DNA of 64,000 nucleotides from Clostridia bacterium (GTDB taxonomy: Bacteria; Bacillota; Clostridia; Christensenellales; Aristaeellaceae), in the NCBI GenBank assembly GCA_017512985.1, contig JAFWEJ010000005.1:124001-188000 (forward strand), read 5' to 3'. Of this stretch, positions 1-64,000 are shown in pieces. The notes beneath the pieces are model-generated. The model was not told the origin of the DNA, ran no database searches, and worked only from the letters and a program-made list of their open reading frames with translations. Position numbers and translations under genes: made by a program. Positions within the stretch are counted from its first letter, which is position 1; each line of letters starts with the position of its first letter.

Positions 1-455
1 GCGATCGCCGATGCGACTGTGCCGGTGACCGGCACGAAGAGCATCAGCGGGATGGGCAGGGATTCCACATACTGCGCGAAAGTCAGCCAGTCGGCGGCGG
101 TACAGGAACTGTCGGTAACCATGACGCCGTAGAATGAAGCAGTCTGGTCCAAGACCGCGTTCAGCGCCCGGGACAGGGTCTCGGACGCCGGATAGCAGGA
201 GACCAGCAGCCGGGCGGGCGCCGGGGAGGCGGCAAAATACTTCAGCGCGGCTTTATACGGTTCCGTATCCGTACCGAATCCCAGCCCGGCCATTCCTTCC
301 GCCGCCTCTGTGCCGGAACTGTACGTCATCAGCCGCCTGGACGCGGTATAACCCGAATCCTTCACCAGCAGCAGGCCGGTGTTGAAGGACGCCGGGGACG
401 CGCCGGCGCGGACCGTGTTGACGACGACGCGGGCAACGGTATTGATGGAAAGCAT
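1..455 (-). CDS. Phage tail sheath protein, DUF3383 family (partial, cut by window edge)
   Basis: About 151 residues of the N-terminus are present; the gene continues past the left edge. The start MLSINTVARVVVNTV and the following alanine-rich alpha/beta sequence match the DUF3383 family of contractile-tail sheath proteins, which polymerise around the tail tube and contract on infection. The ATG at 453-455 is preceded by a GGAGGA ribosome site. It follows the neck-terminator gene on the same strand, the position sheath genes normally hold in this phage type. A direct duplication of an AAATTTTCGGA motif lies in its leader, the second copy supplying part of the ribosome site. The family call is from recalled sequence resemblance and gene order. 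Confidence 0.75.
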   Translation of the reverse strand, partial: MLSINTVARVVVNTVRAGASPASFNTGLLLVKDSGYTASRRLMTYSSGTEAAEGMAGLGFGTDTEPYKAALKYFAASPAPARLLVSCYPASETLSRALNAVLDQTASFYGVMVTDSSCTAADWLTFAQYVESLPIPLMLFVPVTGTVASAI

Positions 456-589
456 AAAATTCCTCCGAAAATTTTTTTATTTTTCCGAAAATTTGTTCAT
501 TTTTACTGGACATTTATTGGACAACAGGGTGTATAAAGGAAATGAACAGGGTTTCTTCTTCATATTTTTCTCCTATATTTCCTTCTCAT

Positions 590-614
590 GGCTCCCTTCG
601 CAACAAAGGGAGCC
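590..614. other. Perfect 9-bp-stem hairpin after the neck-terminator gene
   Basis: GGCTCCCTT, a 7-base loop and AAGGGAGCC abut the stop codon at 615. Read on the gene's own (minus) strand it is followed by purine-rich DNA with no U tract, so it is not a classical terminator there. On the plus strand it is followed by TTATTTT. It could stabilise the upstream mRNA or lower transcription into the sheath gene. Confidence 0.5.
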
Positions 615-1175
615 TTATTTTGCCTGCCGGAAAATAACGACCGCCGGGGCCGGCCGGATGGAATTGCGCGCCGGGGCGGCCTGTTCGCAGCGAACCCTCA
701 GGGATATGGTGAGATCCGCGCGCCTGCGCCAGAGGGAGCCCTCCTCCTCATGGAGAAGAGACGGCTGCGGCGGGTCCGGAACCGGAAAGATCCCGGCGAA
801 GCGGAGAATCTGACGGGGAAATCCGGCGCCGTCCAAATAAAGCATAGACCGGATGCGGTGGGCATATTCCTCCGCGGCCGGTCCGTAGCAAACAATAATC
901 AGCTGATATTTCAGCGTTGTGCAGACAATCGGGAAATGCGTGCCGGCTGTACTGTTCCCCGCGTTGTACTCCGTGGAGACCGGATCCGCGGACAGATCCT
1001 GGAGGACCGTCCAGTAAATGACGTTCCGGTTCCTGGGCGGGCGCGGTACGTTCTCCGGTTCCGCATATGCTTCATGGATCAAGGCGATTGCGTCCGCGGA
1101 GGATTTGTCCAAGTTCAGGCAAGCGCAGAGAGCATCGAAGATCACCGTATGAAAAGAAGAGGATTCAGAGATCAT
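615..1175 (-). CDS. Phage neck terminator (gp12-like / LIC_12616 family) protein
   Basis: A 186-residue protein beginning MISESSSFHTVIFDAL. The central block around VIYWTVLQDL and the later YQLIIVCYGPAAEEYAHRIRSML resemble the LIC_12616/gp12-like neck terminator family, which caps the top of the tail at the head-tail joint in myovirus-like phages. An upstream in-frame start exists, but ATG 1173-1175 has a GGAGGG site at good spacing and was chosen. The gene lies directly upstream of the sheath gene, the usual order. The frame is intact. The function is inferred from family resemblance and synteny. Confidence 0.7.
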   Translation of the reverse strand: MISESSSFHTVIFDALCACLNLDKSSADAIALIHEAYAEPENVPRPPRNRNVIYWTVLQDLSADPVSTEYNAGNSTAGTHFPIVCTTLKYQLIIVCYGPAAEEYAHRIRSMLYLDGAGFPRQILRFAGIFPVPDPPQPSLLHEEEGSLWRRRADLTISLRVRCEQAAPARNSIRPAPAVVIFRQAK

Positions 1176-1315
1176 CTTCACCCTCCCAAATAGCACGTTT
1201 TTTTACATAGAAAAACACTCCCCTGCTGCCTGGCTCTACGATACCCTCGCAGGCCGCATCGCAAATGGAGCGCGCGCATACAATATCATGCAGACCATGT
1301 CCTTTCAACAGCCTA

Positions 1316-1795
1316 TCAGGATTCACGCATCAGGACAGCATATGCCTGGTAATATCCAAAGGCTCCCCAGTCCCGGACACGGACTACGCGCCAGGTCTGG
1401 TTGTTCCAGCGGATGCGGTCCGCACCTGTAAAAGAAGCACCGGAACTTCTGGGCGAACCTTCTGCGACCGCCAGTGGCGGAAGTATCGCAGAAGGTGAGG
1501 TCATCTGAAACGAGCCGTCTCCACTGTGTGGAGCGGCGACGATTGAAGATGCGGGTCCCTCTGGGACTCCGGTGCTTAATGCATAGTCCGTATAGATCGC
1601 TATGAACTGTTCTTCCCTTTCTTCCTCCGGCAGCAGCCGGATCATCTCCGGGGTTCCCGGATGGACGCAGCCTTGAGCCTGAACAGTCACTGTCCGGGAT
1701 GCCGTTCCCGCCCGGGTGCGGGTATAGGTGATACGCTCCACAGTAAAAGCGGTGCAACCCAACTCAGGATCTAAAACAGCGGAAGTAATATCCAT
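1316..1795 (-). CDS. Phage head-closure/minor structural protein carrying an in-frame palindromic insert
   Basis: 159 residues, ATG at 1793-1795 behind GAGG. It sits between the gp10-like and neck-terminator genes, where head-closure or tail-completion proteins lie. The C-terminal part, with RIRWNNQTWRVVRVRDWGAFGY, reads like the beta-strand end of such proteins. Residues about 84-118 are low-complexity and are encoded by one copy of a palindromic repeat element (1448-1548); the flanking sequence resumes without a frameshift, so the insert adds roughly 35 residues in what is probably a surface loop. I recognise no specific named family; the role is taken from context. Confidence 0.6.
   Translation of the reverse strand: MDITSAVLDPELGCTAFTVERITYTRTRAGTASRTVTVQAQGCVHPGTPEMIRLLPEEEREEQFIAIYTDYALSTGVPEGPASSIVAAPHSGDGSFQMTSPSAILPPLAVAEGSPRSSGASFTGADRIRWNNQTWRVVRVRDWGAFGYYQAYAVLMRES
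1448..1548 (+). repeat. Palindromic repeat element, copy A (inside a phage gene)
   Basis: Shares the stretch CTGCGACCGCCAGTGGCGGA and the flanking order with copy B near 11.1 kb. Structure: outer arms CTTCTGCGA and TCGCAGAAG enclose an inner CCGCC-AGT-GGCGG palindrome, followed by a second hairpin TCCAC-TGT-GTGGA and then CGATTGA. The arms differ from copy B by compensating changes (CTTCTGCGA/TCGCAGAAG here, CTCCTGCGA/TCGCAGGAG there), suggesting selection for base pairing. It lies within the frame of the 1316-1795 gene, in antisense orientation to it. Confidence 0.75.
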
Positions 1796-1926
1796 TCATT
1801 TTCCTCAACAAACAGCCTGAAAGCCTTATTTTTCACTTGCTTTTGCACTCCGGCGTATGGTAATATATGGTAAAGAGGACGAGCTGCACTGACCGGACAA
1901 AACAGCATAGAAAGCGAGTGATACCC

Positions 1927-2124
1927 ATGGGATTTGGTGCCAAATTCCGTGAGTTGCGCGAAAGCCGCGGCTTATCCCAGGCCGCGACAGATGAAATTTT
2001 CGGCCTCACGCGTGGAACCTGGAGCAACTGGGAAAACGGATACAGCGAACCTGAAAAAGAACTTCTGGAGGATATTGCCGGTTTTTTCCACATTCCGGTC
2101 CATACGCTGACAGAGGAGGCCTGA
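1927..2124 (+). CDS. Small XRE-family helix-turn-helix regulator
   Basis: 65 residues that are almost entirely one HTH_3 domain: KFRELRESRGLSQ (helix 1), then AATDEIFGLTRGTWSNWENG (helices 2-3) and a short C-terminal helix. It probably binds DNA as a dimer; targets are unknown. ATG 1927 was chosen because it starts at the domain; an upstream in-frame ATG would add an unrelated 20 residues. A plausible promoter (TTGCTT, 18 bases, TAATAT) precedes it. It is transcribed against the surrounding phage genes and is followed after 4 bases by the HPr-like gene, so the two form a small operon. It is not evidently a phage repressor. Confidence 0.75.
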   Translation: MGFGAKFRELRESRGLSQAATDEIFGLTRGTWSNWENGYSEPEKELLEDIAGFFHIPVHTLTEEA

Positions 2125-2128
2125 TCGT

Positions 2129-2356
2129 ATGAAATGTGTAAACATCAGGCTGAGTGTGAACCGGGACCTGAATCAATTTGTCAGCATTGTGAATCGTTTC
2201 CCGTATGAAATGAACCTATGGTGCGGCCGTCATGTCAGAGACGCAAAATCAGTCCTGGGAATCCTTTCACTGGATCTGGACCGTCCCCTCACACTGATGA
2301 TTCATCATGACAATTGTGAACAATTGCTTGAAGAGCTCAGTCCTTTTATCGAATAG
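2129..2356 (+). CDS. HPr-like protein lacking the phosphorylatable histidine
   Basis: 75 residues with the HPr fold pattern: an N-terminal strand, a helix with NQFVSIVNRFPYEMNL, then VRDAKSVLGILSLDLDRPLTLMIH as in HPr's K-S-x-x-G helix and strand. The active-site R-H-P-A motif of PTS phosphocarriers is missing; the equivalent region is LSVNRDLNQFVSI. This matches the small HPr-like proteins seen beside other genes in Clostridia, which cannot carry His-phosphate. S45 of KSVLG occupies the place of HPr Ser46, so regulatory phosphorylation is conceivable but unproven. It is co-directional with the HTH gene 4 bases upstream. Confidence 0.6.
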   Translation: MKCVNIRLSVNRDLNQFVSIVNRFPYEMNLWCGRHVRDAKSVLGILSLDLDRPLTLMIHHDNCEQLLEELSPFIE

Positions 2357-2374
2357 GACACAGCATGATACCGT

Positions 2375-2881
2375 TTATCTCCCCGTAATCTCCCAGTCAA
2401 AATCGTTATACAGCGCTTCAGTATCTTTCATGGGTGTGCTGCCGGACTTGCCTCCGACATGCACGCCTTTTTTCGCGACCCGGTTATAGATCCAGCCGCC
2501 ACCCAACGTTACCGGGCTGTTGGGCGGAGGAATGCCCCCGTCGATGTATTCCCGGATGCCGTCCGCTCCCCGCTGGCCGCAGTTCTCCATGCCGGCGACC
2601 GTGCCGGACATATCCCCGTCAAAGGCCGCTTCGCAGGAATCCAGGAGGAACTCCGACATCTCCTGCTGCAGCCCTTCCTGGTGCAGCGCCGGATCAACCA
2701 CCGGCCGCGGAGGAATATGCATGATCGGGGATCCCCGGGTATGGATGCCCAGCAGGACACGGGAGCGGGCGGAGGCGGCGGACGTCAGGCCGACGTCCAC
2801 CCTGTTTTTCCGGAGGTATTCCAGGCATTTCCCCCGGTTTTCCGCAAGAGCGGTGTCTTCGGTGAAATCAAGCCGGATCAT
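2375..2881 (-). CDS. Phage gp10-like head-tail joining/tail completion protein
   Basis: 168 residues. The pattern of an N-terminal alpha/beta region, PPRPVVDPAL, a long helix, then PPNSPVTLGGGWIYNRVAKKG and a terminal DTEALYNDFDWEI is that of minor virion proteins related to HK97 gp10 and phage virion morphogenesis proteins, which bridge neck and tail. It lies between the DUF4054 adaptor and the head-closure gene, as in canonical clusters. The GGAGG site lies about 13 bases from the ATG, longer than usual. Three plus-strand non-phage genes separate it from the adaptor gene. Family assignment is moderate. Confidence 0.65.
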   Translation of the reverse strand: MIRLDFTEDTALAENRGKCLEYLRKNRVDVGLTSAASARSRVLLGIHTRGSPIMHIPPRPVVDPALHQEGLQQEMSEFLLDSCEAAFDGDMSGTVAGMENCGQRGADGIREYIDGGIPPPNSPVTLGGGWIYNRVAKKGVHVGGKSGSTPMKDTEALYNDFDWEITGR

Positions 2882-2979
2882 CGGTTATTGTATTCCTCCC
2901 TGAAGCATGATAATATCTGAAACGGCGGAACAGCTTCCCCGCTGTTTGCTTCAATCCAATCATGGAGGACCGTATCATC

Positions 2980-3363
2980 ATGTTCCGGCAGATCATCCGC
3001 TTTTTCGGGCGAATTTTCAAAAGCAAAGGATTCCGCACCGCAGCCAGGATCATTTTCTGGATGGTTGCGGGCTTCTTCCTGTTCAATTTTTTCCACACAG
3101 CATTCATTCTGAAGAGGGAGATCGGGATGTCGTTTCACCAGGCTACTGTCTTCATTCTCGACACGCTCTTATCGCCATTCTCCCGGGCTTTCGTGAGCGT
3201 CATCCTGGGTGTGGTCATCGGCATTATGGGATATTACCGCGGCAGGAAAAAGAAAGCGGCGCAGGAAGCGGAAGAAAAGGCGGCCGAAACCGCCGAAACC
3301 GCTGAACCCGCGCCCGCGCAGGAAGAAGAAATCATAGAGACAAAGCATTATATGTTCCATTGA
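2980..3363 (+). CDS. Small two-helix membrane protein of unknown function
   Basis: 127 residues. Two hydrophobic segments are visible, around IIFWMVAGFFLFNFFHTAFIL and AFVSVILGVVIGIMGYY, followed by a charged cytoplasmic-looking tail rich in Ala-Glu (KAAETAETAEPAPAQEEE). I do not recognise a family. ATG 2980 is placed after a TGGAGG element; an in-frame ATG at 2962 lies on that element and is less likely. It lies on the plus strand, between phage genes read on the minus strand. The following 130 bases before the next gene show no clear terminator. Confidence 0.55.
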   Translation: MFRQIIRFFGRIFKSKGFRTAARIIFWMVAGFFLFNFFHTAFILKREIGMSFHQATVFILDTLLSPFSRAFVSVILGVVIGIMGYYRGRKKKAAQEAEEKAAETAETAEPAPAQEEEIIETKHYMFH

Positions 3364-3492
3364 GGGGGAACGGCGGGGCCGGTCCCCCTGTTCCTTTCCC
3401 TGCTCCGGAAAGGATTCGGGCGGCCGGGCGGAGAAATAATCAGATACAGAAAAGATGAGCGTTATACACCGGGACCGGAAAGGAGTATGGGC

Positions 3493-3795
3493 ATGGGTTT
3501 ATTCGGCAAAAAAACAAGAGTGTCTGATTTCTATTCCGCGCAGGAGATCCAGGCGCTCCAGGCCGTCGTGGCGCCGCAGATCATCACCCGCCTGATGGAT
3601 TTCAACGCCAGAACGCTTTACGAATCGTTCATCCGCGCGGCCGGCGACAGCGGCAGGAAGCTGGACAGGGAAGGCGTGTCCCGGCTCCTCGCGGCGGCGG
3701 AAGGGTTCGCGAAAGCGGATCCCGCCTCAGGAGCGGCGCTGCAGAATGGCATTCAGAAAATGAAAGCCTGGCTGGAGGATCCGTCCAACCACTGA
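3493..3795 (+). CDS. Hypothetical protein, about 100 residues, soluble and helical
   Basis: Starts MGLFGKKTRVSDFYSAQEIQ. No signal peptide or membrane segment; mostly amphipathic helix (LQAVVAPQIITRLMDF, KLDREGVSRLLAAAEGFAK). ATG 3493 has AAAGGAG at 7 bases; an alternative ATG at 3487 is too close to that site. No family is recognised. It is followed by the convergent phage adaptor gene, leaving only 14 bases between stops. It is one of the non-phage genes interrupting the phage structural series. Confidence 0.5.
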   Translation: MGLFGKKTRVSDFYSAQEIQALQAVVAPQIITRLMDFNARTLYESFIRAAGDSGRKLDREGVSRLLAAAEGFAKADPASGAALQNGIQKMKAWLEDPSNH

Positions 3796-3809
3796 CCTGA
3801 AAATCATCT

Positions 3810-4217
3810 CTACGGTACATACATACTGCGGCCGTACAGCCTGATCAGGCTGAGCAGCTGCAGGCCGAAGGCTGTTTCGGCCAGGTCCGCCAGGCCGGAG
3901 GAAACAGAAAATGAAGAGGAGGCGCCGGACGAATACGTCACGGCGACCTCCCCTGCTTTTTTGCTCGCGACGCGCCGCGTTCCGCCGACCTCGGCGAGCT
4001 GCGCTTTCGTGAACGCCGCCCCCTCCGGCGGCGAAGCCCCCGCGTACAGCGTCAGCTTATGCGCCGTATACAGCCTGCGGGCTTCCTCCGCGTCCGCTCC
4101 CGGAAAGCGGGAGAACCGGGCGTTCGCCTGGCGGATATATTCGCTGAGCACCGCCGCCGGCGTGAAGCCGGCGAACTGCGGGTAAAACGCGGTGAATTCC
4201 TCCTGCGTCAAATGCAT
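3810..4217 (-). CDS. Phage head-tail adaptor, DUF4054 family
   Basis: 135 residues. MHLTQEEFTAFYPQFAG at the start, AARRLYTAHKLTLYA in the middle and a C-terminal TAFGLQLLSLIRLYGRSMYV are characteristic of DUF4054, a head-completion/adaptor protein that follows the capsid gene in this phage type. The GGAGG site is one base from the ATG used here; a TTG two codons downstream has better spacing and may be the true start. Three non-phage genes (aminopeptidase, antiporter, LRR protein) now separate it from the capsid genes it normally follows. Confidence 0.75.
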   Translation of the reverse strand: MHLTQEEFTAFYPQFAGFTPAAVLSEYIRQANARFSRFPGADAEEARRLYTAHKLTLYAGASPPEGAAFTKAQLAEVGGTRRVASKKAGEVAVTYSSGASSSFSVSSGLADLAETAFGLQLLSLIRLYGRSMYVP

Positions 4218-4252
4218 GCCTCCGATGTGAAACAAAGCATATTGTTTTTTCG

Positions 4253-4281
4253 TTGTTTTTACCGCTGAAGAATGATATCAT
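4253..4281 (+). promoter_or_regulatory. Promoter of the M29 aminopeptidase gene
   Basis: TTGTTT, 17 bases, TATCAT, ending 33 bases before the ATG. It lies immediately upstream of the divergent phage adaptor gene, so this cargo gene has its own transcription start. Confidence 0.55.
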
Positions 4282-4314
4282 CAGTTTATCAGTTCCGGAA
4301 AAGGAGAATTCATT

Positions 4315-5538
4315 ATGAAACAGACAATCCTGCGCAGTTACGCGCGCCTGATCGCGCGGGTCGGCGCCAACATCCAGAAGGGACAGGACGTCATCATCAG
4401 ATGCGGCCTGGACCAGCCCCGGTTTGTGGAACTGCTCGTGGACGAGTGCTACAAGGCCGGCGCACGGAAGGTCAGGGTGGAATTCGACCACCAGCCGCTT
4501 GAGAAGCTGCACGTCCGCCACCAGACCGTGACCACCATGGCGAAGGTGGAGGAGTGGGAGAAAGCCCGCCTCCGGCACTGGCAGGATACCCTTCCCTGCC
4601 GCATCTACCTGGCCTCTGAAGATCCCGACGGCCTGAAGGGCATCAACCAGAAGAAGATGGCGAAAGCCGACCGGAAGCGCTGGCCCATTGTCAAACCCTA
4701 CTGGGACGATATGGAAAACAAGTACCAGTGGTGCATCGCGGCGGTTCCCGGCGCGGCCTGGGCCAAAAAGGTCTTCCCCGGCCTGCCCAAAGGCAGGGCG
4801 ATCGAAAAGCTGTGGGAGATGATCCTCTTCACATCCCGCGTCACCGACGATCCCGTGGCAGCCTGGAACGAGCATAACCGGGACCTGCACGACCGCTGTG
4901 CCTACCTCAACAGCCTCGGCATCGCCGAGCTGCATTACAGGGGCGACAACGGCACCGACCTCACCGTGGGCATGATCCCCGAGGCGGAGTTCAAGGGCGG
5001 CGGCGACACCACCCGGAAGGGCATTTTCTTCAACCCCAACATTCCCACCGAGGAGTGCTTCATCTCCCCGATGCGCGGCAAGGCCGAAGGCATCGTCTAC
5101 GCCACCAAACCCCTGTCCTACCAGGGCGAGCTGATTGAGAACTTCTCCGTCCGCTTTGAAAACGGCAAGGCCGTGGAAGTCCACGCCGACCGCAACGAAG
5201 CGCTGCTTCAGCAGATGATCGAAATGGACGAAGGCGCCCCCTACCTGGGCGAGTGCGCCCTGGTTCCCGTGGACTCCCCCATTTCCGAAGCCAACATGCT
5301 GTTCTACGAAACCCTCTTCGATGAGAACGCCGCCTGCCACCTGGCGCTGGGCACGGGTTTCGCCGACACGATCAAAGGCTTCCAGGACAAGACCCTCGAG
5401 GAGTGCCGCGAGCTGGGCGTCAACGAATCCATGATCCATGTCGATTTCATGATCGGCTATGAGGGACTGGATATCGACGCGGTCACCCGCGACGGCAAAA
5501 CCGTGCCGGTCATCCGCAGGGGCAAATGGGCGTTCTGA
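4315..5538 (+). CDS. Aminopeptidase, M29 (AmpS/PepS) family
   Basis: 407 residues, the usual length for M29 enzymes. These cytoplasmic metallo-aminopeptidases release N-terminal residues from peptides with two divalent metals. Family signatures include KGQDVIIRCGLDQPRFVELL at the N-terminus, the RVTDDPVAAWNEHNRDL block, a GGGDTT and EECFISP stretch carrying metal-ligand glutamates, and the C-terminal ALGTGFADTIKG plus MIHVDFMIG. A good GGAG site precedes the ATG. It is probably monocistronic with its own promoter and a strong terminator. A housekeeping-type gene like this is not expected inside a phage head module. Confidence 0.85.
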   Translation: MKQTILRSYARLIARVGANIQKGQDVIIRCGLDQPRFVELLVDECYKAGARKVRVEFDHQPLEKLHVRHQTVTTMAKVEEWEKARLRHWQDTLPCRIYLASEDPDGLKGINQKKMAKADRKRWPIVKPYWDDMENKYQWCIAAVPGAAWAKKVFPGLPKGRAIEKLWEMILFTSRVTDDPVAAWNEHNRDLHDRCAYLNSLGIAELHYRGDNGTDLTVGMIPEAEFKGGGDTTRKGIFFNPNIPTEECFISPMRGKAEGIVYATKPLSYQGELIENFSVRFENGKAVEVHADRNEALLQQMIEMDEGAPYLGECALVPVDSPISEANMLFYETLFDENAACHLALGTGFADTIKGFQDKTLEECRELGVNESMIHVDFMIGYEGLDIDAVTRDGKTVPVIRRGKWAF

Positions 5539-5554
5539 TTCCGCCTGATACGGC

Positions 5555-5584
5555 AAACCCCCGGGCTGAAAAGCCCGGGGGTTT
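5555..5584. terminator. Bidirectional terminator between aminopeptidase and antiporter genes
   Basis: A 13-bp stem AAACCCCCGGGCT / AGCCCGGGGGTTT around GAAA. A-rich and T-rich ends let it serve the converging plus- and minus-strand genes. Confidence 0.85.
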
Positions 5585-5599
5585 AACTGTATCTGCCTG

Positions 5600-6583
5600 T
5601 CAGCGGATGATCGCGAAGGCGATCACGCCCGCGTAGGCCAGGACCATCAGGATACCCTCCGCGCGGTTGATCCGCTTGCCCGCCAGGGCAAAGATCCAGG
5701 TGACGGCCGTGATGGACAGCAGGATCAGCAGGTCCCAGACGGAGGCGACGTTCACCGTCACCGGGTGGATGGCGGCGGAGACGCCGAGGATCATCATCAT
5801 GTTGAAGATGTTCGAGCCGATCACGTTGCCGACGGCCAGCTCCGTTTCCTGCTTCCTTGCCGCCACCAGCGAGGTGACCAGCTCCGGCAGCGAGGTGCCG
5901 ACGGAAACAACCGTCAGGGCGATCAGCGTTTCGGTCATGCCCAGCGCGCGGGCGATCTCCTTGGCGGCATAGACGACCGCCTGGCCGCCCGCGACGATCA
6001 GGACGACGCCGATCAGGATCAGCAGGGCGCACTTCCCCTTGGTCTTTTTGAACCCGAATTCGTTTTCCTCTTCCCGGCGGTTCTTCTTCGCGGAACGCGT
6101 CAGCAGCCAGAGATACCCGGCGAACACGACCAGCAGCGCGATGGCGACGGGCCGCGTTACAGTGCCCGCGACGGATTCCATGTCCATTCCGGACAGCCCG
6201 CCGGTAAAGATCCGGATCCCGCCCATGAGCAGGAACACCGCGAGCGTCGGCACCGTGACAACCGTGAAGTCCTTCTTCAGGACCTTGCCGTCCACCGGCA
6301 CGGGCCGCACGACAGCGCAGACGCCCAGCACCACCAGGATATTGAAGATGTTGGATCCGACCACGTTGCTGAAGGCGATCTCGTTGGATCCCTCAATTGC
6401 CGCGACCGTACTGACCGCCAGTTCCGGCGCGCTGGTGCCCATCGCCACGATCGTCAGGCCGACGATCATCGCGGGGACCCGGAAGATCCGTGCCAGGGAG
6501 GCGCTGCCGTCCACAAACAGGTCCGCGCCCTTGATCAGCGCGGCGAAGCCGGCGGCAAGGATCAGAATATTCAGTATAACCAT
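5600..6583 (-). CDS. Calcium/sodium antiporter (CaCA family, YrbG-like)
   Basis: 327 residues with about ten membrane helices in two homologous halves. Each half carries a CaCA alpha-repeat: VAMGTSAPELAVS with VVGSNIFNILVVLG, and VSVGTSLPELVTS with VIGSNIFNMMMILG. The conserved GTS-PEL glutamates and GSNIFN asparagines bind the cations, so the transporter looks functional. A charged loop (SAKKNRREEENEFGFKKTKGK) separates the halves. ATG 6583 follows AGGAGGG; a longer frame upstream has no ribosome site. It lies on the phage strand but between phage genes; its likely job is calcium extrusion. Confidence 0.88.
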   Translation of the reverse strand: MVILNILILAAGFAALIKGADLFVDGSASLARIFRVPAMIVGLTIVAMGTSAPELAVSTVAAIEGSNEIAFSNVVGSNIFNILVVLGVCAVVRPVPVDGKVLKKDFTVVTVPTLAVFLLMGGIRIFTGGLSGMDMESVAGTVTRPVAIALLVVFAGYLWLLTRSAKKNRREEENEFGFKKTKGKCALLILIGVVLIVAGGQAVVYAAKEIARALGMTETLIALTVVSVGTSLPELVTSLVAARKQETELAVGNVIGSNIFNMMMILGVSAAIHPVTVNVASVWDLLILLSITAVTWIFALAGKRINRAEGILMVLAYAGVIAFAIIR

Positions 6584-6781
6584 GTTCCCTCCTGCAAACC
6601 TCCGTGCAGAAAAAAAGACTTTTTCTGCACTCTTTACTGTGCAGCAAAAGTCTCGCTTCTCAGAACATATTCCGGGGATCAACTCCCGTCATGACGGAAA
6701 CATGTTATGCGCCGAAGCGCACAAGCTACTCCCTCTCACAGGAAAATCTTACCAGACAGCAGCCGGAATGTCAAGGACGGT

Positions 6782-8263
6782 TTATTCCTCGATCATGTCG
6801 CTCAGGTCCGGGAGGAGCGCCAGCTGCGCCTCGTCGAACGTTTCGGGCCCGATCGCCTCCAGGTCTTCCGGCAGCTCGATCTTCTCCAGGCTCACACACT
6901 TTGAAAAGGCGTAGTTGCCGATGATCTCCACCGGATCGGGGATCACAATCTCCTTCAGGGAGATGCAGAGCATGAACGCGCCTTCGCCGATCTCTTCCAG
7001 GTCTTCCGGCAGTTCGATCTCCTCCAGCATGCTGCAGCCGGAGAAGGTGTTCATGTTGATAACATACAGGCTGGCGGGCAGCGCCATGCTTTTCAGGGAT
7101 TTGCACCTGCAGAAGGCAGACGCGCCGATATAGCTGCAGCGGTCCGGGATCCGGATCTCCTGCAGCGCGGAGCAATCGCTGAACGCGTCGCTGCCGATAT
7201 AGTCCACGGTGTCCGGCAGCGTCAGCTTTTCCAGGCCCGCGCAGCCCATGAACGCTCCGCCGCCGATATAGCGCAGGCCGTCCGGCAGGACAATCTCCTT
7301 CAGGTTTTTGCAGCCGGAGAAGGTGTTCCTGCTGATGGAGGTCACGCCGTCCGGCACCCTGACGGAAACCAGGCCGGCGCAGTTGCGGAACGCCATCTCC
7401 CCGATGGAGGTGACCGATTCCGGCAGGTTCACTTCCTTCAGGCTGTCGCAGCCGGAGAAGGCGCGTTCGGCGATCGATGTGACCCCCTCCGGGAAAGTCA
7501 GGCGCTCCAGCCCGGAGCATTCGAAGAACGCGTCCGAACCGATGGTGGAGATCTCCGTGTCTTCCAGGTTGATTTCCTTCAGGTTCCCGCAGCCGTAGAA
7601 GGCGCGGCGGCCGATCGCGGCCAGCGCGGAACCGTCCTCCTGGTCCGGTTTCCTGATCCGGATCTCCCGGATGTTGTCGCATTCATAGAACGCTTCCGCG
7701 CCGATGATGCGCGTTCCGGCGGCAAGCTTCAGCGTGCCCGCGCCGGCCTGCCCGGAATAATAAACCAGGCGGTGATCGTCGCAGCTGAAGAGAACGCCTT
7801 TATCCTCGTCGTATATCAGGTTTTTGTTCCAGCTGCCGTTGCCGTCCGCGTCGTCGTCGTCCAGGATGATCTCAAACAGCGCTTCGCATCCGGCAAAAGG
7901 ATTCACGCCGATCTCCGTCAGGCTGTCCGGAATGGTGACCGTGTCCAGGCTGGTGCAGCGTTTGAAAACAGAATCGCCAAGGGAGGTGACCCCTTCCGGG
8001 ATGATCACCTCCGTGATGGCGTTATTCGAATGGCAGGCGGAAGGCCCGATCGCCGTGACGGGGACGCCGTCCAGCTCGCCGGGGAAGGCCAGGGTGACGT
8101 CCTGGCCGGTATACCGGGTGATCATGGCCGTTCCGTCTTCCTGCACGATATATGCAAAGTCTCCGGATATGATCTCCTGGCCGGGCAGAACCTCAGCGCC
8201 GGCTGAAAAAAGGGCGCAGCAAAGAAGAAAGCAAATCAGCAGACACGGAAAACGCTTCCTCAT
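6782..8263 (-). CDS. BspA-like leucine-rich-repeat secreted protein
   Basis: 493 residues. A signal peptide (MRKRFPCLLICFLLCCALF to about residue 28) is followed by a short non-repeat domain and about 14 LRR_5 repeats of 22-24 residues with the pattern LKEI-LP-GL--IG--AF--C--L. Such proteins are surface or secreted adhesin-like scaffolds in gut anaerobes. No cell-wall anchor is visible. ATG 8263 has GAGGGGG at six bases. It sits between the antiporter and a small phage gene, with its own promoter. Paralogues occur at 15689-17632 and 36812-38575. Confidence 0.85.
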   Translation of the reverse strand: MRKRFPCLLICFLLCCALFSAGAEVLPGQEIISGDFAYIVQEDGTAMITRYTGQDVTLAFPGELDGVPVTAIGPSACHSNNAITEVIIPEGVTSLGDSVFKRCTSLDTVTIPDSLTEIGVNPFAGCEALFEIILDDDDADGNGSWNKNLIYDEDKGVLFSCDDHRLVYYSGQAGAGTLKLAAGTRIIGAEAFYECDNIREIRIRKPDQEDGSALAAIGRRAFYGCGNLKEINLEDTEISTIGSDAFFECSGLERLTFPEGVTSIAERAFSGCDSLKEVNLPESVTSIGEMAFRNCAGLVSVRVPDGVTSISRNTFSGCKNLKEIVLPDGLRYIGGGAFMGCAGLEKLTLPDTVDYIGSDAFSDCSALQEIRIPDRCSYIGASAFCRCKSLKSMALPASLYVINMNTFSGCSMLEEIELPEDLEEIGEGAFMLCISLKEIVIPDPVEIIGNYAFSKCVSLEKIELPEDLEAIGPETFDEAQLALLPDLSDMIEE

Positions 8264-8308
8264 CGTTGTCCCCCTCAAGCCGTGTTAAATTTCACCTGTC
8301 TTCAGTCT

Positions 8309-8337
8309 ATAATAGCCTGTTTTTTTCAGTTCGTCAA
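8309..8337 (-). promoter_or_regulatory. Promoter of the BspA-like gene
   Basis: On the minus strand TTGACG, 17 bases, TATTAT, about 45 bases upstream of the start codon. It lies just beyond the end of the small phage gene, giving the LRR gene independent expression. Confidence 0.7.
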
Positions 8338-8349
8338 TGTTTTGCCGCT

Positions 8350-8625
8350 TCAGGCAGGCGTCTCTCCCGCGGATTTCCTCACGGCGCCGCGTTTGCGGCC
8401 CGCGGCGTCGGTTCCTTCCAGCGGGTCTGCCTCCAGCTGTTTCTTCTCCGCCGGAGGAACCGCCGCTTCCAGCGAGCCGTCGTTCACCAGCATCCGGAAA
8501 AGCGGATCCTCCCGGATGGACTCAGGCGCTTCGTGAAAAGTGAGCCTGTTCAGCGGCGTGATCCGGTGGACCAGCTCTCCCTTTTTGTTGTGAAAATCCG
8601 CGCAGACGCGGGAAAGGATCAGCAT
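8350..8625 (-). CDS. Small phage structural-module protein of unknown function
   Basis: 91 residues beginning MLILSRVCADFHNKKGELVHRITP. The first 55 residues look like a compact beta domain (FHNKKGELVHRI, LTFHEAPESIREDPLF) and the tail is basic and Ala-rich. Small proteins of this type commonly follow the major capsid gene in phage clusters, but no named family is recognised. An AAAGGAG site precedes the ATG. The 57 bases between it and the capsid gene carry one copy of an AATTCATAATT repeat. Confidence 0.55.
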   Translation of the reverse strand: MLILSRVCADFHNKKGELVHRITPLNRLTFHEAPESIREDPLFRMLVNDGSLEAAVPPAEKKQLEADPLEGTDAAGRKRGAVRKSAGETPA

Positions 8626-8647
8626 AGGAAAACTCCTTTCAGTCGTT

Positions 8648-8661
8648 TTAATTCATAATTC
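8648..8661. repeat. AT-rich AATTCATAATT repeat, single unit
   Basis: TTAATTCATAATTC in otherwise GC-rich DNA. It matches the core of repeats found at 25534, 27087, 33494 and 33651. Confidence 0.5.
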
Positions 8662-8682
8662 TGTCCCCGGCGTTCCTTCCGG

Positions 8683-9654
8683 TCAGATTGCATCGAGGTA
8701 GCGCACGGTAGACGGATACAGGAACCTGACTTCACTGAACTGCGCGATATAGGGGATCTTGATGCGCATTTCGGAATATTCCGTGTCCATGCGGCGCAGC
8801 GGCTGGGTCAGGTTGAAGCAGACGCGGTCAACGCGGTTCATGTAGACCACCATGCGGTCGCTGCCGCTGCTCCCGGCTCCCGCGCACCACTTGCAGGGAG
8901 AAATTGTCAGGCTGCCGCCCTGCTGGGCGGTAAGGTTGTTCTCCAGCACATAGGTCAGGATGGAGCGTTCCGAATCGTCGGAAACCTTGCGGGTCACCAG
9001 CATGCCGAACTGCTGCACCGGGATCAGGATATGGTTCGGCAGCGCGTCGCCCGAGCAGTCGTTGTCCCGCCAGAGGGAAGAGATTGCGCTGTTGATATCG
9101 TCCAGGATCTCGTCCGCGGTCTTGTGCTGCCATTGCGTGTCCGGGCCGCCGGACGTATGGGCCGCCGCGGCGGAGCGGGCCACATTCGGGTTGTTGATGA
9201 GGCCGGTGGAGGAGACCTTGGCAAAGCCGACATAGACGTTCCGGTCGATCAGCTTGTCGCAGTGGAGCCGGATGCCCTTGTTCAGGAAAGTCTCCGGATC
9301 GCGGCCGACGCTCATCATCTTTTCCCGCTCCAGGGTGGAAAAGGACATGTATTCGGCAAAGTTGAAGGTGCGCGCCACCTGCTTCGCCATGTCCGCCTGG
9401 ATCACGGGAATGTCGTTGGCCGCCTCAAAGAAGAGGTTGTCGTCTTCCCCGCCGGTGGAGGCGTAGGTCACGTCGACGGAGGCGATGGACTCGACCAGGC
9501 CGCCGCCGGTAATGACCGGCATATCCCGCGGCCAGTCCGTGCCGGACAGCGGCTCGAGAATGGTATCGTCCACCTTCTCCAGTTCCTTCATCAGGAAGGT
9601 ATAGGAATCGTTCACCGCCAGGCGGCGGGTCCGGATGGGAGGGGTTTTATACAT
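8683..9654 (-). CDS. Phage major capsid protein, DUF2184 (HK97-fold) family
   Basis: 323 residues starting MYKTPPIRTRRLAVNDSYTF. Features of DUF2184 capsid proteins are visible: a long N-terminal part with SIDVTYAS-like sequence and YMSFSTLEREKMM, the KLIDRNVYVGFAK region, a mid-domain HILIPVQQFGML, and the C-terminal RMVVYMNRVDRVCFNLTQPLRRM and QFSEVRFLYPSTVRYLD. It should form the icosahedral shell. ATG 9654 follows AAAGGAG; the frame remains open upstream without a ribosome site. The frame is complete, with no sign of decay. Confidence 0.85.
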   Translation of the reverse strand: MYKTPPIRTRRLAVNDSYTFLMKELEKVDDTILEPLSGTDWPRDMPVITGGGLVESIASVDVTYASTGGEDDNLFFEAANDIPVIQADMAKQVARTFNFAEYMSFSTLEREKMMSVGRDPETFLNKGIRLHCDKLIDRNVYVGFAKVSSTGLINNPNVARSAAAAHTSGGPDTQWQHKTADEILDDINSAISSLWRDNDCSGDALPNHILIPVQQFGMLVTRKVSDDSERSILTYVLENNLTAQQGGSLTISPCKWCAGAGSSGSDRMVVYMNRVDRVCFNLTQPLRRMDTEYSEMRIKIPYIAQFSEVRFLYPSTVRYLDAI

Positions 9655-9679
9655 TGAATATCTCCTTTCAGTCGGTTGG

Positions 9680-10180
9680 TTACAGGACGTTCCGTTTGTT
9701 GACAACCGCTTCACAGCAGGAGACGGAACCCGTCCGCGGCCTGCGGACGCGCACGTTCTCCAGCAGCAGGGTCGTTCCGGAGGCGCCCATGTTTGTGACA
9801 AGCGTGCCGTCCGTCTTGCGGATATAGAGCATGCTGCCCTGCACGCCGTTTACGCCCGTTTCCAGGGCAATGCTGCCGCGGACGAGCACCTCCATCACAT
9901 CGCCGGGATGCCAGGCGCTCCGGGGCGGGTCGTTGAACTGTCCCTGCGGGTAAACGTCCGGCGTTTTGTCCCTCACGCTGACGGCAAACCCGAGGAAATC
10001 CGCGAATTCCTGCGGCGACGCGATACTGAAAGGCTCGGCGCCGTTTTCGTTGATGAACACCGGCGCGCCGAACGGAACATCCCTGTCCGAGGCGTTCCGG
10101 ACGGAGATGATGATATTGTCCGCGGAACGCGTGACCGTTCCGGGACTGCCGTATCCGAATATGTTCTGCACTTTACCCAT
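9680..10180 (-). CDS. Phage capsid cement/decoration protein (Gp24-like)
   Basis: 166 residues, beta-rich, with MGKVQNIFGYGSPGTVTRS at the start, a DVPFGAPVFI strand, GFAVSVRDKTP, and WHPGDVMEVLVRGSIALE. The G-x-V-R-G-x-I and P-G-D elements are typical of structural cement proteins that trimerise on the capsid surface. It lies between the scaffold and the major capsid gene, the usual place. A GGAGGG site precedes ATG 10180. Identification is by pattern and position. Confidence 0.65.
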   Translation of the reverse strand: MGKVQNIFGYGSPGTVTRSADNIIISVRNASDRDVPFGAPVFINENGAEPFSIASPQEFADFLGFAVSVRDKTPDVYPQGQFNDPPRSAWHPGDVMEVLVRGSIALETGVNGVQGSMLYIRKTDGTLVTNMGASGTTLLLENVRVRRPRTGSVSCCEAVVNKRNVL

Positions 10181-10202
10181 AATACTGTACCCTCCGCTGG
10201 TT

Positions 10203-10904
10203 TTACTGTTTCACGTAAGAGATATTGCGCTTTTCCATGATCCGGCGGCCCAGCTCCGCGGACGCCGGCGCCGTCCGTTTCCTTGCGGACGCCAGCGCGG
10301 CATAGGCGTCCGTGCCGGTCGTTCCGCGCTTTTCGGTGCGGCGGATACGGGCGGCGATATCGCCGGCCACCTGCCGCCGGACCTTCGGGGGCATCTTCAC
10401 GAGCGCGGGCCGGACCGCCGCCAGCGCGGCGCGAAGCGCGTCGCCGGCCTCCAGGGTTTCAGACGGTTCTTCCTCTTCCTCCTCTTCCAGGACGACCGAC
10501 GCCACCGGGTCCAGGACCTCCTCCATCATGGCCGCAATTTCTCCGGCAGCAGGATCGGCAGCTTCGGCGGCTTCAATAACTTCTTCCACAGCCTCCGCGG
10601 TTTCTTCAGCAGGATCCTCATCCGCGGCAGGCGCGCTCTCCAGCAGGGAGATGATGCGGTCCAGGCGGGAGATCAGTTCACCCAAAGCCGATTCATCCAC
10701 TGTAACAGTGGTTTCCGGCGTTTCGATAACAGCTGCCGGTTCTTCAATCACCGGAGCTGTTTCCGCGGCAGCCTCTTCCGGTTCCGCTATTTCTGAATTG
10801 TTTTCGTTTTCCGGCTCGAGCATTTCCTCAATGATCCCGGCGACGGTCTCGATGTCGCCGTCCTTGGCCATACGGGCCAGCACTTTGGACAGGGATTTCT
10901 TCAT
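10203..10904 (-). CDS. Phage scaffold-like protein, internal start within the DUF2213 frame
   Basis: Starting at ATG 10904 (MKKSLSKVLARMAKDGDIE), preceded by AAAGGAG at good spacing, this gives 233 residues in the same frame as the longer gene. The sequence is strongly acidic and Ala/Glu-rich (EPEEAAAETAPVIEEPAAVIE; EEEEEEEPSETLEA) with a basic C-terminus (RRTEKRG, RRIMEKRNISYVKQ), typical of scaffolds whose basic tail contacts the capsid protein. The arrangement recalls lambda C/Nu3, where a scaffold is made from an internal start in the protease gene. It may instead be a separate gene joined by an open repeat. Confidence 0.6.
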   Translation of the reverse strand: MKKSLSKVLARMAKDGDIETVAGIIEEMLEPENENNSEIAEPEEAAAETAPVIEEPAAVIETPETTVTVDESALGELISRLDRIISLLESAPAADEDPAEETAEAVEEVIEAAEAADPAAGEIAAMMEEVLDPVASVVLEEEEEEEPSETLEAGDALRAALAAVRPALVKMPPKVRRQVAGDIAARIRRTEKRGTTGTDAYAALASARKRTAPASAELGRRIMEKRNISYVKQ

Positions 10905-11702
10905 GTTGTTCTTTCTCCTTTCAGGTTGGTTTATTGCGATCATCGCAGCCGCTCTCCTCTGTATGTGATTCGTTCCAGCGCTGAAGCGCTGACTCATCAT
11001 CATGTCTTCGCCTTCGGCTTGCCAATCGCGGGCTCCTGCAGCACGGCACCTGTATTCCGCAGACTCAATCGGCGCGACTCCCCGCAGGGGAGCTCGCTTG
11101 TTTCGTCTGACCTCACCTCCTGCGAAGCATCCGCCACTGGCGGTCGCAGGAGGTTCGCCCAAATCAGAGATTTGGACAGGATGCTCGTCCTTTATCGAAA
11201 CGCGGGAACCTGCGCGGCCGGCGTCGACAACCGCCACGTGGTTCCCGCGGATCTGCCGCTGGACATACTGCCCGTTTTCCTCACAGAGCTCGTAGGTATA
11301 GCCGCAGGAAATCTCCCGCTTGCCGTCCTCCAGGATGGCGGTGATCAGCGCCGGGTCGGTGATGATCAGGTCCGCCAGCAGCAGGTCCGATTCCTCCCCG
11401 CTTCCGCGGCGCACATTGTGGGCGTGGCCCTTCTGCAGGGCGCGGATATTGGTGACATCCACGCCCTCCGGCGGATGGTCGTTCGTGACGGGCATTCCCT
11501 CGAAGGACGCGACCGTTGCCGGGGAGAAGACTTCCTCCTCCGGACGGTATACAGGAACAGTTCCGGCACCGCCCAGCCCCAGCTCACCGGGCAGGTATTC
11601 CTGCGCGCCCGTCCGGGCCACCGGCACGTTCAGGCACAGGAGATACCCTTCGGGCTCCCTCTTTGAGATGTTTTCAGACAAACGGGTTCCGTAGTAATGC
11701 AC
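10203..11702 (-). CDS. DUF2213 phage capsid-maturation protein fused in frame to scaffold
   Basis: 499 residues. Residues 1-175 are the DUF2213 domain (LSENISKREPEGYLLCLNVP, TVASFEGMPVTNDHPPEG, AHNVRRGSGE, LLLADLIITDPALI, REISCGYTYE, and RGNHVAVVDAGRAG), thought to act in prohead processing. A linker of about 80 residues is encoded by a palindromic repeat element (about 10935-11170) and stays open. The rest is a Glu/Ala-rich scaffold-like region. GTG 11702 was chosen: its AGGAGG is seven bases away, while an ATG two codons earlier abuts the site. The two parts may be translated separately, because the second half has its own ribosome site. Confidence 0.65.
   Translation of the reverse strand: MHYYGTRLSENISKREPEGYLLCLNVPVARTGAQEYLPGELGLGGAGTVPVYRPEEEVFSPATVASFEGMPVTNDHPPEGVDVTNIRALQKGHAHNVRRGSGEESDLLLADLIITDPALITAILEDGKREISCGYTYELCEENGQYVQRQIRGNHVAVVDAGRAGSRVSIKDEHPVQISDLGEPPATASGGCFAGGEVRRNKRAPLRGVAPIESAEYRCRAAGARDWQAEGEDMMMSQRFSAGTNHIQRRAAAMIAINQPERRKNNMKKSLSKVLARMAKDGDIETVAGIIEEMLEPENENNSEIAEPEEAAAETAPVIEEPAAVIETPETTVTVDESALGELISRLDRIISLLESAPAADEDPAEETAEAVEEVIEAAEAADPAAGEIAAMMEEVLDPVASVVLEEEEEEEPSETLEAGDALRAALAAVRPALVKMPPKVRRQVAGDIAARIRRTEKRGTTGTDAYAALASARKRTAPASAELGRRIMEKRNISYVKQ
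10935..11170 (-). repeat. Palindromic repeat element, copy B (long form)
   Basis: Read on the minus strand it starts GGGCGAACC and has three hairpins: CTCCTGCGA...TCGCAGGAG around CCGCC-AGT-GGCGG, then CTCCCC-TGC-GGGGAG, and near the far end CAGCGCT-TC-AGCGCTG. It shares about 100 bases with copy A in the same order, then extends about 130 bases further. It is open in the frame joining DUF2213 to the scaffold. Exact ends are uncertain. Confidence 0.7.
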
Positions 11703-11729
11703 AGGCATTCCTCCTGTTCGTTTTTTCCT

Positions 11730-11758
11730 TTGACTCACTGCGGCTCTTCTGGTAAGAT
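11730..11758 (+). promoter_or_regulatory. Promoter of the secreted-protein gene at 11797
   Basis: TTGACT, 17 bases, TAAGAT, 38 bases before the ATG. It begins 21 bases beyond the upstream-most start codon of the divergent DUF2213 gene. Confidence 0.65.
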
Positions 11759-11796
11759 GGATACAGAAAATAAAAAAGCACAGGGAGGACTCATCA

Positions 11797-12426
11797 ATGT
11801 TCAGAAATATCCGGAAACCTCTGGCCCTTCTGCTGGCGATTGCAACCGCCCTCATGATCATGCCGGCCTTCGCCGAAACCGTTACTGTCGACGAACTCCT
11901 CGGCACGCTGGAAGGCGAAACATACACAAACACCTTCCTCGGACTGGGCTGCGACCTGTCGGGTATGCATTTTAATACCAAAGAAGAAATAGAGACCATC
12001 AACAACCTGACAAAGACTCTCCTGACCGAGGACGTCGCTGCCATGGCCGACGCAAACATCACCGTCATGATGGCTGAAGCGCAGGGATCCCAGCAGAGTC
12101 TCATGATCCAGGTCCAGAACATGAAAGAATATGCCGCCACCTACCGGACTATCGGACTGAAGGCCATCGCGGAGACCTCGCTCAGTCAGTACGTTTCCAT
12201 GTTTGAAGCCCAGGGAATGACCGATGTCCAGCTCACCGTAGCCGACCAGGACATCGGCGGCCAGACCTTCACATCCTATAACATGGATTACAATTATCTG
12301 GGGCTGCATATGTATACCAGGCAGGTATGGATGCTGAAAGACGACTACATTGTTTACATCACAGCCACTTCTGCCAGCGAGAATACGAAGGACGAGCTGT
12401 TCACACGCTTCTTCCTGCTGCAGTAA
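11797..12426 (+). CDS. Secreted protein of unknown function inserted in the phage module
   Basis: 209 residues with a clear signal peptide (MFRNIRKPLALLLAIATAL, cleavage likely after AFA). The mature part is a mixed alpha/beta domain with ADANITVMMAEA, SLMIQVQNM, and a C-terminal YLGLHMYTRQVWMLKDDYIVYIT, suggestive of a soluble exported domain; no family is recognised. It has an AGGGAGG-type site, its own promoter and its own terminator. It lies on the plus strand between portal and DUF2213, where related phages often carry a MuF-like minor head gene. It resembles a host gene, not a phage gene. Confidence 0.65.
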   Translation: MFRNIRKPLALLLAIATALMIMPAFAETVTVDELLGTLEGETYTNTFLGLGCDLSGMHFNTKEEIETINNLTKTLLTEDVAAMADANITVMMAEAQGSQQSLMIQVQNMKEYAATYRTIGLKAIAETSLSQYVSMFEAQGMTDVQLTVADQDIGGQTFTSYNMDYNYLGLHMYTRQVWMLKDDYIVYITATSASENTKDELFTRFFLLQ

Positions 12427-12463
12427 ACCGCATACCGGAAGAACAGGCTCCCGTAAACCCGGG

Positions 12464-12490
12464 AAAGCAGGGATCAATCCCCTGCTTTCT
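12464..12490. terminator. Terminator of the secreted-protein gene, overlapping the portal gene's end
   Basis: AAAGCAGGG, loop ATCAAT, CCCCTGCTTT, then a T-rich run. The right arm lies within the last codons of the convergent portal gene (stop at 12474), so the hairpin serves the plus-strand gene while overlapping phage coding DNA. Confidence 0.75.
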
Positions 12491-13892
12491 TTTTTATGCC
12501 TGCCTCTTCCTCCAGCTTTGTATAGACTCCCAGTTCCCCGCCGCGGCTTTTGAGCTCCGCAAGAGCCTGGTCCCGGGTGAGCAGGCCGCACCTGAACGCT
12601 TCTATGACATCCGCGGAAAGCGTCCGCACCAGCTCCGCGCGCTCCGCGGGGCCGGCCGTCATGGCCGGTTCAAAAACAAACTCCAGGCCGCCGGGCGCTT
12701 CACCCCAGCAGGAGACGGCCATCACCGGCAGGAGCTTCTCCAGCGCCGGCCGCAGCATTCGCTCCTGCAGGGACGCGATCATGTCGTAATAGTTCCGCAG
12801 GTCCGACTCTCCGGTGGCGTTCATTCCCTGGGGAGAGCGGCCGAAGAGCTTTGTCGCGGGAATCTCCGCCGCGCCGGCCATATCCATCATGAACTGTTCA
12901 TAGATCCCGCTCAGCCCGGCAAAGGAATAGGCGTGGGTTTCAAAGGAATCGTCCCGGGAAAGCAGCTGGATGCCGAAGGACGTGCGGAAGCGGTTTTCCA
13001 GCCCCATGGCGTATTCCACGCTCTGCCTCTGTTCCTCGGTGCCGGCGCTGAGCACATCCCCGCAGTCCGACATCTTCAGGGTTGTGATGTTTGCCTGGAA
13101 GATCAGCTGGGCGATGTTCGCGGACGCGGCGCTGCGCTTGAGCAGCTCGTCCATGATATGCTCCATCTCGCTGGCGCCCCAGAAGTTTTCGCGGACCATC
13201 TCCATGCGCGGCAGCTCCCGGCCGATGAAGCGAAGCACCCGGGAATGGTGCAGCGTCACGCTGCGGCAGTTATCCGTATCCAGGTTCACAGTATAGCTTT
13301 CCGGCAGGCCGAAGTCCGGATCGTCCAGGTCGGAAACCAGTTCCAGGGACGGTTCGATTCCCTGCGCCCGGTCCAGCACCAGCAGGCCCTGGAAACAGTC
13401 CGGCAGGAGCCTGTCCGTATCCAGCGGCTGATCCAGCCGGTCCTCCTCGCCCCGGATCACCATGAGCGCCAGGGAACCGCCGTAGAGCCGCGCCCACCGC
13501 ACCGCGTTGGTGATCTCCTGCTTCACGCTGTGGCGGGCCTCCAGGCGGCGCAGCGCGTGAAGCTGTTCTTCCGTCACGGAGGCGGACAGCCTGTACCAGG
13601 CGCGGGTCATGTCTTCGGAGGGCATGTCGATGATGCGCATCGTCAGCCAGGACTCGCGGTACATGGAGGTAAGGAGTTCCGGATCGGAGGTCAGGCCGGA
13701 TCGGAGAAAGGTGCCGGAGGACAGCAAAGGGGAATCCTCGCCCAGAAAAGCGGCGGCGTTGGAATAACCGTCGGAAGAAAAACGGGAGCGGGATGGCGCC
13801 TGCCGGGGGAGATCCTTCGGCTCTGCCTGGCAGCTTTGCCCGGGATGACGCCCGAAAGAACGGGTGTCTCTTTTTGTCTGGTTTTTCTTCAT
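12474..13892 (-). CDS. Phage portal protein, DUF1073 (Acb1-like) family
   Basis: 472 residues. Diagnostic stretches are ESWLTMRIIDMPSEDMTRAW, VRWARLYGGSLALMVI, LHHSRVLRFIGRELP, NIAQLIFQANITTLKM, and the family hallmark LFGRSPQGMNATGESDLRNYYD. The portal forms the dodecameric ring through which DNA is packaged and to which the neck attaches. It begins immediately after the large terminase stop, so the two are probably translationally coupled. No frameshift or truncation is visible relative to family length (about 430-480 residues). Confidence 0.88.
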   Translation of the reverse strand: MKKNQTKRDTRSFGRHPGQSCQAEPKDLPRQAPSRSRFSSDGYSNAAAFLGEDSPLLSSGTFLRSGLTSDPELLTSMYRESWLTMRIIDMPSEDMTRAWYRLSASVTEEQLHALRRLEARHSVKQEITNAVRWARLYGGSLALMVIRGEEDRLDQPLDTDRLLPDCFQGLLVLDRAQGIEPSLELVSDLDDPDFGLPESYTVNLDTDNCRSVTLHHSRVLRFIGRELPRMEMVRENFWGASEMEHIMDELLKRSAASANIAQLIFQANITTLKMSDCGDVLSAGTEEQRQSVEYAMGLENRFRTSFGIQLLSRDDSFETHAYSFAGLSGIYEQFMMDMAGAAEIPATKLFGRSPQGMNATGESDLRNYYDMIASLQERMLRPALEKLLPVMAVSCWGEAPGGLEFVFEPAMTAGPAERAELVRTLSADVIEAFRCGLLTRDQALAELKSRGGELGVYTKLEEEAGIKKKAGD

Positions 13893-15140
13893 TTATCTCC
13901 TGAACCGCGTAGCGCGGGTGTGGCAAAGGTAACGCAGCGCGTCCATGGCGTGGTCGTGGTCCTTAAGGGGGCGTTCCTCGCCGCGCTGGCGGGCTTTGTC
14001 GTCCCAGACGTAGCTGTGGATTTCCCGCAGAAGTGCGGGGCAGCGCTTCCGGTCCGCGCGGACCAGGCGGCTGCCGATCAGCACCGCCGTGGTCGCGATG
14101 CCCTCCCGGACGTCGTTCTTCGCGTCCAGCACGCGGAACCCGCGGTTGCGCAGCTCCGCCTTGAAACTGGCGGCGCTGGGATCCACGATGACCTGGATGT
14201 TCCGGTCCCCGTCCAGGAAGGCGGCCAGGTCGTCCGCGTATTCCGCGTCGGTCTTCTGGCGCCGCCGGGCAGCGGAATCCCAGTAATACTCGTTCATAAT
14301 CCAGAAAGTTCTTCCGTCGTCCCGTACATCCAGGAAGACGCAGGGGTTCACCGTGCCGTAATCCACGGCGCAGAAACGGCGCATGCCGCGAAACGGCAGA
14401 TCCTCCTCCGCCCGCTCCTCCCGCAGGAAGGTATTGGCGCTGTCGTCCCACATGGGATAGACGGCGCCTTCCGCGCTGACCCATTCGCCGAGGATGTACT
14501 GGCGGTAAAAAACGCCCGAAAAGCTTCGGGCGTAGCTCTCCCGGATCCGCGGGGAGAGGGTCAGGTTGTCGTCCATGGTGAAGTGGAGCCGGTACAGGCC
14601 GATCTCGTCCGCCCGGTCGATGAAATCCGTCTTGAGGTAATGGTACGCGCCGTTCGGGTTGCAGTTCAGGAAAATGCGGCTGCCCTCCACGGAACAGCGT
14701 CCGATCATCTGGTCGATAAAGGACCGGGGAAACAGCGCCGCCTCGTCGGCGTAGGCGCCTGCGGCGGTCATGCCCTGGAGTTTGTCCTGGGCGTTGTCCT
14801 TGTCCGCGCCGAACAGGTAATAGCTGTTCCCGCCGATAATCAGGCGGCCCTCTCCCCGCTTCCATTCCGCGGGAATGCCCAGGGTTTCCAGCATGGCCGT
14901 CATCGGGCCGAGCACATTGCGCGCCAGCGCGCCGGAGGTGACCCCTGCCAGGATGAAATCCTGACCGCGGAAACTGTCCAGGCTCCAGAGCAGGAAGGAA
15001 AGGATCATCGCCACGGTCTTTCCGCTGCGGATGGCGCCGTCCGCCAGGACGATCCGCCGGTCCGCGTATCCGGATCCCGGCCGCCACCAGTTCAGCAGCT
15101 GGCGCTGTTTGCTCGAAAATGGCCGGAAGGTGAAACTCAT
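13893..15140 (-). CDS. Phage terminase large subunit (PBSX family)
   Basis: 415 residues. The ATPase domain has Walker A GAIRSGKT near residue 35, the LFGADKDNAQDKLQG motif, and Walker B-like AGAYADEAALF near residue 130. NCNPNGAYHYLK follows. The C-terminal nuclease region has FCAVDYGTVNPCVFLD and IVDPSAASFKAELRNRG, with the Asp residues expected for the RNase H-like fold. It drives DNA packaging. It overlaps the small subunit by 4 bases (ATGA) and abuts the portal gene, a tight packaging operon. All catalytic motifs appear intact. Confidence 0.92.
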   Translation of the reverse strand: MSFTFRPFSSKQRQLLNWWRPGSGYADRRIVLADGAIRSGKTVAMILSFLLWSLDSFRGQDFILAGVTSGALARNVLGPMTAMLETLGIPAEWKRGEGRLIIGGNSYYLFGADKDNAQDKLQGMTAAGAYADEAALFPRSFIDQMIGRCSVEGSRIFLNCNPNGAYHYLKTDFIDRADEIGLYRLHFTMDDNLTLSPRIRESYARSFSGVFYRQYILGEWVSAEGAVYPMWDDSANTFLREERAEEDLPFRGMRRFCAVDYGTVNPCVFLDVRDDGRTFWIMNEYYWDSAARRRQKTDAEYADDLAAFLDGDRNIQVIVDPSAASFKAELRNRGFRVLDAKNDVREGIATTAVLIGSRLVRADRKRCPALLREIHSYVWDDKARQRGEERPLKDHDHAMDALRYLCHTRATRFRR

Positions 15141-15550
15141 GCCCCGCCGCCTTCCTGTTCCGTTTCCGGAAACAGCTCCCGCATTTCCTCCCGCGTGGGC
15201 GCCATGGCGGCGTTCAGCGTCCGGATGGCGGCTTCCGCGTTCTCCCGGGGATCCTTTCCCGCGTCCGGCAGGAAGCGGTTATACTGCTGGGAGATGACCG
15301 TGGCGCTTTTCTTCAGCTGGTCAAAGCTCGCCCACCGGATGGCGATGAGGCCGTCCTGGCGGATCATCCGGAGCATTTCCTCCAGCGGGCGGCGGTAGGT
15401 CTTCCGGCACCAGGCCGCCAGTTTCTTCTCCGTGGTGCCGATATAACCGAGGATCTCCTCCGGGGCGCACTGCAGCGCTCCCAGTTCCTCAAACAGCTCC
15501 TTTGTCAGTTCGCGGCGCAGGCCGCGCAGGGCAGCGGGTTCTCCGGGCAT
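15137..15550 (-). CDS. Phage terminase small subunit-like protein
   Basis: 137 residues, helical. The middle carries APEEILGYIGTTEKKLAAWCRKTY, an HTH-like segment that would recognise packaging-site DNA, followed by a helical oligomerisation region. ATG 15550 follows AGGAGG at seven bases; the open frame extends further but without a ribosome site. It is the first gene of the minus-strand phage run, overlapping terL by 4 bases. The assignment rests on the HTH-like segment and its position next to the large subunit. Confidence 0.72.
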   Translation of the reverse strand: MPGEPAALRGLRRELTKELFEELGALQCAPEEILGYIGTTEKKLAAWCRKTYRRPLEEMLRMIRQDGLIAIRWASFDQLKKSATVISQQYNRFLPDAGKDPRENAEAAIRTLNAAMAPTREEMRELFPETEQEGGGA

Positions 15551-15688
15551 GTTTTCCTCCTCACGAAAACAGCCCCGGCATTCCTGCCGGAGCTTGCGTT
15601 CCTGTTTTGCTATCGTGATCATACCGCCCGGAGCGGCTCCCTGTCAAGCCGCGCGGGACTCCCGCAGGACTCCCGCGCGCCTCCCGTG

Positions 15689-17632
15689 TCAATCGTCTTC
15701 GTCCCCTTCGTCTTCTCCGCCGTCCTGTTCCTCCGCGCTCAGCCAGGCGGAGCCGTCCAGGTTGCGCAGGTTCTCCTCAAAGAGCATCTCAACGTCCTCG
15801 CAGTGCTCCGCGGCGGGGGTTCCCCTGTCCACATAGACCACCATTTCATCCGGGCAGTTCCTGAAGATCGCGTTGCCCTGGCTTATGACCTGGGTCTCCG
15901 GATCAGAGAAGACGACGGTCATGAGGTTCTCGCAGAAATTGAACGCGCCCTTCCGGATCTGCTTCACCTTGTTCAGCGTGATCTCCTTCAGGCCGGTGCA
16001 GTAGGCAAAGGCTTCCACGCCGATTGTCCGGGTCGGCGGGAGCTTGATCTCCTCCAGCGCGTAACAGGACATGAATGCGTAATCGCCGATCGTCTTGAGC
16101 TTCGCGGGCATTGTGACTTCCGTCAGCTTTTCGCATTTGGAGAACATACCCTGCGGGATATTGAGCAGCCCGGACGGCAGGACCGCGGACCTCAGGGCGG
16201 AACAGTTGTTGAACGCGTTGATCCCGATGGCCGTCACCGACTCGGGGATCACGATCTCCTGCAGGCTGAGGCAGCTGTCAAACGCGGTCGCGCCGATGGA
16301 CTCCAGTCCTTCGGGCAGGGTGATCTCCTTCAGGCTTTTGCCGATCGCGAAAGCGCTTTCCCCGATCACCTTCAGTCCTTCCGGCAGGATCACTTCCTCC
16401 ATCTGCTCGTTGTGGGCCAGGGACAGCGTCGGCAGGGTATCCACGCCGGCAGGCACCCGGAAGCTTTTGAGCGACGTGCAGTATTCAAACGCCATGACCC
16501 CGATCTCGGTGACGGAATCCGGCAGGTTGATCTCCTCCAGCCTTTCGCAGTAGGAGAAACCGCAGGCGCCGACCTTCGTGAGCGAATCCGGCGCGTTGAT
16601 CTTTTTCAGCTGGCTGCCTTCAAACGCGCTGACCCCTACGGACAGCGTCCCTTCCGGAATATCGTATACGCCGCCGTTCTCCGCCATGGTCTTGACCATG
16701 GGACAGCACAGCAGCTCCCTGTTTTTCTTGTTGAACAGCACGCCATCCCGCATCTCCAGCCAGGGATGGTCTCCCGAGATGGAAATGCTGATCAGGGATT
16801 TGCAGCCGGTAAAGGGATTGCCGCCCATGTTTTCCAGCGCGTCCGGGATCCGGACCACCGTCAGGAGGTCGCAGTCCTGGAACGCCCGGTTTTCCAGCAG
16901 CCGGAGGGAATCGGGCAGCGTCACTTCCTCCAGCGCGTTGCAGGTATTGAAGGCGCTCTGCTCGATCACTTCCAGGCCCTCCGGCAGATCGATGCCGGTC
17001 AGTTCCATGCAGTAATAGAACGCGTCGTATCCGATGATTTTAATATCGTTCGGCACGGCATAGCTGCCGTCCGCCCTGAGCCGGTGAAGCCAGCTGACCA
17101 GGCAGTGGTCTTCTTTGCGGATCAGCGCGCCGTCCCGGGACTCAAAGTACGGGTTCGGTCCGGCAAAGGTGATCTCCGTCAGGTTGTCGCATCCGGCAAA
17201 GGGATTGTCTCCCATGTACTCCAGGCCCTCCGGAAGCACGATCGACCGAAGCTGCTTGCAGTTGGAGAACGCTTTGTTCCCGATGCTCTTCAGTGATTTG
17301 GGCAGGATAATCTGCTCCATGCTGTCGCAGGTGGAAAACGCCTTGCTTCCGATGGAGACCACGCCCTCCGGAATGGTCACGGAAACGATCTTCCGCTTCA
17401 TGCTGAACGCCTGGTCCCCGATCTCCGTGACCGGATACCCGTCCAGCTCGCCCGGGACCTCAACATACTCCGTGGTGCCCTGAAACTTGTTGATCCGGAC
17501 GGTATCGTTCTCCAGCACCGTCTTGTCATAATTGATCGCGGCGTATGAAACACCGGCAGGCAGGCAAAGGAACAGCACGGCGGCCGCCAGCAGCAGGCAG
17601 AGGCGTCTTGTCGCTTTTTTGCTTTGATTCAT
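15689..17632 (-). CDS. BspA-like leucine-rich-repeat secreted protein
   Basis: 647 residues. Signal peptide MNQSKKATRRLCLLLAAAVL up to about residue 32, then about 18-20 LRR_5 repeats of 22-24 residues (for example SLKEITLPEGLESIGATAF), with two interruptions around YFESRDGALIRKEDH and WLEMRDGVLFNKKNRELL that look like the paired beta inserts common in this family. The C-terminus is acidic (EEQDGGEDEGDEDD) with no sortase or membrane anchor. Probably an exported binding scaffold. It lies just outside the phage series, upstream of terminase small on the same strand. Confidence 0.87.
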   Translation of the reverse strand: MNQSKKATRRLCLLLAAAVLFLCLPAGVSYAAINYDKTVLENDTVRINKFQGTTEYVEVPGELDGYPVTEIGDQAFSMKRKIVSVTIPEGVVSIGSKAFSTCDSMEQIILPKSLKSIGNKAFSNCKQLRSIVLPEGLEYMGDNPFAGCDNLTEITFAGPNPYFESRDGALIRKEDHCLVSWLHRLRADGSYAVPNDIKIIGYDAFYYCMELTGIDLPEGLEVIEQSAFNTCNALEEVTLPDSLRLLENRAFQDCDLLTVVRIPDALENMGGNPFTGCKSLISISISGDHPWLEMRDGVLFNKKNRELLCCPMVKTMAENGGVYDIPEGTLSVGVSAFEGSQLKKINAPDSLTKVGACGFSYCERLEEINLPDSVTEIGVMAFEYCTSLKSFRVPAGVDTLPTLSLAHNEQMEEVILPEGLKVIGESAFAIGKSLKEITLPEGLESIGATAFDSCLSLQEIVIPESVTAIGINAFNNCSALRSAVLPSGLLNIPQGMFSKCEKLTEVTMPAKLKTIGDYAFMSCYALEEIKLPPTRTIGVEAFAYCTGLKEITLNKVKQIRKGAFNFCENLMTVVFSDPETQVISQGNAIFRNCPDEMVVYVDRGTPAAEHCEDVEMLFEENLRNLDGSAWLSAEEQDGGEDEGDEDD

Positions 17633-17677
17633 CTTTCGGGCTCCATCCTTCTGAAACAGATTTTCGGGTCCGTTATG

Positions 17678-18550
17678 TCAGTAGACCAGGCTCAGGTCCC
17701 CCGGATCAAAGAACAGGAAGGTCCTGAACTGGGCTTCGTTCCCGCTTTTGTTCCGGAACACAATGCCCATCAGCGGATTGTTTTCCGTATCGGGACTTGT
17801 ATACTTCGGCGGGTTGCTGAAGCACATCAGCACGTAGGTGCCTTCCGGCAGCATGCCGCGGTGGCCCTTCCGGTCCATGGGCTTATGCCCGTCGGCGGAC
17901 CGGTATATGGCGATGCAGTACCCGTACTTTACGGCTTCGGAAAGGTCCAGCGTCCAGTAGGGGACCGTGACAAAATTGATCACATTGATCCGGCACGATT
18001 TCATCGTGTCCAGCCGGATCACGTCGAGCATGCCTGTATACTTTCCCCCTTTGCCCGCCCGGAGATACTGGTCCACCACCAGCACGGGGGTCTTGTGGCG
18101 GATCATGTCGTTGGGAAGCTCCGCTTCGTCCTCCCGGTACACGGGCAGGATCCAGGGCGTGGAGGCAAAGGAGTTGAACCGGCTGACCTTCCAGTCGGTC
18201 TGCAGGGCGGCATAGCCGGCGATCCCGACATAGTCCGGCATCACGCCGTCCTCGTCCGGACTGCCCCGGCCTTTGAGTTCCGGCGCGAGGCGCGGCCTGA
18301 TCAGCTGCCCCTGCGCGTCCGTCAGCCTGTAATTGTCCGCCGCGTTCTGCGCGAGCATCAGGGTCAGTTCGGACAGGTCGTTCGGCGCCGCCTGCGCGGA
18401 CACGGAAACAGACAGGAACATCAGCAGCGCCAGCAGCAGCGCGCACGCTCCGGAAAAGCCTGCCCGTTTCCCCGCTCTCACGGTGTTTCCTCCCTGCCTG
18501 CGACGGAAAAGCTGCCGCATGGCGGTCCGTCCCTGTGTATGAACATGCAT
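17678..18550 (-). CDS. Exported protein of unknown function
   Basis: 290 residues. A long N-region (RRRQGGNTVRAGKRAG) precedes a hydrophobic core ACALLLALLMFLSVSVSAQA, giving a signal peptide cleaved near AQA. The mature domain has repeated beta-strand patterns (WILPVYREDE, TPVLVVDQYL, VIRLDTMKSCRINVINFVTVPYW, GTYVLMCFSNPP) but no recognisable family. ATG 18550 is used; an internal ATG at 18520 is an alternative. Expression comes from the minus arm of the divergent promoter pair near 18.6 kb. It may be cotranscribed with the LRR gene 45 bases downstream. Confidence 0.6.
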   Translation of the reverse strand: MHVHTQGRTAMRQLFRRRQGGNTVRAGKRAGFSGACALLLALLMFLSVSVSAQAAPNDLSELTLMLAQNAADNYRLTDAQGQLIRPRLAPELKGRGSPDEDGVMPDYVGIAGYAALQTDWKVSRFNSFASTPWILPVYREDEAELPNDMIRHKTPVLVVDQYLRAGKGGKYTGMLDVIRLDTMKSCRINVINFVTVPYWTLDLSEAVKYGYCIAIYRSADGHKPMDRKGHRGMLPEGTYVLMCFSNPPKYTSPDTENNPLMGIVFRNKSGNEAQFRTFLFFDPGDLSLVY

Positions 18551-18571
18551 AATCCCTGTATTTGTCAATCA

Positions 18572-18659
18572 AGTATAGCACTTTTCGCCGCCTTTGTCAC
18601 CCATCCGGGAAAAACCCGGAAGGAAAACATTTGACAAAGGCGGAAGCAAGCGATATAAC
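18572..18659. promoter_or_regulatory. Divergent promoters sharing a 12-bp inverted repeat
   Basis: Plus strand: TTGACA (18631-18636), 17 bases, TATAAC. Minus strand: GTGACA, 17 bases, TATACT, reading toward the 18550 gene. Both -35 regions lie in TGACAAAGGCGG, present as an inverted pair at 18588-18599 and 18632-18643. Between them is a small CCGGG-A5-CCCGG hairpin. The symmetry suggests one regulator could act on both promoters. Confidence 0.6.
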
Positions 18660-18692
18660 GAACTTGCCGTTCTTTTTGCGGCAAGGGAACAT

Positions 18693-19829
18693 ATGGAAAG
18701 AGAGATGCTGAAAATGGTTAAGGTAAATGTGATCTCCGGCTTCCTGGGCGCGGGAAAAACCACGCTCATCCGGAAACTGCTGGGCGGCCGGCTCCGGAAC
18801 GAAAAGGTCGTGCTGCTGGAGAATGAATACGGCGAGATCGGGATCGACGGCGGCTTCATGAAAGACGCCGGCATTACCGTGACGGAACTGAACGCGGGCT
18901 GCATCTGCTGCACCCTGGCCGGAGACTTCCAGGCCGCGGTGGACCAGCTGATCGATACCTACCATCCGGACCGGATCCTGGTGGAGCCCACCGGCGTGGG
19001 CAAGCTGAGCGAGATCCTTGCCGCGGTGGAAAAGGCGAAGGAGCGCCATCCGGAAATCGAAACCGGCGGCAGCGCCACCGTCGTGGACGCCGGAAAGTGC
19101 CGGATGTATATGAAGAACTTCGGGGAATTCTTCCTCGACCAGGTGAAGAGCGCCTCCACCGTCATCTTCAGCCGTACCCAGCTGCTGGACGCGGACCGCG
19201 TGGAAAAGAGCCGCCAGCTGATCGCCGAAGCGCATCCGGACGCCCGGATCATCACCACGCCCTGGGACGATATGGAGCCGGACTTCATGCTGGACGTGAT
19301 TGAGAACGGCAAGCCGATCTGGTTCGCGCCGCTGGAGCACGACGATGATGACGATGAGCATGAGCACCACCATCACCATGATCATGACGATGATGATGAA
19401 GAAGATGAGCATGAACACCATCATCACCACCATGGCGACGACGATGACGACGATGAGGATGAACATGAGCACCATCATGAGCACCATCACGATCATCACG
19501 GGCATGAACATCACCATCACCACCATCACCACGGCGAGGGCGGGCACGACGCGGACGAGGTGTTCGGCACCATCGGCCTGGAAACCGCGCAGCGGTATGA
19601 GCAGGACGAGATCCGCGCGATCCTCGCGAAGCTTTCCGACGAGGAGGAGTACGGCAGGGTGCTGCGCTCCAAGGGCATCCTGCAGAACGCCGCGGGCGAA
19701 TGGTTCCAGTTTGACTATGTACCCGGCGAGATCGATCTGCGCGAAGGCAGCGCCGACTATACCGGCCGCCTGTGTGTGATCGGCGCCGACCTGAACGAAA
19801 AAGCGCTGACGGAGTTGTTTCATCTATGA
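18693..19829 (+). CDS. COG0523/CobW-family GTPase with a long His/Asp/Glu tract (putative metallochaperone)
   Basis: 378 residues. The G3E GTPase domain has VISGFLGAGKTTLI (Walker A), LENEYGEIGID, the metal-binding motif GCICC in ELNAGCICCTLAGDF, and LVEPTGVGK. After about residue 210 comes a tract of some 70 residues of almost only His, Asp and Glu (19338-19545), then a C-terminal CobW_C-like domain ending FDYVPGEIDLREG. Such proteins deliver or store zinc or another divalent metal. Candidate starts are 18693, 18705 and 18714; the first has AGGGA upstream. It overlaps the next gene by ATGA. Confidence 0.82.
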   Translation: MEREMLKMVKVNVISGFLGAGKTTLIRKLLGGRLRNEKVVLLENEYGEIGIDGGFMKDAGITVTELNAGCICCTLAGDFQAAVDQLIDTYHPDRILVEPTGVGKLSEILAAVEKAKERHPEIETGGSATVVDAGKCRMYMKNFGEFFLDQVKSASTVIFSRTQLLDADRVEKSRQLIAEAHPDARIITTPWDDMEPDFMLDVIENGKPIWFAPLEHDDDDDEHEHHHHHDHDDDDEEDEHEHHHHHHGDDDDDDEDEHEHHHEHHHDHHGHEHHHHHHHHGEGGHDADEVFGTIGLETAQRYEQDEIRAILAKLSDEEEYGRVLRSKGILQNAAGEWFQFDYVPGEIDLREGSADYTGRLCVIGADLNEKALTELFHL

Positions 19830-20776
19830 TCCGAAGATTTGTTCCGGTCTACCTGATCACCGGCTTCATTGAATCCGGCAAAACCACCCTCGGCCTCACA
19901 GTGCTCGCCAACGAGCGGTTCACCAACGGCGGAAAGGTACTGGTCCTCTGCTGCGAGGAAGGCGAGGTTGAATGGGACGAAAAGAGCCTGGAGAAGCATA
20001 AGGGCGTGCTGGAGGTCCTGGAGAACGCGGACGACCTGACCACTGCCCGCCTGGCCCAGCTGGACAGCAGGTATGAACCGACCTGCGTCATCATGGAATA
20101 CAACACCATGTGGGGCATGGAGAAGCTGGACGAGATCTCCCTTCCCCGGCTGTGGGACTGGGCGCAGGTGGTCACCACCGCCGACGCCACCACCTTCGAC
20201 AACTACATGACCAACATGCGGAAGCTCCTGACCGACCCGATGAAAACGGCGGACATGATCTATGTTAACCGCTGCGGAGAGAACTTCAGCAAGAGCTCCT
20301 GGCGCAAGCAGCTGCGCGCCATGAACAGCGCCGCCACGATTCTCTTTGAAAACCTGGACGGCAGCGTGGACGACGGCATCCGGGACGAGGACCTGCCCTA
20401 TGATATGAAGGCGGACGTCATTAAAATTTCGGATGAACAGTTCGGCCTGTTCTATGTGGACAGCATGGACCATCCGGAGCGCTACGACGGAAAAGTCGTT
20501 TCCCTCACCGGCCAGGCCTGGAGGCGCAGGGAGTTCCCGAAGGGGTTCTACTATTTTGCCCGGGAGGCCATGACATGCTGCGCGAACGACATCGCGCCCT
20601 GCGGCTGGGTCTGCAAAGGAGAACGCACTCCGGACAACAAGACGTATTTCACCCTGACCGCCCGCTGCAAGCTGGTGCAGGGGCCGGACGGCCAGACCGC
20701 CCTGATGCTCAACGAGCTGAAATGCGAACGCGCCAAAGCGCCGCGGGAAACTCTGGTCAATTTCGTAAACCTGTAA
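19826..20776 (+). CDS. CobW-like GTPase fused to a DUF1980-like C-terminal domain
   Basis: 316 residues starting MIRRFVPVYLITGFIESGKTT. N-terminal part: P-loop GFIESGKTTL, LVLCCEEGEVEWDE, IMEYNTMWG in place of the usual VEPTG segment, so the GTPase is an atypical COG0523 member. The last 100 residues (YDGKVVSLTGQAWRRREFP, YFAREAMTCCANDIAPCGWVC) resemble the C-terminal part of YcgQ-type DUF1980/TIGR03943 proteins, which in Bacillus lie in zinc-limitation operons. The ATGA overlap couples it to the His-rich GTPase. Cys pairs in CCEEG and CCAND could bind metal. The domain reading is from memory of these families. Confidence 0.68.
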   Translation: MIRRFVPVYLITGFIESGKTTLGLTVLANERFTNGGKVLVLCCEEGEVEWDEKSLEKHKGVLEVLENADDLTTARLAQLDSRYEPTCVIMEYNTMWGMEKLDEISLPRLWDWAQVVTTADATTFDNYMTNMRKLLTDPMKTADMIYVNRCGENFSKSSWRKQLRAMNSAATILFENLDGSVDDGIRDEDLPYDMKADVIKISDEQFGLFYVDSMDHPERYDGKVVSLTGQAWRRREFPKGFYYFAREAMTCCANDIAPCGWVCKGERTPDNKTYFTLTARCKLVQGPDGQTALMLNELKCERAKAPRETLVNFVNL

Positions 20777-20786
20777 AAACCGACGC

Positions 20787-20814
20787 TCGGGGCGGTCCGG
20801 AAAGGACTGCCCCG
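20787..20814 (+). terminator. Hairpin terminator after the metallochaperone operon
   Basis: CGGGGCGGTCC, loop GGAAA region, GGACTGCCCCG with one G-T pair, followed by a weak T-rich end. Confidence 0.55.
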
Positions 20815-20837
20815 TTATGTTTGCCCCGGTTTTTGGG

Positions 20838-20867
20838 TTGCGAAAGCGTATGCGGGAAGTGTATAAT
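20838..20867 (+). promoter_or_regulatory. Promoter of degV
   Basis: TTGCGA, 18 bases, TATAAT, 50 bases before the ATG. Confidence 0.55.
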
Positions 20868-20917
20868 GGTTTTCACTCCGGCTGCTGCCATTCGGGCCGG
20901 GTAAAGGAGATGACCCC

Positions 20918-21754
20918 ATGAACTGGCACCTGGTTTCTGATTCAGCCTGCGACCTGTACAGGCTCGAAGGCGGAGCCGAAAAAATGGATTTCAGCACGAT
21001 CCCGTTCACAATCCGGATCGGCGGCAAAGAATATATTGACGACGCGCAGATGCCCATCACGGAAATGCTCGAGGCGAACGAGACCCACGCGGAGATGGCG
21101 CAGACTGCCTGCCCCTCGCCGGAAGCCTGGCGGGAGCAGTTTTCCGCGCCCGGCCCGGTGATCGCCTTCACGATCTCATCCGCCCTGTCCGGAAGCTATA
21201 ACAGCGCCTGCACCGGACGGGACATGCTCCTGGAGGAGGAACCGGACAAGGAGATCGCCATCATCGACACCAAGTCGACCGGTCCCGAAGAGGCGATGCT
21301 GATCTGGCACGCACGGGACCTGATCCTGGAAGGCAAATGCCTGAAAGAGATCGAAAAGGCCCTGAACGAAACCGCCGGGAAGATTCACACCATCTTCGCG
21401 CTGTCGTCCTACCATAACCTCATCAAATCCGGACGGGTCAGCCGCTTGATCGGCTTCATCGCCGGGCACCTGGGTTTCTGGGGCGTCGGCGTCGGGGATG
21501 AGAAGGGCGAGATCGCCATCCGCGGCAAAGCCCGCGGCAGCAAAAGCATGATCCGTTTCCTCGTGGAGGAAATCCGGAAAGTCGGCCCCGCCGGAAAGCA
21601 GATCGTGATCAGCCACTGCCAGAACGAAAAGGACGCCCTGTCCCTCAAGGCCGCGCTGGAAACCGCTTTTGCCGGGATTGAGGTGCTGGTCCAGCCCACC
21701 CGCGGCCTCGACAGCTTCTACGCCGAGCGCAGCGGCCTGATCGTGGGTTACTGA
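20918..21754 (+). CDS. DegV family fatty-acid-binding protein
   Basis: 278 residues, typical DegV length. Signatures: LVSDSACDL at the start, IPFTIRIGGKEYIDD, AQTACPSPEAW in the T-S-Q-P position, FTISSALSGSYNSA, and the C-terminal ALSSYHNLIKSGRVSR and IVISHCQNEKDA. DegV/FakB proteins bind a fatty acid and present it to the FakA kinase; no FakA is in this window. ATG 20918 follows AAAGGAGA. It is likely monocistronic, between its promoter and a strong terminator. Confidence 0.9.
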   Translation: MNWHLVSDSACDLYRLEGGAEKMDFSTIPFTIRIGGKEYIDDAQMPITEMLEANETHAEMAQTACPSPEAWREQFSAPGPVIAFTISSALSGSYNSACTGRDMLLEEEPDKEIAIIDTKSTGPEEAMLIWHARDLILEGKCLKEIEKALNETAGKIHTIFALSSYHNLIKSGRVSRLIGFIAGHLGFWGVGVGDEKGEIAIRGKARGSKSMIRFLVEEIRKVGPAGKQIVISHCQNEKDALSLKAALETAFAGIEVLVQPTRGLDSFYAERSGLIVGY

Positions 21755-21769
21755 ACCCGAAAGAATAAT

Positions 21770-21800
21770 AAAACTGCGTTCCGGACGGAACGCAGTTTTT
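21770..21800. terminator. Bidirectional terminator between degV and the converging secreted-protein gene
   Basis: AAACTGCGTTCC / GGAACGCAGTTTTT, 12-bp stem with a 4-base loop and T run; the A-rich left side serves the opposite strand. Confidence 0.85.
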
Positions 21801-21818
21801 ATGTCCCGGGCTGATTCC

Positions 21819-22277
21819 TCAGGCAGCGTCATCTTCCGCGCCCGTGAGCTTCTGGTATTCCACCAGGAAATTCTGCAGGATCGCTGTAATGTCTTCCTGG
21901 GTCATGCCTTCGGGCAGTTCAACATCCTCGCCGTTGATCATTTTGAGGGCCACGTCGAAGGACAGCCTGCCCTCTTCACGGACCAGCGGGACGGGGAGTT
22001 CGTCGCTGACCAGGGTCGTGCCGTCATAGATGAATTCAGCCGGATCGCCGTCGATGGTGATGGTGACGGTGTTTCCTTCCTGCGTCCAGGTGCCGGTAAC
22101 TTCACCCTGTCCGGGAGCCTCGCCTGTCACGGTGCCGTCTTCCTTCAGGTCGAAATAGCCGAGGTTCACGTCGGCCAGGACCATTGCCCAGAATCCGGTC
22201 ACGTCTTCATCGCACAGTGCGGGTACGGCCGCCAGCAGCATGCACAGCGCCAGCAGCATTGCAGTCAGTTTCTTCAT
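21819..22277 (-). CDS. Small secreted beta-rich protein, paralogue 1
   Basis: 152 residues. Signal peptide MKKLTAMLLALCMLLAAVPA, then a lipocalin-like beta pattern: VTGFWAMVLADVNLGYFDLKEDGTVTGE, VTGTWTQEGNTVTITIDGDPAEFIYDGTTLV, and a C-terminal helical part (LPEGMTQEDITAILQNFL). About half of the residues match the gene at 22479-23003, so it arose by tandem duplication. The function is unknown; proteins with this strand pattern often bind small ligands at the envelope. The region between the two copies (22278-22478) holds no gene I can support. Confidence 0.65.
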   Translation of the reverse strand: MKKLTAMLLALCMLLAAVPALCDEDVTGFWAMVLADVNLGYFDLKEDGTVTGEAPGQGEVTGTWTQEGNTVTITIDGDPAEFIYDGTTLVSDELPVPLVREEGRLSFDVALKMINGEDVELPEGMTQEDITAILQNFLVEYQKLTGAEDDAA

Positions 22278-22478
22278 GTTTTTTTCTCCTTTCGGTTCTT
22301 TGAATAAAATGACCGGAACGGATTATATCACAATTTTCCGGATTCTGCGTGTTTTTTTTGAGGATCAGTGCCTGTTCTCCGCCCTGGCGAAGGTTTCCGC
22401 TGCCGCGGGCTCAATCCCGCTGGCATCACAGTATTTCCTTGTATGGTTGTCCGCTTCGGCAACCGGAATAAAGCAGCT

Positions 22479-23003
22479 CTATTCCATCGTGGCGACCGGC
22501 TCCGTATTCCCCTGCCCGGCAGGTTCGGATCCTGTTCCGCCGTCTCCGCCCGTTTCATGACCGTCCTGTCCCATGTGCTTCATATATTCCTTGGCGAAGT
22601 TCATGACGATCTTCGTCATTTCCCACTCTGTCATGCCTTCCGGCAGCTCATATTCTTCGCCGGACATTATTCTGGTGACCACTTCCAGGGGCAGTTTCCC
22701 CTCCTCCCGGGTCAGGGGGCTCGATTCGTCATTCGTCAGGGACGTGCCGTCAAAAACAAAATCCATCGGCTTGTCCTTAGCCGTAATGGTCACGATGTCT
22801 CCGTCGGCGGTCCAGGTTCCGGTGATGGTTTCCTTGGCAGTAAAGGAACGCATCTCCGCGGTACCGTCCCCGTTCAGCCGAATATAGGCCACGGTGACAT
22901 CCGCCATCGTCACATACCACGTTCCGGAATAGTCCTCACCCAGTGCGGGAACAGCCGCCGACAGCACACACAGTACCAGGAGCATTGCAGTAAGTCTCTT
23001 CAT
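22479..23003 (-). CDS. Small secreted beta-rich protein, paralogue 2
   Basis: 174 residues. Signal peptide MKRLTAMLLVLCVLSAAVPA, then SGTWYVTMADVTVAYIRLNGDGTAEM, ITGTWTADGDIVTITAKDKPMDFVFDGTSL, and LPEGMTEWEMTKIVMNFAKEY, in the same order as its neighbour. It differs by a Gly/Thr/Glu-rich C-terminal tail of about 25 residues. An AGAAAAGAAG site precedes the ATG. It probably precedes paralogue 1 in one transcript, though 200 bases separate them. Confidence 0.65.
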   Translation of the reverse strand: MKRLTAMLLVLCVLSAAVPALGEDYSGTWYVTMADVTVAYIRLNGDGTAEMRSFTAKETITGTWTADGDIVTITAKDKPMDFVFDGTSLTNDESSPLTREEGKLPLEVVTRIMSGEEYELPEGMTEWEMTKIVMNFAKEYMKHMGQDGHETGGDGGTGSEPAGQGNTEPVATME

Positions 23004-23094
23004 CTTCTTTTCTCCCTTCGGTTTGCTGAATTGGCCGGTAATAAAACTATACCACAGAAACGGGGAAAAATCACTTTGTCAGTATGATTTTGGC

Positions 23095-23123
23095 TTGCGC
23101 CCCTTTCCCTGCTTTGATATAAT
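23095..23123 (+). promoter_or_regulatory. Promoter of the PrsA-like foldase gene
   Basis: TTGCGC, 17 bases, perfect TATAAT, 45 bases before the ATG and close to the divergent paralogue-2 start. Confidence 0.65.
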
Positions 23124-23167
23124 ATCGGAAGTGTTCCCAATTACTGTTATGAACGGAGAGATTCCCA

Positions 23168-24556
23168 ATGCGTAAAAAAGCTTTACTTGCCGTAATGATG
23201 GCCATGGTCCTGCTGCTGAGCGGCTGCGCCCTGGTCGTAAAGGACGAAGCAGTGGATAATGCCCGGGAGATCATCCGCATGGGTGACCAGGTAATCACCA
23301 AGGACAAGGTGAAGGAAGAAATCCAAAACCAGCTGGACAGCATGGCCTATATGTATTCCATGTATGGTTATTCATATGACGTGACCGATCCGGAACACAT
23401 CGCCTGGGCGCAGGAATCCGCGATTGAGGCCCTGAAGGAAGACCTGGCGCTGACCGCCAAGGCCAAAGAACTGGGCCTGGACCAGCTGACGGACGAGGAG
23501 ACGGCAACGGTCAAAGAAACTGCGCAGAAGAGCTATGACAACGCGCTCGACTATGCCAGAGACAGTATGCTCACCGGCACCGAGGGCATGGACGACGACG
23601 CCATCGCCAAAGCCGCCGCGGACAAGCTGACCGAAATAAATGTGACCCTGGACACCTATATTGAATCCCAGACCAAGACCGTCATCGACGATAAGCTGCG
23701 CGAATACGCCATCAGGGACGTAGCCGTGACGGATGAAGAGATCCGGGAGGATTACGACAAAAAGGTCGAGGCCGACAAGGAATCCTACGCCGAAAAGGCC
23801 GGTTCCTGGGCTTCCGCCGCGAACAACGGCACCGCCCTGTATTACACCCCCGCCGGCGTCCGCCGCGTAAAGCAGATCCTGACCAAGTTCAAGGACGAAG
23901 ACCAGACCGCCATCGACGACGCGAAAAAGCAGGTGACCAACGCCCAGAGCGCCGTCACCGCCGCTCAGGCAAAGATCGACGCCGCAAACGAGACGCTCGC
24001 CCTGGAAGGCGACACGGATGAGATCAAGGCTGCCAAAGAGGCTGCACAGGCTGACCTGGCCGCCGCAACACAGGAAAAGGAAGAAGCCGACAAGGCGCTG
24101 GACGCTGCCAACGAAGCAGTGACCGCCGCCCAGGACAAAGCTTTCGCCAACCTGGACGAAGAAGTGGACGCCATTCTGGCCTCCCTGGATGAGGAAGGCG
24201 CGGACTGGCAGGCCATCATGGAAGAAAAGAACCAGGACCCCGGCATGAAGAACAACGAAAAGGGCTACGCCGTGGCCGCCGATATGACCGGTTTTGACTC
24301 CGCCTTTGTGGAAGCCGCCATGGCGCTCGCGAAACCCGGCGATCATTCCGGCAAGGTGAAGGGCACCAGCTACGGTTACTACATCATTCGCTATGACAGC
24401 GATGAAGCCGAAGGCCCCGTCGCCCTGGATTCCGTGAAGGAAGCCATTTCCTCCGCCCTCCTTTCCACCAAGCAGACCGAGGCCTACAACGCCGCCAAGG
24501 CGCAGTGGGTTGAGGAAGCCGGCATCAAAGTCGACCTGAACGCCCTGAAAGACTGA
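23168..24556 (+). CDS. PrsA/SurA-like peptidyl-prolyl isomerase lipoprotein with coiled-coil insert
   Basis: 462 residues. A lipoprotein signal ends in the lipobox LLSGC (Cys20), so it is anchored on the outer membrane face. Residues 30-200 are a SurA_N-like helical chaperone domain. The parvulin domain starts VRRVKQILTKF near residue 235 and resumes with WQAIMEEKNQDPGMKNNEKGY, FVEAAMALAKPGDHSG and GYYIIRYD. Residues about 245-323 form an Ala/Asp/Lys-rich coiled coil placed between the first parvulin strand and the rest. It should help fold secreted proteins, several of which are encoded nearby. GGAGAG site and strong promoter. Confidence 0.82.
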   Translation: MRKKALLAVMMAMVLLLSGCALVVKDEAVDNAREIIRMGDQVITKDKVKEEIQNQLDSMAYMYSMYGYSYDVTDPEHIAWAQESAIEALKEDLALTAKAKELGLDQLTDEETATVKETAQKSYDNALDYARDSMLTGTEGMDDDAIAKAAADKLTEINVTLDTYIESQTKTVIDDKLREYAIRDVAVTDEEIREDYDKKVEADKESYAEKAGSWASAANNGTALYYTPAGVRRVKQILTKFKDEDQTAIDDAKKQVTNAQSAVTAAQAKIDAANETLALEGDTDEIKAAKEAAQADLAAATQEKEEADKALDAANEAVTAAQDKAFANLDEEVDAILASLDEEGADWQAIMEEKNQDPGMKNNEKGYAVAADMTGFDSAFVEAAMALAKPGDHSGKVKGTSYGYYIIRYDSDEAEGPVALDSVKEAISSALLSTKQTEAYNAAKAQWVEEAGIKVDLNALKD

Positions 24557-24568
24557 CCGAAGCATGAC

Positions 24569-24594
24569 GGGGATGCCGCAAGGCATCCCCTTTT
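24569..24594 (+). terminator. Terminator after the PrsA-like gene
   Basis: GGGGATGCC GCAA GGCATCCCC TTTT, a perfect 9-bp stem with T run; it separates the foldase gene from the DUF975 gene. Confidence 0.88.
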
Positions 24595-24619
24595 GCTTTT
24601 CTGAAGGAGATTCACCCGC

Positions 24620-25534
24620 ATGAACAATGCTTCCGCAAAGAACTCGCCGGCCTTTTACCGGTTCATTGCCCGGCGGGCGCTGAAGGGACACTGGCTGACC
24701 GCCCTTCAGATCGCGCTGATCGTATCCCTGCTGCCCATGCTGGTCCGGGGAATTTTCAGCTACACCTCCGGCGGCCTGAATACAGACCTGAACAGCATTT
24801 ATAACGCGATGCTGAGCGGGACTGTAGACTATCAGCCGGTCGAACAGTTTTTTCAGAAGTACAGCTCCCGTCTGTATCTCTTTGCCGGCCTGGAGGTTGC
24901 CGCCTTCCTGATCATTCCCTGCCTGTCGCTGGGAATGAACAAATGGTCCATGGACCGCTTAAGGGGACTGGAAGGTCCGGTGACGACGGTATTCTGCAGG
25001 GTCAGGCTGTTTTTCAGGGCCTGCGGGCTGGAAATACTTGTCGCCCTGAAAATCCTGCTGTGGACGCTCCCCGGTATTGCCCTGAACGTATTGGTTTACT
25101 TTGTTTTCGTACGGCTGGGCAGCAGCTTCCCCGAGATGCTGTCTGTCAGCACATATCTGATGGTATATGTTTACCTCCTTCTCCCTTCGGTCGTTGTTCC
25201 CGCGTTCCTGGCATATCTGCGTTACGCCCTGGCGGAATTTGTCCTGGCGGACAAACCAGAAACAAAGATCACGGACTGCATCCGCCGCAGCAAGAGCCTG
25301 CTGCAGGGCAACAAACGGCTCCTGGTCCTGAACGTCCTGTTCTTTCTCCTGCTGGAGTTTGTCAGTTCACTGTTCAGCGGTCTTCCCGGCGTCCTCTATT
25401 ATATGGTCGTGCTGCTGTATTCCCTGGTGATCAGCGTCTACTGGTGCGGTACGCTCTCCGCCATTTACCTGAGCCTGGAACATGAATCCATCAAAGAGCA
25501 GGAACCGGAACCCGCGCCGGACGAGCTGAGCTGA
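24620..25534 (+). CDS. DUF975 family integral membrane protein
   Basis: 304 residues with six predicted membrane helices: LTALQIALIVSLLPML, YLFAGLEVAAFLIIPCLSLG, ALKILLWTLPGIALNVLVYF, STYLMVYVYLLLPSVVVPAFLAYL, LLVLNVLFFLLLEFVSSLF, and LYYMVVLLYSLVISVYW. The motif around FVLADKPETKITDCIRRSKSLLQGNK, between helices 4 and 5, is typical of DUF975. The function of the family is not established. The start follows AAGGAG directly downstream of the foldase terminator. Confidence 0.72.
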   Translation: MNNASAKNSPAFYRFIARRALKGHWLTALQIALIVSLLPMLVRGIFSYTSGGLNTDLNSIYNAMLSGTVDYQPVEQFFQKYSSRLYLFAGLEVAAFLIIPCLSLGMNKWSMDRLRGLEGPVTTVFCRVRLFFRACGLEILVALKILLWTLPGIALNVLVYFVFVRLGSSFPEMLSVSTYLMVYVYLLLPSVVVPAFLAYLRYALAEFVLADKPETKITDCIRRSKSLLQGNKRLLVLNVLFFLLLEFVSSLFSGLPGVLYYMVVLLYSLVISVYWCGTLSAIYLSLEHESIKEQEPEPAPDELS

Positions 25535-25556
25535 TTCATAATTCATAATTATGAAC
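25534..25556. repeat. AT-rich AATTCATAATT repeat (two units plus inverted unit)
   Basis: ATTCATAATTCATAATTATGAAC at the end of the DUF975 gene: two direct TTCATAATT units followed by the inverted ATTATGAA. Confidence 0.6.
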
Positions 25557-25584
25557 AGTCAGATGCACTCTTTTCGTACTTTGC

Positions 25585-25613
25585 TTGAGTTGTATACACT
25601 TTCCCGATATAAT
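25585..25613 (+). promoter_or_regulatory. Promoter of the Re-citrate synthase-like gene
   Basis: TTGAGT, 17 bases, perfect TATAAT, 41 bases before the ATG. Confidence 0.65.
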
Positions 25614-25654
25614 ACACTCGTTATTCACCACCAGCCATCCCGGAGGAAGACGCC

Positions 25655-27049
25655 ATGCTGAGTTTTGACTCGACCACCAACCTGCTGATGCAGTCCAAAT
25701 ACCGCTACAACCTGCAGGACGTGGCGGAACCCAACCTGTACCGCGAGATCTATGACTATGAGCATGTCCCGAAGGTTGCCTTCAACCTCCGCCATGTTCC
25801 CATGCAGATGCCCGACGAGATCTGGATGACCGATACCACCTTCCGGGACGGCCAGCAGTCCGTCAGCCCCTTCACGCCCGAGCAGATCCTGCACCTGTTC
25901 AAACTCATGAGCCGTCTGGGCGGACCGAAGGGCATGGTGCGCCAGAGCGAATTCTTCCTCTATACGGAAAACGACCAGAAGGCGCTGCACCTGTGCCAGG
26001 ACGCGGGGCTGAAGTTCCCGGAGATCACCACCTGGATCCGGGCCAATGAAAAGGATTTTGAACTGGTCAAGCAGGCCGGCGTCGCCGAAACGGGCGTGCT
26101 GGTCTCCTGCAGCGACTATCACATTTTCAACAAAATGCACCTGACCCGCAGGCAGGCCATGGACAAGTACCTGGGCATTGTCAAATCCGCCCTGGAGTAC
26201 GGCATCCGTCCCCGCTGCCACTTTGAGGACATCACCCGGGCAGACTTCTACGGCTTCGTGGTGCCCTTCGCCGGTGCCCTGATGGAGCTGAGCCGCGAGA
26301 GCGGGATCCCGATCAAGATCCGCGCCTGCGACACCATGGGCTACGGCGTCAGCTATCCCGGTACGGCGCTTCCCCGCAGCGTGCAGGGTATCATCTACGG
26401 CCTGCGGCATTACGCCGAGGTGCCGTCCGAGCTGCTGGAGTGGCACGGCCACAACGACTTCTACAAGGTCGTTTCCAACGCCGCCACCGCCTGGCTCCAC
26501 GGCTGCTCCAGCATCAACTGCAGCCTGCTGGGCATCGGCGAGCGGACGGGCAACTGCCCGCTGGAGGCCATGGCGATCGAATACCAGAGCCTGCGCGGCG
26601 ACGACGGCGGCATGGACCTGACCGCAATCACCGAAATCGCGGATTATATGGAGCGTGAGATCGGCCTGGAGATCAGCCCGCGGCAGCCCTTTGTCGGCCG
26701 CCACTTCAACGTGACCCGCGCCGGCATCCACGCCGACGGCATGCTGAAGGACGAGGAGATCTACAACATCTTCGATACCGCGAAGATCCTGAACCGGCCC
26801 GCTTCCGTGGCCGTGGACAGCCGCGGCGGCACCGCGTCCATCGCGCACTGGCTGAACAACTATTTCCGCCTGACCGGCGATAACGCGATCGACAAGAGCG
26901 ATCCGCTGATCCTGGAAATGCGCAGGCGCGTGGACGACCTGTACGCCAGGGGCCGCAACACGGTCATGGGCGACGAGGAGCTTGAGATCATGGTCCGCCG
27001 CTGCGACCAGGACCGCTACGAGCGCCTGCTGTTCCATAAGAGCAAATAA
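25655..27049 (+). CDS. DRE-TIM metallolyase, probable Re-type citrate synthase (isopropylmalate synthase-like)
   Basis: 464 residues. The TIM-barrel motif WMTDTTFRDGQQS near residue 58 carries the catalytic Asp/Arg and metal Asp; WHGHNDFYKV supplies the metal-binding His pair; SINCSLLGIGERTGN and GRHFNVTRAGIHADG are conserved in the group. The length and the start MLSFDSTTNLL match my memory of the clostridial Re-citrate synthase group, which condenses oxaloacetate and acetyl-CoA in anaerobes lacking the Si enzyme. Isopropylmalate or homocitrate synthase is the alternative. No leucine genes are adjacent, which favours citrate or another acyl product. GGAGG site and own promoter. Confidence 0.68.
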   Translation: MLSFDSTTNLLMQSKYRYNLQDVAEPNLYREIYDYEHVPKVAFNLRHVPMQMPDEIWMTDTTFRDGQQSVSPFTPEQILHLFKLMSRLGGPKGMVRQSEFFLYTENDQKALHLCQDAGLKFPEITTWIRANEKDFELVKQAGVAETGVLVSCSDYHIFNKMHLTRRQAMDKYLGIVKSALEYGIRPRCHFEDITRADFYGFVVPFAGALMELSRESGIPIKIRACDTMGYGVSYPGTALPRSVQGIIYGLRHYAEVPSELLEWHGHNDFYKVVSNAATAWLHGCSSINCSLLGIGERTGNCPLEAMAIEYQSLRGDDGGMDLTAITEIADYMEREIGLEISPRQPFVGRHFNVTRAGIHADGMLKDEEIYNIFDTAKILNRPASVAVDSRGGTASIAHWLNNYFRLTGDNAIDKSDPLILEMRRRVDDLYARGRNTVMGDEELEIMVRRCDQDRYERLLFHKSK

Positions 27050-27056
27050 ACCAAAC

Positions 27057-27087
27057 CGGAATCCGTTTCTGCGGATTCCGATTTATT
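27057..27087 (+). terminator. Terminator after the citrate-synthase-like gene
   Basis: CGGAATCCG TTTCTG CGGATTCCG followed by ATTTATTT. Confidence 0.75.
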
Positions 27088-27125
27088 TAATTCATAATTC
27101 ATAATTCACAATTCATAATTATGAT
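27087..27125. repeat. AT-rich AATTCATAATT repeat, long tandem copy
   Basis: Three to four tandem units, with a final inverted TTATGA, just upstream of murG. The AT-rich tract may supply or overlap the murG promoter (TATACT at about 27125). Confidence 0.65.
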
Positions 27126-27177
27126 ATACTTGTTCCGGTGCAGATAACACCGGGTATTCGTGAAAGGAAACACATTG

Positions 27178-28239
27178 ATGAAGAAGATCGTTCTGACCGG
27201 CGGCGGAACGCTGGGCCACGTCACACCCCACCTGGCGCTGATCCCCCGCCTGAAGGAAGCCGGATACGAAATCCACTACATCGGCACGGAAAACGGCATG
27301 GAAGCGCCGAAAATGCGCGCCGTGGAAGGCGTAACCTATCACGCGGTCAAGAGCGGCAAGCTCCGCCGGTATCATTCCTGGCAGAACTTTACCGATCCCT
27401 TCCGGGTCATCGCCGGTGCGTTCCAGTCCGCCCGGCTGATGGGAAAGATCAAACCGGACGTGGTGTTCTCCAAGGGCGGATTCGTCGCGGTGCCGGTCGT
27501 CTTCGGCGCCTGGCTGCACCGGATTCCGGTGCTCTGCCACGAGAGCGACCTGACCCCCGGCCTGGCCAACAAACTGTGCAAGCCCTTTGCCAGCCGCTTC
27601 GCCACCACCTTCCCGGAATGCGCCGAGGCGCTCGGAAAGAAGGCGGAGATGACCGGTACGCCCCTGCGGCCGGAACTGTTCACCGGCAGCCGGAAAAAAG
27701 GCCTGGAGCTGCTGGGCTTTGACGGAAGCAAGCCTGTCCTGCTGATGATGGGCGGCTCCTCCGGCGCCCGGAGCGTGAACGCCTGCCTGCGGGAATCCCT
27801 TCCGAAGCTTTCCGCCTTTGACGTCGCGCACATCTGCGGCAAGGGCAACCTGGACCCGGCGCTGGACAATACCCCCGGTTATAAGCAGATTGAGTTCCTC
27901 GACGCGGACCTGCCGGACGTGCTCGCCTGCACGGACCTGGTCCTCTCCCGCGCCGGCGCCAACGCCCTGTGCGAATTCCAGGCCCTCGGCCGGCCGATGC
28001 TGCTGATTCCCTATCCAAAGGGTGCCAGCCGCGGCGACCAGATCCTGAACGCGAAGAGCCTGGAAAAGCGCGGCCTGTGCCATGTGCTCATGCAGGAAAA
28101 CATGACGGCCGAAACCCTCCCGGAAGCGATCGAAGCCGCCTGGGCGGACAAAGAAAAACTGGAGGAAGCGTTACGGAATGCTCCCCCCGCAAATGGTACA
28201 GATCGCGTTCTGGAAATGATCGAAGAGATTCAGGGATAA
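27178..28239 (+). CDS. murG: UDP-N-acetylglucosamine--N-acetylmuramyl-(pentapeptide) pyrophosphoryl-undecaprenol GlcNAc transferase
   Basis: 353 residues, GT28 fold. It adds GlcNAc to lipid I, making lipid II at the inner membrane face. The N-terminal Gly loop GGGTLGHVTPHLAL, the second loop FSKGGFVAVPVVFGAWLH, LCHESDLTPGLANK, the MMGGSSGARSVN loop and the donor-site SRAGANALCEFQALGRPMLLIPYP are all present. ATG 27178 follows AAAGGAA; a frame upstream adds only six residues. It stands alone here, away from other division and cell-wall genes; solitary murG paralogues of this form are known in Bacillota. Confidence 0.88.
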   Translation: MKKIVLTGGGTLGHVTPHLALIPRLKEAGYEIHYIGTENGMEAPKMRAVEGVTYHAVKSGKLRRYHSWQNFTDPFRVIAGAFQSARLMGKIKPDVVFSKGGFVAVPVVFGAWLHRIPVLCHESDLTPGLANKLCKPFASRFATTFPECAEALGKKAEMTGTPLRPELFTGSRKKGLELLGFDGSKPVLLMMGGSSGARSVNACLRESLPKLSAFDVAHICGKGNLDPALDNTPGYKQIEFLDADLPDVLACTDLVLSRAGANALCEFQALGRPMLLIPYPKGASRGDQILNAKSLEKRGLCHVLMQENMTAETLPEAIEAAWADKEKLEEALRNAPPANGTDRVLEMIEEIQG

Positions 28240-28242
28240 TAC

Positions 28243-28274
28243 AAAAAAGTTGTCAGGAGCCTGACAACTTTTTT
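28243..28274. terminator. Bidirectional terminator between murG and the SH3 protein gene
   Basis: A perfect palindrome AAAAAAGTTGTCAGG / CCTGACAACTTTTTT with a 2-base loop. Confidence 0.9.
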
Positions 28275-28277
28275 CTT

Positions 28278-28805
28278 TTACGGTTTTTCGGAGGTCAGAT
28301 AGTCGTTGCACATGTAGCCCTGGTATCCCTTGACCTCCACCAGCGACCAGTGCCTTCCTTTTTTGATGATGGTCACCTCGGTGCCGCCACGGAAGGATTC
28401 GATGATATCGCCGCCGTTAATGCTCGTGCGCAGATTCAGCCAGATGCCGCTGACGATATAGGCTGTCTCTCCGGTGGCGACGGCCTTCGCCGTCTGCTTG
28501 CCGGCGGAAGAAGCCGTTTTTTCACTGGCCGCCTGCTTTCTCCCGTAAGCCAGCAGAACGGTCTGCATATAGCCGGTCTTTCCGCGCACCTGGACCTTTG
28601 TCCACTCCGTTCCCTTCTTCAGGATCGTGACCGTGGTTCCCCGCGGATAGGCGTCCAGCACTTTGGCACTTGTGGAAGGCTTTTCCCGCAGCCGCAGCAG
28701 ATAGGCCGCGACCTTGGTGGTCTCCCCCAGCGCGGCCGCACTGGGCAGCAGCACCGCAAGGCAGAGGACCAGGCACAGCAGTCTGATTCCGATCTTTGGC
28801 CTCAT
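28278..28805 (-). CDS. Secreted protein with two bacterial SH3 domains
   Basis: 175 residues. Signal peptide MRPKIGIRLLCLVLCLAVLL, cleaved near AALG. Two SH3_3-type domains: LLRLREKPSTSAKVLDAYPRGTTV...WTKVQVRGKTGYM, and LNLRTSINGGDIIESFRGGTEV...WSLVEVKGYQGYM, joined by a Ser/Ala/Lys linker. SH3b domains usually bind peptidoglycan or mediate wall targeting; no catalytic domain is attached. The 218 bases upstream to the esterase gene hold no other gene. Confidence 0.8.
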   Translation of the reverse strand: MRPKIGIRLLCLVLCLAVLLPSAAALGETTKVAAYLLRLREKPSTSAKVLDAYPRGTTVTILKKGTEWTKVQVRGKTGYMQTVLLAYGRKQAASEKTASSAGKQTAKAVATGETAYIVSGIWLNLRTSINGGDIIESFRGGTEVTIIKKGRHWSLVEVKGYQGYMCNDYLTSEKP

Positions 28806-29023
28806 ATTTCATCCAACTCCTTCAACGCACGGCGGATTATCCCGCCGGAAAGCGGCTGTGTCACAACATCGTATTGATTGTTACGCAAACCGGAAGTTTC
28901 CTGTTCTGTCTGTAATATATCGGCCGGGCCCTTATCTGTCAACGGAAAGTGTGAAACGCATGTTTCGCGTTTCTTAATTTTTTGTTACGCCTGATCATTC
29001 CATGCTTTTTTCCATTTTATGTA

Positions 29024-30547
29024 TCAAAGTTTGCGCATTCTTTCCATGATTTTTCCGGAAATGAAGGCCTTGAGGGGCGTCAGCGGATCCGCGGAAGGCG
29101 CGGCGCCGTCCTTCAGGAACATCATTGTGCAGGGCTTTTCATCCGACCAGGTTTCCCACCGGGGCAGCTCCAGTCCGCACAGGTCCTTTCCGTTCGGATC
29201 GCCTGTCTTGATGAAGTTGCAGAAGTAGTCGCACATCTGCCGCGCCAGGTCGTAGTGGCGGCCGGTGAAGGGCCGCCAGCACTTGGCCAGCGTCTCAAAC
29301 CAGAACCACAGGTCCGAGGAATGGAAGGTACCCGGGTTGTCCCAGCCCGGCATGTCCGGATTGAAGACATAGGCATAGCCCTTCTTTCCCTGCTTCGCCT
29401 TTTCCGCGAGCAGGCCCTTGACCGTGCACTCAATGCCGCTGACCGGCGCGTATCCCTGGCCGGGCAGCGTCTCCTTCGTTTCCGGGAAGGAAAGGAAGGT
29501 TTCCGCGCCGTCGCCGAAGAGGCGCTCCGCTTCCTTTTTCAGTTCGTCACCGTTCTTCGCTTCAATGGTGTTCAGGAACTCGCTGCCCGTGTTGCCGGCC
29601 ATCATCACGACGTCCACGCATTCTCCCTTCCGGTACAGGCCGATCGGGTCCCCCGCGCAGAACAGGTCGTCCTGCACGGTAAAGAAGGGCACATGCGTTT
29701 CCATGTATTTCTCATAGCTGCGCTGCAGCGTCACCGCGTCCATCCGGCGGGCTTCCTCCAGCGTCTTCACGCCGAGAAAGGCGAAGAAGTCCTCGCCCTT
29801 CTTTTCCGCGTCCTTCAGCAGTTCCGGGCGGCCGATCTCCCGGCGCAGGTAGGGATCGAAGATCATGGCGCTCATGACCACCGCGTTTCTGAACAGCCCG
29901 CTGTTCGCCCTGCAGGCCACCTGGGACATCACGCTGCCGCCGCCCGCGGACTGGCCGGCGATCGTGACCTGATCCGGATCCCCGCCGAAGGCGGCGATGT
30001 TCCGCCGCACCCACTTCAGGCCCGCCTGCTGGTCCAGGTTGCCGAAGTTGGCCGGCGCGTCCGGCTGCTCCCGGCTGATCTGCGGATGGGTCAGGAATCC
30101 CAGCGCGCCGACGCGGTAGTTGACCGTGACCACGACAATTCCCCGGCGGGCGATGCGCTCGCCGTCAAACTCCATCTCCGCGGGATAGCCGCACTGCAGC
30201 CCGCCGCCGAAGAACCACACGAGCACAGGCAGTTTTTCATCCGCCTTTTTCGCGTTCGTCCAGACGTTCAGGTACAGGCAGTCCTCACCCATGGCGATCT
30301 CCGGGTCCACATGCCACTCCCGGCAGTAGATATCGTCTCCCAGCCCCGGGATCCACTGCATGGAGATCGGCGCGAAGCGGAAGCATTCCCGCACGCCCGC
30401 CCAGTTTTCGCAGGGCTGCGGCGCGCGCCAGCGGTTCTTTCCCGTCGGCTGCGCGGCAAAAGGAATGCCCTTGAACGCCGTGATCCGCGGGTCCGCCGCT
30501 TCAATGCCCCGTACCCAGCCGTTTTCTGTTTTAACCTGTCTCAGCAT
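29024..30547 (-). CDS. Type B carboxylesterase/lipase family protein
   Basis: 507 residues, alpha/beta hydrolase. Visible: GIPFAAQPTGKNRWRAPQ, the EDCLYLNVW signature, the oxyanion-hole region PVLVWFFGGGLQCGYP, nucleophile elbow GQSAGGGS near residue 195, and a His in GTFHSSDLWFWF near residue 405. No signal peptide, so it is cytoplasmic. It follows the beta-helix gene by 29 bases on the same strand and is probably cotranscribed; together with the divergent AraC regulator this suggests removal of acyl groups from imported plant-polysaccharide fragments (inference). Confidence 0.85.
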   Translation of the reverse strand: MLRQVKTENGWVRGIEAADPRITAFKGIPFAAQPTGKNRWRAPQPCENWAGVRECFRFAPISMQWIPGLGDDIYCREWHVDPEIAMGEDCLYLNVWTNAKKADEKLPVLVWFFGGGLQCGYPAEMEFDGERIARRGIVVVTVNYRVGALGFLTHPQISREQPDAPANFGNLDQQAGLKWVRRNIAAFGGDPDQVTIAGQSAGGGSVMSQVACRANSGLFRNAVVMSAMIFDPYLRREIGRPELLKDAEKKGEDFFAFLGVKTLEEARRMDAVTLQRSYEKYMETHVPFFTVQDDLFCAGDPIGLYRKGECVDVVMMAGNTGSEFLNTIEAKNGDELKKEAERLFGDGAETFLSFPETKETLPGQGYAPVSGIECTVKGLLAEKAKQGKKGYAYVFNPDMPGWDNPGTFHSSDLWFWFETLAKCWRPFTGRHYDLARQMCDYFCNFIKTGDPNGKDLCGLELPRWETWSDEKPCTMMFLKDGAAPSADPLTPLKAFISGKIMERMRKL

Positions 30548-30576
30548 GATTGTTTCCTCCTGGATGATTTAATTCA

Positions 30577-32475
30577 TTATTCTTTCACCGGTCCCGGGAA
30601 AACGGTGCCTTCCTGCTCCCAGGGCAGGTCCTCCGCCGCCCTGACTTTTCTGACCTTGCCGGGATCCAGGATCATCTTCAGCCTTTCCAGCTCACCCCGG
30701 AAGGCGAAGGGCCTGTCCTCCGCGGGCGCGAAGGAGAACTCCCCGGTCTCCTCGTCCACGCTGATGTCGAACCAGGCGTTCTGTCCCTCTTTGTCAAAGC
30801 CGCAGAATTCCTGCCAGGCCGGCAGGTTCAGGCAGACCTCCGGCTCCGGATACATCACCCGGAGGTATCCGCCGTGCATGCGCACATACAGGTTGCCCTC
30901 CGCCGTGTTGTCCCGGGTCGGGAAAACGATGGCCGCCTCCCCGCAGTCGTAGAAGATGTTGTTGATAATCCGCGCGTCCCGCGAGGTGCCGCCCCGCTCC
31001 ATGCCGTGCATCCGGAAAGGCACGGGCTTCAGGTAGTATCCGCTGTGGCGGCAGCAGCCGATCAGGTTGTGGACGATCCGCAGGCGGTCCGTCCCCTCCC
31101 CGTAAATCCCGTAGCCATTCACGACGTCGTGCTCCCGGAGCTTGTACCAGCCGGAGGAGCCGGGCTCCGCCGGCACCTTCGCCGGGTCGAACCGCCCCTC
31201 AACGTTCCAGATGACGTTGTTGTCAATCAGGTTGATCCCGTCCCGGGTGCACTCAATAAAGATCGCTTCCCGCTGTTCAATGCCGTTGATGAACAGGTTT
31301 CCCGTAATCCGGTTGTTCACGTTGCCGCAGTCCAGCCACAGATGGTCCGCGCGCAGGGTGTCCCGGAAAACGTTGTTCCGGATCAGGGCATCCACACTGT
31401 TGTGCAGCTTGATCGCCCCGGCCTCCCAGCTCAGCTCCATCTTCTGCCAGCCGGTGCCCTCGATGACGTTGTCCTCGATCAGCATCTTTTCCGCGTAGAG
31501 CCCCGCGATACCGCAGACGCCCGCGTCCTGGACGGTGCAGCCGCGGATGACGCTGTGCCCGATGATCTCGCCTTCCCGGTGCGTATGGTGCCAGCACTCG
31601 TTGCCCACGTCGATCGCCACGGCGTTCGTCCAGTAAACGGTGCAGTCTTCAATGATCCAGTGATGGCCCCGGAAGGCGGAGATCGCCCCGCGCTGGGGCA
31701 CCGGCGCGCCGGTGGCGGCGTGCTCGCAGACCAGGCCTTTCACCCGGATATAGTTCAGGAACGGGATGTCCGGCGCAAAGCACTGCTCCCGCACGGTCAC
31801 CTCGATCCGGTGATCCTTCGGATCCTCATCGTCCGCCAGGCGGAAATGCACCTTCTGGCCATTCGCCTCCACCCAGTAGGTGTTGTCCTCCCGGCCCAGC
31901 CCGTTGTACAGCGGCACCTGCTTCAGCGGTTTTCCGTCACAGAAGACGCATCCCCGCCGGTTCAGGTAGGTGGTCATGTCCGTTTTGTCATACTCGATGA
32001 ACAGCCGGTCGTGCAGGATGTTCACCGCGCAGAAGGGATTGTATCCGCGGAACAGGTCCGGGTCCAGGCTGTATTCCCAGATCCGGGGATCCCCCTCCGG
32101 CTCCGCGCCGAAGCCCCGGAAGATCATCCAGCCTTCGCTGGGCCTGAAATCCTTTACCTCTTCCGAGGCGCTGATCACCGCGTCCCCGTCGCCGAAGGCC
32201 TCATAGGAAATCATATGCTCCGGATCGGTACCGCCGCGGGCAGGCCTCACGCATTCCCGGTACAGGCCCGCGTGGATCAGCACCCGGGTGCCGGGTTCCG
32301 CTTCCTTAGCCGCCCGCCCGATGGTCCTGAAGGGACGCGCCGCGCTGCCGTCGTTATCGTCCGACGCGGCGGGATCGGAGGCGCTGACGTGCAGCTCCCG
32401 CGTCCATACCGTTTCTTTCTCCCAGAAGCCGAAAAGCCGCCCGTCCGGCAGCAAAGCCGACAGATCCTGTTTCAT
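30577..32475 (-). CDS. Right-handed parallel beta-helix protein (putative polysaccharide-active enzyme)
   Basis: 632 residues. N-terminal DUF1565-like strand-turn region ELHVSASDPAASDDNDGSAARPFRTI and GTRVLIHAGLYREC mark the first coils; the core shows beta-helix ladders such as SVIRGCTVQDAGVCGIAGLYAEKMLIEDNVIEG. This fold is used by polysaccharide lyases, pectinases and some glycosidases; no exact family or active site can be assigned. There is no signal peptide, so it would act on imported oligosaccharides. ATG 32475 follows GGAGGAG. It is the first gene of the pair with the esterase. Confidence 0.75.
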   Translation of the reverse strand: MKQDLSALLPDGRLFGFWEKETVWTRELHVSASDPAASDDNDGSAARPFRTIGRAAKEAEPGTRVLIHAGLYRECVRPARGGTDPEHMISYEAFGDGDAVISASEEVKDFRPSEGWMIFRGFGAEPEGDPRIWEYSLDPDLFRGYNPFCAVNILHDRLFIEYDKTDMTTYLNRRGCVFCDGKPLKQVPLYNGLGREDNTYWVEANGQKVHFRLADDEDPKDHRIEVTVREQCFAPDIPFLNYIRVKGLVCEHAATGAPVPQRGAISAFRGHHWIIEDCTVYWTNAVAIDVGNECWHHTHREGEIIGHSVIRGCTVQDAGVCGIAGLYAEKMLIEDNVIEGTGWQKMELSWEAGAIKLHNSVDALIRNNVFRDTLRADHLWLDCGNVNNRITGNLFINGIEQREAIFIECTRDGINLIDNNVIWNVEGRFDPAKVPAEPGSSGWYKLREHDVVNGYGIYGEGTDRLRIVHNLIGCCRHSGYYLKPVPFRMHGMERGGTSRDARIINNIFYDCGEAAIVFPTRDNTAEGNLYVRMHGGYLRVMYPEPEVCLNLPAWQEFCGFDKEGQNAWFDISVDEETGEFSFAPAEDRPFAFRGELERLKMILDPGKVRKVRAAEDLPWEQEGTVFPGPVKE

Positions 32476-32526
32476 GGAAACACTCCTCCGCTGCAACCGT
32501 TGTATTTTCCCTTTTATGTCAGTTCA

Positions 32527-32556
32527 ATCTTATCATCCGGGCTGCCGGCGCCTCAA
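32527..32556 (-). promoter_or_regulatory. Promoter of the beta-helix/esterase pair
   Basis: On the minus strand TTGAGG, 18 bases, TAAGAT, about 52 bases before the start codon, in the intergenic region shared with the divergent araC-type gene. Confidence 0.5.
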
Positions 32557-32685
32557 TACATTTTCCGCATGAACAGGGGACAAAAATATCTGTTCCCTGC
32601 GCGCTGACAGTTCCTTTTTGGCCGCGGATCAGGTATAATGTGCCTGTAAACATTCCCACAGCCGCATACCTGAAGGAGGATCCCC

Positions 32686-33489
32686 GTGAATACGATTTAT
32701 GAACGGCGCCCGGAAGGCCTGTTCATCGGCAGGACGACGCACTATCCCTGCCCGATGCACGTCCACGCAATGGCGGAACTGACCGTCCTGACGCGCGGCG
32801 CCGCCACGATCACCGTGGACGATATGGCCTATCATCTCAAACCCGGGGACGCCGTCGCGATCTTTCCCCTGGTTCCCCACAGCTATGACGAGCTGAGCCC
32901 GGATTCCCGGGGCGTTACGGCGATCTTTCCGCCGGATATCATCCCGGAATACGCCGGCACCTTCCACGGTATGCAGCCGGAGAACCCGATGCTCCCGGCG
33001 GAAAAAACCTGCGGCGAGCTGCGGGACGCCGTGGCGCGGCTGGTCGACATGAAAATGGATCAAAACCTGCCGATGTGCGTCGCCTACCTGCATGTGATGA
33101 TGGCCGGCATCCTCCACAGCCTCACCTACCGCCCGGTCTACGATTACAGCGAGCGCGGGCTCGGCAACCGGATCATCAGCTATATTTCCGATCACGCCTT
33201 TGAGGAAATCACCCTGGAAAACGCCTCCCGCGCGCTGGGCATCAGCGCGTCCCACCTGTCCCATTTCTTCTCGGAACGCCTGCACACCAATTTCCGCCGG
33301 TTCATCAACGCGATCCGGATCGAGAAAGCCCGCCTGCTGATGCGGGATCCGAACCTGACCCTGACGGAAATCTGCGACGCCTGCGGCTATACCAACATGC
33401 GCACCTTCCGCCGCGCCTTCCAGCAGGAACTCGGCTGCCTGCCCTCGGACCACCTCGCCAGCCTGCGGAACCGCGTCACCGGGGAATAA
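32686..33489 (+). CDS. AraC-family transcriptional regulator with cupin sensor domain
   Basis: 267 residues with a GTG start behind AAGGAGG. The N-terminal cupin (YPCPMHVHAMAELTVLTRGAA, YHLKPGDAVAIFPLVPHSY) would bind a sugar-like effector. C-terminal two-HTH DNA-binding domain: ITLENASRALGISASHLSHFF and the signature LTEICDACGYTNMRTFRRAFQQELG. Being divergent from the beta-helix/esterase pair, it is most likely their regulator. Confidence 0.9.
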   Translation: MNTIYERRPEGLFIGRTTHYPCPMHVHAMAELTVLTRGAATITVDDMAYHLKPGDAVAIFPLVPHSYDELSPDSRGVTAIFPPDIIPEYAGTFHGMQPENPMLPAEKTCGELRDAVARLVDMKMDQNLPMCVAYLHVMMAGILHSLTYRPVYDYSERGLGNRIISYISDHAFEEITLENASRALGISASHLSHFFSERLHTNFRRFINAIRIEKARLLMRDPNLTLTEICDACGYTNMRTFRRAFQQELGCLPSDHLASLRNRVTGE

Positions 33490-33493
33490 AGAA

Positions 33494-33513
33494 AATTATA
33501 ATTCATAATTATT
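33494..33513. repeat. AT-rich AATTCATAATT repeat, copy downstream of the AraC gene
   Basis: AATTATAATTCATAATTATT, near-palindromic, 4 bases after the stop codon. Confidence 0.55.
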
Positions 33514-33650
33514 TCAGATAACCATAAGCATTGAAAACTGCTGCACATTCACAATGTCAGCGTGTGGAAGGATCAATCTGTACACAATAAAAGCAACGGA
33601 ACATTTTAAAACCTGTTATGATTAACAGGACATGATTGTTTCGCACTTTT

Positions 33651-33675
33651 ATTATGAATTGTGAATTATAAATTG
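33651..33675. repeat. AT-rich repeat, inverted copy upstream of metY
   Basis: Units ATTATGAATT, GTGAATT and ATAAATT in the opposite orientation to the copy at 33494, so the two bracket the intergenic region. Confidence 0.55.
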
Positions 33676-33691
33676 AAGGAGGTCCTTTCCC

Positions 33692-34969
33692 ATGGCCCGC
33701 ATTGAGACCCGCTGCGTACAGGGCGGCTACACCCCGAAGAACGGGGAGCCGCGCCAGATCCCGATCATCCAGTCCACCACCTTCAAATACGATACCAGCG
33801 AGGACATGGGCAAGCTGTTTGACCTGGAAGCCTCCGGCTATTTCTATACCCGGCTGCAGAACCCGACCAACGACTATGTCGCCGCGAAGATCTGCGAGCT
33901 GGAGGGCGGCACCGCCGCGATGCTGACCTCCTCCGGCCAGGCCGCCAACTTCTATTCCGTCTTCAACATCGCCAACGCCGGGGACCACGTGGTCGCCTGC
34001 TCCGCCATCTACGGCGGCACCTATAACCTCTTTGCCGTGACGATGAAGAAAATGGGCATCGATTTCACCTTTGTCAGCCCGGACTGCACCCCGGCGGAGC
34101 TGGACGCGGCCTTCCTGCCGAACACAAAGGCCCTCTTCGGCGAAACGATCGCCAATCCCGCCCTGTGCGTGCTGGATATCGAGATGTTTGCCCGGGCCGC
34201 ACACCGGCACGGCGTTCCGCTGATCGTTGACAACACCTTCGCCACGCCGGTCAACTGCCGGCCCATCGAATGGGGCGCGGACATCGTGACCCACTCCACC
34301 ACCAAGTACATGGACGGCCACGGCGGCGCCGTGGGCGGCGTGATCGTGGACAGCGGCCGTTTTGACTGGACAAAGTATCCGGGCAAATTCCCCGGCCTCA
34401 CCACGCCGGACGAAAGCTACCACGGGATCACCTACACGGAACGCTTCGGCCTGGAAGGCGCCTTCATCACCAAGGCGACCGCCCAGCTGATGCGCGACTT
34501 CGGTTCCATCCAGAGCCCCCAGAACGCGTTCCTGCTGAACCTGGGCCTGGAAAGCCTCCACGTCCGCATGCAGCGCCACTGCGAGAACGGCCAGGCCGTG
34601 GCGGAATTCCTCGCCGCGCATGAAAACGTCGCGTGGGTGAATTACTGCGGCCTGCCGGGCGACAGGTACTACGAGCGCGGGCAGAAGTACCTGCCCAAGG
34701 GCTCCTGCGGCGTGGTTTCCTTCGGCGTGAAGGGCGGACGCAAAGCCGCCGAAGCCTTCATGAAGCAGCTGAAGGTTTTCGCGATCGAAACCCATGTGGC
34801 CGACGCGCGCAGCTGCTGCCTGCATCCCGCCAGCGCCACCCACCGCCAGATGAGCGACGAGGAACTCCTCGCCGCGGGCGTTTCCCCGGACCTGGTCCGG
34901 CTGAGCGTCGGCCTGGAGAACAAGGACGACCTGATCGAAGACCTCGACCAGGCGCTGAGAAGCATCTGA
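33692..34969 (+). CDS. metY: O-acetylhomoserine aminocarboxypropyltransferase / cysteine synthase family (PLP enzyme)
   Basis: 425 residues, the usual MetY length. It converts O-acetylhomoserine plus sulfide to homocysteine with PLP. Visible: YTRLQNPTNDYV, the PLP phosphate-binding region TSSGQAANFYSV, IVDNTFATPVNCRP, and the Schiff-base lysine in THSTTKYMDGHG near residue 209; ETHVADARSCCLHPASATHRQM and the terminal VRLSVGLEN are family signatures. AAGGAGG site. No other methionine genes are adjacent, though a serine acetyltransferase lies at 52.4 kb. The exact acyl substrate is not certain from sequence. Confidence 0.88.
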   Translation: MARIETRCVQGGYTPKNGEPRQIPIIQSTTFKYDTSEDMGKLFDLEASGYFYTRLQNPTNDYVAAKICELEGGTAAMLTSSGQAANFYSVFNIANAGDHVVACSAIYGGTYNLFAVTMKKMGIDFTFVSPDCTPAELDAAFLPNTKALFGETIANPALCVLDIEMFARAAHRHGVPLIVDNTFATPVNCRPIEWGADIVTHSTTKYMDGHGGAVGGVIVDSGRFDWTKYPGKFPGLTTPDESYHGITYTERFGLEGAFITKATAQLMRDFGSIQSPQNAFLLNLGLESLHVRMQRHCENGQAVAEFLAAHENVAWVNYCGLPGDRYYERGQKYLPKGSCGVVSFGVKGGRKAAEAFMKQLKVFAIETHVADARSCCLHPASATHRQMSDEELLAAGVSPDLVRLSVGLENKDDLIEDLDQALRSI

Positions 34970-34979
34970 ATATAAACCG

Positions 34980-35009
34980 AAGGGATGGGAATATACTCCA
35001 TCCCTTTCT
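34980..35009 (+). terminator. Terminator after metY
   Basis: AAGGGATGG, a 9-base loop, CCATCCCTTTCTT. Confidence 0.75.
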
Positions 35010-35011
35010 TG

Positions 35012-35040
35012 TTGAGCTTCCTTTCCTTTTGGGTTATGAT
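35012..35040 (+). promoter_or_regulatory. Promoter of the GGDEF/EAL gene
   Basis: TTGAGC, 17 bases, TATGAT, 38 bases before the start codon and directly after the metY terminator. Confidence 0.6.
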
Positions 35041-35078
35041 GTCCCTGACAGAAAAAACCGTAAAGCGAGGCCGTGAAT

Positions 35079-36755
35079 ATGGATCAGGAAGCCATTTTTG
35101 CGCGGTGCCTGGAAGAGCTGAACTACGCGCTCACCGAACCGGAGTTTAACGCCGAAAAAACCTATGCGATCCTCAAGGAGCTCTGCGTCGCGTTCCGCGT
35201 ATGCAAGGGCATGGCGGAGTATTACCGCGGGGAAAAGGAAGAGCGTAACGGCGAAGGCGTGATCCGCGTCTGCTATGACAACGGCAGGGAGCCCGAAGAG
35301 GTCCTGGACTGCCGCGTTGTGCTCAACAACCTGATGATCGTCAACTGCAAGGCCTTCCGCGCCAAAGGCTCGGAGCCCTGGAGCGTAACGGAACGCGCCC
35401 GCATCTCGATGGTTGAGCGGCTCATGGTCAACGTCGTGGGCCGGATCCGTATGGCCGGCCTGATCGAGCAGGCCACGCTGTATGACGACGCGGGATACTC
35501 CAATTTCCGCTTCTTCACGCTTCTGACGGAACGGCTCGGCGCGGCGGGCAGGCTGCCCGGATATGCCTTCGTCCGTTTCAACCTCAAGCATTTTTCCCTG
35601 GTCAACCGCCAGCTGGGGCGCGAGGTCACCAACCGCGTCCTGAAGCAGTATATCGGCGCCGTGGAAAGCTCCGTCAGCCCGGAAGGCACCGTCAGCCGCC
35701 TGGGCGGCGACAATTTCATTGCCCTCCTGCGAAAGGAAAAGCTGGACCGCCTGCTGCGGGTCCTGGCGGGCATCCCGGTGGAATACGACGGGCCGGACGG
35801 CGGCCGCATCATGATCTCCGCACGCGCGGGCATTTTTATCGTGCCGGACGATTATTTCTTCCATGAATACGGCGAAATCATGGACCGCCTTACCAGCGCC
35901 TACAACGGTGCCCTGCGCGGCGGCGGGGATTTCTTCTATTCCAACGAGCAGCTGATCGAGGAAAAGGAGCACGCCATGCGCATCCGCCAGGCGTTTCCCC
36001 ACGCGCTGGCCAGCAGGGAATTCCTGGTCTTTTACCAGCCGAAGGTACGCGTGGAAGACGGCAGCCTGGCCGGCGCCGAAGCGCTGAGCCGGTGGTTCCG
36101 GGACGGCCGGCTGATCATGCCCGGGGAGTTCATTCCCGCGCTGGAGCAGACGATGGACATCTGCCGGCTGGACTTCTATGTGCTGGAGCAGGTCTGCCGG
36201 GACCTGCGGCGCTGGCTGGACGGAGGGCGGCAGGCGGTGCCCGTATCCGTGAACATGTCCCGCCGCCACCTGATGGACATGGACCTGCTGAGCCATATCC
36301 TCTTCGTGGTCGACAAATACCAGGTGCCGCACGAATACATTGAGATCGAACTGACAGAGACCACTTCGGACGTGGAGTTCCGGGACCTGAAGCGCATCGT
36401 GGCCGGCCTGCAGCAGGCGGGCGTCTGCACCTCGGTGGACGACTTCGGCATCGGCTACAGCTCCCTGAACCTGATTAAGGAGGTCCCCTGGGACATCATC
36501 AAGGTGGACCGGAAGTTCCTGCCGGCGGGCGCCGACTCCGAACACGGCCGCCAGGCCATCATGTTCCGCCATGTGGTCAGCATGGCGAAGGAACTCGGCC
36601 TCACCTGCGTGGCCGAGGGCGTGGAAACGCCGGACCAGCTCAGCATCCTGCGCGAGAACGGGTGCGAGATCGCCCAGGGCTTCTATTTTGACAAACCCCT
36701 GCCGGTAAAGGAATTTGAGCAGCGGATGGACCGGCACCGGTATCCGAAGGAGTGA
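35079..36755 (+). CDS. EAL-domain cyclic-di-GMP phosphodiesterase with degenerate GGDEF domain
   Basis: 558 residues, soluble. The N-terminal 130 residues are an unassigned helical domain. The GGDEF domain has RLGGDNFIAL where an active cyclase needs GG(D/E)EF, so it is probably inactive or a binding domain. The EAL domain looks catalytically complete: AGAEALSRW, VSVNMSRRHL, YIEIELTET, SVDDFGIGYSSL, IKVDRKFL, VAEGVET and QGFYFDKP. It should hydrolyse c-di-GMP. ATG 35079 is favoured over GTG 35073 by distance to GAGG. Confidence 0.88.
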   Translation: MDQEAIFARCLEELNYALTEPEFNAEKTYAILKELCVAFRVCKGMAEYYRGEKEERNGEGVIRVCYDNGREPEEVLDCRVVLNNLMIVNCKAFRAKGSEPWSVTERARISMVERLMVNVVGRIRMAGLIEQATLYDDAGYSNFRFFTLLTERLGAAGRLPGYAFVRFNLKHFSLVNRQLGREVTNRVLKQYIGAVESSVSPEGTVSRLGGDNFIALLRKEKLDRLLRVLAGIPVEYDGPDGGRIMISARAGIFIVPDDYFFHEYGEIMDRLTSAYNGALRGGGDFFYSNEQLIEEKEHAMRIRQAFPHALASREFLVFYQPKVRVEDGSLAGAEALSRWFRDGRLIMPGEFIPALEQTMDICRLDFYVLEQVCRDLRRWLDGGRQAVPVSVNMSRRHLMDMDLLSHILFVVDKYQVPHEYIEIELTETTSDVEFRDLKRIVAGLQQAGVCTSVDDFGIGYSSLNLIKEVPWDIIKVDRKFLPAGADSEHGRQAIMFRHVVSMAKELGLTCVAEGVETPDQLSILRENGCEIAQGFYFDKPLPVKEFEQRMDRHRYPKE

Positions 36756-36759
36756 ACTG

Positions 36760-36786
36760 AAAAAGGAGGCGTCCGCCTCCTTTTTT
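36760..36786. terminator. Bidirectional terminator between the EAL gene and the converging LRR gene
   Basis: AAAAGGAGGC GTCC GCCTCCTTTT with flanking A and T runs. Confidence 0.85.
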
Positions 36787-36811
36787 GTTTTTGGGAATAT
36801 GAATGATCCCG

Positions 36812-38575
36812 CTATTTCTTTACCTTTGTCCGGAATCCTTTGCTTTCCGCCCACCCGAGGGCGTAGCTTCCCTTCCGGGCTGTAACCGTCAGCCTCGGGC
36901 AGTCCGCAAAAGCGTCGTCCGCGATCTCCTGCACGCTGTCCGGAATCGTGACCGCCGACAGGCCGGTACAGCCGCTGAAAGCTGCCGGGCCGATCCGTAC
37001 GACTGACGAAGGGATCTCCACATTGTTCAGTTTTATGCAGCCGGAAAAAGCGCCCTCGCAGATCTCCAGCGCGCTGCCGGGCATTTTGATCTTCTGCAGC
37101 TTCCTGCAGTTCTGGAAGGCATACTTCCCGATCTTCACAACGCTGTCCGGAATCCGGATATCCGTCAGCTTGTCGCAGCCCATACACATCCGGGCGGGAA
37201 TCACCTCCAGCCCTTCCGGCAGGACGATCTTGCTATACTGGCTGACGCTGAACGCGCTGATCGGCAGCGTCCTGACAGATTTCGGCACTTCCAGGGTCGG
37301 CATATTGATTTCCAGGGCGTTCACACCCAGGGCAGTGACCGAAGACGGGATCACAACCTTTTTTGTCAGCAGCGATTTGATCGCGTGGGAGCCGAGCGTC
37401 TCCAGCCCTTCCGGCAGCGTAATCTGTGTGTCCCATTTGGTGTGAATCGCGTAATTGCCGAGCTCCTTCAGGGTGGACGGCAGGACGATCTGCCTTGCGC
37501 CGTATGTATAGATCACCCGGTCGCTGTATGTCAGCGACCGCAGCGCCGTAACCTTCATCCCGTCAATCTGCTCCGGAATCTCCAGCACCTGTGAGGTATG
37601 GTCCAGGACAGAGCAGATGCCGATTTCCTCCTCCGAAATCCGGTAATAGGTGAAAACTCCGTCCCCGCCTGTATACAGTTTGTAATAATCATTTCCGTCC
37701 AGGCAGTTATGCACGCGCCCGCCGTTGAGTTCAGCAGGATACTCGCAGAAATCCAGCTTCATCCGGGCTGCGCTGCCGAAGGCGTCGTACCGGAGCGCGT
37801 CCGATATCGCGTACTCGCCGGGCTGTACGGAAGCAAACGGGTACAGCAGATACTTCTCCGCCTCGACCATCCCGTAGTCTTTGTACAGGAACACGTCCAC
37901 CGCGTGGCTCAGCCTGCCGGGATCAAGCAGCTCAGCGCCCGCGGGCAGAAACACCTTGGTGACGCTTTCCGGAATGAATGCCGCGCACAGCGCAGCCACT
38001 TTCCGGCCCCCGACCGCGGCGGGAACAAGCATGCTTCCCTTCCGGTCCGCCGCCGGCGCCCCTGTCACAATCACCTGCTCCCCGTCCTCCGACAGGGCAA
38101 AGGTGCATCCTTCATCGGCGATGAGCGGTTTCTTTTGTGATGAGCCGGACAGCCTGTCCGTCCGGAAGTCCGTACCCTTCAGGAAACTGTCGCGCGTCCG
38201 GTCCGGATCATATTCCAGGACGCGGTCCGCCTGCTTCATCGCGCCGTCCGTCCCGCGTTCCCCGGTCACATGCATCGTGACGGGATGGCCGTCCTGCCCG
38301 TTCAGTCCGAATGTCTCCCAGTCAAAATCCGCCGTATAGGTGCCTTTGGAATACTCCTCATATTCCGTCCCCGACCAGGCATACAGTGAAAAAGTCCGGT
38401 CGGTATAAAAGCACAGCGCCGTATTCTCCATCGTTCCCGGTCCGTTCCCGCCGGATTCAATCATGCTGTCCGGGCACAGGAAAACAGCCTGCGCCTCATG
38501 CCGCACATATTGCAGGATCAGCGGCGCGGCGACAACCAGCAGCAGGATCAGGACAAAAATGAAAAATCGTTTCAT
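36812..38575 (-). CDS. Membrane-anchored leucine-rich-repeat protein
   Basis: 587 residues. The N-terminal hydrophobic segment FFIFVLILLLVVAAPLIL lacks a clear cleavage site and may be a signal anchor. Residues 30-330 form a non-repeat domain (FYTDRTFSLYAWSGTEYEEYSKGTY, ADFDWETFGLN). The C-terminal 250 residues are about ten LRR_5 repeats such as KLTDIRIPDSVVKIGKYAFQNCRKLQ. It ends a minus-strand string, 18 bases after hflX, so it may share that transcript. It differs from the other two LRR proteins in its large N-terminal domain. Confidence 0.8.
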   Translation of the reverse strand: MKRFFIFVLILLLVVAAPLILQYVRHEAQAVFLCPDSMIESGGNGPGTMENTALCFYTDRTFSLYAWSGTEYEEYSKGTYTADFDWETFGLNGQDGHPVTMHVTGERGTDGAMKQADRVLEYDPDRTRDSFLKGTDFRTDRLSGSSQKKPLIADEGCTFALSEDGEQVIVTGAPAADRKGSMLVPAAVGGRKVAALCAAFIPESVTKVFLPAGAELLDPGRLSHAVDVFLYKDYGMVEAEKYLLYPFASVQPGEYAISDALRYDAFGSAARMKLDFCEYPAELNGGRVHNCLDGNDYYKLYTGGDGVFTYYRISEEEIGICSVLDHTSQVLEIPEQIDGMKVTALRSLTYSDRVIYTYGARQIVLPSTLKELGNYAIHTKWDTQITLPEGLETLGSHAIKSLLTKKVVIPSSVTALGVNALEINMPTLEVPKSVRTLPISAFSVSQYSKIVLPEGLEVIPARMCMGCDKLTDIRIPDSVVKIGKYAFQNCRKLQKIKMPGSALEICEGAFSGCIKLNNVEIPSSVVRIGPAAFSGCTGLSAVTIPDSVQEIADDAFADCPRLTVTARKGSYALGWAESKGFRTKVKK

Positions 38576-38593
38576 GGTTTTCCTCTCCGGCGG

Positions 38594-40357
38594 TTAATCG
38601 ATCACGATATCCGTTCCGTACTTCTTTACCAGCCGTTCAACGTCCTCGCCGGCAATCATGAGGGTCAGTTCCGTACCGGTGTCGGTATGGTTTTCCGTGA
38701 TGACCCTTCCCAGCGGGCGGATCTCCGACAGAATGCCGTAGCGGCTGAAGGGGATCATGAATGTGACCGGCCGGTGTGATTCCTGCAGGACCTCGGCGAT
38801 CTTCGCCTTCAGCTCCTCCAGTCCCTCCCCGGTCTTTGCGCTGATCATGACCGCGCCGGGGAAAACCGGATCCGGGTCCCCCTCGTCGCATTTGTTGATC
38901 ACTTCAATGCGCTTCTGCTCCGTCGCGCCGAGCTCCGCGAGGACTTCCTCCACGGTATCGTGCTGGCGGAACATCTCCCTGCTGGAACCGTCGGAAACGA
39001 TCACCAGCACGTCCGCCAGGGCCGCTTCCTCCAGCGTGGAGCGGAAAGCGCTCACCAGCGTATGGGGCAGCTTGCGGATAAAGCCGACCGTATCGGTCAG
39101 CAGGTATTCGGTATTCTCCGGCGTCACCATGCGGCGGGAGACCGCGTCCAGCGTCGCGAAAAGCTGGTCCTGCACATAGACGTCGGACCCGGTGAGGGCG
39201 TTGAGCAGCGTGGATTTCCCGGCATTGGTGTAGCCCACCAGCGCCACCACGGGGATTTCGTTGCGTTCCCGGCTTTTGCGGCGCAGGCTTCGCTGCTTCT
39301 CCAGCTCGTCCAGCCGCCGCCTCAGCTCCGTCATCCGCTCCCGGATGCGGCGCCGGTTCATTTCCAGCTTGCTTTCTCCGGGGCCCCGCGTGCCGATGCC
39401 GCCGGCCAGCCGGCTGAGCACCAGGCCCTGGCCGATCAGCCGCGCGCTGCGGTACTGCAGCTGCGCCAGTTCCACCTGCAGCTTGCCCTCCGCGCTGGAA
39501 GCGCGCCGGGCAAAGATATCCAGGATCAGGGCGGTCCGGTCGATCACCTTCACCCGGAGCGTTTCCTCCAGGTTCCGGACCTGGATGCCCGTCAGTTCCT
39601 CGTCAAAGATGCACAGGTCCGCCTCGAGGGCCTGGCATTCCCTCGCCAGTTCCTCCGCGCGGCCCTTGCCGATATACATGGCGGTATCCGGCTTGTCCCG
39701 GCGCTGCAGGAAACTGCCCACAACCTCCGCCCCGGCGGTCTCCGCCAGGCGGGCAAGCTCCTCCAGGCTTTCCTCGCTCTCAATGCCCATGAGCACGGCC
39801 TTTTCCCGGCCGTCCTCCATCTCCGCGGTCGCTTCCCTTCCGACCAGGCGGTCGCTCTCCTCAATCTGGGCAAGCCACTCCGCTTCCGGCAGTCTGTACC
39901 AGCGAACCGCCGGCGCGATCAGCGTTTCCGCGTTCTCCCCGAGGAAGGCGGTCTGGACCGAGACGGGTTCCCCGCCCTTCACGCCCACCGCCGTCATGGC
40001 GTCGTAGCGGAAAATCTTCAGCGCGCTCAGGTCCACGTCGCTCAGGCGGCCGTCGCCGTCCGGATGCGTATGCACGCACCGGACGCAGCTGAGGCGGCTG
40101 GCGTTCCGCCGCAGGCGGAAATCCGTCAGTTCCACGTCGCAGTCCGTGCCGACGGCGACGTTCACGATCTCGCCGTCGCGGGTGATATAGACCGCGATCT
40201 CCCGGTTCAGGGTGCACGAAATCTCCGCGAGCGTCTTCATCAGCCCGCGGGGCAGGAATTCCCCTTCTTCCAGCTCATAGCTGTAGAGGCTGTCCAGCTG
40301 CGCGAGCGTCGCGTCGCGCACACCGGAAATATTACCTTGAACGTTATGGTTAATCAT
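38594..40357 (-). CDS. hflX: GTPase HflX with N-terminal JAMM-like extension
   Basis: 587 residues, about 160 longer than Escherichia coli HflX. The C-terminal two-thirds are canonical: [37 protein letters not shown], then the G domain [25 protein letters not shown] and ISAKTGEG. HflX binds the 50S subunit and rescues stalled or hibernating ribosomes. The N-terminal extension carries H96-T-H98-P...S106-D-V-D109, an exact H-x-H-x7-S-x2-D pattern of JAMM/MPN+ metalloproteases, with upstream Glu53 or Glu63 as candidate. It is 13 bases downstream of the GNAT-ManA gene. Confidence 0.88.
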
Positions 40358-40370
40358 AGCAATCCTGTCT

Positions 40371-41828
40371 TCAGCCGGGCATTGCCAGCGCCGCGGCGCC
40401 GTGGCCGACGATGGCCAGGGCCGGGCTGTTATGCGGCAGCAGGCAGGTCTCCCCCGCCTTCATCCGCACAGAGCCGCCGGCAAAGCGCAGTTCCATTTCT
40501 CCTTCTGTTACGGTGACGCACCCGAACTCGTTCACGGGCGGCAGCATCTCCATGGTATCCGTGCGGATCAGGTCCAGGGTGAAATACTGTTCCGAAAGCA
40601 CCCTCTTCACGCCGAAGGATTTCTCCACCCGCAGCGGCGCCGGGGTGCAGTGCAGGTCCGCCACGTCCAGCGCCTTGTCCAGGTGCAGCTCGCGGCGATT
40701 GCCGTTCTCGTCCGTGCGGTCCCAGTCGTAAAAGCGGTAGGTCAGGTCGGAGGACTGCTGGATCTCATAAATCAGCATACCCTCCCCGATTGAGTGTACG
40801 CAGCCGGCGGGAATATAGCACACGTCCCCCGCCGTGACCTTCACCCGGTTCAGCAGCTTTTCCACCTCGCTGCCCGCCTTGCAGGCTTCCTTCATGACCT
40901 GCAGCGACACGCCCGGGCGCACGCCGTAGACCAGCTCCCCGCCTTCCGGAGGCGTGTCCAGCACCAGCCAGGCCTCGGTCTTGCCGAGTTTGCCGTTTTC
41001 CCGGGCCGCGGCGTAGGTATCGTTCGGGTGCACCTGCACGCTGAGCTTCTCCCGCACGTCCAGGAGCTTGAGCAGCAGCGGGAAGGGCTGATCCGCGTAA
41101 CTTCCGACCAGCTTCTCGCCGTATTCCGCGATCAGCTGCGGCAGCGTCCGGCCCATCCCGTCCCGGCTTTCAAGTCCGGGAATGCAGCTGATCTCCAGGC
41201 TTTCGCCGGTGATTTCGTTCTTCGTTTCCTTGCCGTAACGGTCCCGCAGGCGGGTGCCGCCCCAGGGGGTCAGTTCGCCGTCCCGGAACGACGGGAACAT
41301 GCGGATCGGCCACATGGGCGTCTCGCGCTTCAGGGGTTTGTCCAGGGTAATGTTCTTCCCGGGAGCGTCCGGCCAGCAGATCGTGCCGCAGCGACGGAAG
41401 CCAAGCTTCTCATACAGGCGGATCGCGTGCCGGTTCACCTCGGCCGTATCGCAGCGCGCGCAGTCGCAGCCGCTGCGGCGCAGCAGCTGAAGCACGTCGT
41501 CCAGCACCAGGCCGCCCAGTCCCGCGCCCTGCATGGAGGGATGCACCGCAAGGCGGCGGAAACTGCCCGGGCGCGCGCCGCAGGACCAGGGCAGGCTGTC
41601 GTACTCCTCCTCCTGGCCGACCATGATGACCACGGCCGCGGAGATGGTTTTGCCCTCCAGCATATAGTACATTTCGCCCTTCGCGACGTCTTCCCGGATG
41701 AACTCCTCGTTCGGGTACCGGCCCCAGTGCCAGTGGTCGATGCCCTGCTCCTCCATGTTGTCCGCGACATGACGATAAAACGCGAGCAGGTCGTCAACAT
41801 CCTGCTCCGCCGCGCGGATCAGCTCCAT
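40371..41828 (-). CDS. GNAT acetyltransferase fused to class I mannose-6-phosphate isomerase
   Basis: 485 residues. Residues 1-160 are a GNAT domain: [22 protein letters not shown] (acetyl-CoA loop) and [18 protein letters not shown]. Residues 165-485 are a ManA-like cupin: [33 protein letters not shown] with zinc-site residues, [45 protein letters not shown]. The isomerase interconverts mannose-6-P and fructose-6-P. A GTG 17 codons upstream (41879) has a GAGGTG site and overlaps dut; ATG 41828 begins the GNAT domain. Each domain appears complete, so this looks like a true fusion. Confidence 0.82.
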
Positions 41829-41853
41829 GGAGCCGCCGAGGATGATCCCGTTG

Positions 41854-42336
41854 TTATTTGCCCGTCGATCCAAAGCCACCTGATCTCACCTCAAATGCGT
41901 TTTCGTCTTCCTCCGCCGTGCCGTAGGGCAGGAATACGCCCTGGCAGAACCGCTCGCCCCGGCCGATGGCCACCGGTGCGGAAAGCGGGTTGCGGAGCTT
42001 GACCATAATGTGCCCTTCGTTCTTCGCGAAAGCGTAGTCGCTGTCAATCACCCCGACGGTGTTGCTCAGCCGCAGCGCGTGGCGGAAACCCAGCGAGCTG
42101 CGGGGAAAGAGCAGCAGCACCCAGCCGGGTTCCATCTCCGCGCGGATTCCGGTCGGAATCAGCGCCGTGCCGCCCGCCGGCACCGTAACGTCCAGGGGGG
42201 AAATAAAATCGTATCCGGCGCTCCCGGCCGTCGCGCGCTTCGGCAGCGGGATTTCTTCCAGCGAAAGGCATTCCTTCCCCTGCATCGCTTCGGCGTACTG
42301 GGCTTCGGATACACGGGTGAATCTTGCTATGCTCAT
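41854..42336 (-). CDS. dut: dUTP diphosphatase (dUTPase)
   Basis: 160 residues. All five trimeric dUTPase motifs are present: AGYDFISP (1), PRSSLGFR (2), GVIDSDYAFAKNEGHIMVKLRNP (3), GERFCQGVFLP (4), and the C-terminal RSGGFGSTGK (5) that closes over the substrate. In motif 3 the catalytic Asp is present but the usual Y-x-G-E is Y-A-F-A-K. The enzyme hydrolyses dUTP to dUMP, keeping uracil out of DNA. It starts 3 bases after rsmA and is followed closely by the GNAT-ManA fusion. Confidence 0.9.
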   Translation of the reverse strand: MSIARFTRVSEAQYAEAMQGKECLSLEEIPLPKRATAGSAGYDFISPLDVTVPAGGTALIPTGIRAEMEPGWVLLLFPRSSLGFRHALRLSNTVGVIDSDYAFAKNEGHIMVKLRNPLSAPVAIGRGERFCQGVFLPYGTAEEDENAFEVRSGGFGSTGK

Positions 42337-42339
42337 GCT

Positions 42340-43176
42340 TTATATCCTTTCAGTGACCGCGTCCGCCAGGCGGGCGATCTCCTCCAGCGTCAGCCGCTCG
42401 CCGCGGATTTTCTCATCCAGCCCGGCGGCCTCCATCCATTCCTGCGCCTGCGGCCGTTCCACGCGGAACGTCGCGCAGAGGTTGTTCAGCATCGTCTTGC
42501 GCCGCATGGCAAAGGCCGCGTTCGCGACCCGGAAGAACATCTCCCGGTCCTTCACCTCCACCGCTGGCTTTTCCCGCAGGGGCAGCACCACAAAGGCGCT
42601 GTCCACCTTCGGCGGCGGCGTGAACATTTCCGCCGGCACCCGGACGGCAAGCCGCGGCTCGCACAGGAACCGGCAGAGGATCGACAGCGGTCCCCAGCCT
42701 TCCTCCCCGGGAAAAGCGAGGATCTTGTCCGCCACCTCCTGCTGGACCATGAGCGCCAGCCGGCTGACCGGCAGGCCGCCCGTGAGCAGGAGCTTAATGA
42801 GCGGCGTCGTGATGTAGTACGGGATATTCGCCACCACGGCGAAGGGTTTGTCCAGGTCTTTCGTGACCTCCCGCAGGTTCAGGGACATCGCGTCGCCCTG
42901 GATCACAGTGAGGTTCTTCTCCCCGTCCAGGAACGCGCGCAGCAGCGGAATCAGCCGCTCATCCAGCTCCACCGCGAGCACGCGCTTCGCCGCGCCGCAC
43001 AGGTGTTTCGTCAGGCTGCCGCAGCCCGGGCCGATCTCCAGCACGTCCTCGTCTTTTGTGACGCCGGATTCCGCGGTCAGTTCCGCGAGCAGGTTCTCGT
43101 CGTAAAGGAAATTCTGCCCCAGGGACTGTTTGTACCGGAGATTGCTCTCCCGGATCCGGTCCTTCGTCTTGCTCAC
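42340..43176 (-). CDS. rsmA: 16S rRNA dimethyladenosine transferase (A1518/A1519)
   Basis: 278 residues. It dimethylates two adjacent adenosines near the 3' end of 16S rRNA. The sequence shows QSLGQNFLYDENLL, the SAM motif VLEIGPGCGSLTKHL, VELDERLIPLL, and the catalytic NIPYYITTPL, followed by VQQEVADKILAFPG and FTPPPKVDSAFV. GTG 43176 was chosen because AGGAGG is 8 bases upstream; a GTG three codons earlier overlaps the site. It is the first gene of a minus-strand string with dut, GNAT-ManA, hflX and the LRR gene, spaced 3-25 bases apart. Confidence 0.93.
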   Translation of the reverse strand: MSKTKDRIRESNLRYKQSLGQNFLYDENLLAELTAESGVTKDEDVLEIGPGCGSLTKHLCGAAKRVLAVELDERLIPLLRAFLDGEKNLTVIQGDAMSLNLREVTKDLDKPFAVVANIPYYITTPLIKLLLTGGLPVSRLALMVQQEVADKILAFPGEEGWGPLSILCRFLCEPRLAVRVPAEMFTPPPKVDSAFVVLPLREKPAVEVKDREMFFRVANAAFAMRRKTMLNNLCATFRVERPQAQEWMEAAGLDEKIRGERLTLEEIARLADAVTERI

Positions 43177-43285
43177 CGGGCGCACCTCCTGTATCCAGTA
43201 TTCTCGCGATAATATATTATTGTAGCATTTTGTGATCCTCAGGACAAGTTTTCATTTTGTTGCCGGTGCGTCTGCCCGCCGCACG

Positions 43286-43311
43286 AAAAAAGGACTGCCG
43301 GGAGGCAGTCC
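43286..43311 (-). terminator. Terminator of the secreted-protein gene at 43333
   Basis: On the minus strand GGACTGCC TCCC GGCAGTCC then TTTTTT. Confidence 0.85.
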
Positions 43312-43332
43312 CTGTCTGCGGTTGTCAGGAAA

Positions 43333-43956
43333 TCAATAGATAAGCGTACTGAACCGGACCCACCCACGGCGGGCAAAGATTCCGGCCGTCGCGCCGTCAT
43401 ACCGGTTGGAGGATTCCACCAGGGCCCAGTCGCCGTCCATCAGAATCACCCAGGCGTTGTCATCCGGGGACAGGGCGCCGCCGGTAAAGGCGTAGCTGTC
43501 TCCCGGGCCAAAGCGGTATGCCTGGTATTCATAGCAGGAGCACTGCCACTCGCTGAGCAGTTCGTCCGGGCCGGTTTCCAGCGGAACGGCCGCTTCATTG
43601 AACCGGATCTTCTGCGAATCGTTCCGGGCGATCAGGTAACACCGGACGTCACTGCTGTAAAAGCTGGGAATCTCCGCCAGCACCCAGAGGATCCCGCCCG
43701 AATACACCTGGCTCAGGATTCTGATCTCCTCTCCCCTGTCCGCCACAAGAATGCGCGGATCCACCGCGTCATAGATCAGGCCCGGGCCTGTCCGCGGATT
43801 CAGAGCGGAAGCGTCCTCCAGCAGGGTTCCGGTGGTCTGGCCGTTCAGTCTGAACTGTCCGCCTTCTTCCACTCCTTCCCATTCCCATTCCGCCAGGCCG
43901 GCGCCGCAGGGAATCAGCAGGGCAAGCGCCAGGATCAGGATCAGCACGTGCTTCAT
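43333..43956 (-). CDS. Secreted SH3-like protein of unknown function
   Basis: 207 residues. Signal peptide MKHVLILILALALLIPCGA, cleaved near GLA. The sequence TGTLLEDASALNPRTGPGLIYDAV...ADRGEEIRILSQVYSGGILWVLAEI is an SH3b-like module, with a second beta domain to the C-terminus (NAWVILMDGDWALVESS, GWVRFSTLIY). Probably envelope-located. Monocistronic, with an AGGAGG site and terminator. Confidence 0.65.
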   Translation of the reverse strand: MKHVLILILALALLIPCGAGLAEWEWEGVEEGGQFRLNGQTTGTLLEDASALNPRTGPGLIYDAVDPRILVADRGEEIRILSQVYSGGILWVLAEIPSFYSSDVRCYLIARNDSQKIRFNEAAVPLETGPDELLSEWQCSCYEYQAYRFGPGDSYAFTGGALSPDDNAWVILMDGDWALVESSNRYDGATAGIFARRGWVRFSTLIY

Positions 43957-44037
43957 ACCGTATGTCCTCCTTGTTCGGTTTTCCGTCTGTCCCCATCATA
44001 TCATGAAGCCGGGCACAGTTCAACACGGGGAAAACAG

Positions 44038-44063
44038 AAAAGGGCTGCCTTGCGGCAGCCCTT
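44038..44063 (-). terminator. Terminator of the PFOR gene
   Basis: AAAGGGCTGCC GCAA GGCAGCCCTTTT on the minus strand, 15 bases after the PFOR stop. Confidence 0.85.
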
Positions 44064-44078
44064 TGGGATTGGGTTTGA

Positions 44079-47000
44079 TTACGCCTGTCCGGCCATCTTC
44101 TTGTAGGATTCGCGGCGCACCTTGGCGTCCTCCTCCTGCTGGACAAAGAGCTTCGCGGCGGCATCCGGGAATTGCTGGGCCAGGGAGGTGTAGCGAACCT
44201 CGCCCTTCAGGAATTCCTGGTAATCGCCGGTCGGATCCTTGCTGTCGACGGTCATCGGATTATCCAGCTCCGGATTGTACCGGTACAGCTGCCAGTATCC
44301 GCAGTCAACGGCCTTCTTGATCTCAGCCTGGGCCTTGCCCATGCCGCCCTTGGCCCGCAGGCCGTGGTTGATGCAGGGCGCGTAGGCGATGATCAGGGAC
44401 GGTCCGTGATAGGCTTCCGCTTCGAGCATGGCCTTGACGACCTGCTGCGGGTTGCTCATGGCGACCTGCGCCACGTAGACGTAGCCGTAGCTCATGGCCA
44501 TCATGCCCAGGTCCTTCTTCTTGGTGCGCTTGCCGGAGGCGGCGAACTTCGCCACGGAGCCGGTGGGCGTCGCCTTGGAGGCCTGGCCGCCGGTGTTGGA
44601 ATACACTTCGGTATCCAGCACGAGGATGTTGACATCCTGGTTCTGGGCCAGCACGTGGTCCACGCCGCCGTAACCGATGTCATAGGCCCAGCCGTCGCCG
44701 CCGAAGATCCAGATGGACTTCTTGGTCAGCAGGTCCTTGTTGGCCAGGATGAAGGCCTTCTTGTCGGCGCCGCCGTCCTTGGCTTCCAGCGCGGCAACCA
44801 GCTTTTCGCCGGCCTTGCGGGAGCCTTCGGCGTCGTCCATGTTCTCAAGCCATTCCTTCGCGGCCGCGACGATGGTCTCGTCCTTGCCGACTTCGACCAC
44901 TTCCGCGATCACTTCAGCCAGCTTGGCGCGGCGCTGGGTCGTCGCCAGGTTCATGCCGAAGCCGAACTCGGCGTTGTCTTCGAACAGGCTGTTGGACCAG
45001 GCGGGTCCGAAGCCCTTCTCATTGGTGGTATAGGGGCAGGTCGGGGCGCTGCCGCCGTAGATGGAGGAGCAGCCCGTCGCGTTGGCGATCATCATGCGGT
45101 CGCCGAACAGCTGGGTAACCAGCTTGACATAGGGCGTCTCGCCGCAGCCGGCGCAGGCGCCGGAGAACTCGAACAGGGGCTTGAGGGCCTGGCTGTTCTT
45201 GATGGAGCCCTTGTTCTCGATGCGGTCCGCGATTTCCGGAACGGTCATCGCGTACTCCCAGTTCGCTTCTTCCTTGCGCTGAGTGTCCAGGGGCTTCATG
45301 ACCAGGGCCTTCTGGGTCGGATCGTCCTTCTTCTTGCCGAGGCAGACGTCCACGCAGTTGCCGCAGCCGGTGCAGTCCAGCGGGCTGACCTGCACGCGCA
45401 GCTGCAGTCCGGCGAACTCCTTGCCGACGGCCTTCTTGGTGACGTAGCCTTCCGGCACCTTCGCGTCTTCCGCGGTGTAGATGGTGCGGATCGCGGCGTG
45501 CGGGCAGACGATGGAGCACATTGCGCAGCCGATACAGATGTCGGGCTCCCACTCGGGAACCATGACGGCGATGCCGCGCTTCTCAAACTTGGTGGTGCCG
45601 GTGGGCACGATACCGCGGGGATCCAGCTTGCTGACGGGCAGCTTGTTGCCTTCCTGGGCCAGGACCGGCGCGATGAACTCGTCGTAGTACTCGTTGGTGC
45701 CGGGCACCTTCGCGGGAACGGCGCCTTCGGTGGTGGTCGCCCAGTCGGCGGGGATGTCAACCTTGACCAGGCCGGTCAGGGCGGCGTCGATGGCGGCGAA
45801 GTTCATGTTGACCACGTCTTCGCCCTTCTTGCCGTAGGAAGCGACAACCTTTTCCTTCATGTACTTGTCGGCATCCTCATAGGGGATGATGTCGGCCAGC
45901 TTGAAGAAGGCAGCCTGCATGGTGGTGTTGGTGCGTCCGCCCATGCCGACCTTGCGGGCCAGGTCGATGGCGTTGATGATGTAGAAGTTCGCCTTCTTGG
46001 CGGCCAGCTTGTTCTTCATGCCGGCGGGCAGGCGCTCGTTCAGTTCCTCAACGCTCCACTGGCAGTTCAGCAGGAACGTGCCGCCCTGGCGCAGGGGGCT
46101 GACCATGTCGTACATGGTGACGTAGGCGGGGTTGGAGCAGCTGATGAAGTCGGCCACGTCGATCAGGTAGGGGCTCTGAATCGGGGTGTCGCCGAAGCGC
46201 AGGTGGCTGACGGTCAGGCCGCCGGACTTCTTGGAATCATAGAAGAAGTAAGCCTGCGCGTACTTTTCGGTATGGTCGCCGATGATCTTGATGCTGTTCT
46301 TGTTGGCGCCGACGGTACCGTCGGAACCGAGGCCGTAGAACATGCAGGCGGCAGTGCCGGCGGGAGCCGCGGCGAAGGTTTCGCCCAGCTTCAGGCTGGT
46401 ATTGCTCACGTCATCGTCGATACCCACGGTGAAGTGGTTCTTCATCTCACCGGCCAGGTTGGCGAACACGGCCTTGACCATGGTGGGGGTATATTCCTTG
46501 CTGCCCAGGCCGTAACGGCCGCCGATGACCTGAATATCGCTGCGTCCGGCTTCCGCCAGGGCGGCGACCACGTCCAGGTACAGGGGCTCGCCCAGGGAAC
46601 CGGATTCCTTCACGCGGTCCATCACGGCGATCTTCTTCACGGTCTTCGGGAGCACCTTCATCAGGTATTCCACGGAGAAGGGGCGGTACAGGTGGCACTT
46701 CACAACGCCGACCTTTTCGCCGCTCTCAAGCATCTTGTTGACGGTCTCATGCTCGACGTCGCAGCTGGAGCCCATGGAGAGGATAACCATCTCGGCGTCC
46801 GGGGCGCCTTCGTACTGGAAGGGCTTGTAGGCCCGCCCGGTCAGCTTGGCGACTTCGTCCATGCACTCTTCCACGATGGCGGGAACGGCCTTGTAGAAGT
46901 TGTTGGCGGCTTCACGGCCCTGGAAGTAGATATCGCTGTTCTGGGCGGTACCGGCCTGGTGCGGATGTTCCGGATTCAGGGCGCGGGCGCGGAACTCTTC

Positions 47001-47609
47001 GATCTTGTCCCAGGGAACGAGGGCCTTGATCTCTTCGTAGTTGTTCTTGGTGTCGATCGCGTCGATCTTCTGGATTTCGTGGCTGGTGCGGAAACCGTCG
47101 AAGAAGTGGAGGAACGGCACGGAGCTCTTCAGGGTCGCGAGATGGGCGACCAGGGCCAGGTCGTGCGCTTCCTGGACGGAGTTGCTGGCCAGCATGGCGA
47201 AACCGGTCTGGCGGCAAGCCATGACGTCGCTGTGATCACCGAAGATGTTCAGCGCGTGGTACGCGAGGGCGCGGGCGCTGACATGGAAGACCGCGGGCGT
47301 CAGTTCGCCGGAGATCTTGTACATGTTGGGGATCATCAGCAGCAGGCCCTGAGACGCGGTGAAGGTGGTGGTCAGCGCGCCGGCGGACAGGGAGCCGTGC
47401 ACAGCGCCCGCGGCGCCGGCTTCGGACTGCATCTCCGCGATGCGTACGGTCTGGCCGAACAGGTTCTTCCGGTCATGGGCGGCCCACTCGTCCGCAACTT
47501 CCGCCATGGGGGAAGAGGGGGTGATGGGGTAGATAGCTGCCACATCGCTGAACGCATACGCAACGTGGCTGACGGCGGTATTGCCGTCAATGGTCAGTTT
47601 GATGGACAT
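44079..47609 (-). CDS. nifJ: Pyruvate:ferredoxin (flavodoxin) oxidoreductase
   Basis: 1,176 residues, the full single-chain PFOR. It oxidises pyruvate to acetyl-CoA and CO2, reducing ferredoxin; oxygen-sensitive and central to anaerobic metabolism. Domains in order: an N-terminal pyrimidine-binding domain (AYAFSDVAAIYPITPSSPM), a transketolase-C-like domain, a gamma domain, the 4Fe-4S pair CIGCAMCSIVCP near residue 690 and CTGCGNCVDVC near 745, and the TPP domain with FSGACAGCGETPYV and IFGGDGWAYDIGYGG plus YSNTGGQASKATPTG. AGGAGG site. It has a perfect consensus promoter about 120 bases upstream, so strong expression is likely. Confidence 0.96.
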   Translation of the reverse strand: MSIKLTIDGNTAVSHVAYAFSDVAAIYPITPSSPMAEVADEWAAHDRKNLFGQTVRIAEMQSEAGAAGAVHGSLSAGALTTTFTASQGLLLMIPNMYKISGELTPAVFHVSARALAYHALNIFGDHSDVMACRQTGFAMLASNSVQEAHDLALVAHLATLKSSVPFLHFFDGFRTSHEIQKIDAIDTKNNYEEIKALVPWDKIEEFRARALNPEHPHQAGTAQNSDIYFQGREAANNFYKAVPAIVEECMDEVAKLTGRAYKPFQYEGAPDAEMVILSMGSSCDVEHETVNKMLESGEKVGVVKCHLYRPFSVEYLMKVLPKTVKKIAVMDRVKESGSLGEPLYLDVVAALAEAGRSDIQVIGGRYGLGSKEYTPTMVKAVFANLAGEMKNHFTVGIDDDVSNTSLKLGETFAAAPAGTAACMFYGLGSDGTVGANKNSIKIIGDHTEKYAQAYFFYDSKKSGGLTVSHLRFGDTPIQSPYLIDVADFISCSNPAYVTMYDMVSPLRQGGTFLLNCQWSVEELNERLPAGMKNKLAAKKANFYIINAIDLARKVGMGGRTNTTMQAAFFKLADIIPYEDADKYMKEKVVASYGKKGEDVVNMNFAAIDAALTGLVKVDIPADWATTTEGAVPAKVPGTNEYYDEFIAPVLAQEGNKLPVSKLDPRGIVPTGTTKFEKRGIAVMVPEWEPDICIGCAMCSIVCPHAAIRTIYTAEDAKVPEGYVTKKAVGKEFAGLQLRVQVSPLDCTGCGNCVDVCLGKKKDDPTQKALVMKPLDTQRKEEANWEYAMTVPEIADRIENKGSIKNSQALKPLFEFSGACAGCGETPYVKLVTQLFGDRMMIANATGCSSIYGGSAPTCPYTTNEKGFGPAWSNSLFEDNAEFGFGMNLATTQRRAKLAEVIAEVVEVGKDETIVAAAKEWLENMDDAEGSRKAGEKLVAALEAKDGGADKKAFILANKDLLTKKSIWIFGGDGWAYDIGYGGVDHVLAQNQDVNILVLDTEVYSNTGGQASKATPTGSVAKFAASGKRTKKKDLGMMAMSYGYVYVAQVAMSNPQQVVKAMLEAEAYHGPSLIIAYAPCINHGLRAKGGMGKAQAEIKKAVDCGYWQLYRYNPELDNPMTVDSKDPTGDYQEFLKGEVRYTSLAQQFPDAAAKLFVQQEEDAKVRRESYKKMAGQA

Positions 47610-47726
47610 GAACTTACCTCCTGACTTGATATGGCAGGGCGGTTACCCGCCCGTATGAAGACCGTTTTTCCCGGTCGTTTTTCTGCCGAAAAGCGCACGA
47701 AAAAAGCGGTTCGCCTCTGAAAGTTC

Positions 47727-47755
47727 ATTATATGCATTATATTGGAAGATGTCAA
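47727..47755 (-). promoter_or_regulatory. Perfect consensus promoter of PFOR
   Basis: On the minus strand TTGACA, 17 bases, TATAAT. It leaves a leader of about 110 bases before the PFOR start. It is the only exact double consensus I noticed in the window. Confidence 0.85.
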
Positions 47756-47830
47756 TCTCGCCTGTTGCCTTTTTTGGCCCGTGATGATATGATTTCCCTT
47801 GTTATTTCACTGGATTTGAGGGATGCATTT

Positions 47831-49549
47831 ATGGACATGATGACGAAGATCGCGGAACTGATTGCTGAAGATATCAAGGCTGTATGGCCGGAGGCCGAAG
47901 GCCTGCCGGAAGCCGGTGAGATCCGCAGCCTGCTGGCCGTGCCGCCGGATCCGGCGCTGGGCGACTACGCCTTCCCCTGCTTCCGCCTGGCGAAGCCCCT
48001 GCGCTCCGCCCCTCCGAAGATCGCCGAGGCGCTGTGCGCCGCCTGGAAGGGGGACGATACCGCCTCCGTGCAGCCGGTGAACGGCTATATGAACTTTTTC
48101 CTGAACCGGGCGAACTTCGCCGCCGGCATTATGGCGGAACTGCAGGAGAAGCGGGACCGCTTCGGCTCCGGCGAGGAAGGCAAGGGCAAGACCGTCTGCC
48201 TGGACTATTCGTCCATCAACATCGCCAAGCGCTTCCACATCGGCCACCTGTCCACCACCATGATCGGCCACAGCCTGAAGCGGATCTTCGACTTCCTGGG
48301 CTATGAGACCGTGGGCATCAACCACCTGGGAGACTGGGGCACCCAGTTCGGCAAGATGGTCTGCGCCTACAAGAAGTGGGGCAGAAAGGAAGACGTGGAG
48401 GCCCGGGGCATCGACGCGATGACCGAGCTGTATGTCCGGTTCCACAAGGAAGCTGAAGGGAACCCCGCGCTGGAAGACGAAGGCCGCGCCTGGTTCAAGA
48501 AGATCGAGGACAACGATCCCGAGGCCATGGAGATCTTCCGCTGGTTCAAGGAAGTGACCCTGAAGGACGCCGCGCGGGTGTACGACAAGCTGGGCGTCAG
48601 CTTCGACAGCTACGCCGGAGAAAGCTTTTACAACGACAAAATGGAGCCCGTGGTGCAGGAACTGCGGGACAAAGGCCTGCTGGTGGAGAGCCAGGGCGCG
48701 CAGGTCGTGGACCTGGAGGAGGACAACATGCCCCCCTGCCTGATCCTCAAGAGCGACGGCGCCACCATCTACGCCACCCGGGACCTGGCCGCCGCCATCT
48801 ACCGCCGGAACACCTACCATTTCGACAAGTGCCTGTACGTCGTCGCCTACCAGCAGGACCTGCATTTCCGCCAGGTTTTCCGTGTGCTGGAAAAGATGGG
48901 CTATCCCTGGGCAAAGGACTGTGTGCACGTTTCCTTCGGCATGGTCAGCTTCGAGGGCGAAGCCCTTTCCACCCGGAAGGGCAACATGGTCCTGCTGGAG
49001 GACCTGCTGGACCAGGCCGTAGCCAAAGCCCGGGAGATTATCGAGGAGAAGTCCCCGAACCTGGAGAACAAGGACGAGGTGGCCCGCCAGGTGGGTATCG
49101 GCGCAGTGGTCTACACCGACCTGAGCAACAACCGCATCAAGGATATCGACTTCCGCTGGGACCGCGCCCTCAACTTTGACGGCGAATCCGGCCCCTATGT
49201 CCAGTACACCCACGCCCGCTGCTGCAGCGTAGCGCGCAAGGCCCCGGACTTCACCGGCGTAACCCCGGACTGGTCCGCCCTGACCGACGACGAAGCCCAG
49301 GCGCTGCTGCGGCTGATCTCCCGCTTCCCGGACGTCATCCGCGAAGCCGCCGCAAAGTATGAGCCGAGCATGATCACCCGCGCCGTGACCGACATTGCCC
49401 AGGCCTACAACAAGTACTACTACGAGCACCGGATCCTCGACGGCGAACCCGCCCAGGCCGCCGCCCGCGTCGCCCTGACGGACGCCGCGAAGACGGTCAT
49501 TAAAACAGGCCTGTACCTGATCGGCATCGAAGCGCCGGAAAGGATGTAA
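47831..49549 (+). CDS. argS: Arginyl-tRNA synthetase
   Basis: 572 residues. It charges tRNA-Arg. An N-terminal Add-1 domain precedes the class I catalytic core, with LDYSSINIAKRFHIGHLSTT (HIGH), the ArgRS-specific NHLGDWGTQFGK, LSTRKGNMVLLEDLL (the KMSK-like loop) and the C-terminal anticodon-binding helices DIAQAYNKYYYEHRIL. The open frame extends upstream, but ATG 47831 follows GAGGG and begins at the domain. It is divergent from PFOR with 221 bases between starts; no T-box was recognised there. Confidence 0.92.
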   Translation: MDMMTKIAELIAEDIKAVWPEAEGLPEAGEIRSLLAVPPDPALGDYAFPCFRLAKPLRSAPPKIAEALCAAWKGDDTASVQPVNGYMNFFLNRANFAAGIMAELQEKRDRFGSGEEGKGKTVCLDYSSINIAKRFHIGHLSTTMIGHSLKRIFDFLGYETVGINHLGDWGTQFGKMVCAYKKWGRKEDVEARGIDAMTELYVRFHKEAEGNPALEDEGRAWFKKIEDNDPEAMEIFRWFKEVTLKDAARVYDKLGVSFDSYAGESFYNDKMEPVVQELRDKGLLVESQGAQVVDLEEDNMPPCLILKSDGATIYATRDLAAAIYRRNTYHFDKCLYVVAYQQDLHFRQVFRVLEKMGYPWAKDCVHVSFGMVSFEGEALSTRKGNMVLLEDLLDQAVAKAREIIEEKSPNLENKDEVARQVGIGAVVYTDLSNNRIKDIDFRWDRALNFDGESGPYVQYTHARCCSVARKAPDFTGVTPDWSALTDDEAQALLRLISRFPDVIREAAAKYEPSMITRAVTDIAQAYNKYYYEHRILDGEPAQAAARVALTDAAKTVIKTGLYLIGIEAPERM

Positions 49550-49556
49550 CGCGCAC

Positions 49557-49585
49557 TTGCGTTTTTGATCCGATTCCTTTATAAT
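49557..49585 (+). promoter_or_regulatory. Promoter of the VanY-like/SDR pair
   Basis: TTGCGT, 17 bases, perfect TATAAT, 74 bases before the start, beginning right after the argS stop. Confidence 0.6.
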
Positions 49586-49659
49586 GTGAAGGAATTATGA
49601 CTTTGTGTAACGAATTGTTTAAGGAATCGATTTTATCCTTTCCCCATTGTTGAAAAAGG

Positions 49660-50823
49660 ATGGTGTGGAAATTGAGCAGAACAAAGAAAAGCAAGGCTGT
49701 CCCGATCGTAGCGGTCCTGACCTTCCTGATCGCCGCGCTGGCTGTCGTCTGCTTTCTGATCAACCCCCTGGTGATCCAGCCCCAGAAGGACGCGATCGCC
49801 AAGGCCAACGCGGACGCCAGGGCTGCCGTGGAAGAGCGGAACAGGCAGGCGGAGGCGGAGTACCAGGCCCGCATCGCCGAGATGGAGAGCGAGGCCAAAA
49901 AGCCGACCAACCCGAGCTGGCCCGCCCAGAATCCCGATGCGGAATGGGAGCTGCTGGACCTGACCACCATCCCGCTGGAAAACCAGACCGCCGAAGCCCG
50001 CACCCGCGCCGATCTGATGACGGGCGGCATGCTGCTGGTCAATGCGTTCCATTCCCGCCCCGCGGACTTTGACGAGTCCGGCGTGGTGAGCGTCGCCAAG
50101 GCTTTCAAGGGAGACGACAAGATCCAGGCAAAGGACAACAACGTCACCCTGTTCCCCAACGCCGTGAACGCGCTGCACGACGCGATCGTCGCCGCAAAGG
50201 CCGAAGGCATGCAGCACTACCTTGTGGAGGAAGGCTACCGCACCTACGAGACGCAGGAAACCTATTTCAACAACAAGGTGACCAAGCTCTCTTCCAAGTA
50301 TACCGGACAGGCGCTGCTGGACGCGGCGATGAAGGAAGTCAACTACCCCGGCACGAGCGAATACAACTCCGGCCTGGCCTTCGAGCTGCGGCTCCACGAC
50401 AAATCCAATCCGGAGGTTTCCGCCCCGAAGTATTCCACCACGCCCGAAGCGAAGTGGATGAACGAGAACTGCTGGAAGTACGGCATCGTGTTCCGCTTCC
50501 CGCTCAGCGGCTGGCCGCTGGAAAGCTCCACAGACAAGAGCTTCAAGACCGCCGTCTCCAAGAAGCTGAACCTGTACCGCTACGTCGGCAAGGGCAACGC
50601 CGCGATCATGCACTATATGGACTTCACGATGGAGGAATACATCGAGTACCTCGAGGAGCATCCCCACGTCGCGCTGTTCGTGGACGGCGTGCTGAAGTAT
50701 GAAGTATACCGCCAGCCCGTCGGCGACGCGGAGTCCATCAACGTCCAGCTGACCCGCAACTCGACGAGCCACGAGTCCTCCCTGGACAACATGGGCGCGG
50801 TCATCACCGTCTTCAATTACTGA
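49660..50823 (+). CDS. VanY/M15B D,D-carboxypeptidase-like protein lacking zinc ligands
   Basis: 387 residues. A membrane anchor (VPIVAVLTFLIAALAVVCFLI) and an Ala/Glu coiled stalk lead to a VanY-like domain from about residue 105. The fold signatures EGYRTYETQETYF, YPGTSEYNSGLAFEL (near 230) and LYRYVG (near 304) are recognisable. Active enzymes need S-x-H-x(3)-G-x-A-x-D and E-P-W-H-Y-R-Y: here the first His is Tyr, Asp is Glu, and E-P-W-H is K-L-N-L. So all zinc ligands and the catalytic Glu appear replaced, implying a non-catalytic peptidoglycan-binding role. The start is uncertain among ATG 49660, GTG 49663 and TTG 49672. Confidence 0.75.
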   Translation: MVWKLSRTKKSKAVPIVAVLTFLIAALAVVCFLINPLVIQPQKDAIAKANADARAAVEERNRQAEAEYQARIAEMESEAKKPTNPSWPAQNPDAEWELLDLTTIPLENQTAEARTRADLMTGGMLLVNAFHSRPADFDESGVVSVAKAFKGDDKIQAKDNNVTLFPNAVNALHDAIVAAKAEGMQHYLVEEGYRTYETQETYFNNKVTKLSSKYTGQALLDAAMKEVNYPGTSEYNSGLAFELRLHDKSNPEVSAPKYSTTPEAKWMNENCWKYGIVFRFPLSGWPLESSTDKSFKTAVSKKLNLYRYVGKGNAAIMHYMDFTMEEYIEYLEEHPHVALFVDGVLKYEVYRQPVGDAESINVQLTRNSTSHESSLDNMGAVITVFNY

Positions 50824-51545
50824 TGAGCGCCATCCTGATCACAGGCGCCTCCCATGGCGTGGGCAGGGCATTCGCCGTTGCCTGCGCGCAGTCCGGGCGC
50901 TTCAGCAAAATCATCCTGAACAGCGGCAGCGACAAAGCCGCCCTGGAGGATACCGCCCGCCGCGTTTCCGCAGCGGGCGATCTTGTCTGCGCCTTTGACG
51001 CGGGCGACGTCAGCGACCTCGCCTATGTGCGGGGCCTGCGGGAACGCTTCGGCCCGGTGGACACGCTGGTCAACAACGCCGCCGTGTCTTACGTCGGCCT
51101 GCTGACGGACATGGCGCCGGAGGACTGGGACCGCGTCATGCGCGTGAACGTGACCGCCCTGTACAACACCTGCCATACCTATGTGCCGGACATGATCCGC
51201 GCCGGCGGCGGGCGGATCCTGAACGTTTCCTCCGTCTGGGGCCTGGCCGGCGCCAGCTGCGAAGTGGCCTACAGCGCCTCCAAGGGCGCGGTGAACGCCT
51301 TCACCAAAGCCCTGGCAAAGGAGCTCGCCCCGTCGCACATCCGCGTGAACGCCATCGCCCCGGGCATCCTGGACACCCGCATGAACGCGCACCTTTCGGA
51401 AAATGAAACCGCGGAGATCCGTGACCAGATCCCCGCGGGCTATATCGCCTCCCCGGAGGAAGCGGCGCAGGCGATGCTCCGCCTCCTCGAGATGCCTGAA
51501 TACTTTAACGGTGAGATCGTCCGTTTCGACGGATGCTGGATATGA
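50823..51545 (+). CDS. Short-chain dehydrogenase/reductase (FabG-like)
   Basis: 240 residues. Cofactor loop TGASHGVGRAF, NNAAVS, catalytic Ser in NVSSVWGL, the Y-x-x-x-K pair in YSASKGAVNAF, and IRVNAIAPGILDT are all in place; it resembles 3-oxoacyl-ACP reductases, but the substrate cannot be read from sequence. Its ATG overlaps the stop of the VanY-like gene (TGATG), so the two are translationally coupled. Its 3' end overlaps the convergent EamA gene by 41 bases. Confidence 0.85.
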   Translation: MSAILITGASHGVGRAFAVACAQSGRFSKIILNSGSDKAALEDTARRVSAAGDLVCAFDAGDVSDLAYVRGLRERFGPVDTLVNNAAVSYVGLLTDMAPEDWDRVMRVNVTALYNTCHTYVPDMIRAGGGRILNVSSVWGLAGASCEVAYSASKGAVNAFTKALAKELAPSHIRVNAIAPGILDTRMNAHLSENETAEIRDQIPAGYIASPEEAAQAMLRLLEMPEYFNGEIVRFDGCWI

Positions 51546-52431
51546 CCGGCGAAAGCTGGGCCAGGATCACCGCGGAAAACATAAGGATACATCCGGCGGC
51601 CTCGCGGGCCTTCATTTTTTCGCCCAGGAGCAGCGCGCCGGTCAGCGTCGCGAAAACCGCCTCCAGGCACATCAGGATCGACGCCACTGTCGGATCGGTG
51701 TCCCGCTGGCCGAGCACCTGCAGGGTATAACCTACCGCGCCGGACATCACGCCGGCGTAGAGGATCGGGATGAGCGCGTCCCGGACGCCTTCCCAGGTGA
51801 TCGTCTCCGTCGCCAGGGCAATGAGCATCGACAGCCCGCCCGTGACAAAAAACTCGTCCCGGGCCAGCCGCACGCCGCTCACCCGCGGGGCGTAATGGTC
51901 CACGCACAGGATCTGGAAAGTGAAGCACACCGCGCAGCCGAGCACCAGCAGGTCCCCGCCCTGCAGCGTGAACCCGCCGCCGGCGGGCATGCACAGCAGC
52001 CACAGCGAGAACACCGCGATGGCGACGCCCAGCCAGATGACCTTTCCCGGATTCTTCCGGAACAGAAGCCACGCGGCCACCGGCACCAGCACCACATACA
52101 GCGCCGTGATGAAGCCGGCCTTGCCGGCGGTGGTCGTCACCAGCCCCATCTGCTGCAGCGAGGTGGCAATGAAAAGCAGCGCGCCGCACAGTACGCCGGC
52201 CAGCCGCTGCTCCCTGTGATCCGGCTCCGTATAATCCGGGGCTTTTTTGTTTTTCGCTTCAAAGATCCGGGTGACGGGAACCATCACCAGCCACGCCAGC
52301 AGCATCCGGATGCCGTTGAAGGTATAGGGGCCCATGTGGTCCATGCCGACGCGCTGCGCGACGAACGCGGCGCCCCAGATGACCGAGCCCAGCAGAAGCA
52401 GCAGGCTGCCCCTCAATGATTTGCGGTCCAT
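51505..52431 (-). CDS. DMT-superfamily (EamA) transporter
   Basis: 308 residues with ten membrane helices in two EamA repeats. The first opens SLLLLLGSVIWGAAFVAQRVGM, the second begins around DLLVLGCAVCFTFQILCVD and includes MCLEAVFATLTGALLLGEKM, a typical EamA end motif. Drug/metabolite exporter-like; substrate unknown. It is 20 bases downstream of the serine acetyltransferase gene on the same strand, which makes export of a cysteine-pathway metabolite possible but unproven. Confidence 0.85.
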   Translation of the reverse strand: MDRKSLRGSLLLLLGSVIWGAAFVAQRVGMDHMGPYTFNGIRMLLAWLVMVPVTRIFEAKNKKAPDYTEPDHREQRLAGVLCGALLFIATSLQQMGLVTTTAGKAGFITALYVVLVPVAAWLLFRKNPGKVIWLGVAIAVFSLWLLCMPAGGGFTLQGGDLLVLGCAVCFTFQILCVDHYAPRVSGVRLARDEFFVTGGLSMLIALATETITWEGVRDALIPILYAGVMSGAVGYTLQVLGQRDTDPTVASILMCLEAVFATLTGALLLGEKMKAREAAGCILMFSAVILAQLSPVISSIRRNGRSHR

Positions 52432-52451
52432 GGTTTACTTCCGATCGCTGA

Positions 52452-53297
52452 TTATTCTTCCCGGTAGGTCACGACGCTTCCCGCTTCCACCGAGCGGGTC
52501 AGCCAGGTGTTGCCGCCGATGACGCAGTTGTCCCCGATGACGGTGTCCCCGCCGAGGATCGTCGCGTTGGCGTAGATCACCACGTGGTTCCCGATGTCCG
52601 GGTGCCGCTTGATGTTCTTGACCGGATTGCCGTTCTCATCCAGCTCGAAGCTGCGCGCGCCGAGCGTCACGCCCTGGTACAGTTTCACATGGTTGCCGAT
52701 CGTCGTCGTCTCGCCGATGACGATACCGGTGCCGTGGTCAATGAAGAAGTACTCCCCGACCGTCGCGCCGGGATGGATATCGATCCCGGTCTTCTCATGC
52801 GCGTATTCCGTCATGATGCGGGGAATCAGCGGGGCCTTCAGCACATACAGCTCATGCGCCAGGCGGAAAATGGAGACGGCCCGGAACCCGGGATAGGTGA
52901 TCATGACCTCTTCCCGGCAGCTTGCGGCGGGGTCGCCCTCGTACAGGGCTTCCACGTCCAGCAGCAGCAGGCGTTTGATCTCCGGCAGGCGCTTCGCGAA
53001 GCCCGCGCCGATCCGGTCGGCGGCTTCCCGCGCCGCGCCGTCCTCCAGGCCCTGGAAGCGCATCGCCGCCGCCAGCTGGTCCTGCAGCCGGTACAGCGCG
53101 CGGCTGAGCAGCGTCTCGTCCGCCATGTCCGGATATTCCCGCCGGAACGCCATGGGGAACAGCAGGGCCTGCAGCTCGTGGATCACTTTCACGATCTCCT
53201 GCCGGTCCGGCGGCGGACAGCTGTGCGCGCCGCAATGGATCTGCTCCGTCGTCACCCTGCCCAGCGCCTCCGCCGTTTCCCTGATCTCTTCCTTCAT
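52452..53297 (-). CDS. Serine O-acetyltransferase (EpsC/CysE type)
   Basis: 281 residues. It transfers acetyl from acetyl-CoA to L-serine, the first step of cysteine synthesis. An N-terminal helical domain (to about residue 150) precedes the left-handed beta-helix with hexapeptide repeats: ITYPGFRAVSIFRLAHELY, GIDIHPGATVGEYFFIDHGTGIVIGETTTIGNHVKLYQGVTLGA, and RHPDIGNHVVIYANATILGG. The catalytic His/Asp of DHGTG are present. The SATase-specific IHPGA and RHP motifs distinguish it from other hexapeptide transferases. MetY at 33.7 kb is a possible functional partner. Confidence 0.88.
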   Translation of the reverse strand: MKEEIRETAEALGRVTTEQIHCGAHSCPPPDRQEIVKVIHELQALLFPMAFRREYPDMADETLLSRALYRLQDQLAAAMRFQGLEDGAAREAADRIGAGFAKRLPEIKRLLLLDVEALYEGDPAASCREEVMITYPGFRAVSIFRLAHELYVLKAPLIPRIMTEYAHEKTGIDIHPGATVGEYFFIDHGTGIVIGETTTIGNHVKLYQGVTLGARSFELDENGNPVKNIKRHPDIGNHVVIYANATILGGDTVIGDNCVIGGNTWLTRSVEAGSVVTYREE

Positions 53298-53376
53298 GCT
53301 GTTTCCTCCCCGCGGACATTCGTCAATAATGAAGTATTATACCTTTTCCGCCAATGCCTCCGCAAGCATCCGGCCC

Positions 53377-53412
53377 AAAAAAGAACAGGGGAACGGCAGA
53401 ACCGTTCCCCTG
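53377..53412 (-). terminator. Terminator after the Pro-Thr-repeat protein gene
   Basis: On the minus strand CAGGGGAACGG TTCTG CCGTTCCCCTG followed by a TTCTTTTTT run. Confidence 0.88.
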
Positions 53413-53427
53413 CGGCCTGATACGGGG

Positions 53428-54720
53428 TTAGTAGGCCTTGTCCTCTTCGGTCGTCCAGATTCTGCCGTCTGACAGCTGCTGGACCACCGTCATGTGGATG
53501 GTGCCGTGTTCGGGCGCCCAGGCCGGCCGTTTCAGGAATATCCGTGCGTGGTAGAACCACCTGGTTTCCGTGCCGGGCTCGTTGAACTCCGCGAACGGGT
53601 CTTCCTCCCTGGTCACCTGGATTTCGCATTCCTCCGGCAGGATCTTCCTTCCGTCAATGGAGAGAGATACGCTCAGCACCGTATTTTCCGGCGATGTGAC
53701 AACCCGTTCCGGCTCGTCCATCACCAGGGAAACCGGAGTCGTGCTCTCATAGGTAGTGAAACGGAAGTAGCCGGGCCGGTTCCATTCGTTCGCCGGTTCG
53801 TCGTCCGGCCAGTACATGACGCCCCATCCCTGTTCCTGGACGTCCTTCACGCTGTATTCCAGCGTCTTTTCGCCTTCCGCGCTGTCATAGCGCACCGTCA
53901 CATGCAGCTCCAGGTCCTCCGGGAAGGCGTCCTTCGCGTCATACTCGGCCATATGCGCCATGTAGATGTCTCCGGCTTCCACGGTCGGAACCGTAAACTC
54001 GCCCGCGGCAATCTGCTCCGCCGTCAGTTCGTATTCCGCGACAGTCAGGGAGAGGATCGGCTCCCGGATCTCCGCCTTCACGCCGGTCACATTCCGCGTG
54101 TTCTTCAGGGTGATCTTTCCGTTCTTCCGGGAGGAGAAACCGATAAAGGTCACGTCCGCCGACGGTTCCTCATAGGCGGGGGTGGGCTCCGGCGTAGGCG
54201 TAGGCGTGGGCGTGGGCGTGGGCGTCGGGGTCGGCGTAGGCGTAGGCGTAGGCGTAGGTGTGGGCGTGGGCGTCGGCGTCGGGGTAGGCGTGGGCGTGGG
54301 CGTAGGCGTGGGCGTCGGTGTGGGCGTCGGCGTCGGGGTCGGCGTAGGCGTGGGCGTCGGCGTCGGGGTCGGCGTAGGCGTGGGCGTCGGCGTCGGGGTC
54401 GGCGTCGGAGTCGGCGTCGGAGTGGCGGTCACAACAACCGTGGGCGTCGGCGTCGGCACGACGATCGGCGACAGCTCCACCGGGCCCGCCGCCAGGATGG
54501 CCCCCGCCGTAATGACGATCGCCGCGGTCAGCCGCAGGACCGCCTGGGCCCTCTGGCGCCGCTTTTTCCGCGTTTTCCGGACGTCCGGCATCTTCTCCCC
54601 GGCCGCGGGCATGGCTTCGCCCGGCGTCCGGCGCCTGCCGGATGCCTTCGCGCTGCCGCGGAACTCGTCCGGCAGCGGAGCAAATTCCTGCCCCCGGGAA
54701 TTGAATTCGTCAGGCTTCAT
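53428..54720 (-). CDS. Single-pass membrane protein with long Pro-Thr repeat stalk
   Basis: 430 residues. A basic cytoplasmic N-terminus ([12 protein letters not shown]) precedes one membrane segment ([18 protein letters not shown], residues 62-80). Residues about 87-178 are mostly P-T dipeptides, an extended wall-spanning stalk. Beyond it are beta domains: [19 protein letters not shown] and later [24 protein letters not shown], ending with WTTEEDKAY. No family recognised for the exposed part. It begins 3 bases after mscS, so the two form an operon and this could be an envelope partner of the channel. Confidence 0.7.
54180..54440. repeat. Hexanucleotide microsatellite encoding the Pro-Thr tract
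   Basis: About 40 units of GGCGTN on the plus strand (GTGGGC, GTAGGC, GTCGGC variants), in a multiple of three so length changes by whole units stay in frame. Third positions vary, indicating age or purging. The tract is coding on the minus strand. Confidence 0.9.
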
Positions 54721-54723
54721 GGC

Positions 54724-55620
54724 TTATTTCTGATGCAGGTCGATCTGCCGGTAAGGAACCTCAACGCCGGCTTCGCGGAATTTGACAAGGAGTTCGCGGT
54801 TGAGGACGCGCTGCACCTTGTAGATGTTACTCTCCTCCACTTCGACAAAGAAGCGCAGCGTGACGCCGGATTCGCCCAGCTCCTGCACGCCCAGGTAAAC
54901 GGGCGCGGCGAGCATGACGTCCCTGTGCTCCTCATAGATCCTGTCCAGGATGCCGGGAATCTGCTCCTCAAAGGCGGGCAGGTCCGTCTCATACGGGATC
55001 TGGATATCCGACAGCGAGCGGGACGCGTGGTCCGAGCGGTTCAGGATATCCTTCATATTGGAATTGTTGATGATTTTGATGTTGCCGCCGGGATCGGTGA
55101 TGCTGGTGGTGCGGATGCCGATGTCCGTGACCGTTCCGCGGAAACCGCCGACCTCCACGATGTCGCCGACGTTGTACTGGTTTTCAAACAGCATGAAGAA
55201 ACCGGTGATCACATCCTCAATCAGGCTCTCCGCGCCGAAGCCGACAATCAGGGCGACGACGCCGACCGAGGCCAGGATCGTCGACACGTTCACGCCGATG
55301 ATGCTCAGCCCCCAGCAGAGGATGACGATCGCCGCGGCATAGCGCAGCAGGCTCTGGGTGATGGTGATCACTGTGGCCGAACGGTGGGATTTGCGCTTGA
55401 ACAGCCCCAGCAGCAGCACCAGCAGCTTCTCCGCGGCCAGCACCAGGAAGATCATCATCACCAGGGTGATCACGGTGTTGAAGTTGATGAACTTGATCCG
55501 GCCCAGTGCGTTTCCGGCCTCGCTGAATATCCCGCGGCTGATCCCCAGGCCCAGCGCGGCGCCGCCGATCGCCAGGCAGATCAGCAGCCCGATCAGCTGC
55601 TTGCCCTTCTTTTCCTTCAT
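54724..55620 (-). CDS. Small-conductance mechanosensitive channel (MscS family)
   Basis: 298 residues. Four hydrophobic segments; the pore helix is VSTILASVGVVALIVGFGAESLIEDVITGFFMLFENQYNVGD, with the Gly/Ala packing of MscS TM3 and the following beta-domain start. The cytoplasmic beta and alpha/beta domains include VEVGGFRGTVTDIGIRTTSI and GNIKIINNSNM. It releases solutes on hypo-osmotic shock. Upstream of, and coupled to, the Pro-Thr-repeat membrane protein. Confidence 0.92.
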   Translation of the reverse strand: MKEKKGKQLIGLLICLAIGGAALGLGISRGIFSEAGNALGRIKFINFNTVITLVMMIFLVLAAEKLLVLLLGLFKRKSHRSATVITITQSLLRYAAAIVILCWGLSIIGVNVSTILASVGVVALIVGFGAESLIEDVITGFFMLFENQYNVGDIVEVGGFRGTVTDIGIRTTSITDPGGNIKIINNSNMKDILNRSDHASRSLSDIQIPYETDLPAFEEQIPGILDRIYEEHRDVMLAAPVYLGVQELGESGVTLRFFVEVEESNIYKVQRVLNRELLVKFREAGVEVPYRQIDLHQK

Positions 55621-55759
55621 GTCGGTTCCTCCTTTGTCTGTGTCACTTCAGGAATCATATCTCAGGATTCCCCTGCGGGGGATCCCGTTATGCAGTTTTC
55701 CTGTCCGGTTTTCCTGCTTCTATCATACCTTCTGTTCGCCCGCGGATCAAGGGGCAATT

Positions 55760-55783
55760 GAAAACGCCGCCCGAAGGCGGCGT
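55760..55783 (-). terminator. Terminator after trpS
   Basis: On the minus strand ACGCCGCC TTCG GGCGGCGT then TTTC. Confidence 0.8.
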
Positions 55784-55791
55784 CTGCTGTA

Positions 55792-56892
<1,101 letters not shown>

Positions 56893-57062
56893 ACCCATTC
56901 CTCCAGGATTGCAGTTGCTTATCCCTGCCACTATACCACGAAACAGCGCTGAAAGAAAGAGAAACCGGATCCCCCGTTTCATTTTTCAGGGATAAATGGT
57001 ATCATAAAAACCCGTTATCCCGCCGGATAACGGCAACCGCGACGGAAAAGGCTGTGAAGAGA

Positions 57063-57662
57063 ATGAATATCTACGTGGATTTCGACGACTGCCTGTGCGA
57101 GACCGGAAGGGCCTTCGCCTCCCTTGCCGCGGATCTTTTCGGCATCCGCGTGCCCTATGAGGAAATGCGGCATTTCAACCTGCAGAAAGCCTTCTGCCTG
57201 ACGGATGAGCAGTACGGCCGGCTGCTCGCCGAAGGCCACGAGCCGGAGGTGCTCCTGTCCTTTGAGGAAACGCCCGGCGCGCCGGAAACCATCCGTGAAT
57301 GGATCGCCGGGGGCCACAGCGTGTCGGTCATCACCGGCCGCCCGTTCAGCTCATACGAACCGTCCCGCGCGTGGCTGGACCGCCGCGGCCTCCGGAATGT
57401 CCCGCTGTACTGCCTGGACAAATACGGCCGGGAAAACTTCATCAAGGACAGTGAATTCAGCCTGAAGCTGGAAGATTATTACAAAATGAAATTCGATTAC
57501 GCGGTGGAGGATTCCCCCCTGGCTTTCCGGTTCTTCGACCACCTGCCGGACCTGCGGGTGCTTGTCTTTGACCGGCCCTGGAACAGGGAGGCGGTATTTC
57601 CGAACGATCGCTACCGCAGATGTTTCGACTGGGAAAGCATCCGGAAGATCACCGCCGGATAA
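57063..57662 (+). CDS. HAD-superfamily 5'-nucleotidase-like protein (NT5C type)
   Basis: 199 residues. HAD motif I VDFDDCLCETG carries the nucleophile and acid Asp (DxD is D-F-D), motif II SVITGRPFSSYEPSRAWL, and motif III/IV region FDYAVEDSPLAFRFF with Asp pair E-D. The pattern resembles the deoxyribonucleotidase group (PF06941) that dephosphorylates nucleoside monophosphates, but the substrate is not certain. ATG 57063 is preferred to a GTG three codons earlier because of distance to AAAAGG. It is divergent from trpS. Confidence 0.72.
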   Translation: MNIYVDFDDCLCETGRAFASLAADLFGIRVPYEEMRHFNLQKAFCLTDEQYGRLLAEGHEPEVLLSFEETPGAPETIREWIAGGHSVSVITGRPFSSYEPSRAWLDRRGLRNVPLYCLDKYGRENFIKDSEFSLKLEDYYKMKFDYAVEDSPLAFRFFDHLPDLRVLVFDRPWNREAVFPNDRYRRCFDWESIRKITAG

Positions 57663-57663
57663 T

Positions 57664-57693
57664 AAAGCCGGAAGCTTTTGCTTCCGGCTTTTT
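57664..57693. terminator. Bidirectional terminator between the HAD gene and glgB
   Basis: AAAGCCGGAAGC TTTT GCTTCCGGCTTTTT, nearly perfect on both strands. Confidence 0.88.
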
Positions 57694-57704
57694 CATGCCC
57701 TGTT

Positions 57705-59642
57705 TCATTCCTCCGGGATCTTCCGGACCCGGAAGAACACCGCGGCCAGCGGCGGGAGGACAATGCCGCAGGAGAAGGGATGCTCCTCCTGGGGAACCGC
57801 TTCCGTGCGGAGCACCGTGCCGTTGTACAGGTTGCTGCCGCCGAATTCCGCCCGGTCGGAATTGAGAACCTCCTCCAGCTCGCAGTCAAAGGGCAGGCCG
57901 AGGCGGTAATCCAGGTAGGGCTGGGGCGTGAAGTTCACCGCGCAGGCGATCGCGCCGTCTTCGCCGTCCAGGCGCATCACGGCCGCGACGCTCCGGTCCC
58001 TGTCGTTCACGTTCAGCCACTTGAAGCCGTCCCAGCTGTCGTCGATCCTGTGCAGGGCGGGCTCGCCGCTGTACAGGCGGTTCAGCGCCTTCACATATTT
58101 CTGCAGTTCCGGGTGCCGCTCATACCCGAGCAGGAACCAGTCCAGCTGTTCCCAGTCCCGCCATTCCACAAACTGGCCGAACTCCCCGCCCATGAACAGC
58201 AGCTTCTTGCCGGGATGCGCCATGTAATACCCGTACAGCGCGCGCAGGCCCGCGAACTTCTGCCACAGGTCGCCGGGCTGCTTGTCGATCATGGAATGCT
58301 TGCAGTGGACCACCTCGTCGTGGGAGAAGGGCAGCACATAATTCTCGCTGAAGGCGTACATCATCGAGAAGGTGATCTTTTCGTGGTGGTACTTCCGGTA
58401 GATCGGGTCCATGTCGATATAAGACAGGATATCGTTCATCCAGCCCATGTTCCATTTGAAGGTGAAGCCCAGGCCGCCGTCCTCCACGGGATGGGTGACC
58501 TTGGGATAGGCGGTGGATTCCTCCGCCACGGTGATCGCGCCGGGGCAGAGCCTGTTCACGGTCTCATTCATTTTCTGCAGGAAGCGCACCGCGTCCAGGT
58601 TCTCATGCCCGCCGTGCTCGTTGGGCACCCACTGGCCCGGTTCCTTGCCGAAGTCCAGGTACAGCATGCAGCTGACCGCGTCGCAGCGCAGGCCGTCGGC
58701 GTGGTACTCCCTGAGCCAGAAAAGCGCGTTGGACAGCAGGTAGCTGACCGCCTCGCCCCGGGCGTAGTCGAACAGCAGCGTTCCCCACTGCGGCATTTCC
58801 GCGCGGCGGGAATCCGCGTGCTCATAGCAGGGCGTGCCGTCAAACAGGCGCAGTCCCGCCTCGTCCTTCGGGAAATGGGCGGGAACCCAGTCCAGGATCA
58901 CCGCGACGCCCGCCTGGTGCAACCGGTCCACCAGGTACCGGAACTGGTCCGGCGTGCCGTAGCGGGAGGTCGGCGCGTAATAGCCGATCACCTGGTAGCC
59001 CCAGGAACCGTCAAAGGGATGCTCCATCACCGGCATGAACTCCACGTGCGTATAGCCCATGTCCTGCAGGTAGGGCACCAGCCGGTCGGCAATCTCGGCG
59101 TAGTTCAGGATGCGCCCGTTCTCTCCCCTCTGCCAGGTGCCCAGGTGCATCTCGTAGATGTTCATGGGCCGGCGGAGGGGTGTTTTTTCCTTCCGCGCCT
59201 CCATCCATTCGCCATCGTTCCACTGATACTCCGCCAGGCTCCGCAGCCTGCTGCCGTTGCTGGGCCGCAGTTCCATCTCAAAGCCGTAGGGATCGGCCCG
59301 CATGTGCCATTCCCCGTTTGCGCAGAGGATATCGTATTTGTAGGTGCGCAGCTGCTCCGCGGCCTCCGCGTCGCCCGGCTGCTCCGGGCGGAACAGCCTG
59401 TCCGGCAGCCGCAGCTCCCAGATGCCGTCGTACTGCTTGGCCATGGGATACGCTTCCCTGTCCCAGCCGCAGAACCCGCCCACCAGGGAGACGCGCTGCG
59501 CGTTGGGCGCCCAGACGGAGAAATGCCATTTCAGTTCCCCGTTCTCCTCCACAGGATGCGCGCCCAGGAAATCATACGCGTCCGCGCAGTTCCCCATATG
59601 AAAGCTTTCGCGCCGCTGCCCGTCCGGCGGATTGTACCACAT
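57705..59642 (-). CDS. glgB: 1,4-alpha-glucan branching enzyme
   Basis: 645 residues, GH13/CBM48. It forms alpha-1,6 branches in glycogen. The N-terminal CBM48 has WHFSVWAPNAQRVSLVGGFCGWD; the catalytic barrel shows MYEMHLGTW, EFMPVMEHPFDGSWGYQ, the nucleophile in DGLRCDAVSCML, acid/base in TVAEESTAYP, and FSHDEVVHCKHSM. ATG 59642 starts at the conserved region after a G-rich site; a frame 17 codons longer begins at 59693. No other glycogen genes are adjacent, so it is solitary here. Confidence 0.93.
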   Translation of the reverse strand: MWYNPPDGQRRESFHMGNCADAYDFLGAHPVEENGELKWHFSVWAPNAQRVSLVGGFCGWDREAYPMAKQYDGIWELRLPDRLFRPEQPGDAEAAEQLRTYKYDILCANGEWHMRADPYGFEMELRPSNGSRLRSLAEYQWNDGEWMEARKEKTPLRRPMNIYEMHLGTWQRGENGRILNYAEIADRLVPYLQDMGYTHVEFMPVMEHPFDGSWGYQVIGYYAPTSRYGTPDQFRYLVDRLHQAGVAVILDWVPAHFPKDEAGLRLFDGTPCYEHADSRRAEMPQWGTLLFDYARGEAVSYLLSNALFWLREYHADGLRCDAVSCMLYLDFGKEPGQWVPNEHGGHENLDAVRFLQKMNETVNRLCPGAITVAEESTAYPKVTHPVEDGGLGFTFKWNMGWMNDILSYIDMDPIYRKYHHEKITFSMMYAFSENYVLPFSHDEVVHCKHSMIDKQPGDLWQKFAGLRALYGYYMAHPGKKLLFMGGEFGQFVEWRDWEQLDWFLLGYERHPELQKYVKALNRLYSGEPALHRIDDSWDGFKWLNVNDRDRSVAAVMRLDGEDGAIACAVNFTPQPYLDYRLGLPFDCELEEVLNSDRAEFGGSNLYNGTVLRTEAVPQEEHPFSCGIVLPPLAAVFFRVRKIPEE

Positions 59643-59769
59643 AGAACCGAGCCCCCCCTTTTTTGTTTTTCCGTTAAGATGATTATACATCATATTTCAG
59701 AAAAGGACAGGTTTTTTCTGCCAAAGATCCGAAAGATATGGTATGATCGGAGCAAAGGGGGGTGGCGCC

Positions 59770-61041
59770 ATGATTCCTTCACGGCAGGAAGCGGAAAGAC
59801 TGCTGACGGAAGCGGAAAGCTGCAACCCCGGGCCCTGGGGAAACCACAGCCGCGTCGCGGCCCACTGCGCCGAAAAGATCGCGGAAGCCTGCGAAGGGAT
59901 GGACCCCGAAAAGGCGTATGTCCTCGGACTGCTGCACGATATCGGCCGGAAGTTCGGCGTCCGTCACCTCGGGCATGTATCGGACGGGTATTCCTGGATG
60001 ATGTTCCTGGGATACGACGAGGCCGCCCGGATCTGCCTGACCCATTCCTTCAACAATTATGAAGTGGACGAATATATCGGGAAGTTCGATACGACCAATG
60101 AAGAGCTGGAGCTCATCCGGTCCGGGCTCAGGAAAGTAGTTCCGGACGACTACGACAGGCTGATCCAGCTGTGCGACGCACTGGCGGGAAGCGAAGGCGT
60201 CATGAACATCGAGGACCGGATGAACGACGTCAGAAGAAGATACGGGCGTTTCCCGCAGCCCAAATGGGATTCAAACCTGGCCCTGAAGGCCTATTTTGAA
60301 GAAAAAGCGCGGAAAAGCGTCTATGACCTGACGGAGAAAGCCACTTTCAGGCTGCCGGGGAACGAAAGGATCATGAGCCTGCCGCTTCTGTACCGGGCCG
60401 CGCGGCAGGGCAGATTCGGCACACGGACTGAATTCAGCCGGGGCAGCGTCACGGACGCGCTGTTTGTTTACCTGGACGGCGAACCGGAACCCGCTTCCGC
60501 CGCCGAGGTGGGCGCGCGTTACAGGGTCCGGCCGCTGGTCTGCCTGACAGAAGCCTGGAAGGCGCATATTGAGGCGCGGTACCCCGGTGTGAAGGTATAC
60601 CGCCGTACGCAGATGAAACCGGCGTCCCGCTTCATCCTGCCGGAAAACCTGACGGTCCCGGAAGGCTTCCGGCTGGCCGGGATAGATGAGGCGGCCTTCG
60701 GGAAACATCCGTTTTCCCACGGGGCCAACTATCCTTCCTGGGGCGCTTTCCGGGCGGAAGGTTCCGGTGCCGTCGTGTACCGCGGCGGAGAGATCGTTGC
60801 CTCCTCCTCCTCCTTCCTGAGCCTGGACGGCGAACTGGAACTGGACGTATCCACGGCGGAAGGCTTCCGGGGAATGCGCCTGGCTTCCGCCTGCGTTTCC
60901 TTCATGCTGCGGGACTGCATGGAACGTGGTTTCACCGTCCACTGGGACGCGCAGAATGAGATTTCCCTGCACCTGGCGCGGAAATTCGGCTTTGAGGCCG
61001 AAACAGAATACCCGGTGTACTGGCTGTCGGAAAAAGACTGA
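59770..61041 (+). CDS. HD-domain hydrolase fused to GNAT-type acetyltransferase
   Basis: 423 residues. Residues 1-180 are an HD domain: NHSRVAAHCAEKIAEA (first His), GLLHDIGRKFG (HD pair) and LCDALAG (distal Asp), as in metal phosphohydrolases. Residues about 185-423 are a GNAT-like domain with GAFRAEGSGAVVYRGGEIVASSSSFLSLDGELELDVSTAEGFRGMRLASACVSFMLRDCMERG and WDAQNEISLHLARKFGFE, matching the PF12746-type acetyltransferase pattern. Each half is complete, so this is likely a genuine fusion and not a missed stop. The substrate is unknown. It opens a plus-strand run of seven genes. Confidence 0.78.
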   Translation: MIPSRQEAERLLTEAESCNPGPWGNHSRVAAHCAEKIAEACEGMDPEKAYVLGLLHDIGRKFGVRHLGHVSDGYSWMMFLGYDEAARICLTHSFNNYEVDEYIGKFDTTNEELELIRSGLRKVVPDDYDRLIQLCDALAGSEGVMNIEDRMNDVRRRYGRFPQPKWDSNLALKAYFEEKARKSVYDLTEKATFRLPGNERIMSLPLLYRAARQGRFGTRTEFSRGSVTDALFVYLDGEPEPASAAEVGARYRVRPLVCLTEAWKAHIEARYPGVKVYRRTQMKPASRFILPENLTVPEGFRLAGIDEAAFGKHPFSHGANYPSWGAFRAEGSGAVVYRGGEIVASSSSFLSLDGELELDVSTAEGFRGMRLASACVSFMLRDCMERGFTVHWDAQNEISLHLARKFGFEAETEYPVYWLSEKD

Positions 61042-61060
61042 CCTGAAAGGAAGCATGGAG

Positions 61061-61894
61061 ATGAAAAAGATTTTCAGCGCGGAAGACCGGCAGGCTGTCT
61101 TTGAGTATGTCCTGTCCTCCGCACAGGCGTGCGGAAAAATCGTTTCGCTGGTGATGGTGGGATCCGGCGCCGCAGGATACCGCGACGAACGGTCCGACCT
61201 GGATTTCGTGGCCGCCCTGGATTCCGGCGATTCCATGGCGGAGGTCATGGATTATATGGACCGGCAGATTTCCGGAAAGTATGGGCTGCTGTTCCGGACC
61301 CGGGACGAATCCCGGCATCTGCAGAACTTCATCCTTTCAAACCTCCTGGAAATCGACATCGGATACGGTTCATACGAACACGCGGCCGCCTGGAAACCGG
61401 CGTTCAGGGTCCTGTACGACCGGTCCGGCACCGTGGAGGAAAAGATTGTCCGTTCACGGGAATGGATGGACGATAAAATATACGGCGGCAAACTGCAAAA
61501 GGACATTGACGCCGTCCGCAACTCCTTCTGGCTCCGCCTGATGCATGCGGCCGTCGCTATCCGCCGCGGCAATACGCTCCGCGCAATCGGCGAACTGGAG
61601 TCTGTGCGAAAGCAGTATATCGACCTGCTCGGGGACCGTTACCGGCTGGAAAGCGGCCTGAACCGCGAGATCGACAGGCTGCCGGACGGGGAAAAGGCAG
61701 CGGTCAGGAGCACATTTGTCACCGGGGAAAGCCCGGAAGCGTTATGGACGGCCCTGCTGAACCTGACCCGGCTGGTATACCGGGAACTGGAAGGACATGA
61801 CGTGCCGGTCCCGCAGGAAATGCTGCTGGAGTATTACAGGGATCTCAGGAGACCGGCGGAGACTGCGCGGCCGCGGAAGACCTGGAGAGCCTGA
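61061..61894 (+). CDS. Nucleotidyltransferase-domain protein
   Basis: 277 residues. The pol-beta-like nucleotidyltransferase motif MVGSGAAGYRDERSDLDFVAAL (G-S-x8-D-x-D) is near residue 30, with a third acidic site probably in NLLEIDIGYGS. The C-terminal half is helical (WLRLMHAAVAIRRGNTLRAIGELESVRKQYIDLLGDRY) and contains an aminoglycoside-adenylyltransferase-like or kanamycin-nucleotidyltransferase-C-like bundle. The substrate could be a drug, nucleotide or RNA. ATG 61061 is favoured by distance to AAAGGA over ATG 61055. It is 19 bases after the HD-GNAT gene. Confidence 0.7.
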   Translation: MKKIFSAEDRQAVFEYVLSSAQACGKIVSLVMVGSGAAGYRDERSDLDFVAALDSGDSMAEVMDYMDRQISGKYGLLFRTRDESRHLQNFILSNLLEIDIGYGSYEHAAAWKPAFRVLYDRSGTVEEKIVRSREWMDDKIYGGKLQKDIDAVRNSFWLRLMHAAVAIRRGNTLRAIGELESVRKQYIDLLGDRYRLESGLNREIDRLPDGEKAAVRSTFVTGESPEALWTALLNLTRLVYRELEGHDVPVPQEMLLEYYRDLRRPAETARPRKTWRA

Positions 61895-61896
61895 AA

Positions 61897-62349
61897 GTGA
61901 AGGGCGGAAAGCTTTACGGCTGCTCCACCCTCGCGGCGGACCCGGATTACCTCCCGGACGGCACCTATGACCCGATGGTGGTTCCGAACTACACCCGGGA
62001 GGAACTGGCGGCGCTCAGGACCGTTCCGCCGGCTGAGGAATATACCGTGAAGGCGTGGCCGGTCACCGCTGAAACCTATGCCGACCTGCTGAACCATAAT
62101 GAAGGCCGGTTCGGCCAGGTATACATGATCAAAGGCGCCGTCCGCCAGATCCTTTCCGCGGACCCGCTGACGGCGGTCGTCTGTGCCGGGGAGGACGGAC
62201 AGTCCATGCCGGTTGTGGTTGAATACCCTGACCTGCTCCGCTTCAGCCCGGAGGCAGTCGATTCCTGCCGGATCTACGCGGATATTTCTTCTTTCCTTTA
62301 CATCCTGCCGGTCCTGACTGCCCGCTATGTCTATACGGAACAGCCGTAA
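61897..62349 (+). CDS. Hypothetical protein with OB-fold-like C-terminus
   Basis: 150 residues with a GTG start 3 bases after the previous stop, behind a GGAG site. The C-terminal 75 residues, with FGQVYMIKGAVRQILSADPLTAVVCAGEDGQSMPVVVEY and SCRIYADISSFLYILPVLTARYVY, look like a small OB-fold of the tRNA_anti-like type. No signal peptide. No specific function is recognised; it appears cotranscribed with the nucleotidyltransferase. Confidence 0.5.
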   Translation: MKGGKLYGCSTLAADPDYLPDGTYDPMVVPNYTREELAALRTVPPAEEYTVKAWPVTAETYADLLNHNEGRFGQVYMIKGAVRQILSADPLTAVVCAGEDGQSMPVVVEYPDLLRFSPEAVDSCRIYADISSFLYILPVLTARYVYTEQP

Positions 62350-62429
62350 GCCGCGCGCGGACTCTACTTTCCGTAGGTAGCCATCCCGCGCCGGCTGATG
62401 TAGAATCTTCCGCGAAGGAAGTGAGAAGC

Positions 62430-63041
62430 ATGAACCGGTACATCACCGGCGCGGCCATCCGCGAACTGCGCCTGCAGAAGAATATGACCCAGCTGCAGCT
62501 GGCGGAACTGCTCAGCGTCAGCGACAAAACCGTCTCCAAATGGGAGACCGGCAAGGGATACCCGGACATCACCCTGCTTGAGCCCATCGCGAAAGCCTTC
62601 GGCGTTTCGGTCACGGAGCTGATCTCCGGAACCCGGATCAGCAACCGGAACGTATCCGCCAACATGATGCGCTCCCTGTTCTGCGTCTGCCCGGTCTGTG
62701 GAAACGTCATCCACACCATGGGCGAAGCCGTCGTCCAGTGCCACGGAATCCAGCTGCGCCCGGCGGAACCGGAACCTGCAGATGAGCGCCATATGATGTC
62801 CGTCGAACAGATCGAGGACGAGTATTATGTCCGCGTCAGCCACGACATGACCAAGTCGCATTATATTTCCTTTATCGCCGCGCTCTCCCCGGACCGCATG
62901 CAGCTGGTCCGGCTCTATCCGGAGGGAAACGCCGAAGCGCGGTTCGGCATGCGCGGCGTTCAAAAATTCCTGTTCTGGTGCAACCGGGACGGCCTGTTCC
63001 AAAGGGAGGCACACTGTGATGAAAAAGACGGTTTACCGTAA
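62430..63041 (+). CDS. XRE-family regulator with a metal-site-like C-terminal domain
   Basis: 203 residues. Residues 5-62 are HTH_3 (IRELRLQKNMTQLQLAELLSVSDKTVSKWETGKGYPDITLLEPIAKAF). A Cys pair CVCPVCGN follows near residue 85, then AVVQCHGIQL and DERHMMSVEQIEDEYYVRVSHDMTKSHYISFIA, a conserved domain common in clostridial regulators and reminiscent of desulfoferrodoxin in its C/H content. It may sense metal or redox state (inference). ATG 62430 is placed by AAGGA; the next gene overlaps by 23 bases. Confidence 0.8.
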   Translation: MNRYITGAAIRELRLQKNMTQLQLAELLSVSDKTVSKWETGKGYPDITLLEPIAKAFGVSVTELISGTRISNRNVSANMMRSLFCVCPVCGNVIHTMGEAVVQCHGIQLRPAEPEPADERHMMSVEQIEDEYYVRVSHDMTKSHYISFIAALSPDRMQLVRLYPEGNAEARFGMRGVQKFLFWCNRDGLFQREAHCDEKDGLP

Positions 63042-63339
63042 GCTGGTACGGGACAGGATCCCGGAAATCATTGAACAGTCCGGAAAAGCATGTTCCTGTT
63101 CCGTTCTGTCAGACGGTGATTACCTGAAAATGCTGGATGAGAAGCTGAACGAGGAACTGGCGGAATACCAGGAAAGCAAATCCATGGAGGAGCTTGCCGA
63201 TCTTCTGGAGGTCGTGAGGGCCGTTGCCGCCGCGCGGGGAAGCTCCATGGAACAGGTGGAGGAAATCCGCCGGCAGAAGGCGGAACGGCGCGGCGGGTTT
63301 GAAAAGAAGATCCTGCTGGAAGAAGTCACGGAACTGTAA
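63019..63339 (+). CDS. MazG-like / phosphoribosyl-ATP pyrophosphohydrolase-like protein
   Basis: 106 residues. YRKLVRDRIPEIIEQSGKACSC is the family opening; the all-alpha NTP-PPase pattern follows with LDEKLNEELAEYQESKSMEELADLLEVVRAVAAARG, where E-x-x-E and the E-x-x-D of EELADLLEV are the magnesium-binding acidic residues. It probably hydrolyses a nucleotide to its monophosphate and PPi. A GGGAGG site lies within the end of the XRE gene, so the two are coupled. Confidence 0.82.
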   Translation: MKKTVYRKLVRDRIPEIIEQSGKACSCSVLSDGDYLKMLDEKLNEELAEYQESKSMEELADLLEVVRAVAAARGSSMEQVEEIRRQKAERRGGFEKKILLEEVTEL

Positions 63340-63351
63340 AGAAACAAAACA

Positions 63352-63378
63352 GGGGAAGCCTCATCAGGCTTCCCTTTT
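63352..63378 (+). terminator. Terminator after the MazG-like gene
   Basis: GGGAAGCCT CATC AGGCTTCCC TTTTCTCTT. A possible promoter for the Nudix gene follows (TTCCGC, 17 bases, TATCAT, 63382-63410). Confidence 0.8.
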
Positions 63379-63450
63379 CTCTTCCGCTGAAGCGGGTTCC
63401 GTGGTATCATAAAAGCCTGAAAGCAGCCTGGCGTCTGAGAGGGAAAAAAC

Positions 63451-63966
63451 ATGAAACTGTTGTTTGAGATGGATAAGAAGGATTACGGCGGGTGCACCCG
63501 TACGTTTACCCGCGATTCCGCCCGGAGCATCATCATCCGGGACGGAAAGATCGCCATGATCCACAGCCTGAAATATGATTACTACAAGTTCCCGGGCGGC
63601 GGGATCGAGAACGGCGAAAACCCGGTCGGGGCGATGATCCGCGAGACGCGGGAGGAAGCCGGCCTGGCCGTGATCCCGGAATCTGTGCGGGAATACGGAT
63701 ATGTGCACCGGATCCAGAAAAGCGACCGGGACGACGCGGTGTGCTTCATCCAGGACAATTACTATTACCTGTGCAAAGCGGAAAAGGATCCGATCCCGCA
63801 GGAGCTGGACGCCTATGAGGCCAAAGAGTCATACCGGCTTGAATTCATCTTTCCCGGAACGGCGATCGCGAAAAACCGCAGCGTCCGGAACAGCCCGTAC
63901 AACCGGATGATGTTTGAGCGGGAAGCGCTTGTCCTGGAACTGCTGCAGGCGGAGGGGCTGTTATGA
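63451..63966 (+). CDS. Nudix hydrolase
   Basis: 171 residues. The Nudix box GGGIENGENPVGAMIRETREEAGL (G-x5-E-x7-R-E-x2-E-E-x-G) is complete and should bind magnesium for hydrolysis of a nucleoside diphosphate derivative. The surrounding beta strands SARSIIIRDGKIAMIHS and YYKFPGGG fit the fold. The substrate is not readable. Its stop overlaps the start of the next gene (ATGA). Confidence 0.88.
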   Translation: MKLLFEMDKKDYGGCTRTFTRDSARSIIIRDGKIAMIHSLKYDYYKFPGGGIENGENPVGAMIRETREEAGLAVIPESVREYGYVHRIQKSDRDDAVCFIQDNYYYLCKAEKDPIPQELDAYEAKESYRLEFIFPGTAIAKNRSVRNSPYNRMMFEREALVLELLQAEGLL

Positions 63967-64000
63967 GGAACGGAGATATCACCATCCGGGAGGAACGCGT
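63963..64000 (+). CDS. Start of an acetyltransferase-like gene (partial, cut by window edge)
   Basis: ATG overlaps the Nudix stop by 4 bases; only MRNGDITIREER is visible. The I-x-I-R-E start is common in GNAT proteins, but too little is present to identify it. Confidence 0.4.
   Translation, partial: MRNGDITIREER

Follow-up and report, generated by a model that had tools for sequence, protein, structure and literature searches.

A contractile-tailed phage cluster, probably GTA-like, that hosts antisense genes in a genus of gut Clostridia

The window analysed here is a 64,000-nucleotide stretch of a Clostridia genome (our G000, contig C16), and it begins with the head and packaging part of a tailed-phage gene cluster. 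The first-pass annotation listed twelve minus-strand phage genes in canonical order with open frames; PHROGs families agree with this order, three of the genes being placed by position and conservation, and the frames are indeed open. TerS (15137..15622, likely start 15550; 11 orthologues, 42 invariant columns) has an apparent helix-turn-helix and is preceded by a sigma70-like site on the same strand (15647-15618, 11/12 positions). It is followed by TerL (13893..15140; PHROGs large terminase, ATPase and nuclease motifs intact), the portal (12474..13892; phrog_146, E 8.1e-105), a head maturation protease/scaffold (10203..11702), a virion structural protein (cement, 9680..10180; phrog_563) and the major capsid protein (MCP, 8683..9654; PHROGs major head). 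Then come a small conserved 91-aa protein (8350..8625) without a family match, found at the same position in most mapped relatives, a DUF4054-type head completion protein (3810..4235; phrog_302), a neck1/tail completion protein (2375..2881; phrog_222), a head protein (1316..1795), a 193-aa neck/tail terminator protein (615..1196) and the N-terminal part of the tail sheath (1..455). The whole sheath gene (G000:C16:123337-124455) extends about 0.66 kb beyond the left edge of the window. The protease, the head protein and the sheath match PHROGs families of those names. TerS and the 91-aa gene have no PHROG match at E<=0.01 and the match of the neck gene is weak (E 0.0065), so these three are identified by their position and by conservation in relatives. 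The names DUF2213, DUF4054 and cement are presumed, following the first-pass annotation or general background. A dispersed 105-bp repeat has an in-frame copy inside two of the phage genes, the protease (11057-11161) and the head protein (1450-1554).

Leftward extension, which the annotation had proposed as a check, shows that the cluster continues 13.9 kb beyond the window and includes tail and lysis genes. From window position 15,622 to this left end there are 25 phage genes, terS to holin in the usual phage order, that encode head, packaging, contractile tail and lysis functions; the particle proteins are of tailed-phage origin. Gene calls were made with our own codon-usage script. Phage coding sequence totals 16.0 kb in G000, and the cluster spans 29.5-43.7 kb in G000, G002, G023, G036 and G001. 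The tape measure has 269 aa here and 173-461 aa in relatives. In the copies read by eye, the stretch between the gpI-like and lysis genes shows no tail-fibre gene, and no replication genes were seen in or beside the clusters; a receptor-binding gene was not found. The G000 cluster contains or adjoins two regulators of XRE type (window 1867-2124 and C16:109069-109443), and a repressor may conceivably be among them.

The phage genes are interleaved with genes that read as ordinary host genes. At least four opened junctions had been claimed, and four in the window exceed 300 bp: portal-protease (771), 91 aa-DUF4054 (4114), DUF4054-neck1 (928) and neck1-head (579). Over the whole G000 cluster 9 of the 24 junctions are opened. 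The inserts are as first described. On the plus strand these are a secreted-type protein (11797..12426), adjoined by a plus-strand terminator-like site (12461-12491), an M29 aminopeptidase (4315..5538; Pfam, E 2e-154), a small protein (3487..3795), a small membrane-type protein (2962..3363) and an XRE regulator with an HPr-like protein whose Pfam match falls slightly short of the cut-off (1867..2356). The secreted-type protein and the two small ones have no Pfam match, and the G002 and G017 clusters have homologues of the membrane-type one at other places. On the phage-gene strand are a Na/Ca exchanger (5600..6583) and a BspA-type LRR protein (6782..8263), both named by Pfam. An LRR protein sits at the same junction in ten further genomes (G017, G023, G036, G008, G001, G004, G039, G010, G003 and G038); in these maps, LRR matches below 150 bits and matches overlapping a better one were dropped. 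Compact versions of the cluster also exist, and the close relatives L040 and L043 have empty insertion sites.

Orientation of the inserts is strongly biased. Pooled without G036 and G001, which are near-copies of G023, 107/126 inserts (85%) run antisense to the phage genes, compared with 54/113 flanking genes (48%; Fisher p 1.3e-9). Terminators, counted with both near-copies included, follow 56 of the 129 antisense inserts and only 5 of the 76 phage genes that face an insert (p 4.7e-9). The scarcity of internal terminators on the phage strand suggests that the phage genes share one read-through transcript. Against this stand the same-strand inserts, with a terminator in 14/34 cases, which would block simple read-through, and the cluster-end genes, with one in only 2/7. 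By eye, no shared promoter motif was seen upstream of the phage units in G000, G023 and G002; short AT-rich repeats precede these units in G023 and G002 only.

In eight species (G000, G017, G002, G023, G036, G008, G001 and G039) the terS end lies about 1-6.5 kb from a CobW-type gene pair, named by eye, which in the window is found at 18693..20776 on the plus strand, outside the cluster. The synteny comparison proposed earlier recovers the same 25 genes near these CobW genes in G002, G023 and G036. Neighbours at the holin end differ between G000, G002 and G023/G036, and gene order is partly different in G018, G019, G042_C9, G003, G009, G010 and G039. Most of the genomes are metagenome assemblies, so misjoined phage and host contigs might be suspected; contigs of 3.3-3.6 Mb in G002, G023, G036 and G044 nevertheless show the same kind of interleaving, and G023 and G036 are single contigs. 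Misassembly is excluded, and we treat its likelihood as negligible.

MCP is found in 31/45 genomes of the genus, in some as fragments, TerL in 29/45 and either gene in 35/45. Twelve of the 13 genomes that are at least 90% complete have MCP and the 13th (G032) has TerL; all 10 genomes with neither gene are less than 90% complete. Outside the genus MCP was detected in 1/75 relatives, and among 297 sampled genomes of the order all 6 MCP matches at E<=1e-20 fall within the genus. The genus consists of gut bacteria sampled mainly from ruminants, several of the relatives being recorded with a ruminant source.

The phage genes are well maintained. All 25 frames lack internal stops in each of G000, G002, G023 and G036; by our script, 5 of these 100 frames have no start codon close to where one is expected. 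The dN/dS values, from up to five genome pairs, are 0.00-0.48 for all 25 genes, and thus below 0.5 for TerL, portal and capsid, the genes for which this check had been suggested. All 25 genes are under purifying selection. The TerL motif residues are invariant in 22/22 genus sequences. General decay is absent in relatives; single genes are broken in some. Stops were flagged in G009 TAC, G010 BPx, G041_C18 and G039 portal, G021_C57 and G016_C92 D4054, G052 NECKT and L043 LysM, and the sheath is broken in G012_C39.

The TerL, MCP and sheath trees mostly agree with that of RpoB. The bipartitions shared with RpoB are 13/18 for TerL (n=21), 8/13 for MCP (n=16) and 6/10 for the sheath (n=13), and a Mantel comparison of TerL with RpoB gave 2/1000. 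The exact RpoB tree is rejected in AU tests for TerL (p 3.8e-5) and the sheath (0.026) but not for MCP (0.092). Inheritance with the chromosome appears largely, but not strictly, vertical. RpoB was taken from frames holding an RpoB motif and is missing in 6/30 genomes; the trees were built without short or fragmentary genes, extra copies or the partial copy in G037.

A search for integrases, also suggested at the outset, found none in the clusters covered, apart from four invaded ones. PF00589 had no match in the clusters of 16 genomes, the nearest hit being G010:C40:76976, about 26 kb beyond TerS. PF07508 had no match in the clusters of 15 genomes, a set that does not include G001, G010, G011 and G037. 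In those four, the capsid gene is occupied near residue 105 by an integrative element that encodes large serine recombinases, and MCP is interrupted. A 26-aa capsid duplication had been considered as the cause of the split matches; the sequence has an insertion instead, and the overlap is a spurious alignment. One might imagine that the virion genes are kept as a helper, to package such a mobile element and not random host DNA. Yet the capsid gene is broken by this element, whose recombinase occurs at >=96% identity in 3/150 relatives (the partial G037 copy was seen separately), and we happened on no partner that the whole genus shares; a helper role seems very improbable.

The cluster is endogenised in the host genome, at a locus common to eight species and, among the clusters searched, with no integrase save in the four invaded ones. 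Could these simply be resident prophages of the genus, some lately interrupted and heading for decay? A related true prophage, G042:C17, has the same head-to-tail gene order and differs by its integrase and 1539-aa tape measure. Its capsid and those of the Agathobaculum phages AB434P2/P3 are related to ours (45% and 39.5% identity, respectively); the AB434P2/P3 records are 44-45 kb, AB434P2 is labelled partial, and the gene in tape-measure position encodes about 512 aa. Several MCP copies in G041, G012 and G021, the broken genes and the XRE-type regulators would also fit resident prophages. The lack of integrase in the clusters searched, the shared locus, selection on all 25 genes, the largely host-like trees and two compact copies with host-like genes at either end argue otherwise, and we consider this explanation quite improbable. 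The first-pass annotation had offered two alternatives. A prophage early in dispersal finds no support, the 25-gene set being intact in four genomes. A long-resident, domesticated GTA-like element that tolerates insertion is the alternative that fits, with the shared locus, purifying selection, largely host-like trees and no integrase in the clusters searched (invaded ones apart).

We think it probable that this is a GTA-like element with a contractile tail, passed on largely by vertical descent and tolerant of antisense insertions, that would package DNA. A contractile-tailed prophage would have been domesticated in or near the ancestor of the genus, losing integration and replication genes, and tail fibres too as far as seen, and retaining the head, packaging and lysis functions and a short contractile tail. 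Since then it may have descended mainly along with the chromosome, as an element that makes particles and most likely packages pieces of host DNA. In some lineages ordinary host genes would have inserted between the phage genes, mainly antisense. Expression would start from the promoter before terS and read through over the antisense inserts to the holin end; antisense genes would be tolerated and same-strand genes with terminators selected against. Particle formation, DNA packaging, delivery and the single transcript are what we infer, and the cluster is probably a packaging particle rather than a decaying virus. More tentatively, there could be a contractile-tailed GTA across the genus with a 30-44 kb read-through operon whose virion genes are interspersed with a dozen to about thirty antisense host genes, a fibre-less shortened tail, and a capsid gene that serves as a mobile-element integration site switching the cluster off in some species.

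Tailocins are not known to carry capsid or packaging genes, so the other option named at first, a tailocin-like element, fits poorly on its own: head and terminase genes are complete, conserved and under purifying selection. PBSX of Bacillus subtilis has a contractile tail and a similar gene order, packages host DNA, uses tail fibres for target recognition and has a compact operon. The cluster might encode a killer particle of this sort, derived from a defective phage by domestication, whose cargo is host DNA but which acts as a bacteriocin without delivering it. Its contractile tail, lysis module and PBSX-like architecture would suit this, and PMC12946183 treats PBSX as GTA-like, though without injection of DNA. 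Killing needs target recognition, however, and the copies read show no tail-fibre gene between the gpI-like and lysis genes; a fibre may conceivably be encoded in another part of the genome, but a killer particle seems unlikely.

For the favoured GTA-like reading, PMC9662315 lists six criteria: tailed-phage particle proteins, full endogenisation, mostly vertical inheritance, mostly random host DNA, an element too large for packaging, and delivery; it gives 16.3 kb for the BhGTA cluster. RcGTA, BaGTA and BhGTA resemble our cluster in being endogenised head-tail clusters with a similar amount of virion genes and, as it seems for ours, mostly vertical inheritance. Ours differs in its contractile tail, gut Clostridia host and many antisense host genes in the operon, and its particles are putative. 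FpGTA of Faecalibacterium likewise has structural and lysis genes; according to PMC12946183 it is probably podovirus-like, has two loci of 10.5 and 5.5 kb and a TerS without obvious DNA-binding domain, and its particles were shown. Ours has a contractile tail, one locus and a TerS with that apparent helix-turn-helix, its particles being predicted. The same paper counts FpGTA as the second Gram-positive GTA-like element after PBSX, and reports GTA-like packaging in Christensenellaceae (3/25 events), its section on these naming no gene cluster. Set against one prophage, carbon per residue is lower in 9/18 of our genes (Wilcoxon p 0.52); the GTA-type amino-acid bias is absent in this comparison.

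In the literature covered, with most subscription journals outside its scope, we recognised no contractile or clostridial GTA matching this cluster, and to our knowledge few GTA-like elements exist outside the Alphaproteobacteria. If correct, our interpretation would add another Gram-positive GTA-like element, contractile-tailed and present in 35/45 species genomes of a ruminant-sampled gut lineage, and would hint at one more way for genes to move between rumen bacteria. The inserts in antisense orientation offer a natural experiment on the expression and tolerance of a domesticated phage operon. Finally, four of the related clusters (L040-L043) are IMG/VR contigs, which suggests that clusters of this kind may be recorded as viruses.

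Domestication of this phage gene cluster is well supported. The head and neck genes on the minus strand of the window, as the first-pass annotation had read them, are confirmed by PHROGs scans, except that TerS, a 91-aa gene and the neck gene take their identity from position and conservation. That annotation had also proposed looking leftward for tail, baseplate and lysis genes. The cluster does continue left of the window (C16:124001-188000) on the same contig, C16, and all three were found: the sheath (ending at C16:123337), tube, a tail assembly chaperone (phrog_1688), a 269-aa tape measure (phrog_167, E 1.1e-6), a gene at the LysM position, baseplate hub-like and wedge-like genes, a gpI-like gene, an endolysin (NlpC/P60 and PG_binding_1), a small coiled-coil protein under the Pfam cut-off, and a Phage_holin_1 protein (C16:110113-110379). 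The gpV-like gene had no match in the PHROGs scan. Altogether this genome (G000; 2.63 Mb in 17 contigs, completeness 89.67%) carries 25 phage genes, with 16.0 kb of phage coding sequence in a 29.5-kb span, and 9 of 24 junctions, including four in the window, are opened by over 300 bp. Inside the TerL gene, its coding strand has a strong terminator-like hairpin (window 14533-14512).

The interleaving with host-type genes is real, because an interleaved cluster also stands in two relatives assembled as one contig each, G023 and G036 (3.4-3.6 Mb); this contradicts misassembly, which the first-pass annotation had named as one refuting outcome. It is present in G044 too, at a different place. By eye, the inserts of G017, G002, G023 and G036 resemble ordinary host genes, including HU, a polysaccharide flippase, acetyltransferases, a sigma factor, phosphoesterases and secreted proteins. 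The HU gene of the G002, G023, G036 and G001 clusters has an 85% identical relative in G044, distant from the cluster. Empty sites occur at several junctions of two IMG/VR contigs, L040 and L043 (MCP identity 84 and 82%): the DUF4054-neck1 gap is -4 bp in both against 928 in G000, sheath-tube 12 and 20 against 3071, 91 aa-DUF4054 38 and 45 against 4114, and tape measure-LysM -4 and 2 against 1282. They also have gaps of their own, at neck1-head (1012) and chaperone-tape measure (748) in L043, and at tube-chaperone (698) in L040. L040-L043 are filed as viral, yet carry the cluster, and may be pieces of bacterial chromosome.

A BspA-type LRR gene (window 6782-8263) sits at an unchanged junction in ten further genomes, of which three come from a more distant clade, and thus perhaps encodes a working part of the system. 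Possible traces of insert arrival are an 872-bp duplication around neck1 in G036 and a separate copy of the 3' end of the sheath gene within the sheath-tube insertion (C16:121132-121317, 2.7-2.9 kb left of the window), which matches the G000 sheath gene at 89% identity across 171 bp and the others compared at ~82% or less. A dispersed repeat of ~105 bp, recalling the Rickettsia palindromic elements, lies in frame in two phage genes (window 1450-1554 and 11057-11161), both copies with a strong predicted fold (z about -3.9); G000 holds ten more matches, part of them partial, at 75-84% identity to the window copy.

Across five lineages, the share of genes antisense to the phage genes is 107 of 126 among inserts and 54 of 113 in the flanks (p 1.3e-9). 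In seven genomes, which are not independent, intrinsic terminators were predicted for 5/76 phage genes before an insert versus 56/129 antisense inserts (p 4.7e-9), after 14/34 same-strand inserts, and in 2/300 random windows. Downstream of the holin gene, G000 and G002 have a strong terminator; none was seen at this position in G023, G036, G001 or G044, and the G017 stretch ends earlier. The simplest reading would be one late transcript running through the antisense genes. A Caulobacter GTA cluster is reportedly controlled by anti-termination.

The genes bear the marks of selection. All 25 frames of G000, G002, G023 and G036 lack internal stops, and a scripted search found the start codon absent near its expected place in 5 of these 100 frames. 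For all 25 genes dN/dS (NG86) was 0.00-0.48 in up to five species pairs. TerL Walker and nuclease acidic residues, as we presume them to be, are kept in 22/22 genus sequences. Part of the cluster copies across relatives are damaged or reordered. Between G000 and G017, dS was 0.43-1.28 for 21 phage genes versus 0.29-0.71 for eight host-type genes, including two within the cluster. Inheritance has been mostly, but not strictly, vertical. Of the bipartitions compared for TerL, MCP and sheath, 13/18, 8/13 and 6/10 also occur in the RpoB tree, with Spearman distance correlations of 0.31, 0.71 and 0.80 and Mantel counts of 2, 0 and 0 of 1000. The AU test rejects an exact match to the RpoB topology for TerL (p 3.8e-5) and for sheath (p 0.026), but not for MCP (p 0.092).

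Among the 45 genus genomes, MCP was found in 31 (part of these fragments only), TerL in 29 and either in 35. The 13 that are >=90% complete have MCP in 12 and TerL in the other, G032; the ten with neither are all <90% complete. Beyond the genus, 1 of 75 relatives had MCP (G052, 46% identity), and in an order-wide sample of 297 genomes the six MCP matches at E<=1e-20 were all inside the genus. Where relatives are named, they are MAGs of Clostridia or Clostridiales, and several titles give a ruminant source. Eight genomes (G000, G017, G002, G023, G036, G008, G001 and G039) have the terS end of the cluster ~1-6.5 kb away from shared CobW genes; in the flanks compared, holin-end neighbours are common to near relatives only. 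One CobW-type protein, named by eye (window 18693-19829), has a very long His/Asp-rich stretch.

There is little sign of independent virus life. No tyrosine integrase was found within the clusters of 16 genomes, nor a large serine recombinase within those of 15, all from outside the group with an element in the capsid gene. No fibre gene was seen from the gpI-like gene to the lysis genes. A repressor may be present, since the G000 cluster includes or adjoins two XRE-type regulators (window 1867-2124 and C16:109069-109443). Compact copies in G009, G042 (C9) and G024 are 16-20 kb long, and phage coding sequence makes up 76-93% of them; by eye, host-type genes adjoin both sides of the first two and the downstream, sole readable side of the third. 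In contrast, a related true prophage, on contig C17 of G042, encodes an integrase, a tape measure of 1539 aa, and gpV-like (299 aa versus 94-138) and gpI-like (256 versus 136-153) proteins that are longer than those of the clusters. At 399 aa its gpJ-like protein is also longer than most cluster copies (305-312), although those of G009, G019 and G024 come near it (357-391). In Agathobaculum phage AB434P2 the gene at the tape-measure position is ~512 aa, so the contrast with the 269 aa of G000 is smaller there. The C17 prophage (L103-L105) looks complete and, by eye, has an apparent reverse-transcriptase gene near its tail-end genes.

A GTA-like role, with putative packaging and delivery, is the mechanism that best suits these genes. 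Three of six published GTA criteria were applied; two hold for the cluster, and vertical descent holds only in part. We name it GTA-like rather than a proven GTA.

The capsid gene is itself a target of integration: in four species an integrative element with serine-recombinase genes occupies a single site there. In G010 an insert of ~21 kb (C40, about 24668-45780; L079-L080) splits MCP near residue 105. G011 (C32), G001 (C6) and G037 (C10, a partial copy at a contig end) carry 98-100% identical recombinases immediately upstream of the C-terminal MCP part, despite MCPs that differ by 14-34% from that of the window, which fits a recent spread between species. On the G001 contig neither the N-terminal MCP part nor the cement gene is present, and the protease gene is largely missing. 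Contigs of G004 and G016 stop at the residue of the split, and G016 has an intact MCP as well. The element should silence the cluster. The G010 insert bears two serine-recombinase genes at one end and genes resembling sugar transport and glycosidases, all named by eye.
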